Of a DNA stretch of 64,000 nucleotides, positions 1-64,000 are shown piece by piece. Position 1 is the stretch's first letter; every line of letters begins with the position of its first letter. The stretch is taken from contig CM041776.1 of the NCBI GenBank assembly GCA_023374045.1, positions 281,603,999 to 281,667,998 on the forward strand, read 5' to 3'. Below the pieces are notes generated by a model that made no database searches, had not been told where the DNA came from, and saw only the letters and a program-made list of their open reading frames with translations. The stretch comes from Limonium bicolor (Eukaryota > Streptophyta > Magnoliopsida > Caryophyllales > Plumbaginaceae). The translations under genes and the position numbers were made by a program.

Positions 1-345
1 GGTTTGTACAAATTTTATTCTAACACCATTAAATCATTTTTCTTTCATTAATCACTTATAAAATAGACTTAAATAAGCCATTAGCTCTTAGTCTCCCTAA
101 TCAATTATTTAACCATTAATTTCCTACACATATTTAGGATTTAAATATCATACATATAAGCACCCACTCTCTCGGTTTGTTCAAATTATAATTAATTTTT
201 TTAAGCCATTTTTCTTCCATTAATAACTTATAAAATAGACGTTAATAGCCATTAGCAACTAATCTCACTAATCAAATACTTAACTCTTAATTTTCTCCAC
301 GTATTTAGGATTTAACAGCACATATACAAACATATATTTCCGGCC
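1..345. repeat. Two-unit tandem repeat of about 172 bp, AT-rich
   Basis: Two similar units start near 1 and 174. Both begin with GGTTTGT(A/T)CAAAT, continue through a shared CACTTATAAAATAGAC-like stretch and reach TATTTAGGATTTAA near their ends. A third, more decayed unit may follow. The array may extend past the left edge. It has no coding potential. It could be a minisatellite or the inside of a larger transposon; nothing here decides. Confidence 0.7.
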
Positions 346-1206
346 TTACATTAGTTTGCAACTTAGTAAACTTTAAAGCATTAAAGAAATTGTTTTAAAC
401 ACTTTTTCCTTAATTAAATCACCAAAGCTCCTCAGCCCCTCTATATCCTTCACGACTGTAAATATATACATAGTATAGGTTAGGTTTTTTTGGTCTATAA
501 AATTTCCTTAACCCACCAATGTAGCTCTTTAGCACTTAATATGGTAATTACCTTCTAATACTTGGTTCTACCCCTTGGAATTCAGCCTTGAGCTCACGGA
601 AGCCCTTGGGTTAATAACCCATTTTGTGACCATTTACACCATGAAAACAAGTCAAGTTAACGACACTTCTAAGTGGCTATTTTAAAGACTGTTAAACATG
701 CATTTCTTTGACATTAAAGAAGTGATTTTACCTTGAGTTTTGGAGATGTTCAATGGTGGCTTTCGGTCATCTATAACAAGATAAAGGCATCAGTTTGTGC
801 AAGGAAACAAAAGGAGAATAAGAGTTTAAATCACCACGGAAGTCATGGTTTCTTTACCTTCTCTTGGAGCCTTTCAAAGGGTGAGTTCTTGAAGGAATTT
901 TGCTCAATGAAATGGGCTGGAAACACCCTTCATTCATGCATATAAAGAGGTATACAAATGTGTAGGTGGGAGTTTATTTTCGGACCCAAAGATGAAGGAA
1001 AAAGAAGTAGGTTTTATAGCATGTTTTTCTCACCTATGTAGGTTCAAATGAGCTCCTCTTGATCCTTGGTTTCCTTCAGCCGATTGGAGCCTTAAGAATG
1101 GAGTTCCATGGCTTAGAAGATGAAGGAAAATTAGGTAGTGAATGGTGGCATGGAAAAAAAAACGTAAGAGGAAAGAAGGAAGAGAAAAGTGGAGCTCACC
1201 TTGTTG
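346..1206. other. Unclassified sequence on the left flank of element E1
   Basis: Only short unconvincing reading frames are present (733-945 and 1059-1280, the latter running into the LTR). The sequence joins 25416 onward across the E1 insertion, so 1-1211 and 25416-27000 were once continuous. The purine-rich GAAGAAAAG/AGGTAAGG texture recalls the long LTR of the nested LARD element, so this may be an older LTR. That is a weak inference. Confidence 0.35.
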
Positions 1207-1211
1207 CTAGG

Positions 1212-2580
1212 TGTTGTGAAAACTGTAAACTATGCAAGTTTCATATAGGGGCAAGTGTACCCGGTCATAGTAGTATATAAAAGTTTCGTTCCGCTAGGCA
1301 ATTGAGAGACTAATCTCCTGAGTTCCGGTATCTAGTTAATAAAAGCAGTTAAATGAAAGGGGATTTAGCCGGAGGCAAGCTTGATATTTTGGTTTAAAGA
1401 AAAATTACAAGAACAATCAAATTAAAATGGTGTGTTGATTTGTTGGATGGAAATGCACTCTAGAAAGGTGGAATCACCCAAATACTCCCCAAACTTAGCT
1501 ATAATTCTAATTTGCTCTAGTTGTCTAACAAGATTAAATTAGTAGCTTCACTAAAATCCTAGATAAAGCTAGCCCTTAATAAGCTCAATAAATCCTTCCA
1601 TTAGGTTAGGTTTGAATCACTAATTAGCATTGAACACTAATCTTAGCAATAACAATAGAAAACACCAACTAATTGAAGAGAGCAAATTCTAGGGTTTATC
1701 TCTCTCTCTCTCTTAGCCAAATCCCTAATTCACAAAATTATGGAATTAAGAGAAACCATAAATGCAAATAGTGGATCAATCTAGCACATTCGATGAATTA
1801 AAGAGATAAAACAACTATATTAAGCTAATTAGGTAATACAAGCATGTTTGGGGGATTTGGGGTCAAACCCCCATTTAGAGCACAAAATGAGTCTACTCAA
1901 GCATAGAGACTACCAAGAAGAGGGAGATGAGATAAATAGCCATTAATGGTGGTGGTTGAGCTTTGAATGACGTGAGGAAGTCCCTCTTTCTTCTTCTCTT
2001 CCCTTCTCTTCTCTTTTTCTCCTCTGTTGTCGCCTCTGTCGAATGGAGAAAACGGGGCTGAAACACGGGCGTGAAAAGAATGAGAATTAATTTTCTCTTT
2101 CTGCTGTGTTTTGACGAGTTGGGGCGTGCCTCTGTAGGTGGTCCGAGTTTGTAAACCGGTACACAAACCCGGACCATGTTAAAATTGTGCCAAAGAGTTG
2201 CGTAAGTATGTGGTCCGGGTTTGTAAACAAGTACACAAACCCGGACCATGCCAAAAAGAGGGTAGAAACTTTTAGCGGGATAAACCCGGACACAAACCCG
2301 GACTAGGATAAAAATGCATCAGAATGCCCTTTTTTTCTCAATTTGGTCCCGTCTTGGTCTCGACTCTCGTGGCACGCATCCCTAAGTCTTGTATAAGCAT
2401 CCAAACAACTCATTTTCATCATTTGTTAGTGCTTCAGTGATCTTTTACCTAAATTATATCCAAAAGTGTGTAAATTTACTAATGATTACTAAATGCTCTA
2501 TAAAGTGGTGAAAATAGGTTATAATCCAAGTAAAATAGATGAATATAAACCAAATAGATGCATATTTTCACCACTTATCA
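1212..2580 (-). repeat. E1 3' LTR
   Basis: About 1369 bp, directly repeated at 24025-25410. On the element strand it begins TGATAAGTGGTG directly after the polypurine tract and ends TTTTCACAACA next to the CTAGG target duplication. It holds a CT microsatellite (about 1700-1715) and three GGTCCGGGTTTG-type inverted-repeat modules at 2139-2303. Confidence 0.93.
2139..2303. repeat. Phased GGTCCGG inverted-repeat modules in E1 3' LTR
   Basis: Module 1 (from 2139) and module 2 (from about 2211) each pair a GGTCCG(A/G)GTTTGTA arm with an ACAAACCCGGACC arm across a short centre, about 72 bp apart. A third module (2279-2303) has lost part of its left arm relative to the other LTR. The element's own arrangement is conserved at 24954-25131. 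Each module could fold as a hairpin in DNA or RNA; the function is unknown. Confidence 0.85.
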
Positions 2581-2596
2581 ACTCCCCCACACTTAT
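2581..2596 (-). other. Polypurine tract of E1
   Basis: On the minus strand a purine run reading AAGTGTGGGGGAGT lies immediately before the TGATAAG start of the 3' LTR. This is the expected place and composition for the plus-strand DNA primer of an LTR retrotransposon. Confidence 0.85.
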
Positions 2597-3825
2597 CTAT
2601 TTGCTTGTCCTCAAGCAAAACTAGGAACCCACAAGGAGGAGAAATATTTAAAGCAAGCAAGTGTTTAGATGAATTCTTGGATTTTAGTGAACAAAATGGC
2701 GGGAAATTCATGAGGAGTGCAAACCAACCTAATCATGGTGGTGAAGGTGTGCTTAGGGCAAATGAAAAATATAGAGTTCCGGGGTATGATCTAGAGTGCT
2801 TCAAAGTTATAAAGATTAGGTGACATGGAGAACTTTTACCATGCCCAACTTCTCTCAAGAATGAGCATTAAGGATAAAACAAATGGAAAAATAGATGATT
2901 GATTCGTTTCGCATTTGCATAAGAGATGATGAGAAGAATTGGGGCATTTTAGCCTTTGCATTACAGAACACTCAACTATTTTGTTGGTTACCAATGGTGT
3001 CTCACAAGTCCCTTTTTAGATTTTCACAAAGAAGCACCCCTTAGCAATCCCTAAGAGAGAAGATAGAAGGAATCCCTAAGCAATAAAAATTCACCAAGAT
3101 AAGGTTATATGGTTGTACCACATTTACATGCTCCTCAAGAGAGAAATTTTTCAAAAATTTGGTGGAAATTCTTAAGAATTCAAAGAAAAACTTGCTTACT
3201 CTAAATGTGACTCCTAAAGGGGAGCAATAGATAAGCATAAAGAAATTGCGCAGTGTACAAAAAGAAAAGGTTGTCTACTCCCCCCACACTTGAATGGGAC
3301 GATGTCCTCATTGTTCAACAACTAATATCGGGTAGAAATAAAAGACCTTTTCGAAGCACTAGCATAGAGTGAACAAAAACTGAGTATGATGTGTATTGTG
3401 TAAAAATAAAAGGTAAGGTGGAACTAGTACTCCCCTGATAAGGTGTAGATTAAAGATGGTTTTCCCCCACACTTGAGAGTGTCCGGGGTCATTTAAGCGC
3501 AACCTTTGATCGTTGAAGCCGAAGGTCCTTGGAAACTTTCACCAGAGTTTCCTTTGAAATTGTCCTGAATCCATCCTCTTTTTAGAGGGGCACACCTGTC
3601 TCCAAAATATTCACAAAACAAACAACACCAATTTGGGCACAAAAATGTAATTCCAAAGAGTTTCTCAAAAATCCCATTAACTCACAAGAGTTCAAAATAT
3701 TGTGCAAGTTCTAAACTAAAGAAATTTTAAAGAGTTGACAAGAAATGAAATGAAATCCGGGCTGCCTCCCGGAGAGCTTCCCTTCTTTAACGTCTTTGGC
3801 TAGACACAGTAAGCATGGATCAAAC
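2597..3825 (-). other. E1 3' non-coding region with extra purine tracts
   Basis: About 1.2 kb between integrase and the polypurine tract, with no reading frame that looks real and no env-like product. Two further tracts resembling the terminal one (CCCCCACACTTGA on the plus strand) lie near 3281 and 3463. The equivalent region of E3 has the same arrangement, which suggests secondary plus-strand priming sites or a conserved structural role. Confidence 0.7.
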
Positions 3826-4830
3826 CTAAGGGTCTCTTAAGATGTTAGCGCGAGCTTTGACCTTCTCAAGACTACCTCCCTTGTAATGCATCAGTCTCAA
3901 TCCATTCACCATGAAGGTTTTCCCTTTAGCATTCTTCAGCTCAATCGAACCGTATGGGGCGACATTAGAGACAGTGAAGGGTCCAGGCCAATGGGATTTT
4001 AGTTTACCTGGGAACAACTTTAACCTGGAGTTGTAGAGCAAGACCAAGTCTCCCACATGGAACTCCCGCCTAAGGATAATTTTGTCGTGCCACCTCTTGG
4101 CTTTTTCCTTATATATGCGGTTGTTCTCATAGGCGTCCTCTTGAAACTCCACCAATTCAATGAGTTGGAATTTCCTCTTGTCCGCTGCACTGATCAGGTC
4201 AAAGTTCAACGCCTTCACCGCCCAGAATGATTTGTGCACTAGCTCTACCGGTAGATGACAAGCTTTGCCAAAAACAAGTCGGTATGGGGACATGCCGATG
4301 GGTGTTTTCTAAGCTGTCCTGAGTGCATCATCTAGCTTCAAAGACCAATCTTTCCTTGATGAATTTACTGCTTTATGAAGGATTCACTTCAGCTCTCGGT
4401 TAGTGACTTCGGCTTGGCCGTTGGTTTGGGGGTGGTAAGGTAAGGCTACCTTCTGTCTCACTCCATACATGCTCATCAAAGCTTCAACTGCTTGTTGCAG
4501 AAGTGAGATCCACCGTCACTGATTATAGCTTGTGGCACTCCAAACCTCATGAATATGTTCTTTTTTAAAAAACTTAGTCACTACCTTGGCATCACTAGTG
4601 GGGGATGCAATGGCTTCTACCCACTTGGTGACATAGTCGACTGCCACCAATATAAAGAGATTCGAGCAGGAAGAGGGAAAGAGGGCCATGAAGTCAATGC
4701 CCCAAAGGTCGAAGGGTTCTACCTCAATCAGGATGTTCAAGGGCATCTCATGTTTCTGAGAGGTGTTGCCAAGCCTCTGTCACTGGTCACAGTAAGCGAC
4801 AAAGGTATGGCAATCTTTGTGAAGGGTCTT
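3826..4830 (-). pseudogene. E1 integrase, broken
   Basis: This is the C-terminal part of the polyprotein, which would insert the element's cDNA into the chromosome. On the minus strand 4516-4746 carries the catalytic-core start (LWGIDFM with the first Asp, then VAVDYVTKWVEA). The SDGG and PQTNGQAE regions follow in other frames at 4294-4515. A 155-residue frame at 3826-4293 holds the C-terminal domain with [20 protein letters not shown], a WPGPF motif (the GPY/F-type module) and a FMVNGLRL tail. Frame changes near 4294 and 4516 mean it cannot be made as one protein. Family assignment is secure; activity is not expected. Confidence 0.88.
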
Positions 4831-6846
4831 CTAAAAGAAACCTGATTGGAGTACCTTGGATGTTGTTCGTGCCAGACCGTGATGTCCTCCAGCCTCAAGG
4901 AAGTGGCGATGCTTTAGAATGTTCCGCACTTCAGCCCTTGGCACACATCTCCTGACCATTCCGTCTGCGCAGACTTTGAAGAGGATAGAGTCTTCCCAAT
5001 AATAATGTTTCACGTCTGAAAAGAACTTCTTCCTCTGCTGATAGGTCATCTCATGAGGAACTGCACCCCTAGCGAGATAGTTTGCTATGTCTGCAAACCA
5101 AGGGTCACGGGTGTCGCCGATCATGAAGATGCATTCGTCTGGGAAGCATTCATTTATGGGAATCCCTTCTTCCGGTGCCTCTATGCAAGATAGGTGGTCA
5201 ACCACTACATTTTGCACTGCTGGTTCGTCTTTGACCTCAATCTTGAACTCTTGTAGCAGAAGAATCCATCTAAGTAATAGAGGTTTAGCATCTTCCTTAG
5301 TGAATAGGTACATGAGAGCGAAGTGATCTGTGTGGACTATCACTTTACTCCCAAGGAGGTTAGATCTGAACTTATCCAAAGCAAAGACCACGTCAAGAAG
5401 CTCTTTCTCAGTAGTGGCATAATTCTTCTGGGCTTCATTGAGGGTCCTATTGGCATAGTAGATGGTCTTTAAGATCTTCTCCCTCTTCTGACACAAGGCT
5501 GCCCCCACTGCGTAGTCACTGGTGTCACACATAATCTCGAATGGAAGGCTCCAATCCGGTGATACAACAATGGGGGCTGAGATGAGGCACTCTTTCAAGG
5601 TGTTGAAAGCTTGCAGAAATTCCTCGATTAAGTTAAACTTGAAATCCTTATCCAAGAGGTCACACGGAGGCATCAAAATATTGGAGAAATCCTTGATAAA
5701 CCTTTTGTAGAAACCGGCGTGACCAAGGAAACTTCTAATATCCTTGACTAAGGTCGGTGGTGGCAGTTTTTCAATAACCTCGACCTTAGCCTGGTCAACT
5801 TCGATGCCTCTTGAAGAAATTTTATGCCCGAGGATGGTCCCTTCTCGAACCATAAAGTGGCATTTCTCCCAATTAAGTACAAGGTTCGTTTTCTCACACC
5901 GAGCAAGGATGGCATCCAGATTATCTAAACATGATTCGAAGGTGAGACCAAAGAAAGAGAAGTCATCCATGAACACCTCGATGCTCTTCTCCAGAAAGTC
6001 GGAGAAGATAGACACCATACACCTCTGAAAGGTGGCTGGGGTATTACATAGACCAAACGGCATCTGGTTGTATGCAAATGTCCTATACGGGCATGTGAAA
6101 GTTGTCTTCTCTTGGTCTTTCAAGGCAATGGGTATTTGAAAGTATCTCGAGTACCTGTTAAGGAAACAATAGTAGTCTTACCTGGCCAATCTTTCAAGCA
6201 TCTGGTCGATGAAGGGCAAAGGGAAATGGTCATTTCGGGTGGTGGTGTTTAATTTTCTGTAGTCAATGCACACCCTCCAACCATTCGTGGTTCTCTGTGG
6301 AACCAACTCACCCTTGCCATTGGGGACTATCGTTATACCTCCTTTCTTTGGCACCAGTTGAACTGGGCTCACCCATTTACTATTGGAGATGGAGTAGATA
6401 ATTCCAGAATCAAGCAGTTTCAGAACTTCTTTCTTCACCACCTCCTTCATGTTTGGATTCAACCTTCTTAGTGGTTGGACCAAAGGCTTGTAATCATCCT
6501 CCATATAAATGCGGTGAGTGCAAAAACGGGGGTCAATGCCTTTGATATCCGAGAGGGAACAACCAATAGCTCTTTTGTGGCTTCGAAGCACCTTCAATAG
6601 ACTTTCCTCTTGTGCACCTGTTAGAGAGGAGGAGATGATCACAGGTAGAACACAATGGTCAGTCAGACAAGCGTATTTTAAGTGTGAAGGTAGGGGTTTC
6701 ATCTCCACGATGGGAGGCTTCTCAACCGACGGTGGAGGTTTTTGAGTGGATTGCTCTAGTGGTTCTAGTGGTGGGTAGCGTGGTCTGACATAGGATTTTC
6801 TGCTGTCCAAGGTTGCTACTATCTCTACCACCTCCGGGTCTATCAC
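4831..6846 (-). pseudogene. E1 reverse transcriptase-RNase H, broken
   Basis: The product would copy element RNA into DNA and degrade the RNA template. Frame 6178-6846 holds the RT fingers ([22 protein letters not shown]). It ends at an in-frame stop just before the expected YYCFL stretch. Frame 4831-6123 continues with QIPIA, MPFGLCN and the catalytic VFMDDFS motif. Next come the connection (LGHAGFYKRFI) and an RNase H domain ([40 protein letters not shown]). The start of the integrase zinc-binding region (HRHFLEAGGHHG) closes the frame. Apart from the stop near 6177 the domain is largely intact. Wording is Athila-like. Confidence 0.92.
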
Positions 6847-7063
6847 TTGGTCACCACAAGACTCAAGCAGAGTAAGTTTCAGAGCATCATAGCAGACAAG
6901 AGAAGGAGAGTTATCTCACATAATAGAGTCAACGATATCTACAGCAAAAACAACTTCCACATTTGCGGGTTTCTTTACCACCTTAGACATGTCATACTTT
7001 AGTGTTTCATCATGAAGCCTCAATATTCTTTCCTTTCTCAACATCTATCAGAGTCCTAGCAGT

Positions 7064-7600
7064 TCACATAAAGGGACGACCTAAAATCAATGGTACCCAA
7101 GCATTCCCTTCCATGTCAATTACAATAAAATCAGCGAGGAACAAAAAAGTTCCAACAGTCACAACCAAGTCCTCTACTATCCCTTTTTGGAACACTAAGG
7201 ACCTTTCAGCTAATTGCAATTGAAGTGAAGCAGGCATGCATTCACCAATCCCGAGCTTATTAAAAATTGAAAGTGACATCAGATTAATGCTAGCTCCTAA
7301 ATCATAGAGTCCATTACCACACTCAACATCATCAATAGAACAAGGGATGATTGGCAAACCAGGGTCTCCAAGTTTTGGAGGGAGGATCTTGAGACTCTTC
7401 AGCAGCACAGCTGACACTTCCTGTGTGAGATACACAGTTTCCACTTCATGCAATGATCTTCTATTAGTGTTGATGTCCTTCATAAATTTCACATAGATCG
7501 ACATTTGTTTCAAAGCATCTGTAAATGGAATATTAATCGGCAGTTTCCTAAAATGGCTTAGAAACTTTCCATGTTGTTCATCAAGATTTGTCTTTTTCAT
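7064..7600 (-). pseudogene. E1 aspartic protease region
   Basis: A 178-residue frame on the minus strand carries the retropepsin-like domain that would cut the polyprotein. The active-site region reads LYDLGASINLM, with Leu where most retropepsins have Ser or Thr after the Asp; the same DLGAS form is in E3 and is usual for Athila-type elements. It closes with WVPLILGRPFM, the conserved flap-distal motif. A link to RT (6846-7063) is frameshifted. Confidence 0.82.
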
Positions 7601-8734
7601 TCTATTTGGAAAAGGAAGTTGAGGGAGAGTTTTTGTGAGAGTGGATGGAGTAGACGTTTTAGGAGACTCCTTCTCCTTGGGAGTGTTTTTCGGAGGAGGA
7701 GGAGCTTCCTTGAATATCTCTTGATCTTCCTCTTGAACTTATTGAGATTCTTGATCCTCGTTTTCAGCTTGTTGGGTAGAAGATATAAGTGGTCTCCCAC
7801 TTCTCAGTGTCATTGCTTTCGCTTGATCTCTTGGATTTTGTTTGGGCTGACTTGCAAAAGTGCCCGGTGGCTTTTGTGCAAGTTGTTCTGAGATTTGGTC
7901 CAGTTGAGCTTTGAGGTTCTGGTTGAATGTTAACTGCTTGGCGTTGAAAGCTTCTTGATTTGACTTAAAAGCATCTTGCTCTAAAAATTTTGTTTGAGCG
8001 AGGGAGATGAAGTTCTCCATCAAACTCTCTAGCTTTGAACTCCCACTAGAAGAAGATGTAGAGGGTTGATGTTGTTGTTGGAATCCAGGAAGGGCTCCTT
8101 GAGGTCTATAACCCATTTGAGAAGAATTGGTTGCTTGGTAAGGAGCTTGGGGTTTATACCCTTGAGAATTGTTGGGAGAATTACTCGGCCCTCCATGAGT
8201 TTGCTCATTGTTCCGCCATGAGAAATTTGGGTGATTTCTTCACGGGGCATTTATGTTGTTGTATGCGTTTCCTAGCCGGTTACCAACAAAATTTACCTCA
8301 TATTGATTACCCATGTAACCTCTCCCTTCGCATTGATGTGTTTTATGGGGGCCCGCGCAGATGGTACACCTTTCGGTAGGTGATCCTAAAGCCAATGAAG
8401 CTATAGTCTTTGCATTTTTTTTGACCGATAGCTAGCTTCTCAACCATCTTCGTGAGGGGAGATATTTGAGTAGGTAGATGATCAATAGGCTCAACGTTGA
8501 GGAGGCATGTTACCCTTGGAGATCTGCCTCTGCTCTTAGTCCACCGCCTTGTGTTGTTGGTCAAAGTTTCGAGAAGGTCCATTGCCTCTTGAGGGGACTT
8601 GTTCATGAAACTAACTCCAGCTGAGGAGTTCACAAGGAGCCTATTTGAGTCATCTAGGCCATTGAAGAAGGGGAGGTATAGAGATTGATCATCCAATCCA
8701 TGATGTGAACAATTCATCAACATTTCTTTAAATC
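7601..8734 (-). pseudogene. E1 gag, C-terminal half
   Basis: This half of the capsid/nucleocapsid protein follows the LARD insertion at 8735. Frame 8343-8734 carries the gag core: CSHHGLDDQSLYLPFFNGL, then a stretch matching the usual stop-tether region (SSAGVSFMNKSPQEAMDLLE). A zinc knuckle of form CX2CX3HX4C (CTICAGPHKTHQC) is readable around 8328-8378 in another frame, so a frameshift separates core and knuckle. Frames 8029-8250 and 7739-8116 are the Gln/Pro/Ser-rich linker to protease. At least two frame changes are needed to read it through. Confidence 0.8.
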
Positions 8735-10922
8735 TGAAATACCCCAAACTTAAATATAGTGATTAAGATAATTCTAATCCTTATTTAAGAGCCTAATAAT
8801 GCGAAAGTAATATTAGTAAGGAAAAATAAACCCAAAAGAAAGAAAGAAACGCTTAAAAAGCGAAAAACGCTAAGTAAGCGTTAAATAACCAAAAGAGGTG
8901 CGAGACCTCAGTTAGAGTATTATATGGATCCCAAAGGTTTAATAAGACCTAAATAATATATGGGAACAACTCCCGAAGAAAACGGATCCGAATAATGTAT
9001 TAAAACGCTAATAGAGCTTTAACGCACGTTTTTCGAGAAGACCCGAAAACGTGATTTTAAATGGTCAAACGAACCCGTAAAAATTATAAGTCATTAAATA
9101 ATAGTTATTAAGCATTTATGGAAGTTTAAACCAATAAAAATAAAGAAACGAGAAAATTCCGGAAAACGGGCCCGGTTAGTAAGTAGTATCAAAACCGGGT
9201 AAAATAACGAGCGTTTTCTGTAAAAGACGAAAAACGCTCCAACTAGCAGTAATGTGTGGGGCCGATTTTTAAGGGGTCAAATAACCCTCTCACACACATG
9301 TAACTAGCTAGATTAATGTAGAGTCAAAAAGCAAAAAGGTGGGAAAGTAAAAAGCACTCACACACTCTCTCCCCTCATTTCTCTTCTCTCTCCTTCCCCC
9401 CTTCCCTCTCCATCGATTTTGCCCTCTCTCTCTTCTGGTTGGGCGATTTCAAAGCCCCAAAGGAAGCTCCCATGGCTTCCTCACTCTCTTCCTCATGCTC
9501 TAGCTCCATTTGAGCTCCAAATGTAAAATAAATTACATTTGTAATCCCCTCATCATCCTCTACATTTCTACCTTTTCAAAATTCGAAAAGGATGAGTTTC
9601 ATCTCCATGGGTTTTCCCCATTTGAAGAGAAAAGCACACCATTGTGAAGCTTGGAGTCTCCTCTTTCCAACAAGGTAAAAATCCCCATGAAAGACCTCAC
9701 TTTTCTCCATCTCTTGGTATGGCCGATTTTTGGTCTCTCTCTTACCTTGTTTTTCCTCTGTTTTGGAGCTTTGCTTCAACCCTCCAATGGTGGTGAGAAC
9801 ACCTTCTTGAACCAAGGGCTAAGACCCCTCCTAAATCACTCCAAAGGTAAACCCTAGAATTTGTATTTTTGACACTTCAATGAATTAGTGTTAATTTAAG
9901 GGTTAGTAGTTTAATTACACTTGTTTTGTGTGCTTTGGGTGATGGGAATGGAGTTTGGCAACTCCATTCCCCATATGACCGATTTTGGTGCAAGGAAGAA
10001 AGAAGAAGTGGAAAAGGAATGAAGGAATTATAAGCTCAAGGTAAGAGCTCCTTCCTAATGTAAATTCTATTGCATTAGAGTAAGGGAATGGGTAAAATAT
10101 TTAAAGAACCCAAAACCTTGTACTAGTATTGAGGATTGTGAAATTTGAGTATTTAAGAGCGAGTATTTGAATTGAAGGCTTTGGAGCCAAATAAATGGTG
10201 TATGTGTATTAGTATTGCTATTTGAGGAAGTAATGGTGTATTGATATTGTGGTTGAAGAAATGTTGGTGTATTGAATTTTTGTATGAACCTTATGTGCTG
10301 GTAGGACCCATGTTGGGTGTGGCTAGCTTTAGGTTGAATTTGATGAGAGGATGTGTAATTGAGGAAGTAAGGAAAGTAGGTGAACTATGGCGAAAATTTA
10401 GTAGGAATTGTGCACTGAGAATGACTTGGTGAGTGGGAGAACCAAGGTGTGTATTGGGGATAGTAGAGATGTTTAATGACCATTGGAATGGTAATTGTAG
10501 TATGAGAAATAAGAAGTGTAAAATCTGTAGCAAAGTGTATAAGATACATTGGAGAAGTTAGGAAAATTCAATGTGCAAGAATTGGTAAAGGAATGTTGGA
10601 CTTGGGTATAGATATTGTAATTGCTTGGAAATGTATTTAAGATGCTAAGAGTGGCATTGGATGAGAGGTATTGGAGTATAAGAGTAGAGGGAAAAATCTG
10701 TAGCATAAGGTATAAGGAAGAAACAATGGGAGTGTTGAGTTGAACTTGGGAAATTGAGTGTATAAATAAGCATAGGATTGTGTAATGTATTAAGGAATGA
10801 ATTAGCATGATTTAGAGCGTCTAAATAGTACTAAAACATGTTAGGATGCATGTAGGAAGAATAGGGAAGCAATGGGTGAAATTGGGAAAAGAAAACAAGG
10901 CCTGTAGCAAGTTTCTGCTACT

Positions 10923-11330
10923 GTCCGCCCACAGCTGGATCGGACGCTGGGTCGGACAAGGCCTGAGTAACGAAAATAAACTTTCTGGAACCGTCCGACC
11001 CAGAGCCGTGAGTCGGACGTGGGTCGGACGGGCCTTGAGAAACGACGGTAATTCTTTCTGGAATGGTCCGACCCAGGGCCGTGAGTCGGACATGGGTCGG
11101 ACAGGCAAAAATTTTCTTCAACGAAGTTTCTGACTTCGTCCGACCCAGAGGTTGGGTCGGACGTGGGTCGGACATAGCTTGGATGACGAAACTGAAACCT
11201 TCTGGAATGGTCCGACCCAGAGGTGTATGGGTCGGACGGAATAGTGCTGGGTCGGACGGGAGTAATTTCAGAGGACGAAAACCTACTGGAATGGTCCGAC
11301 CCAGGGTTGGGTCGGACGGTGGGTCGGACG
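10923..11330. repeat. Six-unit 72-bp palindromic array (GTCCGACCCA/TGGGTCGGAC) in LARD 5' LTR
   Basis: Units start at 10923, 10993, 11066, 11138, 11210 and 11294, giving spacings of 70, 73, 72, 72 and 84. Each unit opens with GTCCGACCCA and has one or two inverted arms TGGGTCGGAC within about 35 bp. A non-palindromic spacer follows, often ending in TTCTGGAATG. The array is copied in the 3' LTR at 21074-21482. It could form serial hairpins in the transcript or present phased protein sites. The function is unknown. Confidence 0.92.
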
Positions 11331-12474
11331 GCCCAAACACTTACAAAAAAAAATTTTTTATAACATGACTATAGTAATCATATGTATGTATATGTATATG
11401 CTATACACAAGTATGCATATATAGTAGTAATACACCATTAATGAAGTAATAATGGTAAGAAAGTAAGCAAATGTGTAAGGAAGCAAGTTTATAAGTAGTA
11501 AGGAAAGAATGGTTTTATAACCAAGTAAGAAAGTAATGGAGTAGTAAGTATGCATTGAAAGTATCAATGAAGGAGTAAGTAGATCAATAATAGATCATTG
11601 ATCATACTACTTCGTGTATGTATAGGAATTCCATAGTTGAGCTCCAAAGGAACCGGTAGTACCCTGCGACGGTGAACGGTATGATTTCTTCATGCTCTGT
11701 ATCCTAACCTGGTTACCCCGATTTGTGTGCTTATGTGATCACCAATAAGATAAATGCACGAATCGGATTTATATTGCACTTAATTGTGTTGAACTATTGT
11801 TCTTGTTGTATCTTCTTGAACAATTAGTTTGTATAATTCATGAAATGAATGAATGGAAATGAGAAGTATGTGTAAGTATTGTGTACTTGCGTATTGTATG
11901 TATGTATGGAAATGAAGTATTGACTTCTACTAATTCCTAACATTCTAACTCCTAACTTGAGTAATGAGTAAATGGAATGAGTAGAAGTCCGATATAGTTT
12001 CGGCCACGCGTGAGGATAAGGAAACACAAGAGGTTGGATCCGAATCCTGGCTGTAATCTCTTCCATGGACCAATTCCCTTGAATGGGTAGCATCCTGGAT
12101 TAGTGGGCCACCCTAAAGCCCGGTGGTGGGATGTAGTAATCCCTGCCCGGAGGTCATACCGACTTGACTGGAAGTAAAGTATAAGAAGTAAGTATTGTAT
12201 GTGTATTGGTTTGACTATTGTAAGTCATTGACCGGAAGTAAAAGAGTATCGAACACCCGATTAACCCGGGTGTGTAATGAAGCTAACTGGACCTTGTATG
12301 TATTGGAGAATTGTATCTCCGTATTGCGTATTGGATATGTAATGGGTATGTATTGCGTATGTGCAACCCGAAGGATGGTAGGTAAGTATCGGTTGACTTG
12401 TATTGTCTTCCAAGCATGTATTGTACTGTGCGTATGTATGTATACTTGTGTAGTATTGTAGTATCGTGAATGAA

Positions 12475-12533
12475 AGCATGTATGTATGTATGTATGAATG
12501 TATGTATGTATGAATGTATGTATTCAAATGAAT
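12475..12533. repeat. GTAT/GAAT microsatellite in LARD LTR
   Basis: An imperfect ATGT/ATGA tetranucleotide run. The corresponding run in the 3' LTR (about 22636-22668) is shorter, so it has changed length since insertion. Confidence 0.8.
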
Positions 12534-13082
12534 TGCATGTATTCGACCAAATGGTCGGCGTACCCTCGCTAGTACGCGGGGTATGCGGTTATCATATTCA
12601 GCGAAAGCTGACCCCCTCGGGGGAACATTTTTAGTGTGCAGGTACCCGGAGCGAGTACGGTCGAGGTAAGAGACCGGTGGCGCGCCTTGTAATTAGAAGC
12701 ATTTAGTTTGTGAGGAATGGGTAGCAGCTTGACTCCTAGTGAGTATGTATGAATTTGGGAGAAGTATGTATGATTTGGAACCTAGTAAACTCGGTATGTG
12801 TAGTGTATTATTGTATTGAATTGGAGCATTGCATTGGATGGAGTATTGTATCGAATGGAGCATTGTAGTACTCAGTAAGTAATGGGAGTATGTATTGTAT
12901 TTGTGTAGTACTCGGATATTCCGGTCCATCAGACCGATGCTGTATGTAGTAGTAGCCTTGTTGGTCACGTGGGTGACTAACGGCAGTGTATCACCCACCG
13001 TTGAGTATGTAAGTATCCGCGTGAATCGTACTGTATAAGGAGATTGGACGGTAATGACGGTATTAGCGGTAAGGGTGTTACA

Positions 13083-13115
13083 AAAAGTGGTATCAGAGCG
13101 AAGTATCGCTCTGAT
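13083..13115 (+). other. LARD primer binding site with overlapping hairpin
   Basis: TGGTATCAGAGC at 13088-13099 is complementary to the 3' end of plant initiator tRNA-Met and lies 5 bases after the LTR end. It overlaps a perfect 10-bp inverted repeat: ATCAGAGCGA (13092-13101), loop AGTA, TCGCTCTGAT (13106-13115). Most of the primer site could therefore be paired in the RNA by a segment that resembles the tRNA 3' end. Confidence 0.9.
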
Positions 13116-16100
13116 GACTGGAAGTACCGAGTTTAGGAAATACCGAGTTAGGATTTATAAGCTTAGGGCTAAGGGCTGAGTGTTAGCATCAGAGATATGC
13201 TAGTTAGGAACTCCCGGTGAGTACCGGATACCTACAATACCAGACCCGCCCTCCACAAATCCTTTTGTATAACTTGGGAAAGTACGCCAGAGAGAGTGAA
13301 GTCCTCTCATACTCGGGGAAACCCGATCTGGCAGTTGTGAAACAATCACGCAGTAAACAAGAACTGACATATAGTAGATTCCAAGAACTGGAAGTCCCGG
13401 AGATGGATCCCGGTTGAACACACCCGCACTTAATAGCGGTAGGATGAGCACTCCAACCACGAGGAGGCAGCAACTTACAACAGCATGGGGCGACGTGCTT
13501 AGCAGTCGCGGAACCTAGCTAGTCAACCAACAACAGGAAAGAAGCACTAACCGTACAACGGAATGAAAAAGGGAGCAGTAACGAAACCCGAGACACAAGT
13601 CTACGGGATAGTAATACTTGAATAATACCACCAACGGTATGCTAGCTGACAAAGGACATAGTCGGGAGCGGTTAACTCCAAAACCACGACGCCATTAAGG
13701 TTGCAATACCTGGCCAATATAGCTCAGACAACTACAAGAACAACCATGAGATACAATCTAATAGGACTACAAGCGTAGTACCTAAACAAGGAAGGCTCAG
13801 TAACCACCACAAATGTGTGGGAGCGAGCCACAAGGAACGACACTAGACCAAATAGAACGGGAACCTCCAAGGAGGGGAGAAGTACCGAGATCTACGACAG
13901 CCATGTCTAGACCACCAAGAAGCTACCTAAAGGGTCGAGTATACCAAATGTAGATCAATAAGATCAAGGGAAGAGTCAACAAGACTATCAAATGCGAGTG
14001 GAAACCATACCGTGATCGGTATAGGATTACTCAAAAACCACCAGTACCACGCACTTGCCACGGCAAGTGCAGTAAGAACATGAGTATGTGAAGGAGCACT
14101 AGCTCGTCACAAGTACATAGTAATGTACGGTGACCGTAACGAAACAACTACAGGATCACACATCCAAACGACTAGGAGTATGGAACCTTGGAAAGGCCTA
14201 ACGGCCCGACCACTGTATCTAGAATATACCGGTCAGCGAGAAGCTAGACTTGGTCAAGACCTCAAACATGGCTATGCCATGAGAGACTTCTTTAACACCG
14301 AACCATATTCTAAAACCCAAAAATTTTCCTTTCAAACCACAACCTTTCTTTTAAACCTTGGATTTTAAAACCAAACCAACAGAATTACGGTGAGTATCAT
14401 AGAATGATACAAGAGGAGTTGGCAACAGAATACTTCACCTAGGCGTGTGACGAACACTACGAGTGTACCCATTACGGGATGTGGGACAACCGCACTCCGA
14501 AGGAGCTTGTGGGCCTGACATATAGTTGGGTAAGTGGTAACGTATCAACATGGTACCCCACGTATGTATACATGTAGTGACACACGGGAAGTAGTCAACT
14601 CCGTTCTACGGACCATCAGGGAGTTCAAATCAGAACAGCTGGACCCCTCAGACAACCAAGTATAAAGGAATTCAGAGAATCCATCTGAAAGTAAGAATCA
14701 GAATTAGGAAGTGCAAAGAGCACAGACTAGTAAGTATAGACATTGGACATGTCTGAAGGACATCAAATAAATACATGATAGCTGGGAAGTATACCCAGCC
14801 CCCACACAGTAAGCCAATCGCCTAACGTGAACACCACAATGCTCAACAAACGGGACAGAACTCCCAATAGCAACCCCAAGACTACCGCAAGGTATAATCC
14901 ACCATCAAAGAGAATATTAAACCTAGTCTTAAGCACTAGGAGCAAGTATAAACAATCTACCCAAGAACGGGAGGCGCTATAACCCTAAAGGGAATAGCTC
15001 AAATACAATACCACAAGGCGGTATAGTAGACACAACATATCATAAACATTAACCGGATGTAGCGACATACCTAACAACACCCAGGAGCAATCCTCGAAGG
15101 GTGTCTGAGTTAACACCAATCGAACAAAGCATCATGATAAGAGCACGGCAACCAGAACGAATACTCAGTTAGGACACCGAAGGGATTTCACTTAACAAGA
15201 AATACCCTCATCCACCGAAAGGCACTGATTAGCATCAGCTTGCCTAAAGGGCCTCCTATGAACGGAAGCGTGATGTCACGACTTACCATGGAGCCCAGTA
15301 AATACCTCCAACCTATGGGGTACACAAAGAATGGAAACGTGTATAAGCAGCTTGCAAAGGGCATAGCTCGCCGCAATAAGGCTTGAAAGCCACGTAGCAA
15401 CTACGTTATGTAAACTTGAACGGTTGCAAAACCGGCACCATTTACTAACAAGACTTGCAAGAAATGCTGTCATATATGACAAGAAATCAACAACTAGACC
15501 ATCAATTCAAACCCAACGTCCTGAGTGACTTGGAGTATTGGTCAACTCAGTATCACTGTCACTAGTGCACCAGTCTAGCATACAGTTGACAAGCTTTTAA
15601 TCACCTTCATGCCTTCTGTAGCAATGGTACACAGAGGCATAAGAATCATGATAATGCCAACATTGGCCTAGTCCCCACTTGGACACTACCAGAAACCCAA
15701 GGGAAGGTACCCCTCGTTGACCAAAGACCACCAATGTGGTGAAGATGTGAACCCTTAGAAAGGCTTCCATCCATTATAACAGTAAAGCCTACACTTATAA
15801 ATATTGCCAAGGGGCGATGGAATAAGGAAATGAGATTTCCAAACCATTACGACTTAAGGAGTAAGCATACTCCATATGCACTCAAGCATGTGGTGAACCA
15901 TTGTATAAACACCAACATGATAAACCTCGTCATGAGACCTATGAGTGGAGACAACCCCTCAACAAGAACCTTCACTTGTTAGTGATAGAATACCCTCCAA
16001 TTGGAGAACGGGACCAGAAAACCCTCGAAGTTTCTTGGGATGTCCCGGTGATGTACATACAAGTAAAACCCACGCTAGAGCCTATAACCAATGCTCAGCA

Positions 16101-18867
16101 CTATGGAGACAGTAATTGTCGAAAACAATCAATGGGTGTGCACACCACACACCATGAATGACCAACGCTCAAGAGAGCTTGCAACACGATAAACCACTTC
16201 ATCCTTGGTCAACTAAGATATTTGACAAACTATATCATGAATGAGGAAGTAATGTGAGATAAGCTAACCTACACATGAAACCTAAATAGAAATAAAACAT
16301 CCCCACAATGGGAAGATAATAGTATTGCGGTATGCTACGACAACCGTCATACATATGACTAGGAACCTCCTAGTGTTTGTACACCATAAGGAAATGGTGC
16401 CAACGATAATGGCAAGGAGTAAAGGTAAGCTACCACAGTAACGGAGACCGTAAAAACGATGTTGTATAGTGAGTAAGAATACAGTGCGCAACAAGCGACC
16501 GGAATGAGGAAGTAGTTGGACAATGACACGAAGTATAAGTATGAGATAACAAGCAGAAATATTCATCCCTATCACATAAGTGATTTACTGCCAAGCGTTT
16601 ACGCCTCTGCACTCTGTATGACTGAGTGTTTTGGTATTGCACTCGCGCAGTAATGATCTAATGCGATAGCTAGGAATATGGGAATGTGAACCGTAGTAAA
16701 CCTTTCTTTCACCAACAACATGGCATAAGCCAGTCAAGCAAGCTTAGCAACAAACCGTGCGGCCTAAGGCCAAAGAAGCACGAAGAGTGTAAGCACACTA
16801 ACAATCACAAGATGTGAATTCCATTGAAATAAAAGGTGAAAGAAGACTGAAGAAAGTCACTTGGACCGACGCATTGAGAATGCAAGGTCATACAAGCAAA
16901 GAACCCTTGTACTGAACCAGAAGAACTGGTATTGTTCAGAGCTAGTGACAAAGAGGAAGCACTACAACTAAGTAGTGACTTAACCTCGCCCGACAACAAG
17001 TCGGAGGAACTTAGTGAATAATCGTGGGAGTACGAATAGTATGTATAATAGATTACCAGAGAGCTGGTTACAATCTAAAACTCATTGAGTTCAAATAGCG
17101 GCAAAAGTATACCACACTGTTAGTAAACCTTATTTCCACAATAGAGGGATAAAAAGGTGATGTATAGCACATTAAGGATAACATAAAGGGTGAGTAACCC
17201 AAGTTATAAGGGTCGCGCAGCAGAAGCTAGTGGGCCCTAGCCACCTAGTAAGTATGAAAGATTGGCTATTAATGCCTTGAAGCCTAATAGGCTAGAACTG
17301 AATTAATTATGAGTTAAATAAACTCATATAGGAATCCTCGGTGCAAAGACTAAACCATTGGTACGGTTAAGACCCTTTGACCAGAGCATACTGTATAGTA
17401 TATCGTAGTGGAGCTAAACGCTTCAGATTGCCCAAATCGAGTAAACCAATGTTTAATAGTAACATATGGTAGATTACGTGGGCGTAATCCCTTTTAAGGG
17501 GGGTAGAGCGAAACCGCTTAATGTAAGTTTCATGAACAAAACACAGAAACTATAATGTGCATAGCACAAATGAGAATCGAATTGATGATTGGTACTTATG
17601 TCAGATAAACATACGTATTCATTCATATTATAATTGTGGTAATTAGGCACAAGAGATGCGAATACCATTGAATGAATATAACCATCTTGTAACTCCAATG
17701 TGAGAGTATTTGTAAGGAAGAGTAGAGAAACTCTTTGGGAAATGATAATTCCTATTGTGCATGTCTATTTGAACTTAGACGTGGCATTACGATGCATGAG
17801 TCGGTATAAAACCGATGTATAACCTAGAGGAAATTGAGTTCCCAAGGTGATTGTCTTGAGACAATTGAGAATGAGTAGTGGACGGAGCTCCACAAGTATT
17901 GTATTCTTAAAGAAGTAGTACGGATTAACTATGAGTAGTAGAGGAATGTAACCCACGAGTGGTGTATTCGTAAGTATGTTATTGGAAGTAAATTGAGGAC
18001 AGCTGAATTTCATAAGTACGGTATTCCCTAGTCAGAATAGTAGAGATAATCGAGGGTAATGGAAGGAAGTGGAGAAGGTTGATGAAATGAGCACTTAGGC
18101 ATCGAATTCCGAGGAAAGTATTTGGGAAGTAGATTGAGAATGGTTGATGGACTGAATTCCATCCTTTGGAGTTGTATGAAATTGTAATTATGACTAGGAA
18201 GAGTAAAAAGGTAGAAAATGAAAATGATTGAATTATGTGTTGTTTGAAACGGATGTGGGAAGTCGAACTTGATCCTGATCAGATCAAGGGAAGCCGAACA
18301 CAAAATGGGGTGGAAAGATAGTTCAACACTGATGCTGATCACATCAGGGTCGAATGATTCTTGAAGCTCCCCTCAAGTGGTCACAAGAATCACGCATAGG
18401 GTAGAAGCAATAAATACAAACTGGAATTTGGAGTTGTATGCTTTGGAAAATTTCTAAGTAGTAGTTGCGAAAGAATTTTCTTAGCCTGAAGATGAAGGAT
18501 TTGCTAGAAGCGTATGCCTGAGAAGGTAGTCGAGTATCGTATTGTATTATTCCAAGGGAAGCGGGACATAGAAGAGTCCTGTGTCTAGATGACCTGAGTG
18601 CCTGCGGGATTGTAATGTGTATTGCATTGCTTTGGGGATAGCTTTGCACCGTATGTATGTATAAATCTTGTAATGCGGAACCAGATGGTGGGATGTGATG
18701 CGGATGGAAGTAAGTATGGTATATTTGTATTGTATGGAATGTAGAAACCGGGAGTAATGAATTCAGTATTGTAAGGAGGAAGAATGTACGACGTCTGGCA
18801 TAGACAAGTATGAATGAGCAAGCATTGTAACCCTATAACCTTGAGCAACTTTGAGGACAAAGTTCTT
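13116..18867 (+). other. LARD internal domain, non-coding
   Basis: About 5.75 kb without protease, RT, integrase or zinc-knuckle motifs in any frame I examined. The longest frames on either strand are about 105 residues and resemble nothing I know. Much of 13.4-17 kb is rich in A and C with few T runs on the plus strand. The final part reads GAGGACAAAGTTCTTAAGG, a wording common at the 3' end of chromovirus pol regions, so the core may be a heavily decayed or replaced pol. Confidence 0.75.
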
Positions 18868-18880
18868 AAGGGGGGTAGAT
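18868..18880 (+). other. LARD polypurine tract
   Basis: AAGGGGGGTAGAT lies immediately upstream of the 3' LTR start at 18881. Purine composition and position are as expected for plus-strand priming. Confidence 0.9.
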
Positions 18881-21800
18881 TGAAATACCCCAAACTTAAA
18901 TATAGTGATTAAGATAATTCTAATCCTTATTTAAGAGCCTAATAATGCGTAAGTAATATTAGTAAGGAAAAATAAACCCAAAAGAAAGAAAGAAACGCTT
19001 AAAAAGCGAAAAACGCTAAGTAAGCGTTAAATAACCAAAAGAGGTGCGAGACCTCGGTTAGAGTATTATATGGATCCCAAAGGTTTAATAAGACCTAAAT
19101 AATATATGGGAACAACTCCCGAAGAAAACGGATCCGAATAATGTATTAAAACGCTAATAGAGCTTTAACGCACGTTTTTCGAGAAGACCCGAAAACGTGA
19201 TTTTAAATGGTCAAACGAACCCGTAAAAATTATAAGTCATTAAATAATAGTTATTAAGCATTTATGGAAGTTTAATGACCAATAAAAATAAAGAAACGAG
19301 AAAATTCCGGAAAACGGGCCCGGTTAGTAAGTAGTATCAAAACCGGGTAAAATAACGAGCGTTTTCTGTAAAAGACGAAAAACGCTCCAACTAGCAGTAA
19401 TGTGTGGGGCCGATTTTTAAGGGGTCAAATAACCCTCTCACACACATGTAACTAGCTAGATTAATGTAGAGTCAAAAAGCAAAAAGGTGGGAAAGTAAAA
19501 AGCACTCACACACTGTCTCTCCCCTCATTTCTCTCTTCTCTCTCCTTCCCCCCTTCCCTCTCCATCGATTTTGCCCTCTCTCTCTTCTGGTTGGGCGATT
19601 TCAAAGCCCCAAAGGAAGCTCCCATGGCTTCCTCACTCTCTTCCTCATGCTCTAGCTCCATTTGAGCTCCAAATGTAAAATAAATTACATATTTGTAATC
19701 CCCTCATCATCTACATTTCTACCTTTTCAAAATTGAAAAGGATGAGTTTCATCTCCATGGGTTTTCCCCATTTGAAGAGAAAAGCACACCATTGTGAAGC
19801 TTGGAGTCTCCTCTTTCCAACAAGGTAAAAATCCCCATGAAAGACCTCACTTTTCTCCATCTCTTGGTATGGCCGATTTTTGGTCTCTCTTACCTTGTTT
19901 TTCCTCTTGTTTTGGAGCTTTGCTTCAACCCTCCAATGGTGGTGAGAACACCTTCTTGAACCAAGGGCTAAGACCCCTCCTAAATCACTCCAAAGGTAAA
20001 CCCTAGAATTTGTATTTTTGACACTTCAATGAATTAGTGTTAATTTAAGGGTTAGTAGTTTAATTACACTTGTTTTGTGTGCTTTGGGTGATGGGAATGG
20101 AGTTTGGCAACTCCATTCCCCATATGACCGATTTTGGTGCAAGGAAGAAAGAAGAAGTGGAAAAGGAATGAAGGAATTATAAGCTCAAGGTAAGAGCTCC
20201 TTCCTAATGTAAATTCTATTGCATTAGAGTAATGGGAATGGGTAAATATTTAAAGAACCCAAAACCTTGTACTAGTATTGAGGATTGTGAAATTTGAGTA
20301 TTTAAGAGCGAGTATTTGAATTGAAGGCTTTGGAGCCAAATAAATGGTGTATGTGTATTAGTATTGCTATTTGAGGAAGTAATGGTGTATTGATATTGTG
20401 GTTGAAGAAATGTTGGTGTATTGAATTTTTGTATGAACCTTATGTGCTGGTAGGACCCATGTTGGGTGTGGCTAGCTTTAGGTTGAATTTGATGAGAGGA
20501 TGTGTAATTGAGGAAGTAAGGAAAGTAGGTGAACTATGGCGAAAATTTAGTAGGAATTGTGCACTGAGAATGACTTGGTGAGTGGGAGAACCAAGGTGTG
20601 TATTGGGGATAGTAGAGATGTTTAATGACCATTGGAATGGTAATTGTAGTATGAGAAATAAGAAGTGTAAAATCTGTAGCAAAGTGTATAAGATACATTG
20701 GAGAAGTTAGGAAAATTCAATGTGCAAGAATTGGTAAAGGAATGTTGGACTTGGGTATAGATATTGTAATTGCTTGGAAATGTATTTAAGATGCTAAGAG
20801 TGGCATTGGATGAGGAGGTATTGGAGTATAAGAGTAGAGGGAAAAATCTGTAGCATAAGGTATAAGGGAAGAAACAATGGGAGTGTGAGTTGAAACTTGG
20901 GAAATTGAGTGTATAAATAAGCATAGGATTGTGTAATGTATTAAGGAATGAATTAGCATGATTTAGAGCGTCTAAATAGTACTAAAACATGTTAGGATGC
21001 ATGTAGGAAGAATAGGGAAGCAATGGGTGAAATTGGGAAAAGAAAACAAGGCCTGTAGCAAGTTTCTGCTACTGTCCGACCCACAGCTGGATCGGACGCT
21101 GGGTCGGACAAGGCCTGAGTAACGAAAATAAACTTTCTGGAACCGTCCGACCAGAGCCGTGAGTCGGACGTGGGTCGGACGGGCCTTGAGAAACGACGGT
21201 AATTCTTTCTGGAATGGTCCGACCCAGGGCCGTGAGTCGGACATGGGTCGGACAGGCAAAAATTTTCTTCAACGAAGTTTCTGACTTCGTCCGACCCAGA
21301 GGTTGGGTCGGACGTGGGTCGGACATAGCTTGGATGACGAAACTGAAACCTTCTGGAATGGTCCGACCCAGAGGTGTATGGGTCGGACGGAATAGTGCTG
21401 GGTCGGACGGGAGTAATTTCAGAGGACGAAAACCTACTGGAATGGTCCGACCCAGGGTTGGGTCGGACGGTGGGTCGGACGGCCCAAACACTTACAAAAA
21501 AAAATTTTTATAACATGACTATAGTAATCATATGTATGTATATGTATATGCCTATACACAAGTATGCATATATAAGTAGTAATACACCATTAATGAAGTA
21601 ATAATGGTAAGAAAGTAAGCAAATGTGTAAGGAAGCAAGTTTATTAAGTAGTAAAGGAAAGAATGGTTTTATAACCAAGTAAGAAAGTAATGGAGTAGTA
21701 AGTATGCATTGAAAGTATCAATGAAGGAGTAAGTAGATCAATAATAGATCATTGATCATACTACTTCGTGTATGTATAGGAATTCCATAGTTGAGCTCCA

Positions 21801-23238
21801 AAGGAACCGGTAGTACCCTGCGACGGTGAACGGTTTGATTTCTTCATGCTCTATATCCTAACCTGGTTACCCCGATTTGTGTGCTTATGTGATCACCAAT
21901 AAGATAAATGCACGAATCGGATTTATATTACACTTAATTGTGTTTGAACTACTTGTTCTTGTTGTATCTTCTTGAACAATTAGTTTGTATAATTCATGAA
22001 ATGAATGAATGGAAATGAGAAGTATGTGTAAGTATTGTGTACTTGCGTATTGTATGTATGTATGGAAATGAAGTATTGACTTCTACTAATTCCTAACATT
22101 CTAACTCCTAACTTGAGTAATGAGTAAATGGAATGAGTAGAAGTCCGATATAGTTTCGGCCACGCGTGAGGATAAGGAAACACAAGAGGTTGGATCCGAA
22201 TCCTGGCTGTAATCTCTTCCATGGACCAATTCCCTTGAATGGGTAGCCTCCTGGATTAGTGGGCCACCCTAAAGCCCGGTGGTGGGATGTAGTAATCCCT
22301 GCCCGGAGGTCATACCGACTTGACTGGAAGTAAAGTATGTAAGAAGTAAGTATTGTATGTGTATTGGTCTTGACTATTGTAAGTCATTGACCGGAAGTAA
22401 AAGAGTATCGAACACCCGATTAACCCGGGTGTGTAATGAAGCTAACTGGACCTTTGTATGTATTGGAGAATTGTATCTCCGTATTGCGTATTGGATATGT
22501 AATGGGTATGTATTGCGTATGTGCAACCCGAAGGATGGTAGGTAAGTATCGGTTGACTTGTATTGTCTTCCAAGCATGTATTGTACTGTGCGTGTGTATG
22601 TATACTTGGTAGTATTGTAGTATCGTGAATGAAAGCATGTATGTATGTATGTATGAATGTATGTATTGCAAAATGAATTGCATGTATTCGACCAAATGGT
22701 CGGCGTACCCTCGCTAGTACGCGGGGTATGCGGTTATCATATTCAGCGAAAGCTGACCCCCTCGGGGGAACATTTTTAGTGTGCAGGTACCCGGAGCGAG
22801 TACGGTCGAGGTAAGAGACCGGTGGCGCGCCTTGTAATTAGAAGCATTTAGTTTGTGAGGAATGGGTAGCAGCTTGACTCCTAGTGAGTATGTATGAATT
22901 TGGGAGAAGTACTGTACTGACCTTGGAACCTAGTAAACTCGGTATGTGTAGTGTATTATTTTGTATTGAATTATGGAGCATTGCATTGGATGGAGTATTG
23001 TATCGAATGGAGCATTGTAGTACTCAGTAAGTAATGGGAGTATGTATTGTATTTGTGTAGTACTCGGATATTCCGGTCCATCAGACCGATGCTGTATGTA
23101 GTAGTAGCCTTGTTGGTCACGTGGGTGACTAACGGCAGTGTATCACCCACCGTTGAGTATGTAAGTATCCGCTGCGTGAATCTGTACTGTATAAGGAGAT
23201 TGGACGGTAATGACGGTATTAGCGGTAAGGGTGTTACA
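18881..23238 (+). repeat. LARD 3' LTR, 4358 bp
   Basis: Direct copy of 8735-13082 with mostly small insertions and deletions. Examples are a TG addition in the GTTTAA(TG)ACC stretch near 19274 and a shorter microsatellite. The first array unit reads GTCCGACCC here but GTCCGCCC in the 5' LTR. It ends at 23238, followed by the AAATC duplication. Confidence 0.95.
21074..21482. repeat. Six-unit 72-bp palindromic array in LARD 3' LTR
   Basis: This is the counterpart of 10923-11330, with the same six units and arms. Only point or single-base indel differences are seen, so the array has stayed stable since insertion. Confidence 0.92.
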
Positions 23239-23243
23239 AAATC

Positions 23244-23844
23244 TATCCCATGCATCATATAAAGTCTCTCCTGGCTCTTGAGTGAAAGTGTTAATTTCCT
23301 CAATGAGCTGCCTAGTTCTACTTGTAGGGTAGTACTTGGCAAGAAACTTTTGGGCCATCTCAGCCCAAGTGTGGATTGACCTTGAGGGAAGGCTTCTGTA
23401 CCATCTTGATGCTGACTCTTGAAGGGAGTGAGTGAACAGCTACAACCTGGTTCTTTAATTTACAGCACTAGTTTTTCCAAAGGAATTACAAAAATCGAGG
23501 AAGAGGCTCAAGTGGATGGGAGCATCGTCTGGATTCGCTCCACTGAACCTTCCCAAGTCTTGGGTCACTATAATGAAGTGAGTTTTGAATGTCCATTGTC
23601 CGGCTTCTTCTAGTGTTAACTCTGGGAGAACAATGGCTGATGCTCTTCCCTCAGTGCAAGGTTGATAGTAATCGCTCAGAGCTTGAGGTTGGGCTTGTGG
23701 TTCATGGCCATTGTCCTCAATCTTTGGCGGTTCCTGATCAGCCATATTGATGGTGTTCAAATTTCTTCTGATAGTCCTTAAGGAACGCTCAAGCTCAGAA
23801 CTTGGGCTAACAAGCAGAGAGCCACGAGATCGAGTGCTTGGCAT
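23244..23844 (-). pseudogene. E1 gag, N-terminal half
   Basis: The start MPSTRSRGSL at 23844 opens a 129-residue frame to 23455, beginning with a low-complexity, Pro/Gln-rich leader. After a frame change, 23244-23358 reads AQKFLAKYYPTSRTRQL and ETLYDAWDRF, the conserved gag segment of Athila-type elements. The reading breaks exactly at the AAATC target site and resumes at 8734 with KEMLMNCSHHG. This confirms that the LARD landed in the gag frame. The product would have been the capsid. Confidence 0.85.
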
Positions 23845-24000
23845 TCACAGAAGAAACAGAGGGTACCTTATGAAATCACAAGCACACCCGACACTAGAGA
23901 ATCAGAAGTATGAAATAAAAACAAAAGCAAAAATTAACAAAGATAAAATAAGCAAAAACTTAAAATACCGAAACTGGGGAAATGATAGAAACTATCAATT

Positions 24001-24018
24001 TCCCTGGTTACGACGCCA
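24001..24018 (-). other. E1 primer binding site, tRNA-Asp-like
   Basis: The minus strand reads TGGCGTCGTAACCAGGGA a few bases inside the 5' LTR. It matches the complement of the plant tRNA-Asp 3' end at about 14 of 18 positions. tRNA-Asp priming is usual for Athila and Tat elements; the mismatches fit a decayed copy. Confidence 0.8.
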
Positions 24019-24024
24019 AAAACT

Positions 24025-25410
24025 TGTTGTGAAAATGGTAAACTATGCAAGTTTCATATAGGGTAAAGTGTACCCAATCATAGTAGTATACAAAAGTGTC
24101 GTTCTGCTAGGAAATTGAGAGACTAATCTGGTGAGTTCAGGTATCTAGTTAATAAAAGCAGTTAAATGAAAGGGGGTTTAGCCAGAGGCAAGCTTGATAT
24201 TTTGGTTTAAAGAAAAATTACAAGAACAATCAAATTAAAATGGTGTGTTAATTTGTTGGATGGAAATGCGCTCTAGAAAGGTGGAAGCACCCAAATACTC
24301 CCCAAACTTAGCTATAATTCTAATTTGCTCTAGTTGTCTGTCAAGATTAAATTAGTAGCTTCACTAAAATCCTAGATAAAGCTATCCCTTAATTAGCTCA
24401 ATAAATCCTTCCATTAGGTTAGGTATAAATCACCAATTAGCATTAGACACTAATCTTAGCAATAGCAATAGAAAATACCAACTAATTGAAGAGGGCAAAT
24501 TCTAGGGTTTATCTCTCTCTTAGCCAAATCCCTAATTCACAAAATTATGGAATTAAGAGAAACCATAAATGTCCATAGTGGATCAATCTAGCATATTCGA
24601 TAAATTAAAGAGATAAAACAACTATAGTAAGATAATTAGGTACTACAAGCATGTTTGGGAGATTTGGGGTCAAACCCCCATCTAGAGCACAAAATGAGTC
24701 TACTCAAGCATTGAGACTACAAAGAAGAGAGAGAGAGAGAGGAGAGAGAAATAGCCATTAATGATGGTGGTTGAGCTTTGAATGAGGTGAGTAAGTCCAT
24801 TTTTCTTCTTCTCTTCCCTTCTCTTCTTTTTTCTCCTCTATTGTCGCCTCTGTCGAATGGAGAAAACGGGGCTGAAACGCGGGCGTGAAAAGAATGAGAA
24901 TTAATTTTCTCTTTTTGCTGCATTTTGACGAGTTGGGGCGCACCTCTGTAGGTGGCCCGGGTTTGTAAACCGGTACACAAACCCGGACCATGTTAAAATT
25001 GTGCCAGAGAGTTGCATAAGTATGTGGTCCGGGTTTGTAAACAAGTACACAAACCCGGACCATGCCAAAAAGAGGGCAGAAACTTCCAGCGGGATTGGTC
25101 TGGGTTTGTAAACCTGGACACAAACCCAAACCAGGGTAAAAATGAATCAGAATGCCCTTATTTTCTTAGTTTGGTCCCGTCTTGGTCTTGACTCTCGTGG
25201 CACACATCCCCAAGTCTCGTATAAGCATCCAAACAGCTCCTTTTCATCATTCGTTAGTGCTCCAGTGATCTTTTACCTAAATTATATCCAAAAGTGTGTA
25301 AATTTACTAATGATTATTAAATGCTCTATAAAGTGGTGAAAATAGGTTATAATCCAAGTAAAATGTAGGTGAATATAAACCTAATAGATGCATATTTTCA
25401 CCACTTATCA
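24025..25410 (-). repeat. E1 5' LTR
   Basis: About 1386 bp, the partner of 1212-2580. Its TGATAAGTGG end abuts the CTAGG duplication at 25411-25415 and its CA end abuts the primer site. Visible substitutions against the 3' LTR are frequent, for example over a dozen in the 120 bp nearest the primer site. Confidence 0.93.
24954..25131. repeat. Three phased GGTCCGG inverted-repeat modules in E1 5' LTR
   Basis: Left arms begin at 24954, 25026 and 25097, so spacing is 72 and 71 bp. Each pairs GG(T/C)C(C/T)GGGTTTGTAAAC with ACAAACCCGGACC or a close variant. This copy keeps the third module, which is partly deleted in the 3' LTR. Confidence 0.88.
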
Positions 25411-25415
25411 CTAGG

Positions 25416-27015
25416 TTGGAACGGGAGTGCTGATGCCGTAAGGGAGTGGGAGAGAAATTGAAATGTTGTAGCAAGGATGGCTGGTCGAGAGAGTATGGAA
25501 AGATGAGAAGAAAAGTATTAAAGTGATGCCTAGTTGTACTTGGCTAGTCTTGATAATATCTAGCTTTACTTTTGGTTCCCTTCTCTATGTATATTATCGA
25601 ATGGGATTTCAAGAATTCTAGTGACTTTGCCAGCCATAATATAAAAGGAAAAGTGAGGGAAATGATGGTTATAGTACATTTAGCTTGTTTAACCTCTAAC
25701 TTTACCTTTTTCCTTTATTTTATTTTGCTAGCTACATCCGAAGGCATGGAGGTGAGGCTGGAGATTTGTCAACCGTGAGTAGAAGAGAGGAATGCAGTGA
25801 GGTCAGCCGAATATGTGAGAAGTAGAAGAAGGGAAGGCGAGGTAAGGTACTTATTTTATGCTTTTAAGAGTACTTGTTTGCTTTTAATCTTACTTTTTGT
25901 TTCTTTCTTTTCCTCATGTAGTAGCAACTTAATATAGAGAGATAGGGTGTAAGGGTTCTCGGATGTGTGGAGGAGAAAAGGAGGACGGAAGTAAGGTCAG
26001 TACAAGTGACACCTTATCTTTATGTGTTAGGCTTTTACTTGTTTACCTTCCCCATGTTTCTTTGCTTTTCAATTTCTCTGTTGCTATTGATACATATATA
26101 TGTGTGTCGGCTGTGTTCATAATGGGGGAAGAGTTTCTTGAACTTTTGTGTATTAATGTGTAGCATTAATGAGTGTATTAGGGATTTATTTCATGTATTG
26201 AATCGTACATGTGTTATTCTTTGTTTTAGTGTGTATATATGTGATTGTTGTATTTATGATTTTGGTTTGAGTATATGGATTACTTCATGTAATTATATCA
26301 CTTATTTTGTGACACTAGTATATGTACTAATATATTACATATTGTATTAGTTTTAGAAGTTAATTCCTCCTTAATAATATTCTCTCTTTGATTAGAGATT
26401 TAATGTATGGTTTAGTGTCCATTTTGGACTATATATTTATACGATAATATTTATAGCTATTATATTGCTCATGATTTAAATTAACCCTTATTAATTAAGG
26501 TAATAAATATTTGGAGTATTTCATATAAGGCTTACGGAATCGATGAGTAGTTTGGCCGAGTTAGAAACCTAGGTCAAGATGAAGATTATGGCGATTCAGG
26601 TGTAAGTGGATGCGGCTACTCAGAAGCCCATGATGGTGATAATGGGTTTAAGTGGGAACTATACAAGAGATTGGATGGATACCGCAAGAGGCGGTGAAGG
26701 ACTACGCCATTTAGACCGCAAACCCGTGAAGCTAGGATATGATTTCAGTCAATTGGTGGATCAAGTCGCTCTACTCTTACTGAAGAATTTTATGGTGTTC
26801 AATGGATGGTAGTTGGTTTTGTTTATGGTGACTAGTTGGACAGGAATAGCTAAGTTGGAATGTAATCAAAATCTAACCTTGGTTAGATTAAGTATAAGGA
26901 AGTGTTAGGCTTGGTGTTTATTGTCTACTTTAGAAGTTATCAACCAATAAACTAATGACAATGTTTTCGAAAACAAAAGTTTTTCATAGATATAATAGTT
27001 GGTAACATACTGACT
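25416..27015. other. Unclassified right flank of E1
   Basis: Continuation of the sequence interrupted at 1211. It contains short open stretches (25572-25778, 25963-26163, 26606-26812) with no family resemblance that I recognise. The alternation of T-rich runs and GAGGTAAGG-like segments could be an old LTR or an intron-rich relic. I see no RNA gene or clear transposon end. Confidence 0.35.
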
Positions 27016-27023
27016 TAAAAAAA

Positions 27024-27978
27024 GGGAAATTTCATGAAATGCCACTATATTTTTGGCTAATTCATGAAATGCCACAAAAAAAAAGAAAGTCATAAAATGC
27101 CACTATATAATCATAAAACTCGATGAAATGCTACTATAGTCATTGACTAGATGGAAAAAAGACAAAAAACACCCATACTAGTTAACAAAGTATTTTTAAA
27201 GTTCACAATATGCCCCTAGGTGTAAATTTTTTTACAAAAATATCAAAAAATTTATAAAAATTTAAAAAATATAATTTTTTTTGAAAAAATTTAAAAATAT
27301 AATAAAAATTGAAAATATTATAAAAATTAAAAAATCATAAAATATTAAAATAAAAAAATATTTTATTTTTCTTATTTGGTACCATAAAAGAATATTATGT
27401 TCTAAACAAATAATTTATATCAATTTTTCTACCAATTTATATCATTTAAGTACCATAATTTTATAATAATTTTTACCACACATTTTAAATTATTATTTTC
27501 TAACAATATTATTTTTATGGTACTGAATAAATTTTAAAAATTGAAACATTTATTTGTTTTAATATTTTATGATATTTTCAATTTTATATTTTTATAATTT
27601 TTTGATTTTTATACATTATTTATATTTTTATTGTATTTTTAATTTTTTGTGAATTTTTAACATTTAGGGATATTGTGAATGTACTTAGTACATTGTTAAA
27701 AGTTTATTTTTTTAATTTTTATTACTTTTTTTATTTTTTATTGTATTTTAATATTTTTGTGAATTTTTGTAAATTTTTTAATACTTAGGGACATATTGTG
27801 AACTTTAAAAATACTTTGTTAACAAGTAGGGGTATTTTTATCTTTTTTCCTTCTGGTCAATGACTATAGTGGTATTTTATGGAGCTTTACGAAAATATAA
27901 TGACATTTTGTGACTTTCTTTTTTTAGTGGTATTTCATAAATTAGCCAAAAATATAGTGGCATTTCATGAAATTTTCC
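27024..27978. mobile_element. MULE-like MITE with long terminal inverted repeats
   Basis: Ends read GGGAAATTTCATGAAATGCC and the inverse GGCATTTCATGAAATTTTCC. The inverted arms extend about 190 bp and include the paired phrases AATGACTATAGT(G)G and ACATATTGTGAAC. The middle is extremely AT-rich and non-coding. An 8-bp duplication TAAAAAAA flanks it (27016-27023, 27979-27986), though low complexity weakens this as proof. Long inverted repeats favour a Mutator-like derivative; hAT is possible given 8 bp. Confidence 0.75.
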
Positions 27979-28109
27979 TAAAAAAATGTTGGTAACATAC
28001 TTTTGTTTTTACATTGAATAACGTTTATTTCAAGTCGACAAGTGTATTTGTAATAAATAAAATATATTTGTTTGACAATAATTAATTAAGTTTCATATGG
28101 TCAATAAAA

Positions 28110-29280
28110 GTTATGAAGGGAGAGAAAGTAACAAGATTCTTGAAAAAAAAAAGAAAGATTCTTCATTGCACAACATCACATCTGAACTCAATCATATTTA
28201 TTCCCCTGATACCTTTTTCTTTCCCTCCTTTTCATTTTCCTCTTGCCCCCTCTTTACCATCTTCCGAGAAAACTACTAATATAATACATGAATGATAACC
28301 ATATTAAAATTTTCAGATACCCAGTCCGTGTAATAATAAAAGAGAAGTAAATTATGTACATTTGCATGGTATGACGAAATTGTAATTTTTTGAGATTATT
28401 TTTGAAAAAATGGGTTTATTTAGCTACTTAAGTTATATTAACCGCGGGTGCCACCAATAGCTAAGGTACTACAAGTCTACAATGGTCTTTTGCTATCGGT
28501 ATATATGCGATTGTGGTCTGACTAATTCCTCATTTGTGCTCACATATATTTAAGATATATAATTATATGTATATATATATTTATAATATATTAAGATAAT
28601 TTTCTTTTATAATATATTGAAACACATAAGATAAAAATATAAAATATTCCATCTATATCAAAACGAGCGTAATTAAAACAATAGAGTAGTTTTGAAAGGT
28701 TTTTGAGACACTTATTTTAAAGGTTGAAATAGAATTATAGAGGCACTGTGTTATAGATTTTTTAATTAAACTATTCTATTTATAATAGGCCAAATTTAAT
28801 ATATTTTTATAAGGATCACTTTTATAGTTAAAAAAAGTTGTGACGTGGTAACAACTAAATACACCCCATTTTTTAACAAAATATAAAGACGCAATAGAAG
28901 ATTTATAAAAAACAAATGATAGTAATATTTTATAAGGAAATTAATATAATTTCCATTATAATAAAACATTATGTTAGATGTCTATATAAAAATAAATTTG
29001 TACCAATATTAATAAAATACACACTTTACTAAAACATAAATATATATTAATAAATAAAATTCATATACATTAAAGTAAAATATAGCAAATTAATTCACGA
29101 CTCATTCAAAAACATCATTTCACACTTTACATATATATGATGCACAGTTGGTCCATTTCTCTTCCACTATCATTTCTTTTTGACATTTTTGGGCTAGAGT
29201 GTAACGATACTATCTAAACAAGTATCATAACAATTCTTTTTTTTAAAAAAAAGTCATGGGAATGGTGGGTGGGTGGTGCC
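28110..29280. repeat. Old segmental duplication, copy A
   Basis: Collinear with about 39380-41410. Shared landmarks include ACAAGATTCTTGA, CTCAATCATAT, CCCAGTCCGTG(T/C) plus AATAATAAAAGAGAAG, a TTAACCGCG(G/A)GTG block, TTTTGCTA(T/G)CGGTATAT and TTGACATTTTTGG(G/A)CTAGA. Spacing between copies is about 11.2-11.5 kb. Divergence is high, so the event is old. No gene is recognised inside. Confidence 0.75.
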
Positions 29281-29319
29281 GTAGGAACCAAAATTATACG
29301 CAATATTTGAGAAATTGGT

Positions 29320-29542
29320 TATAGCACTTTGTTATGTTTATTTTTTGACATGTTTTTCACTCTAGTATTATATATATGATAACATAATTTTATAAAATTA
29401 AAATTGTTAAGATATAGTTTGTCAAAAAAGGAATTAATTGTATAATTGAATTTATCAAAATACTGTATCTTATATATTAAATATTGAAATAAAACAGCAT
29501 ACTTAAGTAATAATATGACAATCATGGTGAGTGGAAGGAGTA
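29320..29542. mobile_element. Decayed Stowaway-type MITE (possible)
   Basis: The internal wording (GACATGTTTTTCACTCTAGTATTATATAT, mirrored by TATATTAAATATTGAAATAAAAC) and a GTGGAAGGAGTAT right end resemble the intact copies at 34450-34688 and 37758-38009. The left terminus is not preserved. Confidence 0.4.
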
Positions 29543-29571
29543 TAAGAGAATCGTAGGGCCCGCCCCAACCA

Positions 29572-29739
29572 ACGGCGGAGTCAGGGGGATGGAGGGAGCA
29601 AGGACCCCCAACTTTGTTAAATTGCACAAAAATATAGTGTAAAAAAGATTTTTTTAAGAAATTTTTTACAAAACCCCATTTAATTATTTGTAATTTTATA
29701 TATGTCCCCCTCAATTTTTATTGAGGCTCCGCCCCTGGC
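29572..29739. mobile_element. hAT-type MITE of the GTGGCGGAG family, copy 1
   Basis: Imperfect ends ACGGCGGAGTCAGGG and the inverse of GCTCCGCCCCTGGC. A perfect 8-bp target duplication CCCAACCA lies at 29564-29571 and 29740-29747. About 168 bp, non-coding. Related copies are at 35251-35384 and 36124-36414. Confidence 0.82.
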
Positions 29740-30094
29740 CCCAACCACTGGTTCATGAGCTCTAGAAGTGCCCACTGACATAGATAGTAACGGTCCAAGC
29801 ATAACCTTGCTAGACCAACAACCACGAGTAAAAAAAACAACGTTAAAAGACAAATACTATCGTACAACTGAAAGTATTGGAGGATGATGCTTTTGAGTGT
29901 ATAAATATATTATAATGTTGATGTGTATACTATTGTGTGTATTATTAAAACATTTTATTTGATTTTGTTACCGATTCAATTTTATTAAAATAGATTTTAA
30001 ATTAAATAAATCTACCATTAAATTTGATGGTAGAGTAACAATCTCTACAACCTATCAAAACTAGAGGAAAATCTGAGAGACACACGTAGATTAA

Positions 30095-31054
30095 GGATGC
30101 GTTCGCCTCACCTTTTTTGTGTATTTTTTGACAGCATAAATGTACAGCATATGCTATTTTGGACTCCTTCATTTGTTTTTGTTGTTCGCCTAAAACAGCA
30201 TAAATGTCAGCATAAATGACAGCATAAATGTCAGCATAAATGCCCGCAGCAAATGCTACTTTTTCGTTTTCGTGCTTTCACTTCCGTTTCTTTACTCACT
30301 TCATAATGCAATTACTGTGACTATTGATTTAAAAAAAAAGAAATTTTTTACAAGTTACTTTATTTATTACAAATTACATAATGCTTTAAATAATTTATAA
30401 AAAATAGTACTACATCTTTAGCCAAATTTACAAAAAATCACATTTATAATACAAATCTATAATATATTATTTGTAATACCACATAGATTAATAAAATTAA
30501 AAAAACAAATAAATATACACACTTGTTGATATATAAATTAAAATAGTATATAGAAATATGAATGCATATAAATTTATTAACGTATATAAAAATATTATAT
30601 ATTATTAAAAGTTATAATTTCACTAAATAAATTCACATAACATTATCAGAAAATTTGAAACGTTTTTTCTCTTTTTTATGCTTTTATATTTGTAAGAATT
30701 ACAAAATTTAGATAATAAAAATATATTGTTTAGGAGTTACAAGTTTTGCTTAAATAATAGAAATAAAATTTTTATTGTTTGTGAATTTTTTTATTTATTT
30801 TTACTAACAAAATAAAGTTACGTAGTGTAATATAATAAATTATAATTGTAATACGAAAACGGTAAACACACTACATATAATTAACTGAACCAAACATGCT
30901 GCATATATGCTGCACTGCCAAACAGCAGTTTTCAAAACAGCTGCATTTATGCCAGCACATTCCTGCCAGCAAATATGCTGCATTTATGCCAGCGCATTCC
31001 TACTGTCAATTATGCTGCATTTATGCTGCCAAAACAGCCATGCCGAACAGAGCC
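30095..31054. mobile_element. Tourist/PIF-type MITE, copy 1
   Basis: Ends GGATGCGTTCGCC and the inverse of GCCGAACAGAGCC, flanked by TAA (30092-30094 and 31055-31057). Both subterminal regions carry repeats of AGCATAAATG(T/C)CAGC in opposite orientation. The middle is AT-rich and non-coding. A very similar 960-bp copy sits at 41752-42711 with a different 3-bp flank. Confidence 0.78.
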
Positions 31055-31319
31055 TAATACTCGTCCCCGTGTTCCATTCCAACTAAAATCTTCTTATATC
31101 ACCGATTAACCATCATTAAATTTATACTTTTCTTAGATTATTACTGTCTCAAAGGTTGCTTGTAGCTGCTACTTCTCAAAGGTCTGAATCCTCGATTCAT
31201 ATTACCGTGATCAAGAAGAAGATTGAACAACGGTGAAAATCAAGTTTTTGTAATTTGTTAGTGTTTTCTCAATATATTTTGACCAGTAAAAAATGAAAAG
31301 TTGATGATTTTAGAACGAT

Positions 31320-32200
31320 GAACAATTAAAAAATGGTAAGTAGTATTAACTTGTTATTTGAACAAAAATAACAACAGTATGAACTAAATATTGAACAAAT
31401 AGTTCAAAAGTTGAACAACTAGTCTTGAATTTGAACATAAACAATCAAGAATAATAGGAACTAACTTTTGAACAAAGGGTCCAAAAACTCAAACAACTAG
31501 TTATTTGAACACGAACTTGATTATTAAAGAATGAGAAAGTATAAAAAAACTAGTTCATTTATATGAACACGAACTTGATGATTAACGTATAAAAAACATA
31601 TAAAAAAACTAGTTCATTTATATGAACACGAACTTGATGATTAACGTATAAAAAAACATATAAAGGTAGGTTGTATCAACATTGTTTTATTACATAATTT
31701 TCTTGAACAAATAGTCTCCAATTTGAACTTAAAAAATTAGGAACATCATGAATAAATATTGCACAAATGGTTCAATTAGTCGAACAATTAGTCCCAAATT
31801 TAAACATAACAAAATTCAGAATGGTATGAACTAAATTTTGAACAAAGGGTCCAAAAGAATCGACTAATCAACGTTGGTTATGTGAAGACAAACTTGATGA
31901 CTACTCAATGATAGAATATTAAAAAGGTAAGTTGTATTAATATTATTTTATTATATGATTTTCCTTGAACAATTAGTCTTAAAATCATAAACAACTTAAA
32001 ATAAATATCGAAACACTAGTATCACTTATTAGCACACGAACTTGATAATTATAAAACAAAAAACCAATAAAAAATAGGTATATTGTATTATCATTGTTTT
32101 ATTATATAATTTATCTTAAACAATAGTCTCACATTTAAGCATTAAAAAGTTTGGAATGATCTAGAATAAATATTAAACAAATAGGGAAGAAATAGACCAA
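31320..32200. repeat. Irregular minisatellite-like region
   Basis: Phrases such as GAACAAATAGT(C/T), CACGAACTTGATGATTA and AGGTA(G/A)GTTGTAT recur. A nearly exact two-unit repeat of about 65 bp lies at 31548-31672 (ACTAGTTCATTTATATGAAC). Longer, looser repeats begin near 31335, 31666, 31926 and 32076. No coding sense is seen. Confidence 0.65.
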
Positions 32201-32397
32201 GTGGAGGGAATTCTATAAAACACATTTGTAGACTATAAGACCTACTCTATCCTCTCACAATGTAGTTACAAACAGAAGTGTTGAACATGCGACCGCAGAT
32301 TCGACGCTGTAGTCCAGCCACGTCCAGTATTGTGCGGCTGACTGATTTGGAAGTCTCAGTCAGTTGTTATTGGACTGTTTTATTGATTGAGTTGCCT

Positions 32398-33193
32398 TTT
32401 TACTATATTAACTTTAAATGGTTATAACTTTTAATATATAAGTCCAAAATGAAAAAAATTATATCATTATTCATCTAAATTCAAGCTCTTTAAAACAAGA
32501 CCGGTCATGGATATGCTTTGATAACTTTGAAAAAAAATTTATTTTTACATGTATACCATGATAATCTAAAATCATATATGATTCATTAGTTTTGATATTA
32601 TGATTCATTAAAATTGATAGTATGATTCATTAACTAATAAGTGGTGAATTGTATAACAAACTCCGGAACCGATGAAAATTATTATTGTCTTGTAGTGTAT
32701 TATTATTGTTGTATGATGTATTTTAAACCTTATATAGTGAATCATGTATTTTTCTTACGTATCAAACATTTGTTTGTGTTGTATCATTGTTTCAAATATT
32801 TATTTTTATATGTTACTGATGATATACTAAAATGATGTTATAATTCATTAAATTTGATATTATGATTCATTTGAAATTAGTATTATGATTCATTAACTAA
32901 TAAATGGTGAATTAGATAACAAATTTCTGAACAAATACTGAATCATTATTGTTTTGTGGTGTATTATTAATGTTATATGGTGTATTTTAAACTGTATGTG
33001 GTGAATCATAAGTGTCATTGATATATGTTAATATGTACATGTAACTAACATAAATTTGTAAACTTGTCAAAATATATCCATGATTGGTCTTGTTTTAAAG
33101 AGCTTGAATTTAGATGAATAATGGTGCAAAATTTTTTAATTTTGGACTTGTATTTTAAAAGTTACAATTATTTAAAGTTAATACAAATATTAC
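32398..33193. mobile_element. Foldback element 1
   Basis: Inverted arms of about 145 bp (32398-32540 and 33053-33193) share CATCTAAATTCAAGCTC and TTTAAAACAAGACC. The interior contains two diverged tandem units of about 260 bp with repeated ATGATTCATTAACTAATAA. It is non-coding. The arms are also shared with element 2 at 33490-34140. I could not find a convincing target duplication. Confidence 0.7.
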
Positions 33194-33489
33194 TGTTATA
33201 TATATCCCACATAAACACTGTCACATCACTTACCCGTGCAGTATTATGATGGCTTGCAACTGACCTGCGACCTATAATCACAAGCGGATGATAACTCACC
33301 AATTTTGCTACCCAATGCGGTTATACTTTCTGTCTAAAAAATATATAAACGACATGTCTTGGCTGCATGTCACTGTAGCCAAGTTGGCTACATCCCTGCG
33401 ATTCGGTGGTTTCTTCTTTTTTTTTTAATGTAAGGTTCGCTCGGTGCTACATTACATTTTGTTTGTTTTTCTTTTTTTAACACAAAAAT

Positions 33490-34140
33490 TTTAAATTGTG
33501 TTAACTTTTAATATATAAGTTCAAAATGAAAAAAATTATATCATTGTTCATCTAATTTCAAGCTCTTCAAAACAAGATCAGTCATGGATATATTTTGATA
33601 ATTTTTTTAAAAAATTATTTTACATGTATTGTGCACAGAACATAAAAGAAAACTTGTACATATGGTCACACAAACCTGTACAAATGTTCACTAAAACATG
33701 TACATCCTCACGTAAAATTATGTACATCCTCACATTAAACATATATAGATAGTCATATAAACCTGTATGAATCATTAAATATATACATCCTTAGATTAAA
33801 ACATGAATATGTAAGGAAGAACACTTGTACAGACGGTCATACAAACATGTACAGATGACCATACAAACATGTACAAGATGTTCATTAAAGAACATGTACA
33901 TTATCACATTTGAACATGTACATCGTCACATTAAAATATGTATATTCTCACATTAAAATATGTACATCATCATATTAAAGTATAGAACGACTTATACATG
34001 TAAAAATAATTTTGTTTTTTAAAATTGTCAAAATATATTCATGACTGATCTTGTTTTGAAGGGTTTGAATTTAGGTGAATAATGATATTTTTTTTTTCAT
34101 TTTGGACTTATAACAACAATTTAAAATTATTAATATTATT
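33490..34140. mobile_element. Foldback element 2
   Basis: Inverted arms (33490-33630 and 34000-34140) are close relatives of the arms of element 1. The interior (33640-33990) is different: an imperfect array of ACATGTACATCCTCACATTA and close variants. Same arms with unrelated tandem-repeat interiors suggest interior replacement or amplification. Confidence 0.68.
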
Positions 34141-34449
34141 GTGATAAAGATAAAGAAAAAATTGTTTACACAAAAAGACAAAAAAGAAAAATTATCTTAC
34201 ACGCTCTCGGTCCGTCACATTTCTACTTTCATAAATTATAAAACTAACTCACTATCTCTCATCTCTACTTTTCTACTTTCATAAATTATAAAACTAGTCC
34301 AGATATAACTATCAACCGGCTGTAGCTAAGAATTTAGTGGAACCTAGTAGATGTCGTTTGTTTTTTTTTTCTTTCTTGATTAATATCGCACGAACGCTTA
34401 ACCATGGGAATTCGTCTTTTCTTTTATAATTATGATAAACTATTGTATA

Positions 34450-34688
34450 CTACCTCCGTCCCACTTTGAGTGTCCTGTTTACTTTTTGGCACGTTTTTCC
34501 ACTTCAATATTAAACATGTAAAATAAAATAATTTTATAAAATAAATTTCTACAACATATAGTTTTTCATATAAGCTTTTTATTGTAAAACTTAGATTTGT
34601 AAAATTATGTTATCTTATATGTTAAATATTGAAGTCAAACGACATGTCCAAATAGTAAATGAGACAGTACAAAGCCGGACAGAGGGAG
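34450..34688. mobile_element. Stowaway-type (Tc1/mariner) MITE
   Basis: Ends CTACCTCCGTCCCAC and the inverse of GGACAGAGGGAG, flanked by TA on both sides (34448-34449, 34689-34690). Internal palindromic AT-rich sequence, no coding. CTCCCTCCGTCCC is the common plant Stowaway terminus. Confidence 0.85.
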
Positions 34689-34967
34689 TATTAATTGCTT
34701 AATGAACTTTTTTCATATTTTTATTCACAGTCCTATTTTACATTTGTCTACGGCAAATTCTACAGATTTACATAATTCACAATTGTACTGTGTTTTACTT
34801 TTAAGGGCCATTGTATCAAATAAATATAAGACGCATGGCTCGGTCCTTTGGGCTCTGCGCGTCGCATCTTCAGGCCCACCGATATACATAATAACAGTCC
34901 AACCACAACATGGACCAACAACCATCTACGCTAAAAAGTGTAAAAAGATTTTTAAAAACATAAAAAT

Positions 34968-35039
34968 TCCGTTGCCGGGACTTGAACCCGGGTCTCTCGG
35001 GTGAGAGCCGAGTATCCTGACCAACTAGACTACAACGGA
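34968..35039 (-). tRNA. tRNA-Glu (anticodon CTC)
   Basis: The 72-bp minus-strand sequence begins TCCGTTG and ends CAACGGA, which pair as a perfect 7-bp acceptor stem. The anticodon stem CTCGG/CCGAG encloses the 7-base loop CTCTCAC with anticodon CTC. The B box GGTTCAAGTCC and a D arm with GGTCAGGA are present. A T run (ATTTTTA) follows directly on the minus strand and would serve as the RNA polymerase III stop. It decodes GAG. All visible arms are intact, so it is probably functional. No intron. Confidence 0.96.
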
Positions 35040-35250
35040 AGTTGAAATAAAAGTAACTTATTTCTACAGCCTCTGCTTTCGTTTTCACATAAGGGGATTT
35101 GCAGAACACGCGGCTCAAGGTATCACGACTCCGACCGAGGGACATGAATAAACCACGTCAGATACTCAAGCGAAACTATGGGTGCATATCGTGAAAGAAT
35201 CTCTAAGAGTATACACAAATCTGCAGAAGTAAATATAGTAGTATAAGATA

Positions 35251-35384
35251 AGTGGCGGAGCTAGGACCCTCTAACTATAGTGTAAAAAAGTTTTTTTTAA
35301 ATAAAATTTAATAAAAGATCCCCTAACTTTTTATAATTCTGTCTTTGCCCCCTCAACTTCTATTTCTGACTCCGCCCCTAGATA
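35251..35384. mobile_element. hAT-type MITE of the GTGGCGGAG family, copy 2
   Basis: Ends AGTGGCGGAGCTAGG and the inverse of CTGACTCCGCCCCTA. The middle is similar to copy 1 (AGTGTAAAAAAG, then TTTGCCCCCTCAA). No clear target duplication remains. Confidence 0.72.
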
Positions 35385-35965
35385 TAGCTAGCTTGTAATT
35401 AGTAACAAGATTGTGAAGCTCATCACGTTCACTTGCTTATTATATTAGTACTGTTTTAAAGAAAAACCCACATCTTTATTTCATTGGGTTAATTTAGGGG
35501 GCGTTCGAACTTCTCCATAAAAAGCTTGGAAATCAAACTTTTTGTTTAATCTCCCTGTGGTTATTCTATGAGTTGAAGCTATGTGTATTTTTGTGGACCC
35601 AAAAACTAAAATACTTCAATAAAAATATAATATCTATCACATAAATCTTCTACTTTAGCAAATCGTAAGTATAGAACATGCCCTTAGGCTCAGTTCAGTA
35701 GGAGGCAGTAAGAGCTTAACCAGCTTTTAAAAAACATGCCGGACAAGTGTCAACATTTAGGGGGCGTTCGAAGCCCGCTAGTAAACGTGGCTATATTTGC
35801 GTTTAGATAAATGTGACTGTGGTTAGTGTATAGTAACTGGACAGGTGTGTTTTTTGTCAGTTCAGTTTAAAAAAGATCCAATTAAATACTGCCATGTGTC
35901 CTCATCTTTTTTTTTGAAATAGATTAATCATACAATCGCCTCCTGCGAACGGACCCTTAATCTAC
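35385..35965. other. Unclassified AT-rich spacer
   Basis: The phrase AGGGGGCGTTCGAA occurs twice (about 35497 and 35759), with CGAACGGACCC near 35948, suggesting the end of a decayed MITE. No gene is seen. Confidence 0.4.
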
Positions 35966-36427
35966 TACTCTCTTTGTCTCACATGCAGAGTCCAATTATG
36001 TTTTTATTTTTGTCCCATAATTGTGTCCGATATAGTGTTATGAGATTTGAACTCCTCGCTGCTTTTTGTGATTCTCTTTAATTTTGTGCAAAAGTAAACC
36101 GGAGTCTGCAACTGGGACGGAGGCAGTGGCGGACCTAGAAACAAAAATCTGTGGGGGCAATATTGAAAATGTTGTTCTGTAGAAAACTGGGAATGAAATA
36201 AAGACTATATAATTGTTCTTCGTGAGTCTTTATCATCTAAAAAATAGTACATAATAATGTTATTGTTAATGAACTTAAAAGTATGATTAATTCATCACCT
36301 AAAATTATATAATTTCTTATTAGTTTTTCTAGGTATAGACATATATTTTTTATATTGTTCCAAAAACCTGTGGGGGCACGTGCCCCCATAGATCTATACG
36401 TGCGTCCGCCACTGGACAGAGGGAGTA
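35966..36427. mobile_element. Stowaway-type MITE interrupted by a hAT MITE
   Basis: Left end TACTCTCTTTGTCTCAC, right end GAGGGAGTA. The right arm is split at GGGACGGAGG by the hAT-type MITE at 36124-36414. Removing the insert and one 8-bp duplication leaves a MITE of about 160 bp. Confidence 0.75.
36124..36414. mobile_element. hAT-type MITE of the GTGGCGGA family, copy 3 (nested)
   Basis: Ends CAGTGGCGGACC and the inverse GTCCGCCACTG, 291 bp. The 8-bp target duplication is GACGGAGG (36116-36123) and GACAGAGG (36415-36422), one mismatch, inside a Stowaway terminus. A palindromic GGGGGCACGTGCCCCC lies near 36373. Confidence 0.85.
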
Positions 36428-37757
36428 AGACTTTATAAAATATGTACGTGTCCGGTCACCATAAACTAAGCTCGGACGACTTTGCTCGCTCCCAGCGTAC
36501 GGATCCTTAGATGGGGAATATGAACAGTAAATAACTTGGAAATGAACTTGGTGGTAATTCCTATGTTTTAAGGAGAAACAGTACCACTCCACCTTTCTAA
36601 CTTTCCCCGCAGCTCTTCCACATCATCCAACAGCTGGCGAGTTCCCATGTTCTTTCTCGAGCTAGTCAATCTAGCCTTTGCTATATGATTCAATAACGAG
36701 GTTGTTATCACAAGCCCACCGTGGTAGATTAGATAAAGGCATCTTATTTGCCTTTATAATAAAGACAACAATATATGTCATCGATATAAAATTATATATA
36801 CTATGGATATACATAATATTAGCCATGATTATATATAAATAACAACCATCATATAAAAAACTATCTTAATATATAAATAATTATTAGTAATAAATTTAAG
36901 TGAATCTTAATGTTTATGAACAAAAACTTTCTTATGGTGGTTTTTTGGATATGTGGTGTAGGGTGATCCTTTTTTAACTTGTTTTATATTTTATAATGTC
37001 GTCATTGACTCGACACATTTTAAAGGTTTGTGGTAACGACCTTAAACCCTTCACTACATACCATAAAATAGGTTTTCATTGTTTTAGCTTTCCTATGGTG
37101 GTATTTAAGATATATGCTGACTAACATGTTCAAGTATATGTACAACTAATAATCTTTTATTTATTAGTTTAAGCTTTTATACACAAAAAATTGTTGCCAT
37201 AGACATTAAGATATGTAAGCCATGTATACATAAATATGTATGCCATAGCTAAATAAAATATTGGCCACGGTTGTATATCGTTAATATTCCATTGCTTGTA
37301 TAAAGGATTTATGGTTTAGGGTCTCACAATGCTTGTATTACAAACTCTAAAAGTGTTTTCAGTATTTTTTAACTGATCATATAGTGGTTTTTATGGTTTG
37401 TGGTATAGGGTAATGTTGGTGTAGAGTAATCTTAAAAAAATCATTTTTGAGGCTGGCTACTGAGCCTGAAACTTGTATTATGTCGCCAACAGCCTATGAG
37501 TGCATTTAGTAATTTGTAACTGCAAATAATAACTTCTTTAAAATATTATTATTAATTATCTGGTGGCTATTAGTTTTTCATATTTATGGCTAATATTGTC
37601 CTATAAAAATGGCTAACATTTTTTTCTCAGTATGGCTAACATTAATGCCTTTATGTAAAGACAATTTAGTGTCCTTTAGGGAAACCACACCCGAGGCAGT
37701 GGGGTATAGACAGAGTAAAATGTCTCGTGATTTTGCTAAATTATACCAATCATATTA
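36428..37757. other. Unclassified AT-rich DNA
   Basis: No reading frame, RNA gene or clear element ends. Repeated phrases of the type GTGGT(T/A)TTT(A/T)TGGTTTGTGGT and ATGTATGCCATAG suggest a decayed transposon, possibly with inverted structure, but I cannot define its limits. Confidence 0.3.
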
Positions 37758-38009
37758 CTCCCTCCGTCCTGAATTGACCGTCCTGTTTATTATTTGGATA
37801 TGTCGTTTGACTTCAATTTTTAATATATAAGATAAAATAATTTTTAAAATTTAAGTTTTGCATATGATTCCTTATATGTTAAACTATATATTACAAAATT
37901 TAGTTTTATAAAATTATTTTATCTTATATGTTTAATATTAAAGTGGAAAAATGTGTCATAAAACAAACAGGACGATCAATTCAAGACAGTGAATTCAGGA
38001 CGAAGGGAA
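37758..38009. mobile_element. Stowaway-type (Tc1/mariner) MITE
   Basis: Ends CTCCCTCCGTCCTGAATT and the inverse of AATTCAGGACGAAGGGAA, flanked by TA (37756-37757, 38010-38011). Internal palindromic AT-rich sequence with TTATATGTTAAA phrases like the copy at 34450. Non-coding. Confidence 0.85.
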
Positions 38010-38011
38010 TA

Positions 38012-38394
38012 TAAAATTTTCTTTCACTAGATATAAAAAAATTCTCTAATTTTATCATACCCCACAACGTTAATTAAAAAAGTTATCAACACCTATGCAA
38101 TCATGGGACTCGAAGTACCATAAAGTTGATGAACATTAGACAAAAATAATACTCTCTGTTAACCACTCCTAACTTGTCCCATACCATTAGTTATATCACT
38201 AAGGGACGTACACTCCATAATTACAGTGCAAATCAATAAACAATCGACCACTGTTACAGTTCTTCGTTTTTTCTTCCCGGCTATCGATTTTGACATGACA
38301 TCAGAGTCCAAGCTGGCCCGTTTATTCAGCAAAAAGCAAAGCTGGTTCAACATCCATTCAACAAATTATTTAGCAACATAAAAAAGAATAAAAA
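38012..38394. other. Unclassified spacer
   Basis: A short frame at 38159-38353 (minus) has no recognisable features. Nothing else can be supported here. Confidence 0.3.
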
Positions 38395-39212
38395 GTTTTA
38401 AACACGTAATTTATACTAAGTTTCTATAAATTTAGACCAGTATAGTATCATAATTTATACCAATTTATTATCATAATTTTTACCATATATTTTAAATTAT
38501 TTTTTCTACCAATTTAATTATTTTATACAAATTAATTACCATAATTTATATCAATTAGTTACTATATTTTTTTACCATAAAATTTTCAATTATTTATTCA
38601 AAATTAATTTTTTTAATTAATATTTAGAAAATTATTTTTTATTTATATTTTATTTTGTAAATAACTTTATGATATAATATAATTTATTTTGAATAAATAA
38701 TTTAAATTTATAAAAAAGATAATTTAAAAATGTATGGTAATTGATTGGTATTATTTATGGTGCTTAAATTGGTAAAAAAAATAATTTAAAAATGTATGAT
38801 AAAAATTATGGTGATTAATTGGTATAAAATATGGTACTGTTTTGATCTAAATGTGTAGAAAAATTAGTATAAATTATATGTTCAAAACTCTATTTTATTT
38901 TATATGGTACTAAATAATTTTGAAAAAAATATACAAAATATTTAAGATATTGTTATATATATATATATTTAATATATTCTAATTGGTATCTATATTTTTA
39001 TAATATTTTTAATTTTTTGTGAATTTTAGTGAATTTTTTAATATTTAGGGAAATATTATGAATTTTAAAATATTTTGCTATTTAGTAGGAGTATTTTTAT
39101 CTTTTTTACTTTTACTCCATGACATAACGTCATTTGATAAACTTTTACAAAAATATAATAACATTTCATAACTTTTTCTGTAATGACATGAAAATAACTT
39201 TCATGAAATTTC
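38395..39212. mobile_element. Decayed MULE-like MITE related to 27024-27978
   Basis: The right part repeats the family wording (ATTTAGGGA, TATTATGAATTTTAAA, AGTATTTTTATC, then TTTCATGAAATTTCC at 39212). The AT-rich centre shares TACCATAATTTTTA(C)-type phrases. The left terminus has decayed. It lies at the same place relative to the duplicated block as the intact copy does in copy A. Confidence 0.6.
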
Positions 39213-39379
39213 CAACAAAAAAAACAACATCTACATCCATCCGACCATCCCTCTACTCTTCTCTTGGAAAGGTGTAAAAACACGATTATGTCGTGACTCT
39301 TAAATTCATTAGAGGATATGAACGAAAGTGTATTTTACTGTTAGAGAAAGTAAATGCTTTAGATAGACTGTTTGAAAGT

Positions 39380-41410
39380 CAGAGAAAAAAAACAAGATTC
39401 TTGACAAAAGAAAAAAAACAGGATTCTTGATTGCAGAATCACATCCAAACTCAATCATATATATTCTTCTGATGCCTTTTTCTTTTCCTCTCCTCTTCCT
39501 TTTCCTCATGCACCCTCCCATCTTCCAAGAACACTACGAACATGATACATGAAGGACAACATAAATCGAATTTTCAGATGCCCAGTCCGTGCAAATAATA
39601 AAAGAGAAGATTAAATTATGTACCCTATATAATGAAATTGTTCTTTGAGATTTTATTTTTGTAAATATTATTTTGTATTAGCTAATTAACTTTAAATTAA
39701 CCGCGAGTGTCATGATCTTCACTAACCCGAACATCCCAAGAATAGCCAAGGCACCCACAATTCTCTTTTGCTAGCGGTATATGTAGAGTTCATGGTCATT
39801 CGTATCGGGTTCAATTCGGTATGTCTCGGTCGATCAATTGTAGATATTTAATATTTCGTTTCATTGGATCTGGTCGGGGTTGTTTTTGGTTTAAATTATA
39901 TTCATATTGCAGGTTTGGGTACTTTTAGTTCAAGTTAACCGGATTATTTGGCTTTTACAGTTTATAGGTTAAATTTGGGTGACTTATTCAAATTAAGTTT
40001 GATTGACAAAAATTTAAAAATATAAATTTAAGCAACCTTTATATATTGTATTAATTTTCATATCAGGTCTAAATTCTCTTAAAATAATGTTACTCTTGAC
40101 CAAGACTGCTATTTGTATTGATTAGACATAATCAAATTTGAGGAGAATTTTTGTATATGAATTTTAACTATGATTTATAAATTGTATTGATCAATTTAAA
40201 TAAATAATTGTGAATCAATAGTCAATATTTAACACTTACTACCCGGTCTCCTCGCCCACACCCGGCATCATGTCTGCCACCGTCCCGCGCCTATTTTCAT
40301 AAAAGATTAGTATCAATATTCATAGAAAAAACTAGAATATAATTTTCACATGAAATTATCTAAATAAAAAGAGTTGCATAGGTCAAGATGTGTAAGTTGT
40401 CTATATACATTTTTTAATTGAAAGTACAATTTTTTATAAGCATAAACACATCTTAAAAAATTACAATCAACCTTAGTAAAATATACATTTTTTTACTAAA
40501 ATACAAATATGTACTAATACACAAGATTAATGCATTTATGTAAAAACATATAGAGCAAATTACCTATATCCAGATATATGCAAAATGAGCGATCTGAATG
40601 TAAATCATCTTTTTAAATTTTTTTTTTGAAAACCCAACAATCAGAATGTAGACCATCATTTCACAGTTTAACGTATAATGCACACATTGGGTCCATGTTT
40701 CTTCCAATATTATTCTTTTTGACATTTTTGGACTAGAATATAACGATACTAAGAGCATCCACAATGGTGTGGAATCCACTCTAAATTAATAAAACAAAAA
40801 GATAAAATATGACATGGAGGAGAGAAGTTGTGTGAGAGTTTCTTAACTAAGGGTATCCACAATGGTGTGGATTCCACCCATAGTGTTAAAAAAAAAGAAA
40901 ATGATGAGGTGGAGGAGAGAAGATGTGAGAGGGGTTCTTAACTAAGACACCCTCTTTTTAGAGAACCTAGGTAAGGAAGAGAGAGATTGTGGGAGGATGT
41001 AATAAAATAATATTTGTTAGTGGGTGGAATCCACTTTTGTTATTGTGGATGCCCTAAGAACCCAAAAAATGGGTGTCCATCCACAATGGTGTGGATTCCA
41101 CCCATAATGTTAAAAGAGAAAAAAGAAAATGATGAGGTGGAAGAGAGAGGATGTGAGAGGGGTTCTTAACTAAGACACCCTCTTTTTAGAGAATCTAGGT
41201 AAGAAAGAGAGAGATTGTGAGAGAAGATAATAAAATAATATTTGTTGGTGGGTGGAATCCACTTTTACCATTGTGAGGAGAGAAATAAAATATTATTATT
41301 TTGAGAGTGGAATCCACTCTTGTTATTGTGGATGCCTTAAGATAGAAATATAACAATTTTTTATCTTTTAAAAAACAACATGCGGTTTTTTTCATGGGAA
41401 GGTGGTTCCT
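39380..41410. repeat. Old segmental duplication, copy B
   Basis: Partner of 28110-29280. It is longer because the MITE cluster 40753-41337 inserted within ACGATACTAA, whose copy-A counterpart at about 29206 is uninterrupted. Copy B also holds diverged AT-rich DNA around 39780-40280 that includes a GGTTCAATTCGGT-type segment. Confidence 0.72.
40753..41337. mobile_element. Nested cluster of Tourist-type MITEs (GCATCCACAATGG family)
   Basis: The outer ends GAGCATCCACAATGG and GTGGATGCCT are flanked by TAA (40750-40752, 41338-41340). Inside, further copies of the same terminus occur near 40854 (GGTATCCACAATGGTG), 41047 (TTGTGGATGCCC), 41072 and 41327. This indicates at least one insertion of the family into itself, plus duplication of the GATGAGGTGGA(G/A)GAGAG core. 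Non-coding. Confidence 0.78.
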
Positions 41411-41751
41411 TGACTCCCCTCCAACTGGGTATGCTAGCATGGCGTGATGGGTCTGAAAGATGATGGTATCTGTAATCACTGATCTGCCCATATGTCTATT
41501 CTGGGCCCGGTACCCAAATTATTTCTCAGCCCAGCCCGCAGTAGACCGTCAAAATAAGACCCTCACATATACAGCTCAGTCTCATTCCCAAGAGATGTCA
41601 AGTAAGAGTAACGAAAATATCTTGCCTCTAAAACTGTTGCTGCAGTAGAAAGAGGTTTTTTATTTGTTAAAAAAAAAAACAAAAGAAAAAAGAAAGAGGT
41701 TTTTGGAAATACATCCAGACCTGGTTGCATAAGAGAACGTCATTGGCCTAT

Positions 41752-42711
41752 GGATTTATGTGCATTTTTTGACAGTATAAATATACAGCATATGCTGTTT
41801 TGGACTCTTTTATTTGTTTTTGTTGTTCGCTTAAAACAGCATAAATGTCAGCATAAATGATAGCATAAATGCCAGCATAAATGCCCGCAGCAAATGATAC
41901 TTTTTCGTTTTCGTGCTTTCACTTCCGTTTCTTTACTCACTTCATAATGCAATTACTGTGACTATTGATTTAAAAAAAAAGAATTTTTTACAAGTTACTT
42001 TATTAATTACAAATTACATAATGCTTTAAATAATTTATAAAAAAATAGTACTACATCTTTAGCCAAATTTACCAAAAGTCACATTTATAATACAAATCTA
42101 TAATATATTATTTGTAATACCACATAGATTAATAAAATTAAAAAAACGAATAAATATACACACTTGTTGATATATAAATTAAAATATTAAAATAGTATAT
42201 AGAAATATGAATGCATATAAATTTATTAACATACAAAGTTACAAAAATATTATATATTATTAAAAGTTATAATTTCACTAAATAAATTCACATAACATTA
42301 TCAGAAAATTTTAAACGTTTTTTCTCTTTTTTTACGTTTTTATATTTGTAAGAATTATAAAATTTAAATAATAAAAATATATTGTTTAGGAGTTACAAGT
42401 TTTGCTTAAATAATAGAAATAAAAATTTTATTGTTTGTGAATTTTTTTTATTTATTTTTACTAACAAAATAAAGTTATGTAGTGTAATATAATAAATTAT
42501 AATTGTAATACGAAAACGGTAAACGCACTACATATAACTAACTTAACCAAACATGCTGCATATATGCTGCACTGCCAAACAGCAGTTTTCAAAACAGCTG
42601 CATTTATGCCAGCACATTCCTGCCAGCAAATATGCTGCATTTATGCCAGCGCATTTCTGCTGCCAAATATGCTGCATTTATGCTGCCAAAACAGCCATGC
42701 CGAACAGAGCC
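41752..42711. mobile_element. Tourist/PIF-type MITE, copy 2
   Basis: Closely similar to 30095-31054 along its full length. The ends are followed on both sides by TAT (41749-41751, 42712-42714) rather than the TAA of copy 1, so the two copies look like independent insertions. Frames in the GCTGCATTTATGCC subterminal repeats (42553-42794) are artefacts. Confidence 0.76.
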
Positions 42712-42926
42712 TATGTCCTCGAGTCCCATTCTCCCTCATTTTTCTTCCTACAAAGATTACTCCATTTATTTCAATAAATAGATTGATCATCTAACATGAC
42801 TCTTCACCAACGAGATCGAGCACCACTTGGTCCCTATAGATACAGATCTTCCACCCCACTTCAAAAATTTACCTAGGTTCATAGAGGCATTCTCTAGATT
42901 TAAGCTTTAAACTTTTTACTTCTAAG

Positions 42927-44980
42927 ACAATTGCATCGGTCCACACACAGCTATAAGTTAGTGAATGTGTCTGTGATTAAGGAATAATAATATGATTGAA
43001 AATTAATCAACTACTGTACTGATTAAACAGTGTTTTTTGAGACGATTGTAATTAGGGTTAGGATGAATCCGTCGTTTTGCTTCCCCCCGCCTCTTCTCCT
43101 CCCCTTCTCCAGTACTCGCCACACCATCTGAGCGATTGTAATCGAACCCAAAACCAATTTTGAGTCTTCTCAGAACAGTAACTTGGGAGCAGGATTTCTC
43201 CTCTACTCATCCTCCGCTTTTCAAGATGGGTCTGCCTACGCCAACACCTGAAAGCACGTTGTTCATCGACAATCTTCGGGATAATGTAAGTATCAATCTG
43301 TTGTGGAATCTTTTTCATCCTTTCGGGAACATTTGTCATATTCGAATAGCAAGAAAGAAAAGAGTCGACTTGAATCGGCGTTTTTCTTTCGTCGAGTTCC
43401 ACTTCCAAAAAGATGCAGAAAAAGCTATGATTTATCTCCATGGTCGGCTCATCGAAGGGCGTAGGATTATTGTTGAGTAGGCCATCCCTTGGAAACCAAA
43501 AAATCAAAGGTCTGCTTCTGCCGCTCCTTCTGCCTCCTCTTCACTGAGAGAGAATGTTTCTTCAGCCCAGAGAAATGCTCAAGAGATTAAGAGTCCTTTG
43601 TCAAAGGTTGTTGCTCATGATTATGAGGTTTTGCCACGCTCAGTTTCTTTAAAAGCTTCAAATACGATGGCTTCTAAGCTGGAGAGAAGCATTGTGTTTC
43701 AATCTGGAAGTCATCTCTGTTTCAAGCAACTCAAGATTAAGCTTAGTAAATGGGTGCGGGTGGACGAAATCATCCCCCTCTCTGGTGATAAAGTTGTAGT
43801 TGTTCTGCATTCTGTTGAAGAGTGTTTTAAGCTCCTGGAGTTGAAAGCTCACTGGAAAATCAAAGCTTGGCAACCCTCTGACCAACCGAACACTAGATTG
43901 GTTGATATCATAATCAGAGGAATTCCATTGATCGCATGGTCTACAGAGAATATCATCTCAATTGCTCAGCACCTAGGAAAAGTGATCGCCATTGAGGGAG
44001 ACAAAGTTTAGGCGCTCTAGGCCACTCCAAAGTAATTGTTAGGATTGAAACCAATCACTTCACTTCGATTAATGAGAACTTCACTGTCCTTACGAATAAT
44101 ATCTCAGCAACTGTTGGTGTTAGTGAAATCAACCATCTCCATGTTCTTTCCTCCCTGTCTCCATCTCGGTCTTTAGAGCATGTGCAAGGTCAGGACAACA
44201 AGATAGTTGATGAGGTGGGAATTTCAAGCCACAGTTCCCCATCCGGAAGTGTTGATTGCTCCAAAAAGGATACTAACGATTCTTGGACAGATCTTGACAG
44301 CTCCGATGCGCTGCGTCTACTTCAGATCAGGCCCTGCAGGAACATCTTGCTTTATCTACCCATTATGCTTCTGAGAACATCGATATTGCTCCTGGGGGTG
44401 TGTGAGATGCTTCTTATGAAGCTCACTCAGTCGTTGGACCAGATTCTCACATTGAATTAGTCAACTCTGAACCTAATAAAGCGATTGACTCTGTCCATGT
44501 TGCCAATAGTACATCAGACCAGCCCACCACGATTCCATTGCCAAATGAAACACCCGACTCCATGCAAACTTATTATGATATCGGTGCTAGCATAATTGGG
44601 AAAGACACGGTAGATAAAATTGCCAACAAATAGGCAGTTGCTTGTCTTGGCTTTGGTAAGCGTCTAAAGGTGCATATTCCGAACCATTTATTATCCATTG
44701 AGAACCTTTCAAAATCTCTTGAAGGCTCAAGAAGAAGCGCAAGGCTTGAAGGAAAAAAGAAAAACAAGGAAAATTGTATGGAGAACTCGACATCTAGTCT
44801 CTCGTTAACGTTCTAATCTCTCTCTCTCTCGCTTTGATCCGCGGATCTGCGTTTCTGCTCATTGACTTTTTCTCTTGCTCACTATGATGGTTGTTGTTTT
44901 ATTTTGTTTTGATGGTGCTTTGTAACTCTGATTGCTTGCAATCATCCGCTGTACTTTACAACTTACTTATCAAAAAAAAT
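42927..44980 (+). mobile_element. Internally deleted LINE with RRM-type ORF1
   Basis: A 16-bp target duplication ACTTTTTACTTCTAAG flanks the element (42911-42926 and 44981-44996), and the right end is a short A run (CAAAAAAAAT). The 5' part holds an ORF1 relic with an RNA-recognition motif. Only about 165 bp of 3' UTR-like sequence follows ORF1, so ORF2 (endonuclease and RT) is missing. The complete duplication means this short form was itself inserted, with enzymes supplied in trans. Confidence 0.88.
43226..44815 (+). pseudogene. LINE ORF1 with RRM domain, broken
   Basis: Translation from 43226 gives an RRM with RNP2 LFIDNL (43259-43276) and RNP1 RRFSFVEF (43376-43399), ending at a TAG at 43478. 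Reading continues in register with basic sequence. From 43598 a frame carries the second conserved region of plant LINE ORF1 (LSKWVRVDEIIPLSGDK, IIRGIPLIAWS). A TAG at 44009 and later frameshifts break it again. The C-terminal tail is basic. The protein would bind element RNA. RRM-type ORF1 is known from the BNR group of plant LINEs; most plant L1 ORF1 proteins have a zinc knuckle instead. Confidence 0.82.
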
Positions 44981-45089
44981 ACTTTTTACTTCTAAGCACT
45001 TTTAGTTTCTGTAAATGGTTATAGTTACCAATGATGGATTGTAGCTATCCATTCTTAATCTTGGGATGGTGTTATCCAACACCAGTTTA

Positions 45090-47237
45090 TGAGATAACTA
45101 AAGATCTGAAATATTATATTGAGTTATCTAATCACTACAATCCTAGTGCATTCTATTTATAAGGACGTATGAGATTATATAGAACATTTTAGATATGGGC
45201 TGTACTCCGGGCCTTATGAGCATATGATCTATTACACCCCCGCAATATAAACTTTGTGAAAACAAATTTCAGATTGGAAGATTACTGCAAGGATTTCAGG
45301 TCCATTTCCCCGGATTATGGTGAGATTGATATGGTTACCGAAGAAGAAAAACCATAAAACAATGTAATAATAAAATAGTGACACATGGCTATACGTGGTT
45401 CGGTCCAAACATGACCTACGTCCACGGGAGGAGATAGAGAAACTTTCATTAAGAGGATGAGGATTACAAGTCTACATGAGGATTATCCAACCAACCCATC
45501 AATCCGTGTTTCCGTGTTTCCCTTGGTGTTTTTACCCGAGTCCCTTTAAGTTCCCACAAAACCACCATTGACTCTCTTGGATATGATCCCCACAACTTGG
45601 GATGATCCTAAGCTACGAGTTACTAGATATATTTATACTGATAGATCTAAACCCTTCACTTATCCGCACATTAACCATCAACAATTGCCACATAATTGCT
45701 CACAAGTTACAACGATTATAACTTCATTAACACCATCCACTAACACCTAGGAACATCTAACACTTGGATATCTGGAAAGCCAGAAGTCTTAACTTCTTCT
45801 TTCTTTAACTTCCTCATAATTCTTCTCATAATGTTCGAAAACCAAATGCTTCAAACACCATTAATTTGCACCACATAAAATCTCCATTAATCCATCTTCA
45901 ACTTTTGTGAAACTCTTTACGAGTAAGACATTAATTGAAATACATAGCCAATTTACTTCACAAGAGCAACTCAACGGATTTAGCATCAATTCTAACAATT
46001 ACGAATGATCATGATTAGGTTTATCTAGGATGATGAGTTTTCTTCCTGATCCTCAACATTTTTCTTGGTCACCGTTCTTGGTTGCTTGATTTTTGATTCT
46101 TGGTCGCGGGATTCTTCTCAATCACCAGATTTTATGCTTGATCGCTAGATCTTCTTCCCATTCAACCAATAGACATTCAACCAAAAGATATTTTGAAACT
46201 TATTGCATGCATCCTCCACACTGGCCATGAATGCATTTACCTGCTCCACATAGCACCGCACTAAACGAGAAATATTGTTCTGTTTCTTCCAAGCCTCCAC
46301 TCCCTTGCTCACTACTTGTTTCAACCATGATATTAGTTCACTATTTCTCTTCTATCCCACTTTCTTCTTCTCTTCCTCTGTGTCTGAAATCGAAGTTCTA
46401 ATTTGAGAGGGTTTTGGAGGTCAATGTGTGTAGGTTAGAAGAAAAAACGAGTGAAGGAGATGGACATAGAGATGTGAGAAGTTAATAGAGAAAAATCTAA
46501 GAGATATTTCATCTTTTTCTGCCCCTTATAGATTGCATCTTAGCAGTACCTTGAAGTATACTTATTCCCTTCTGTCCCCTAACCAAATTGAAATCGACGA
46601 TAGCACCTCACTGTTGAAGCTTTTTAAAAATCAGAATACATAATTGTTGGAGGTGGGGTGAAAGATGTAGAACCACAACTACTTTATGTTGCTGAGGATG
46701 TTAACAATTAAATAGTCAGTTATGTTCTTGTAGAGATAGAAGGAGTAGATTTGTGGACGGATAAAGATAACACTAGGAAAGAGATGATGTACGGTTCCGC
46801 AACAACAATAAATGAATAGGGTTCATCAAAGACCTCATTTTTTATATATAGAGGTTCGGGATCACGAAGGGATTAACTTCTCTATGTTGTCGAAGATTAC
46901 AACGGTCAAATCATCAATTATGTTTTTGCCGAAACGAGAGAAGTTGTAGATTTATTGATGGAGAAAGATAACACCAGAAGAGAGGCGATGTGCGGTTTGG
47001 AAGCGGTAGTAGATGAATAGGGTTCATCGCTGACTTCTTTTTTTTATAGAGGGTCAGAATCGAGAAGGGATAAACACCCCTATAGGACTCTGATACCATA
47101 ATGAGACAACTCAAGATGTGATAAATTATATTGAGTTGTCTAAACTTTACAACCCTAAAGCATACTATTTATAAGGACATATTCTATGGAACATTATAAA
47201 CATGGGCTATACCCCTATGAGCCTATGTTATGTTAAA
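45090..47237 (-). mobile_element. Candidate TRIM-like short-LTR retrotransposon
   Basis: Two direct repeats of about 140 bp (45090-45233 and 47102-47237) share TATATTGAGTT(A/G)TCTAA, CTATTTATAAGGAC and ATGGGCT(G/A)TAC. On the minus strand TGGTATCAGAGTCC, a tRNA-iMet-type primer site, lies next to the right repeat (47086-47099). A purine tract TTGCGGGGG precedes the left one. The 1.9-kb interior has no coding. No matching target duplication was found, so the limits are provisional. A block with CGTGGTTCGGTCC and CCTACGTCCACGGG lies near 45396-45437. Confidence 0.6.
46686..47071. repeat. Two-unit tandem duplication of about 193 bp
   Basis: Unit 1 (46686-46878) and unit 2 (about 46881-47071) share GTTGAGGATG-like starts, GATAAAGATAACACTAG-like centres, GATGAATAGGGTTCATC and GAGAAGGGATAA ends. 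It sits beside the primer site of the TRIM-like candidate, so the leader was duplicated. Confidence 0.75.
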
Positions 47238-48114
47238 CCCTAAGATTGATATTATATTTCCAATTTAGTGTTATTTATATTCATTCTTCTTAATGTTTTT
47301 ATAACTTGTTTTATTGTAGATTTTTGGATTTTGTTAGTTATATACCATAGTTGATGACATATATTTTGATTAAGAATGGTTTGATTAAACATCAAGAGGT
47401 TTATAATTGCTCTACAACAAAAAAATTTATATGGACGTCCCATAAAAAACAAATAACTTCTTGCACTTGGTTATAGATTCAATGCAGCTGATCAAGTGAC
47501 TTCCAAGAAAACTTTGGGCTCCACTAGAACCAATTAGGCCTTTAGAGTCATGAGAGAGTAGTTTTAGGATAAAATGGAATCCTGTGGTAACATTTGGGAA
47601 TCATTTTTTGATTATGATAGTATTAAAATGAGTTAAGAACATCAACCCAAGATTGTTTTTATTCTTCCACACTTTTTCTTCTTCTGTTTTTCAGTTACAT
47701 CTTCACTTGTTTCACTCCAAAATACTCAAAAAACATATTTAATTTGATTAACGAAAGTAAAAAACCACTTCCCGAGTTTGATACATATGAATTCTATATA
47801 TAAAAAAAGACTTGCTATAACGATTGGTGTATTTCTTATTGATATTTATTCCATTTTCACCTTTCCGCCTTATACTCCTTCTTCACCTTTTTCATCTTAT
47901 CAATACCACCATTCCATGTGAGACACTAGTAGGATACTTCCTTTTAGCTATGTATGTTGGTGTTAGGTTTTATTCAAGTTTCGAGTGCTCGTGTAGAAGG
48001 ATCAAAGCTCCTCAACTAGTAAAATAATGATTTAGTAAGAGAATCAACTGAGGTCCCATGACTGGGGAGTTGGCTTGTTATTAAAAAGCTTGCTACTATA
48101 ATTTTAGGGTTTAT
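47238..48114. other. Unclassified spacer
   Basis: AT-rich, without a recognisable gene or element end. Frames at 47252-47452 and 47824-48027 show no family features. It may be the remainder of the copia element to its right, but I see no supporting motif. Confidence 0.3.
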
Positions 48115-49622
48115 TCAACAACGGAAATTGCTGTGATGGGGAGTTGGTCTAGAAGTAAAAGGTAGTCTATGACTCTTATATCTCGAACATGACTCACATA
48201 CACACTGATTATCTTTCAACAAGGGGATAATCAACAAGGGGTTTACAAGGTCAGGCATTAAGAGTTTCCCTTTGGGACAAGACCCAACCTGTGATACCAA
48301 AGACTAACTTCGTCATTACAGTCAAATCCTAAACTAACAACCTATTGTCACATGTTAAAGAAGTGTGCTTCCTATGACTGTCTTTATCACAATTGCCACC
48401 CAAGATGTACATACGCTTGTGAAATTTTCCAATTTGCACTCCATTTCTATCTTCACAATCTCGACTAACACACGATGTTGAATCAAAAATAAACTTTCCT
48501 TTCATATATTCAGTCAATTTTCTTACGAAAATAAGATTAAACTTAAAAGCAGGCACAAATAAGATTAAACTAACTCTGTTAGCAAAATCATAGACATCAA
48601 TTTAATATTGCCTACAATTCTACATATTGAGGATGACCTTCTAGCATTCCCACAATGTAGGGTCGATCAAAGACAACATAGTCACTCAAAAAACTTAAAT
48701 TCCCACACACATGGTTAAATATGCACCCAAATCCAAAATCCAATTAAAATTCATAAACTACTATTCCTTTCAACATTCATAGTGACCATGATAATTTAAG
48801 CAAGATAATGTGTAAGAAGATTACCCACAAAACTGCAGTTGAATAAATCTTAGGATTATATCACCTTGTTGCCCAATTGAGACCTACTAATGTAATCAAG
48901 TAGCTTAGTCACTTGATCTGTTGAAAGAATCACACCGAAAGGGTCACTGGCATTGATCCTTCGATCTTTATCCTTGTTCTCTGCATAATTGGTTGAATAA
49001 CCACTTCTCCATTTTTTCTTCGAGCATTTCTCCAATTTTGGGGAAAATCAAACTTTTGGTAACATCTATCTTTTGTGTGCCCCATTTTATGGAAATGAGA
49101 ACATTACGTCTAGGGTTACTGCCTTGAATTCTTGTATGACTTTTATTTCCTTGATCTGTTGTAAAGGAGAGCGAAGTGGATTGTGAGGGATTTGATGCAA
49201 TGAGGTGCTTTTGTCTCTCTTCTTGAATGAGAAGGGAGAATACTTGCTCGACAATTGGTAGTGGATATAACAAGGATTATTCCCCGAATTACACTTAATA
49301 TACCGTTTAAACCAATGAGGAAAATTATGACTCACCTTTCTTAGACATATTCTCTAAATATGTCGGAAGCTTCACAACTACAAGACCGAAAGACTCAAGA
49401 GGGTACTGCCTTGGTAGCATCAATTTTGTCTCATAGTTTCTTTATCCTAGTGAAGTAGTCACAAATCGCGTCGCCACCTTGATTGACATTTGCTAATCTG
49501 TGCTCCAAATCATGATCTAGTTGCATCAGATTAGTCGAATCTACTGCAAAGTTCACTCCAAATTTGAGCAGTTGATGGTGAGAAGAGCACACTTTCAGTG
49601 ATGTTTCTCTCAAGACTAGTGA
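48115..49622 (-). pseudogene. Ty1/copia gag-protease-GAG_pre-integrase relic
   Basis: On the minus strand 49431-49622 continues a gag helical region (SPSTAQIWSEL, then DAICDYFTRIKKL). 48968-49320 holds PLPIVEQVFSLLIQEERQ and a degraded zinc knuckle (CSHF-like, GHTKDRC-like in shifted frames). The protease stretch (FNWILDLGA) is near 48700-48740. 48329-48556 carries FKFNLIFVRKLTEYMKGK, and the pre-integrase motif (CESCSRYKSHRLPF) lies near 48115-48300. Several stops and shifts are present. RT and integrase core are absent, so the element is truncated at about 48115. Confidence 0.82.
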
Positions 49623-49851
49623 GGAGCTGATAAGCGAGGAATTTACATATATTTCTTTCCATTATTTGTTTATTTAATTATGAGATTCATACCAAATTTC
49701 TCTGCTTAGTGATTAATTATTACCTTGTGGTTTTTATGCTAGAACAAGTAAAACCGCTGAAGAAAAGGCCTAGAAATACATGCCGAGAGCTTAAGGATCA
49801 AGATGAGACCAAACGGGAGCAAAAAAGAGCTTTTTGGTGGATTTCAGGGTT

Positions 49852-49960
49852 GGTCCAGGTCTTGCTCCGAACAATTATACCCGGACCAACCCCGAGTATA
49901 ACATACTGCCTATTTAATGGTGTGGCCCGGGTTTATGTGTTAGGACACATTCCTAGACCA
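49852..49960. repeat. Phased GGTCC/GGACC modules in E2 LTR
   Basis: A first module starts at 49852 (GGTCCAGG, with CCCGGACC at 49880-49887). A second starts at 49924 (GGCCCGGGTTTATG, with AGGACAC and CTAGACC to 49960). The spacing is 72 bp. The arms are more decayed than in E1. Confidence 0.7.
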
Positions 49961-50204
49961 AAAGAACCATGCACGTGTTAAAGAAAAAAATGAAATGGGC
50001 CACATGCATGAGGGACGTGAAGACTCGACACCTATTTTGGAACCGAGAGGGGTGGAGTTGTCGCATGTGAAGGAAAAGTAATACAAAGAAAAAAACAATT
50101 GTTGCCGCAAGAGGAGGGACGTGAACATGCCCATGCAGAGAAGAATTATTGTAATTTTGATTGGACACACAACAATGAGAAAAAGAAACCCTAGCCACAG
50201 ACTT

Positions 50205-50219
50205 GGGGGGGGGGGGGGG
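50205..50219 (+). repeat. Run of 15 G
   Basis: Uninterrupted homopolymer in the E2 LTR, just upstream of the nested solo LTR. Its exact length may be a sequencing uncertainty. Confidence 0.9.
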
Positions 50220-50248
50220 ACCGTGAGCAACATCCTGAAGACCGGAAC

Positions 50249-52881
50249 TGAAATACCCAGGAAATTCCAAGCTAGGAATAATATAGTATATGGTATGGGT
50301 AATATGTCTGAGGTTAGTTAAGGTGGCCCAGGGAATTAGACGACATTCTTTCCGGAATTAATCTTTCTCCTTAAAGTGTTTATGAATATTGGTAACGTTT
50401 TGCCTTATTTGATTTCGCTATATTTCGGATATTATACGATATAGTATTACTTCACCCTCCTAACTTCTCTAAGTTATTTAAACTTCGAAGTACTATTCTA
50501 GAATATTCTTTCCAACTTATTTTAAATACTCAGAGTTTGATTTCAGTTTGGCTTTCTCTTGTGGTTAATTGATTTCAAGAGTTCAAATTCTATTTGACTA
50601 CTCAAAGATATTATTTGTTAACTCTCCTTATTCTTCTCTCAGTAACTATATTACTGGCATTTTCATTTATCCTTTTAACGAGATTGTTCTCCTTCCTTTG
50701 TTAAACTTTTAGACTATTTACTACATATCTACTCATTTCTAAATTACTTCCTTCCAAATAAATATTTATTAATTGACTTCTTGATATTGTTTCTCATTTT
50801 TGATTTATTCCTTCCTGAATTACATCACCAATCTTCTCTTACTAATCTTCCTAACTTAACGAGATCTATCCTTTGGAAATATTTTAATTACCGAGAGTTG
50901 GAACTCTTTCTTAATTATTTTATTTGTGTTTCCTTTTAACATAAATCTTTAATTAGTTTATTCCTTTTCATTATATAAACAATTCTATTTAAAGGTTGGT
51001 TTTCTTCACTATTCTCCATCCTCAATACGCCGTTCTTGCGCTTATCCTCTGCCTAATATTTTCACGCTCTTCCTCTTCAAACCCTTGGTGAATTCTCGTT
51101 AGTTCCGTCGAGGTCTAATAAATTCCCTGGTGTCCCGTTGGTAGATTGTCAGGTAATGTATTCTACCTAGTTGCTTAGTTATCTACTCGTTGTTCGATGA
51201 ATTCTGATTGTTAATTTTGGTTACCTAGACGCCGATTACATCGACGAGTGCTATCAATAGTCCGGAGCAGTTGGGCTCTTGAGGGATTTGGTTGTTCCAG
51301 GTAAATTCTATGCTCAATGAATTTGACTGTTGTTTTACAAAATATTGGAAAAGGGTTTCGCTGTGCCTTTATGTCGATTGTGTTTTGGAAATTGGGAATT
51401 GTTCCCACGATTTGGAATTGAGTAATTGGTTTGTGCTGTGGATTTTGGTTCTGGATTTTGGGAGTCTTTCACAGGTTGTATTCTATTGTTTGGGAGCCCA
51501 TAGGTGCTCCCCATGATTGTTAATATTTGCGCTGCACACATTGTTGCAGTTAAGCCCTTTGATCTACTCTATGTTACTGCTGTCTCATTGAGGATGTGCA
51601 CACTTAAGGACTTAGGGTGAGGTGGTTGTTTGACGATCCCATAGGTGACTGTCCTGGAATTGTTGTTTGGGGTCCCACAGGTGACCCCGTGTTTGGATTT
51701 ATGGTTATCTCCTGTTGAAAGCTCCCTACTGCGGTTTCGGTGTTGATATGTTTTCTGGAAATTCATCAACTGTTCAATAAAACCTTCTCACCTGATTATT
51801 AACGGCAAATGAGTTCTAAAATGTATTTTACAGGTTGAGATGGAATTTACTCAGTTTTTCTGATTTGTGCGATCCTTTCTGTGTTTTGTCTATGCTTTAT
51901 GATCGCAGGTATGGATGACTAAGTGTGGGGATCGGGACGGCGAATCACATAGTTTAGGGATTACGAATTAATAAGGCTATGTTTTGAATTTCAATGGTTA
52001 AGAGATGTTGTGTTGTTCCCAAGCTTTACACATTGAATATTTATTTTGGCTTCCGCATAACTTGAGTTAACCTTTGTTTTTGGTGTTATTTAGTTCATTA
52101 GCCTGAGCACCCATGGGAATTGGGTGTGGCGGTAATGCCCTGGATGTTTTGAAGTCCGCTGCTGTTTTGAGATTACGTTTATTCGAGTATTTCCTATTGG
52201 TAATTATTGGCAGTTTATGAATCGGTTTTATTAAGTTTGAGCTTTGTACTGAGTACTTATTAATGACCTTATCCGCTCAAGAGTTTCTCATATTGTTGTT
52301 GTGTTTTATATAAGTGTTTCTAATGGTTTTTGGTTTCTGTTTACGCGTTGGAAACTGCACTTAAGGACCTGTCCGAATGTCCGTCCGGACATCCATGTTC
52401 GGACAGGCCCCGAAAGATTTCAAAGGTTTTCATTGTTTGGCTGTGTCCGAACATCTGTCCGAACTTCAAGTTCGGACAGCATGCGAGGACGGGTCCAGCT
52501 TGCAAGTCTCGACCTATGTCCGAACTTGCAAGTTCGGACCAATGTTCGGACCACGTAAGGTTTTTTTTTTTCGAAGTTTTGAAACTCGACTTGTGTCCGA
52601 ACTTCGAAGTCCGGACACAAGTTCGGACCTTGTCGCTTCCCAGTTTTCTAACTCTCGACTTGTGTCCGAACATCAATGTCCGGACACAAGTTCGGACAGA
52701 TGGTTTTCTGCAGTCTGTTTTCTTCGGCTTGTGTCCGAACTTACCATGTCTGGACACAAGTTTGGACCAACTCTGTTTTGCACTTTTAGGACTCATTTGA
52801 AGTCCGTTTTTGATCCCGTTTGCGCCGTTAGATTTGTATTTTCATAAGCTATATTTTGAGGCAAAAATCCAGGGTGCTACA
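50249..52881 (+). mobile_element. Solo long LTR, LARD/chromovirus-like, nested in E2
   Basis: It starts TGAAATACCCAGG and ends AGGGTGCTACA, with target duplication GGAAC (50244-50248, 52882-52886). 2633 bp. The termini closely match those of the LARD LTR (TGAAATACCC and GGTGTTACA), so the two belong to related families, but the body differs. A six-unit palindromic array occupies 52371-52768, about 2.1 kb from the LTR start. The array in the LARD LTR is also about 2.2 kb from its start. Confidence 0.92.
52371..52768. repeat. Six-unit 72-bp palindromic array (GTCCGAACTT/AAGTTCGGAC) in solo LTR
   Basis: Units start at about 52371, 52444, 52518, 52593, 52662 and 52731, giving spacings of 73, 74, 75, 69 and 69. 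Arms are TGTCCGAACTT and its inverse AAGTTCGGAC(A/C), with some TCCGGACA variants. Spacers are T-rich, often ending CTCGACTTGTG. Because the arms lack stop codons, frames of about 150 residues stay open on both strands here; they are not genes. Confidence 0.92.
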
Positions 52882-53663
52882 GGAACAACAGAGCAGATTG
52901 GGATTTCATCATGAGTATTGCTACACATATTTGATAGCGTATTCTCTTTCTTTTATTGTTGTTTCCATTTTCTTCATGTCTGAGTAGAGGATTGAATCTT
53001 GGTTTATTATTTAACCCTAGTTTCTAATTTCTCTTTCCTGATGTGTTAAAGATTAATTTTATACAAATTGTAGTTTTATTCCTTGTTTACTTGTAGAATT
53101 ATCCTTTGACTTATAATTACTTGAGTTTATCTAGTTTGATTGCTTACAAGTGAGAACTGCGGCATATAATAGACTACAGGAATACTACTAGTAAAACTTG
53201 AGATGAAATTTCCTCGGTATTAGCTAACTACAAACCAGATGACATATACATTACAAGTTAATTAATAAATTCATAACGAGAGTTAAGATTTAGTAATTGC
53301 TAGTAAGAATCTATTTTAAGGGAGACCGGAAGTGGATTAATTTAGATCTGAGGTTGCAATCTAGAATTAGAAAACATATAGGTTGGAAAATTGAAGAACT
53401 AGTGGAAAGTAGTAAACCAGGATTCTTTGTTTAGAATTGTTTAAGAAATCAATATTTTTGTTTTTCATGTTTTAGTTTATTTATTTCTGCAACAAAAACC
53501 ATAAATCTAATGTTGTAAATTTCTAAATTTATTTGTTTGATATTAGATAAAGACTCAAAGTAGACACTGCCTCCTTGGTTCGATAACCTTTGAGAATATC
53601 TTAGGAAAACTTGCTACAAAAGACCGGTACACTTGTCATATTAGGTTTACCTCGTACAGGAGC

Positions 53664-53955
53664 TAATCTCACCACTGAATATAGCAAGCTCGAGTTTGAG
53701 CCTGGTGGTTGCAATGGGTTTCTTTAGAGACCCGTCAACAAAACCTAGTTTGTTCTTTGCATCAAGTGCAATGCTCATTTGCATTTTCCAGCAAGGAAAT
53801 CCGACTCAATCGAATTGATTGGTGAGCATTAAACTTGGGTGCTCTGAACTTCCAAGGTACAACGGGTATCCATTCTCAATAACAATGTTTGAGTTGCTGC
53901 TTGATCTCTCTAATGTATTCTTTCTATTCTTCAGTGATCCATAATCGATAGCCAT
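53664..53955 (-). pseudogene. Ty1/copia gag, N-terminal part, cut off by E2
   Basis: The minus-strand start codon at 53955 opens a frame with NGYPLYLGSSEHPS, then an in-frame TGA. The typical copia gag segment follows (MQMSIALDAKNKLGFVDGS, RLKLELAIFSGEIS). It reaches the GGAGC target site of the E2 solo LTR and resumes at 49622, which shows what was interrupted. A degraded tRNA-iMet-like primer site (54124-54138, minus) lies about 170 bp upstream. Confidence 0.82.
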
Positions 53956-54639
53956 GATTCACACGAGATAAATGGTCTGCGGTGTTGATCGAAGGTAAAA
54001 GTGGGTGAAGGTCGATTGAAGCTCAATATAATTGAAGGCCAAAAACTGGGTGAAGATCGATCGAGGGTGAACCCCAAATGAAGGGAAAAGGTGAAAAAAC
54101 ATAATGATTTATAGCGTAGGACCGGTGCTCGTAGACCATGATAAGTTCCTCCGATTCTTGAGTAAACACCAACACATATTTCAACAAGAAGATGCCAAAA
54201 TCTTTACTCGAGAAAAAGAATAGGAACAGAGGGCTTGAGGGCCTTAGATTGAGAAGAGAGAAAAACCAAAGACAAGAACGTACAAACTGTCTTCTTATCC
54301 TAATATAGGACCGCCTAGGTGCAACATAACAACTGAGACAGAAACCATCTCTTAACAGTTCAGTACCAACTAAACGAGTCAACTAGAGTAATTAAGATAT
54401 ATGGGTTGTTGGTTCATGACTTTTAGTTTCTTGTTAGATCAATTTGCCACATGTCCTTGGCTTATTTGCTATTTTTTTGTTGCACCCACTATCTCTCTCA
54501 CAAATGTTTAAAATCCAATAGCTACATTTGAAAATGGTGGGAGATTAATTCCGATAGAATAGATCCATAAGGAAATAAATAACTAATAGTGTTAACAACT
54601 AATAGAGGTTATAACAGGTGCTCCTCCTCTCATATTTTG
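53956..54639. other. Probable remains of the copia leader and 5' LTR
   Basis: The minus-strand sequence at 54124-54138 resembles TGGTATCAGAGCACC with several changes. It is followed at higher coordinates by TGATAAG-like sequence that could be the LTR edge. The far end of the LTR cannot be placed. A frame at 54023-54382 is not convincing. Confidence 0.4.
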
Positions 54640-55916
54640 ATGGCATTACTAGGGATGGCAATACCCAATTGGTATCCGATAACCCTATTCACCCGTGGGT
54701 GAAAAATGGGTTAAAACCCATAGTAAGTGAGTGGAAACCGGGTGACGGGTTTGGGTTAGGTTCGGATGACAATTTTTCATCCATCACCTGATCAATCACC
54801 CGTTTAAAACGCGACCCATCACCCATTTACTAGAAATGTATTTTTATGACCAAAGAAGACCTTAGGCATTAGAAAAAAATCTGCTTTAGTGCGACCATCC
54901 ATTTCATTTTTCTTCATTCCTATCTGCTCAGCAGCGATGCGAGACTCGAGAGCAAGCTCATCTCCTTACCTCAAACCCTAGATTCACCCAACGACATTTT
55001 TGGCATTCTTCCTCCTCTTATCCCATTTCGTCTCTACAAGTAGGAGCGCTGTGTGAGGTTGGAGTCTATTTAGAAGTTAAACTTCCAAAAGAAAAGGACA
55101 AGATTCTGAAGCAGCCTTTAATAGTCCCTAGCTTTAGAAGATTATTTACATTTGTCTATGGTAAGTTGATAATTAAAGTGGATGGTTCTATTTGTGAATT
55201 TTTCATGGCTACAACTTCAATTGCAAAGTTAATTCATCTGACATATCCTTCTTCATGATACTCACTCTCTATTAATAATTTTGCTAGTACTCATTACTTC
55301 ATCTACCATTGTTTCTCATAAATAAGGTTTGCCTACCTTTTGTTGTTCTGAATTCACTATGGAGATTGAGATATCTGTCTTTAATTTTTCTCTCAGGTGG
55401 CCTGAAGAAGAATGGGCATTTTCATGTATTAATTGGTGTGTGGCCATTATGTACCTAAGTTTCTTGCAGTATAACCTTTCTTCTCAGTGGCGGCAATCTT
55501 AGTGCTTCTGTTTGCTTATAAGTCTCTTCTAATTAAGATTCCTGTTCAGGATCCTAACAAAATTTCCGGTGTCAATATAATGTGTCCTTTTTGGGTAGCC
55601 ACTCAGAAAAGAATGAAGATGTTTTGAGGATAGAGTCAAGTCAATGAAAAGGAAAGAAGTAAAAAAGTTGTCTCTTGATTGTAAAACAGGGTGGAACTCA
55701 ACCTTTTTTTATGCTTAAAGGTGTCTTGTCTTATAAGGATGTGCTTGTTAGTATGAATGGGAGCTAACTTTATATCGTTTAACAATTTTGATAATATTTG
55801 TAATTATAATTTATCCACCTTTAACCTTTGATTCTTTTTCAATCTCTCTTTTATAGGAGATAAAGATGAGATGAATTTAATGATGGCTATTTATCATATC
55901 ATCGCTCGTCATGAGG
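54640..55916 (+). pseudogene. hAT transposon relic with transposase fragment
   Basis: The region opens with ACTAGGGATGGCAATACCC and GGGTTTGGGTTAGGTTCGG text, common at hAT ends in plants. At 55644-55760 the plus strand encodes KKLSLDCKT(G)WNSTF, then after a frameshift MLKGVLSYKDVL. This matches the conserved TRWNST(Y/F)xML segment of hAT transposases. No other transposase domain is readable, and there is no intact frame. The element end is not defined. Confidence 0.6.
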
Positions 55917-56107
55917 TATAATGCTTGTATTATCATGATATAATTAAGTTACATTGGTGCCCTTAGTTTCAAGTTTTTAATTGACATATAAAGTGAAATA
56001 TAAATATGCACATGCTATAATTACTGCCCAAGGATTATTCTATAATTTATGTATGAGCAGGGCCGGCTCCCAGCCCGTGCAAGCTGGGCAACAGAACCAG
56101 ACCCCTT

Positions 56108-56590
56108 ATATTATTTTTTTTTATAATTGACTGGTTACGAACCAGTTTACAAAAGCAATACTGTGGCAGAGTGCCGTTCTTGCTAAAAGAAACTAGTAAC
56201 TAGAAGCACTGGTCCAGACTTGAAATGCTAGATTACATATAGATAAGTGAAAATAAATTCCTTGAGGAGAAGATGATATGAAACGGGAGATGACAGTCTT
56301 GGCGGCACCATTCGATGCTTAATCTTTTGACCAGTCTGCAACTTCAGACCAATCAGAGGAGATATTTTCGAAGATTAGCCTATTGCGCTGTTTCCAGATT
56401 GCCCAAAGAGTATGTAACAGAGACGACATCCACAACTTGTTGTTTTTACAATTATGCACCCCGCTCCATGATTGGAAGAGAGCTAGAGGAGACTGTGGGA
56501 AAACAAATGACATCCCCCACCAGTCTAAAAGCTGTATCCAGAGAACTCTTGTGGCACTGCTGCAGACTATATATTGTGAGTGGTTGGAAC
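56108..56590 (-). pseudogene. LINE ORF2 C-terminal fragment
   Basis: The minus-strand frame from 56590 to 56319 reads LLDWWGMSF, LLHTLWAIWKQRNRLIFEN and closes with SDWSEVADWSKD. This is the conserved end of plant L1 ORF2 (zf-RVT region). An A run (complement of 56108-56127) downstream fits the 3' tail. The fragment is cut at 56591 by the E3 LTR, so the rest may lie beyond E3 outside the window. Confidence 0.7.
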
Positions 56591-58008
56591 TGTTGTAATT
56601 AAAACAAAAGAAAAGAAATTAAAACTCAAAATAATAGTCGGGCTGCAAACAAATCCCGGTCGTAGTAGTATAGTAAAGTGTAAGCGACCAGGGTCAAACC
56701 GTGGGACTTATAGCGAAATAAAATAGTACCTAAGCTTGTCACAAGAGGGGGGAATTAATGACTTGTTTTTGTAAAATAAAACCAATAGATAAGATTAACT
56801 GAGTTGAAGATAAATTAAACGGAACTCCGGGTTCAGGTTTTATAATCTGATTAATTATGCTATCTCACCGGTTATTATAATAGTTTGGTTAAAATTCCTG
56901 TTATTATCTTAAGGTCCGATGAAAACTCATAAGAACTACTGTTTACCAGCAAATGCAAGGTCCGATGAAAACTCAAGCAAGCACTAGTAAACGGGAATTA
57001 AGTGTGAGGAATTATATTCTGCAAATGAGTACTAACTTATCTGATGAAATAAAGTTTCCTACAGATTTACGGCTTAATTAACCTATCTGTTCTTCACCGA
57101 TCAGATTAAAACCGATTAGTAAAGCTTTTAATAAATCGATGACTTTAATATTAAAAAAGGCGAGAGATGAACTTTAATCAAAACAAATTTCTTTTTAACC
57201 GGTAGAAATATAGATTACATAATTAAACATTTACGGCCAAACCTTCGCCCGGAGTAAATCCTCTTAGCCCAACATAATTAAAAGACAGAAATAAGAAATA
57301 AAAGAAATCATCTGGAAATAATTAATTCAGCTCCACTATCTTGACTGCTATAATTTGGGCAGAGGTTGGACAGAACAACGGTATGGAAATGGAATGTTTT
57401 TATGGAATGAGGCGTTGTATGGAATTTATGTGGATATATGTGGATGAGATGTATGATTTTTGGAGAGTTTATGTATTTTTATAGAGGAAAAATAGCATAA
57501 GTTTGGGGTGCAATGTGATATAGATGAATGGAGGGTTGTAGGTGTATTTATAGAAGAATATAGGGTAAATGTAAGGGGTGGTAAGCGGGTGGTGTTTAAC
57601 TTGTGAAGATAGATTAATTTTATCCTCTTCACACGCTGATGTTGTCCTCTGTTCGCTGGCAAGACACGTGTGTCCGGACCACCATGTCGATTTTTCTATC
57701 TGGTGCCTGGCGTGTGTTCGTCCGGACCAGGTGATCCGGACACTGGTCCGGACCAAGGGTCTTTTGCCTCTAAATGTTCGTTTTTAGCTCCGATTTGATC
57801 CCTGTTTTCGCCTACGCGTTCGTCTCTTCTCTTCTCTCTTCGTTTACACTTTGCACCTGCTTGGTTTTCCTCATGTTTAACCAATAAATTTGTGAGATAA
57901 TCAATAAAACTCACTAAGGAAAACTAACCAACGTGAAGAAATGAGCAAGAAAGTGCTAATATATATAGTGAATACACCTATAAAACATGCTCATTTGGAC
58001 ACTTATCA
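56591..58008 (-). repeat. E3 3' LTR
   Basis: About 1418 bp. On the element strand it begins TGATAAGTGTCC and ends in TACAACA. The position of the TG...CA edges was set by analogy with E1 (TGTTGT... on the plus strand) and by the polypurine tract. Text near 56653 (CCCGGTCGTAGTAGTATA) matches the same place in the E1 LTRs. It holds GGTCCGGACC modules at 57671-57754. Confidence 0.82.
57671..57754. repeat. Phased TCCGGA palindromes in E3 LTR
   Basis: TGTCCGGACC (57671-57680), CGTCCGGACC (57719-57728), ATCCGGACAC (about 57734) and GGTCCGGACC (57745-57754). The first and last are 74 bp apart. These sit about 250-340 bp from the LTR start, matching the place of the modules in E1 and E2. Confidence 0.78.
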
Positions 58009-58021
58009 CACCCCCACACGT
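58009..58021 (-). other. Polypurine tract of E3
   Basis: The minus strand reads ACGTGTGGGGGTG directly before the TGATAAG start of the LTR. Confidence 0.82.
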
Positions 58022-59063
58022 CTCTTTTTGCTTGTCTCAGCAAAACCATGTACCCAAGTAAGTAGGGAATGCTCAATACCATCAACTGCTGGTGGCATAG
58101 GTGTGCTCAAGGTAAAAATAAAATTAGAGTTTCGGGGTATGATCCAAGGTACTTCAATGCTTCTTTGTTTAGGTGACTCTGAGAACTTTTACCATGGCCA
58201 ACTTCTCTCAAGAATGGGCATTGAGGAGAAAACAAAAGGAAAAATAGATCCATGCATTTGTTTCACTTTTGCATAAGGGATGAGAAGATAAAATGTAGGC
58301 ATCACGCCTTTGTATTTAAGAACACTCAACTCTCTTTGTTGGTTACCAATGGTGTCTCGCAAGTCCCTTATTTATTTTTTTTTATTTTTTAACAGAGAAG
58401 CACCCCTTAGCAATCCCTAAGAGAGAAGACAGAAAGAAACCCTGAGCAATAAAATCCAACCATTGCAGATTATTTGGTCACACCGCATAAGAAAAATGCT
58501 CCTCAAAAGTAATCAAATGAAAATTTTTAAATTTGTACCATTTATCCCACAATTCATAATAGTATTTGTTTTTAAAGAGAACAACCTACATTAGCAGGGT
58601 ACATAATTTTAATTTTTGAACAAATGCAAGATAAGCAGAGAGATTTAAACATTTTAAGCACAAAATGCCCTGAAAAGGGCTCTTCCCCCCACTTAAGCTC
58701 AAGCAATGCCCTCATTGCGTAGATAGAATTAAATTAACAGGGCATGCAATTAATAAAGGAAAGAGTGTACTCCCCAAATTCGTAGAGTGTGTAGAGCTCC
58801 CCCACACTTGAGTGCAGCTGTGGAATGACATGAAATGTACCTGTAAAAATATTCTACACAGCCAGAAGAACTCAAGTAAAACCTGCATTTTATTATAACA
58901 TATAAAAGTGAAATATAGTACAAAAAGAAAACAGTATTAAATTAAAGGAAAGACAAAAGATAGATAGTGGGTTGCCTCCCACCAAGCTGCCCGGGTTTAA
59001 CGTCTCTAGCTAGACGTTTGACCAAGCTTAGGTTGGAGAAGAGTTTGAGGGCGAGGTATCTGA
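58022..59063 (-). other. E3 3' non-coding region with extra purine tracts
   Basis: About 1 kb with no convincing frame. Two further purine tracts on the minus strand lie near 58686 and 58799 (CTCCCCCACACTTGAG on the plus strand). E1 has the same layout. Several stretches (GGTTACCAATGGTGTCTC(G/A)CAAG, AAGCACCCCTTAGCAATCCC) are shared with E1 2990-3050, so this non-coding region is conserved between the two copies. Confidence 0.7.
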
Positions 59064-60254
59064 ACAGCTGGCGTTAGGAAGTTTGCACACTTTTTAAACT
59101 TATGACGTAGAGGTGTCGTCTTCTGTTCCTTTGGGTGGAGGCTTCCTCGTATTCCTGTAAAAAAGAAATTGCGAACAGCATTATTATTTTCAAGAATTCC
59201 GCATACCTTTTTAGACGGGATCCATTGACTTTGAAGCATTCTCCTTTCTTATTCTGGAGTTCGTAAACACCAAAAGGAGTAGTTCCAACTACTTGGAATG
59301 GGCCAGTCCAGTGAGATTTGAGTTTTCCAGGAATATTCTCAATCTGGAATTATAAAGCAGCACCCCTCGCCAACCTTAAAGTCGCGTTTGTGGATCATTT
59401 GGTCATGGTGTTTCTTGGTGCGCTCCTTGTATATTGTCGCACTGCGGTATGCCTGATCTCTTAACTCCTCGAGTTCAGAGTTGAAGCTTACGCTTTTCTC
59501 CTGCGGCTTCTAATCGAAGTTTAGGGCCTTGAGTGCCCAATATGCCTTATGTTCCAGCTCTACAGGCAGGTGGCATGATTTCCCATAGACAAGCTTAAAA
59601 GGAGACATCCCGATGGGAGTCTTGAATGCGGTGCGGTAAGCCCAAAGCGCATCATCTAACTTTAATGCCCAATCCTTTCGTGATGAGTTAACCGTTTTCT
59701 GGAGAATCCATTTTAACTCACGGTTCGAAACTTCTGCTTGGCCGTTTGTCTGGGGGTGATAAGGTAGAGCTACCTTGTGACGTACCCCGTACTTACCCAT
59801 AAGCGCTTCAAATGAACGGTTGCAGAAGTGGGATCCTCCGTCACTGATAATAATTCTAGGCACGCCAAAACGGGTAAAGATGTGCTTCTTAAGAATCTGG
59901 TTACGGTCTTTGAATCAGCATGATGACAGGGTATGGCTTCTACCCATTTTGACACGTAATCCACTGCCACTAAACATATTGGTGGCCCTGTGAGGAAGGG
60001 AAAGGTCCCATAAAATCAATGCCCCAACAATCAAAGAGTTCCACTTCTAGTATTCCCTGTTGTGGCATTTCATGTCTCCTAGATGTGTTACCCATTCTCT
60101 GACAATTATCACATTGGGTGCAGAATTGGTAAACATCCTTGTGAAGAGTCGGCCAATAAAATCCTGAGGCCAGGATCTTGCAGCGGTCCTTGTGGTCCAT
60201 GGTGACCACCGGCTTCCCGTGAGTGACAAAAATGTATGACGCTGTGAACCTCAT
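59064..60254 (-). pseudogene. E3 integrase, several frame changes
   Basis: The minus-strand zinc-binding region has [13 protein letters not shown] at the end of the previous frame and [11 protein letters not shown] in frame 59970-60254. The catalytic core carries LFDCWGIDFMGPFP (first Asp), VDYVSKWVEA in frame 59770-59970, and SDGGSHFCN (second Asp) and [15 protein letters not shown] (Glu) in frame 59510-59863. The three acidic residues are thus all present. The tail has FKVNGSRLKRYAEF near 59200. Small indels separate the frames, so one protein cannot be made from this copy as it stands. Confidence 0.87.
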
Positions 60255-60888
60255 CTTCAGGGAGACACCGGCGAATCAACCCATCTGCACAGACTCGGAA
60301 CAAATATGGATCTTCCCAGAAATAATGTTTTGAATCAGAAAGAAATTTCTTCTTCTGGGAGTAAGATAGATCATATGGTATTGTTCCAAAGACTAGATAA
60401 TTGGCCAGGTCCGCATACCATGGCTCTTGTACCTTGGTGATAGAAAAGACAGTCTCATCGGGGAAGAATTCGTTAATAGGCACACTGTCCGTAGGAGTTA
60501 CTAACCGGGAGAGATGGTCAGCGACGACATTTAATTTTCCGCTCTTGTCTTTGACTTCTATGTCAAACTCCTGTAGTAGAAGAATCCAGCGCAACAAGCG
60601 AGGCTTGGCTTCTTGTTTTGCAAATAGGTATTTGAGAGCAGAGTGGTCTGTGTGCACTATGACTTTGCTTCCCCATAAGTACGACCTGAACTTATCAAGG
60701 GAGAATACTATAGCCAGAAGCTCTTTTTCAGTGGTAGTATAGTTCTTCTGGGCATCGTTTAGTGTCCTGCTGGCATAAGCAATCACTCTCAAATCTTCTC
60801 TTTTTTTGGCATAGAGCTGCCCCCACTGCATAGTCACTTGCATCACACATGATCTCAAACGGGAGAGACCAGTCGGGTGATATGACAA
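60109..60888 (-). CDS. E3 RNase H and start of integrase
   Basis: A 259-residue minus-strand frame; the first 25 or so residues are out of register. From [18 protein letters not shown] it follows the RNase H domain ([30 protein letters not shown]) and the spacer with VVADHLSRL. It then runs to the HHCC region ([13 protein letters not shown]), after which it shifts. It overlaps the RT frame near 60728-60888, the junction being a small indel. The product would degrade the RNA strand of the hybrid during reverse transcription. Confidence 0.85.
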
Positions 60889-61642
60889 TAGGTGCAGATG
60901 CCAGTTTTTGTGTTATTGTATTGAAAGCAGCTGAACACTTATCATCAAAATGAAACGGGGCATCTTTCTGTAGCAGGTCGGTCAATGGTTTAGTGATTTT
61001 GGAGAAGTCTTGTATAAACCGTCGATAGAATCCTGCATGCCCGAGAAACGCTCGAATATCTTTAACAGAGGTTGGTGCCGGTAATTTCTCTATAACCTCC
61101 ACCTTGGCCTTATCCACCTCTATTCCTTCAGCCGATATTTTATGTCCAAGGACAATCCCGTCCTTGACCATAAAGTGACATTTTTCCCAGTTCAAAACGA
61201 GATTTGTATCCTCACACCGTCCTAGGATCAAATCAAGTTGTGCTAAGCATTTATCAAAACTAGAGCCATAGACCGAGAAGTCATCCATAAAGACCTCTAT
61301 GCTCTGTTCGATAAAATCAGCGAATATAGCTTGCATGCATCTCTGGAAGGTAGCAGGGGCATTACATAGTCCGAAGGGCATTCGTCTGTACGCAAAGGTG
61401 CCGTATGGACAAGTGAAAGTGGTCTTGTCCTGGTCCTCTGGTGCGATTGGTATTTGGAAGTACCCTGAGAACCCATCTAAAAAGCAGTAGTACTCTTGCC
61501 CTGCTAGTCTCTCTAACATCTGATCGATAAAGGGGAGAGGGAAGTGATCTTTCCTGGTTGCCAAATTTAAGCGCCTATAGTCGATACACATGCGCCAACC
61601 AGTGATTTTTCTTTGAGGGATAGCCTCTCCCTTATCATTCAC
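60728..61642 (-). CDS. E3 reverse transcriptase
   Basis: A 304-residue uninterrupted frame on the minus strand. It has [58 protein letters not shown] and the catalytic FMDD (residues 118-121, about 61280-61291). The connection ([11 protein letters not shown]) and the beginning of RNase H ([17 protein letters not shown]) follow. Unlike E1 it has no internal stop in the palm. The true start lies upstream in the gag-protease frame; the ATG at 61642 is only the first Met after a frameshift near 61680. Confidence 0.9.
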
Positions 61643-64000
61643 AACAGCCTCGATGCCCCCCTTCTTCGGGACAACTTGACAGGACTACCCATGGACTGTC
61701 AGAGATAGGATAAATGATGTTCGCGTCTAGGAGTTTCAGAACCTCCTTTTTAACTACCTCCTTTAGGTTAGGGTTTAGCCGACGTTGGGGTTGCCTGATA
61801 GACTTGTAGTTTTCCTCCATATAGATGTGGTGCGTGCAATAGGAGGGGTCAATTCCTTTTATATCAGCAATAGTCCACCCGATCGCTGTTCTGTGTTTCT
61901 TCAATACCTCGAGTAGCCTTGTTTCCTCCCCGAAATTCAGAGAAGAGGAAATAATGACAGGCAAATGGTCATCTTCAGCTAAAAAGGCATACTTGAGTTT
62001 AGAAGGTAGCTCCTTAAGCTCGAGCTCCGGTGGCTGTTCTATTGATGGAATTGATTTTTGAGGTTTTCTGTCAAGTTTTTCGATTGGTGGCCGGTAGGCT
62101 TGATAACCCGCTTTTCCTTTTTCCATGTACGCCAGCATGGCGTTAACTTCCGGATCCTCCACCTTTTCTTCTAGAGAAGTAAATAACACTTGCTCTAGTG
62201 GTACAGCTTCAGCTTTCGGGATGGAAGATAGGGAATACATGTCCTCATCTGTAGAAAAATCGCCTTCCTCCTCCTCATCATCTGTTAATCCCACTGTCTT
62301 AGCATGAGGAGAAAAGTTAGAGCTTTTCTTCATCATTTTCTGCATATCGAATTCGATTGTTTCGTCCTCGTACCGCAGAGTGATTTTCCCATCGTGGACA
62401 TCAATGATGGCTTTGGCAGTACTTAGAAACGGTTGACCAAGAATCAGGGGAACCTCAACATCATCATCCATTTCTAAAATGACGAAGTCAGCTGGAAAGA
62501 TAAAGCGAGACACTCCAACTACCAGATCTCGGACTATTCCCATGGGCTTGATCTCTGATCTGTCAGCTAGTTGGAGTTTGAAAGGAACCGGTTGCATTTC
62601 TCCTCCTTTTACTTTCAAGAAGGTGGCGTAGGGCATGATATTAATACTGGCTCCCAGGTCGCATAAACCGCTTCCACAGTCCACTCCACCTATAAAACAC
62701 GGGATAACGGGATTTCCCGGATCTGTTTGTTTGGGAGGGAGTGCTCGAAGAAGAGCAGTAGAGCATTCCTCCGTGAGGTGCACTGTTTCTTTTCCAGGTT
62801 TCTTCTTTTTCTTTGCTAAGAGATCCTTAAGAAATTTGGCGTAGTTAGGCATCTCTTGCAAAGCATCAATTAGAGGTATGTCGAGAGTCAGTTTCTTGAA
62901 AATGCTCAAGAATTTGGAGAACTGCTCATCTAGGTGTTTCTTTTTCATCCTGTTGGGAAATGGGAGTTCACTGTTTTTAGGAGTGGAAGATGGAATGTCG
63001 ATGGTTACTTGAGATGGAGGCGGAGTAGCAGGAGTAGGAACTTGGATTTCTGAGGGAGGTGAGGCTGGATTGGTTGTGTCTTCATCATTGATGTAGGCCT
63101 CTTCGTGATTTTCTTTTTCTTTTCCTTTTCTGGTAGCAAGTTCCCTTCCACTCCTTAGGGAGATTGCACTCAAGTTTGTTGATTGGAATGTGCCATCGTC
63201 TATAAGGATTGAATTTGCTTGCTCTCTTGGATTGGGGTTAGTCTGTGAAGGGAATTGACCAGGTGGCCTTTGTTGGGTGAGTAACTGTTGAATCTGAGAT
63301 TGCAAGGCTTTTTGGTCTTTGCGCAGGGCTGCGACCTCCTCTTGCGTGTCTCGGGACTTACCCATCATTGCTTTAAACATCTCTTGCATTTGAGACATTT
63401 CAGACTCAGGATTCGAAGGAGTTTGAGTTGGTCGACTCGAAGAAGCTTCATTGCCATAAGGCTGTTGATGATACTGCCTTTGGCCTCCTTGAAAATTGGA
63501 CTGAGGCCTGTAATTTTGAGATGGTTGTAGTGTATGTGGGTTTTGGATATTGTCGGTGTTTGAGTAGCGAAGGTTGGATTGCATGTTACGTTGCCAAGGT
63601 TGCCTGTATCCTGAATTGTTGGTGAGATAGTTTGCTTCCTCTGCTGCTTTTAATTCTTGTAGTTGAGGGCATTGTTCATAGTCATGAGGCCCACCACATT
63701 GTGTACAAGAGATAGCTGGAGATGATTGGGAAAGAGGAGCATAGCCTGGAGGGATTGTAGATGATCGGGAAATCATCGACTTAGCTTGTTGGGGGTAGGA
63801 GTTCATAGCCATCTGCTCAACCACTTTCTGCAGAGTACTTACTTTTGTTGCCTGCTGAGCATTGCTCTCCATGAGTTGCTCATGGCTTTTCATCAGCAGG
63901 TCAAACTTGTTATCACTTTCCCCAACATGGTATAAACCTGGAGTGCCGCCCCTTGATCCACCGGAGGCCCAGTCTCTGATTTCTTCACAGAGAGACTCCA
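61635..64000 (-). CDS. E3 gag-protease polyprotein with RT N-terminus, partial
   Basis: This is the longest frame of the window: at least 752 residues, open to the right edge, so the start is outside. It contains an N-terminal part with a Gln/Asn/Pro-rich linker and a zinc knuckle CTQCGGPHDYEQC (CX2CX3HX4C), near 63690. Next are KKKHLDEQFSKFLSIFKKL and a retropepsin domain LCDLGASINIM to PLILGQPFL (about 62430-62680). An acidic linker (DDEEEEGDFSTDED) and the RT fingers (KEVLKLLDANIIYPISDS) follow. It runs out of frame at about 61680 (VVLSSCPEE). The polyprotein would build the particle and supply the protease. Confidence 0.9.
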   Translation of the reverse strand, partial: ESLCEEIRDWASGGSRGGTPGLYHVGESDNKFDLLMKSHEQLMESNAQQATKVSTLQKVVEQMAMNSYPQQAKSMISRSSTIPPGYAPLSQSSPAISCTQCGGPHDYEQCPQLQELKAAEEANYLTNNSGYRQPWQRNMQSNLRYSNTDNIQNPHTLQPSQNYRPQSNFQGGQRQYHQQPYGNEASSSRPTQTPSNPESEMSQMQEMFKAMMGKSRDTQEEVAALRKDQKALQSQIQQLLTQQRPPGQFPSQTNPNPREQANSILIDDGTFQSTNLSAISLRSGRELATRKGKEKENHEEAYINDEDTTNPASPPSEIQVPTPATPPPSQVTIDIPSSTPKNSELPFPNRMKKKHLDEQFSKFLSIFKKLTLDIPLIDALQEMPNYAKFLKDLLAKKKKKPGKETVHLTEECSTALLRALPPKQTDPGNPVIPCFIGGVDCGSGLCDLGASINIMPYATFLKVKGGEMQPVPFKLQLADRSEIKPMGIVRDLVVGVSRFIFPADFVILEMDDDVEVPLILGQPFLSTAKAIIDVHDGKITLRYEDETIEFDMQKMMKKSSNFSPHAKTVGLTDDEEEEGDFSTDEDMYSLSSIPKAEAVPLEQVLFTSLEEKVEDPEVNAMLAYMEKGKAGYQAYRPPIEKLDRKPQKSIPSIEQPPELELKELPSKLKYAFLAEDDHLPVIISSSLNFGEETRLLEVLKKHRTAIGWTIADIKGIDPSYCTHHIYMEENYKSIRQPQRRLNPNLKEVVKKEVLKLLDANIIYPISDSPWVVLSSCPEEGGHRGCCE

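Follow-up and report, generated by a model that had tools for sequence, protein, structure and literature searches.

Palindromic GTCCG modules resembling Sirevirus repeated motifs in the LTRs of four Ty3/gypsy-type plant retrotransposon families

Plant retrotransposons of the Tnt1 type carry repeated enhancer boxes in U3, that is tandem and partly palindromic activator sites. These boxes differ in sequence from the modules described here and belong to another superfamily. A closer system is found in the Sireviruses (Ty1/copia), whose repeated motifs (RMs) have a GTCCG core in 5 of 13 cases, according to Bousios et al. 2010 (PMC2829016). In HOPIE, Usier, OPIE-2, PREM-2 and Osr9 the motifs contain CGGAC, which is GTCCG read on the other strand, and precede the TATA box. 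An element has at least 8 copies of its RM, beginning 200-400 bp from the start of the LTR, and RMs are associated with a CpG island (PMC2829016). In maize Sireviruses, small RNAs map in excess to the palindrome clusters, as related in PMC10760457. Finally, the LTRs of Del (Tekay) elements have CpG islands and, like those described here, a variable block rich in GC, but no such island is reported in eudicot Del elements (Cruz et al. 2014, PMC4029996); words starting with "tandem", "palindrom" or "inverted" are absent from the main text of that paper.

The window, which is the whole 64-kb stretch of DNA that we analysed, had been described by a sequence-only reading as holding five LTR types. 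LTR pairing and target-site duplications instead give four retrotransposon families with six LTR copies (Table 1). The duplication is AAATC for LARD, whose LTRs differ at 9 of 4323 aligned sites plus 60 gapped positions, and CCTAG for E1, while the partner LTR of E3 lies outside the window. The pair 30114-31056/41755-42713 was rejected as a fifth family, since it is without TG...CA ends and has one TCCG in each member.

Table 1. Retrotransposon LTRs, module arrays and TATA-like boxes of the window.
Feature	Positions	Strand	Description
LARD 5' LTR	8735..13082	+	TGAAATACCC...GGGTGTTACA, then iMet-type primer-binding site
LARD 5' array	10923..11329	+	six modules, word GTCCGACCCA, 14/18 words exact, spacing 70/73/72/72/84
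LARD 3' LTR	18881..23238	+	polypurine tract before it
LARD 3' array	21074..21480	+	six modules, word GTCCGACCCA, 14/18 words exact, spacing 71/72/72/72/84
LARD 3' TATA-like box	21569..21576	+	TATATAAG, about 87 bp past array
E1 (Athila-type) 5' LTR	24025..25410	-	from LTR pairing and flanks
E1 5' array	24955..25131	-	three modules (24955-24988, 25027-25060, 25098-25131), word GTCCGGGTTT
E1 3' LTR	1212..2580	-	91.8% identity to E1 5' LTR
E1 3' array	2141..2303	-	two modules (2141-2174, 2213-2246) and partial third (2282-2303)
Solo LTR	50249..52881	.	TGAAATACCC...GGGTGCTACA, target-site duplication GGAAC
Solo array	52371..52767	.	six modules, word GTCCGAACTT and variants, right-word spacing 73/74/77/69/70
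E3 (Athila-type) 3' LTR	56591..58008	-	inner boundary is TGATAAGTG end, outer end inferred from AATTACAACA
E3 module	57720..57753	-	single full module, word GTCCGGACCA, half-site offsets 0/15/27
E3 lone site	57670..57681	-	isolated GTCCGGAC, not a full module
E3 TATA-like box	57545..57552	-	TATAAATA, LTR position 457, about 120 bp past E3 module

E1 and E3 both match the Pfam models RVT_1 and RT_RNaseH on the element's strand, which we take to indicate a Ty3/gypsy-type pol, and both have LTRs starting with TGATAAG. Together with the Athila-type primer site, read in E1 only, these features mark the two elements as Athila-type. In LARD, TGGTATCAGAGC follows the 5' LTR and AAGGGGGG precedes the 3' LTR; we read them as an iMet primer-binding site and a G-rich polypurine tract, as in a Del/Tekay chromovirus. 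The LARD interior has no stop-to-stop frame longer than 162 aa and pol is absent; the solo LTR has no interior, hence no pol. Del/Tekay LTRs are described in PMC4029996 with a U3 end TGTAACACCC and a U5 end with GGG at -10 to -8; the LARD LTR start TGAAATACCC differs from the former, whereas its end GGGTGTTACA fits the latter. We propose that LARD and the solo LTR belong to the Del (Tekay) chromovirus lineage. The orientation cues of the solo LTR conflict, as its LARD-like termini point to the + strand whereas its TATA-like box, its array position and the Del U3 consensus point to the - strand. By pol models (E1 and E3) and by primer sites and LTR ends, which are Athila-like or of the iMet type, none of the four families is a Ty1/copia Sirevirus.

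The modules are short palindromes built from a family-specific 10-letter word that has GTCCG at its start. Each consists of three copies of this word (GTCCG and five family-specific bases), usually one forward word followed, on the + strand, by two reverse words 11-12 bp apart. Same-sense words are separated by 11-12 bp in 13/15 module instances, a count that omits the LARD 3' LTR and includes two E1 third modules that are copies of one. In the E1 5' LTR, the middle word is decayed in the first two modules and all three words of the third are present in decayed form, while the partial third module of the E1 3' LTR keeps two same-sense words 12 bp apart. The offsets 0/15/27 are common to E3 and solo units 3-5, and those of the LARD 5' array are 16-21 and 28-41. 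GTCCG/CGGAC dyads are present in all four families. The sequence-only reading is borne out in that the arms differ around one common core and that both lineages have a comparable layout, and the arrays are CpG-rich. CpG observed/expected ratios are 0.93-1.18 in four arrays, with 1.12 in the LARD 5' array (409 bp, GC 57%); the solo array is 400 bp long with 49% GC, and those of E1 and E3 (172 and 101 bp) are too short for the CpG-island criterion. The contrast is weak in places, the ratio being 0.93 in LARD past the array and 0.89 in the remainder of the E3 LTR.

Palindromes are far above chance in this DNA and nearly restricted to LTRs. First, a core-blind triad search (a 10-bp word that recurs twice more, once or both times in reverse, TCCG not being preset) returned 15 sites in the 64 kb, every one in LTR arrays, compared to a mean of 0.075 and a maximum of 1 in 40 shuffles. 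All 15 are of the TCCG type, one of them (25098) in the decayed form TCTG. Second, a stem scan of the window found 21 non-overlapping stems scoring at least 14, with 18 of them inside LTR arrays. Third, stems scoring at least 13 number 6 and 7 in the LARD LTRs, 5 in the solo LTR, 3 and 2 in E1 and 1 in E3 (shuffle means 0-0.05), and 21 of these 24 LTR stems contain TCCG or CGGA; 18 LTR-free 2-kb tiles, for the choice of which LTR limits were approximate, held 2 such stems in all. As had been claimed from the letters, TCCG-core palindromes are a feature of the LTR families of the window, with strong GTCCG/CGGAC palindromes in 6/6 LTR copies.

Viewed against the described systems, the modules look like the Sirevirus RM kind placed in Ty3/gypsy-type lineages with a different arrangement. 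Like RMs (PMC2829016), they are palindromic, multi-copy and CpG-rich and combine a CCG/CGG core with family-specific bases, and a Sirevirus Citrus element has the same TCCG...CGGA order. The earlier remark that no named module of this type was known does not hold for the kind of module, since the RMs of Sirevirus LTRs are palindromes around a CGG-CCG core that precede the TATA box (PMC2829016). The E1 and E3 arrays also begin, as RMs do, 200-400 bp into the LTR, unlike that of LARD (about 2190 of 4348). However, the carriers differ, Sireviruses being Ty1/copia and the window families Ty3/gypsy-type. Moreover, the five GTCCG-type Sirevirus motifs have CGGAC first and their half-sites close together (PMC2829016), whereas in the window GTCCG usually comes first, the half-sites are farther apart and a third word is added. 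The copy number per LTR is 1-6 modules (18 words in LARD) compared to at least 8 per Sirevirus element, so that E1 with three modules and E3 with one fall below every Sirevirus in the published table, and the ~72-bp unit of the window arrays has no described counterpart for RMs in the parts of PMC2829016 consulted. A literature search of titles and abstracts recognised no such arrays for Athila or Tekay/Del, nor the three-word arrangement. Two scans of viral contigs found no relatives. A scan of genome contigs led to two plant-like contigs inside bacterial assemblies (L001 and L002). They show neither an LTR start nor a primer site like those of the window and are uninformative on LTRs; at L001 6430-6500, five TCCG/CGGA lie clustered but on reading form no palindrome module. 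In protein searches, the best 120 hits of each are 52-76% identical and belong to several plants, apart from two labelled Salmonella, probably through contamination.

TATA-like boxes were scored with a simple hand-entered matrix. In E3, the two top-scoring boxes (LTR positions 457 and 526) both come after the module, with a slightly weaker one before it at position 42, and the module is probably upstream of TATA. In the LARD 3' LTR, a rival TATAAATA located about 160 bp before the array scores better than the box past it. No well-scoring TATA-like box was found after the array in the E1 LTR, and that of the solo LTR can be read in either orientation. The modules would have a promoter-side control role; the two E3 boxes past the module speak for it, and the boxes of E1, LARD and solo, like the E3 box before the module, speak against it.

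Within arrays, the modules are better kept than the spacers. Between-unit module identity is 0.81 in the LARD 5' LTR, 0.81 in solo and 0.85 in the E1 5' LTR (shuffled 0.45-0.50), against 0.57, 0.53 and 0.61 for spacers (shuffled 0.46-0.47); only true spacers are counted, the stretch past the last module being excluded, and the comparison is biased toward the modules as these were picked by likeness. Four of the five LARD spacers are mutually alike (0.56-0.70), the third being at background, and the E1 pair has 0.61 identity. This remaining likeness shows that the LARD and E1 arrays, at least, arose by tandem duplication, which explains much of the ~72-bp period.

The reading that we favour, and hold to be about as likely as not, is that the modules act as clusters of promoter-side cis-regulatory sites like the Sirevirus RMs. 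Under the most likely mechanism, a host DNA-binding protein, probably a dimer, would read the shared GTCCG half-site and activate LTR transcription. The copy number would have grown by tandem duplication of the ~72-bp unit, selection would have preserved the words as long as the lineage transposed while the spacers drifted, and the CpG-rich stems would be expected to attract small RNAs and methylation. Our literature search yielded no protein known to bind GTCCG, and no usable support for LBD/LOB binding to TCCGGA, which was set aside. Heat-shock elements were also rejected: two-unit sites adjoin 3/6 LARD 5' modules but are scattered window-wide, and of the five three-unit sites found, none is inside an array. 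The last five bases match within each family but not across families, a concrete puzzle that a single protein leaves unexplained. In a bolder form that we regard as speculative and rather unlikely, a single host factor that reads GTCCG, or a single cis-module open to exchange, would serve both plant LTR superfamilies through convergence or trade, the first five bases of the three-word module being a shared key and the last five a family lock that would allow separate activation or silencing per family. If Ty1/copia Sireviruses and the Ty3/gypsy-type families of this plant truly share a GTCCG module, this would point to a pathway of the host on which many plant retrotransposons rely, and would provide a short defined sequence as bait to pull that pathway out. 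The modules also bear on why elements retain stems that invite small RNAs.

An origin without function is unlikely, although it accounts for several observations. Here, a template switch during reverse transcription would create the palindrome, tandem duplication would multiply it and more template switching would copy-correct it. The remaining likeness of the LARD and E1 spacers fits this scenario, as does the spread of spacer lengths, which drift could produce if indels are rare. In 2/6 solo units, one stem position is altered in both arms, which arm conversion would also give. After insertion, the modules of the E1 LTR pair did not change more slowly than the rest (0.067 vs 0.061), a result that selection confined to active copies would give and that the absence of selection would give as well. 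However, this origin leaves unexplained why GTCCG is at the same word end in a similar three-word layout in four families of two lineages, and the identity gap between modules (81-85%) and spacers (53-61%) would need correction tracts that end at module edges.

It is a little harder to believe, and quite unlikely, that the modules act as hairpins in element RNA for packaging, dimerisation or the triggering of small RNAs. Nine modules were chosen for folding, three from LARD, two from solo, three from E1 (two of them identical) and one from E3; they fold stably with z of -3.3 to -6.1, and the small-RNA excess at maize Sirevirus palindrome clusters (PMC10760457) goes in the same direction. But any DNA palindrome folds, so that folding is not separate evidence for an RNA function, and one arm has two possible partners, which means that the RNA structure is not fixed. 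In addition, covariation in the solo stems is not above shuffles (97/500 reach the observed score). A known structured RNA was set aside, since only a tRNA scored above the thresholds of Rfam.

Very unlikely in our view is a common descent of the layout, in which Athila and the long-LTR lineage of LARD and solo would have exchanged a module and its flank as a cassette when co-packaged RNAs recombined, rather than convergence. The right flanks of E3 and solo are alike (z 4.2, p 0.003), E1 resembles E3 (p 0.027), and the outer offset 27 occurs in E1, E3 and 4/6 solo units. Yet the solo right flank is equally good against the opposite flank of E1 (z 4.4, p 0.003), and the LARD left flank matches the E1 right flank with p 0.023. 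With such off-pattern matches among the 28 flank pairs tested, chance likeness is the simpler reading. Spacers compared between families are unconvincing (lowest p 0.005 of 24 tests), and the last five word bases differ between families.

Last, the spacing itself had been read as a shared period of about 72 bp under selection. The intervals given for LARD (70-73 and 84 bp) and for the E1 5' LTR (72 and 71 bp) are those that we observe. For solo, announced at 69-75, the right-hand words at 73, 74, 69 and 70 agree but one interval is 77. The 72 bp attributed to an E2 would fit 2141 to 2213 in the E1 3' LTR, but this lies outside the span which that reading covered. The 74 bp of E3 does not hold, as the distance from 57672 to 57746 joins parts that do not correspond, the isolated GTCCGGAC and the right arm in the sole full module; between the left words it is 48 bp. 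Exact 6-mer autocorrelation peaks at 72 in both LARD and both E1 LTRs and at 69 in solo (0/12 LTR-free tiles have a top lag of 69-75), but not in E3, where the top lag is 46 (16 matches, compared to 5 at lag 74). Three families have arrays of ~70-72 bp period, and E3 has one full module only. Selection on such spacing to set protein sites seven turns apart on one helix face is hardly credible: the right-word spacing averages 73.2 bp (12 intervals) and the LARD spacers measure 35, 36, 35, 36 and 36 bp, but phase coherence is 0.54 at 10.5 bp and 0.49-0.58 at the remaining test periods between 10 and 11, the phase summed along the array at 10.5 bp per turn slips by about half a turn in LARD and is scattered in solo, and E3 is without the period. 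The step from a shared period to selected spacing is further weakened by the traces of tandem duplication and by low-indel neutral drift, which matches the length spread over part of the tested range: in neutral simulations, a spread as narrow as that of LARD arose in 0-45% of runs near the LARD spacer identity, depending on the indel rate, and a solo-like spread in about 20-85%.

By comparing the palindromic modules of the LTR arrays, we found an anatomy finer than the TCCG-cored inverted repeats of the sequence-only reading: each module consists of repeated copies of one 10-bp word, GTCCG plus five family-specific bases, on the plus strand usually one forward and two backward copies. A core-free search that accepted any 10-bp word so arranged, or in mirror image, with same-sense spacings of 10–13 bp only, returned 15 sites, all within LTR arrays (40 shuffles: mean 0.075, maximum 1). 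TCCG or CGGA as such occurs in 14 of them, the remaining one (25098) being a decayed E1 module. When words were tallied without the 10–13 bp limit, same-sense neighbours lay 11–12 bp apart in 13/15 module instances, the exceptions being 20 (LARD) and 14 bp (first solo module); these instances exclude the LARD 3' LTR as a copy and the first two E1 modules of either LTR, whose middle words are decayed, and include both E1 third modules, though copies of one. Half-sites (GTCCG or its complement CGGAC) stand at offsets 0/15/27 in E3 and solo units 3–5. E1 modules keep offset 27, and the LARD 5' offsets are looser (28–30 in five modules, 41 in the fifth module).

The window (37% GC) reads as plant DNA, and four LTR families were found in it, in six copies. 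Target-site duplications CCTAG, AAATC and GGAAC were read from LTR flanks, and minus-strand translations of E1 and E3 matched Pfam RT and RNase H models (3 matches among the 10 pieces searched). The Athila and Tekay/Del labels are presumptive, from lineage signatures and the end motifs of PMC4029996. The LARD LTR pair shows only 9 substitutions over 4323 aligned sites, hence a recent insertion; the LARD interior nevertheless holds no frame >162 aa, and the genome probably contains an active helper element.

Features of the window, with the module word of each LTR family
Feature	Position	Strand	Module word	Remark
E1 LTRs, Athila-type	1212-2580 and 24025-25410	minus	GTCCGGGTTT	pair 91.8% identical
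LARD LTRs	8735-13082 and 18881-23238	plus	GTCCGACCCA	non-coding element nested in E1
Solo LTR	50249-52881		GTCCGAACTT and variants	
E3 3' LTR, Athila-type	ends at 58008		GTCCGGACCA	interior towards right
12-bp perfect palindrome	9944-9971 and 20093-20120			GGGAATGGAGTT plus complement
Strong stem	49847-49892			GGTCC and CGGACC
tRNA-Glu gene	34966-35040	minus		ARAGORN and Rfam tRNA
Direct copies, ~950 bp	30114-31056 and 41755-42713			94.9% identical

The strong palindromes claimed for the LTRs are real by stem scan, shuffles and LTR-free tiles. Within arrays lie 18 of the 21 non-overlapping strong stems in 64 kb; of the remaining three, two are copies of a single stem, one in each LARD LTR. Each LTR holds 1–7 strong stems (shuffle means 0–0.05), and 18 LTR-free tiles of 2 kb hold two in all. 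TCCG or CGGA is present in 21/24 LTR stems; those without it are the repeated LARD stem (two) and a decayed E1 module. The paired LTRs of an element depend on each other, which leaves four families as the independent count. Each LARD LTR also has the 12-bp perfect palindrome, which has no GTCCG core, and the tabulated strong stem, which falls outside the LTRs found and precedes the solo one by ~360 bp, may be what remains of an LTR.

The proposed ~72-bp repeat stood for both LARD and both E1 LTRs (autocorrelation peak 72) and the solo LTR (69), and fell for E3 (46). In none of 12 LTR-free tiles was the top lag in 69–75; these lags summed to 199 (~190 expected), one tile reaching double its expected count. 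Masking the modules lowered counts at lags 69–75 from 108 to 44 (LARD 5'), 70 to 18 (solo) and 41 to 5 (E1 5'), and lag 72 dropped out of the top five; thus, most of the period is carried by the modules. Sites on one helix face, as also proposed, were not supported (coherence 0.54 at 10.5 bp, cumulative drift).

The strongest rival explanation is neutral duplication with template-switch correction. To judge from spacer likeness above shuffles (46–47%), tandem duplication is visible in LARD (56–70% in four of five spacers, the third at background) and E1 (pair 61%), and nearly erased in the solo LTR (48–58%). LARD spacers are all 35–36 bp, the 84-bp interval coming from the longer interior of the fifth module. 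In neutral drift simulations, depending on the indel rate, a spread as narrow as LARD's arose in 0–45% of runs near its spacer identity and one as seen in the solo LTR in ~20–85%; selection on spacing is possible. Between units, modules are 81–85% and true spacers 53–61% identical, a gap partly built in, as likeness was what modules were recognised by. In the E1 LTR pair, modules changed as much as the rest (7/104 vs 77/1258 sites). The seven module changes comprise transitions only, two of which fall at CpG; the other sites show 48 transitions and 29 transversions (one-sided probability 0.045). Neutral duplication does not account for the core and layout that two lineages share. The right flanks of the E3 (57757-57877) and solo (52770-52881) arrays have in common a stretch with TTTGATCCC (p 0.003 in a set of 28 comparisons). 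Given that non-matching flank pairs score equally well, this likeness may be chance, and the sharing between lineages may be convergence or exchange.

Most likely, the modules would act as clusters of promoter-side binding sites for a host factor that reads GTCCG and activates transcription; tandem duplication would have multiplied them, and small RNAs and methylation, with silencing, would be their cost. The E3 module lies 250–337 bp into the LTR, between a slightly weaker TATA-like box at 42 and the two best ones at 457 and 526. The E1 array occupies ~254–458 of the 5' LTR, with no good TATA-like box past it. LARD has its better box before the array and a weaker one after, the latter intact in the 3' LTR only. 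The single near-palindromic box of the solo LTR reads both ways, and this LTR may run in either orientation. CpG observed/expected is 0.93–1.18 in arrays and 0.44–0.93 in the rest of the LTRs (one LTR per family), with little contrast past the LARD array (0.93) or outside that of E3 (0.89). Nine chosen modules form stable hairpins when folded as RNA; covariation in the solo stems was not above shuffles.

Bousios et al. 2010 (PMC2829016) report on 13 Ty1/copia Sireviruses whose LTRs carry repeated palindromic motifs, with a CGG-CCG core in 12/13. The motifs cluster from 200–400 bp into the LTR, ahead of the TATA box, and form CpG islands in most cases; the authors consider them Sirevirus-specific within Ty1/copia. 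CGGAC is in five of the 13 consensus sequences given there (HOPIE, Usier, OPIE-2, PREM-2, Osr9), and a sixth, from Citrus, has TCCG then CGGA, the order of our modules. In maize, hairpins are described as concentrated in Copia LTRs, Ty3 elements generally lacking a clear peak (PMC10760457), and eudicot Del elements are reported to lack CpG islands (PMC4029996). The layout of our arrays is thus like that of the Sirevirus motifs, but the superfamily is other and the arrangement different; we class them apart from those motifs, as akin in kind.

Two contigs from assemblies of bacteria that differ in genus, each a CPCC strain (NZ_QPKJ02000021.1 and NZ_JABGCL010000066.1), are 99.7% identical to each other over 9 kb and carry a plant Athila-like pol (in the former also a 2004-aa open frame); they are probably plant contamination. 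The surroundings of the tRNA-Glu gene are repeat-rich. The ~950-bp direct copies, which lack TG...CA ends and carry tandem CAGCATAAATG motifs close to one end and GCTGCATTTATGC repeats close to the other, resemble a non-autonomous DNA transposon that has subterminal repeats.
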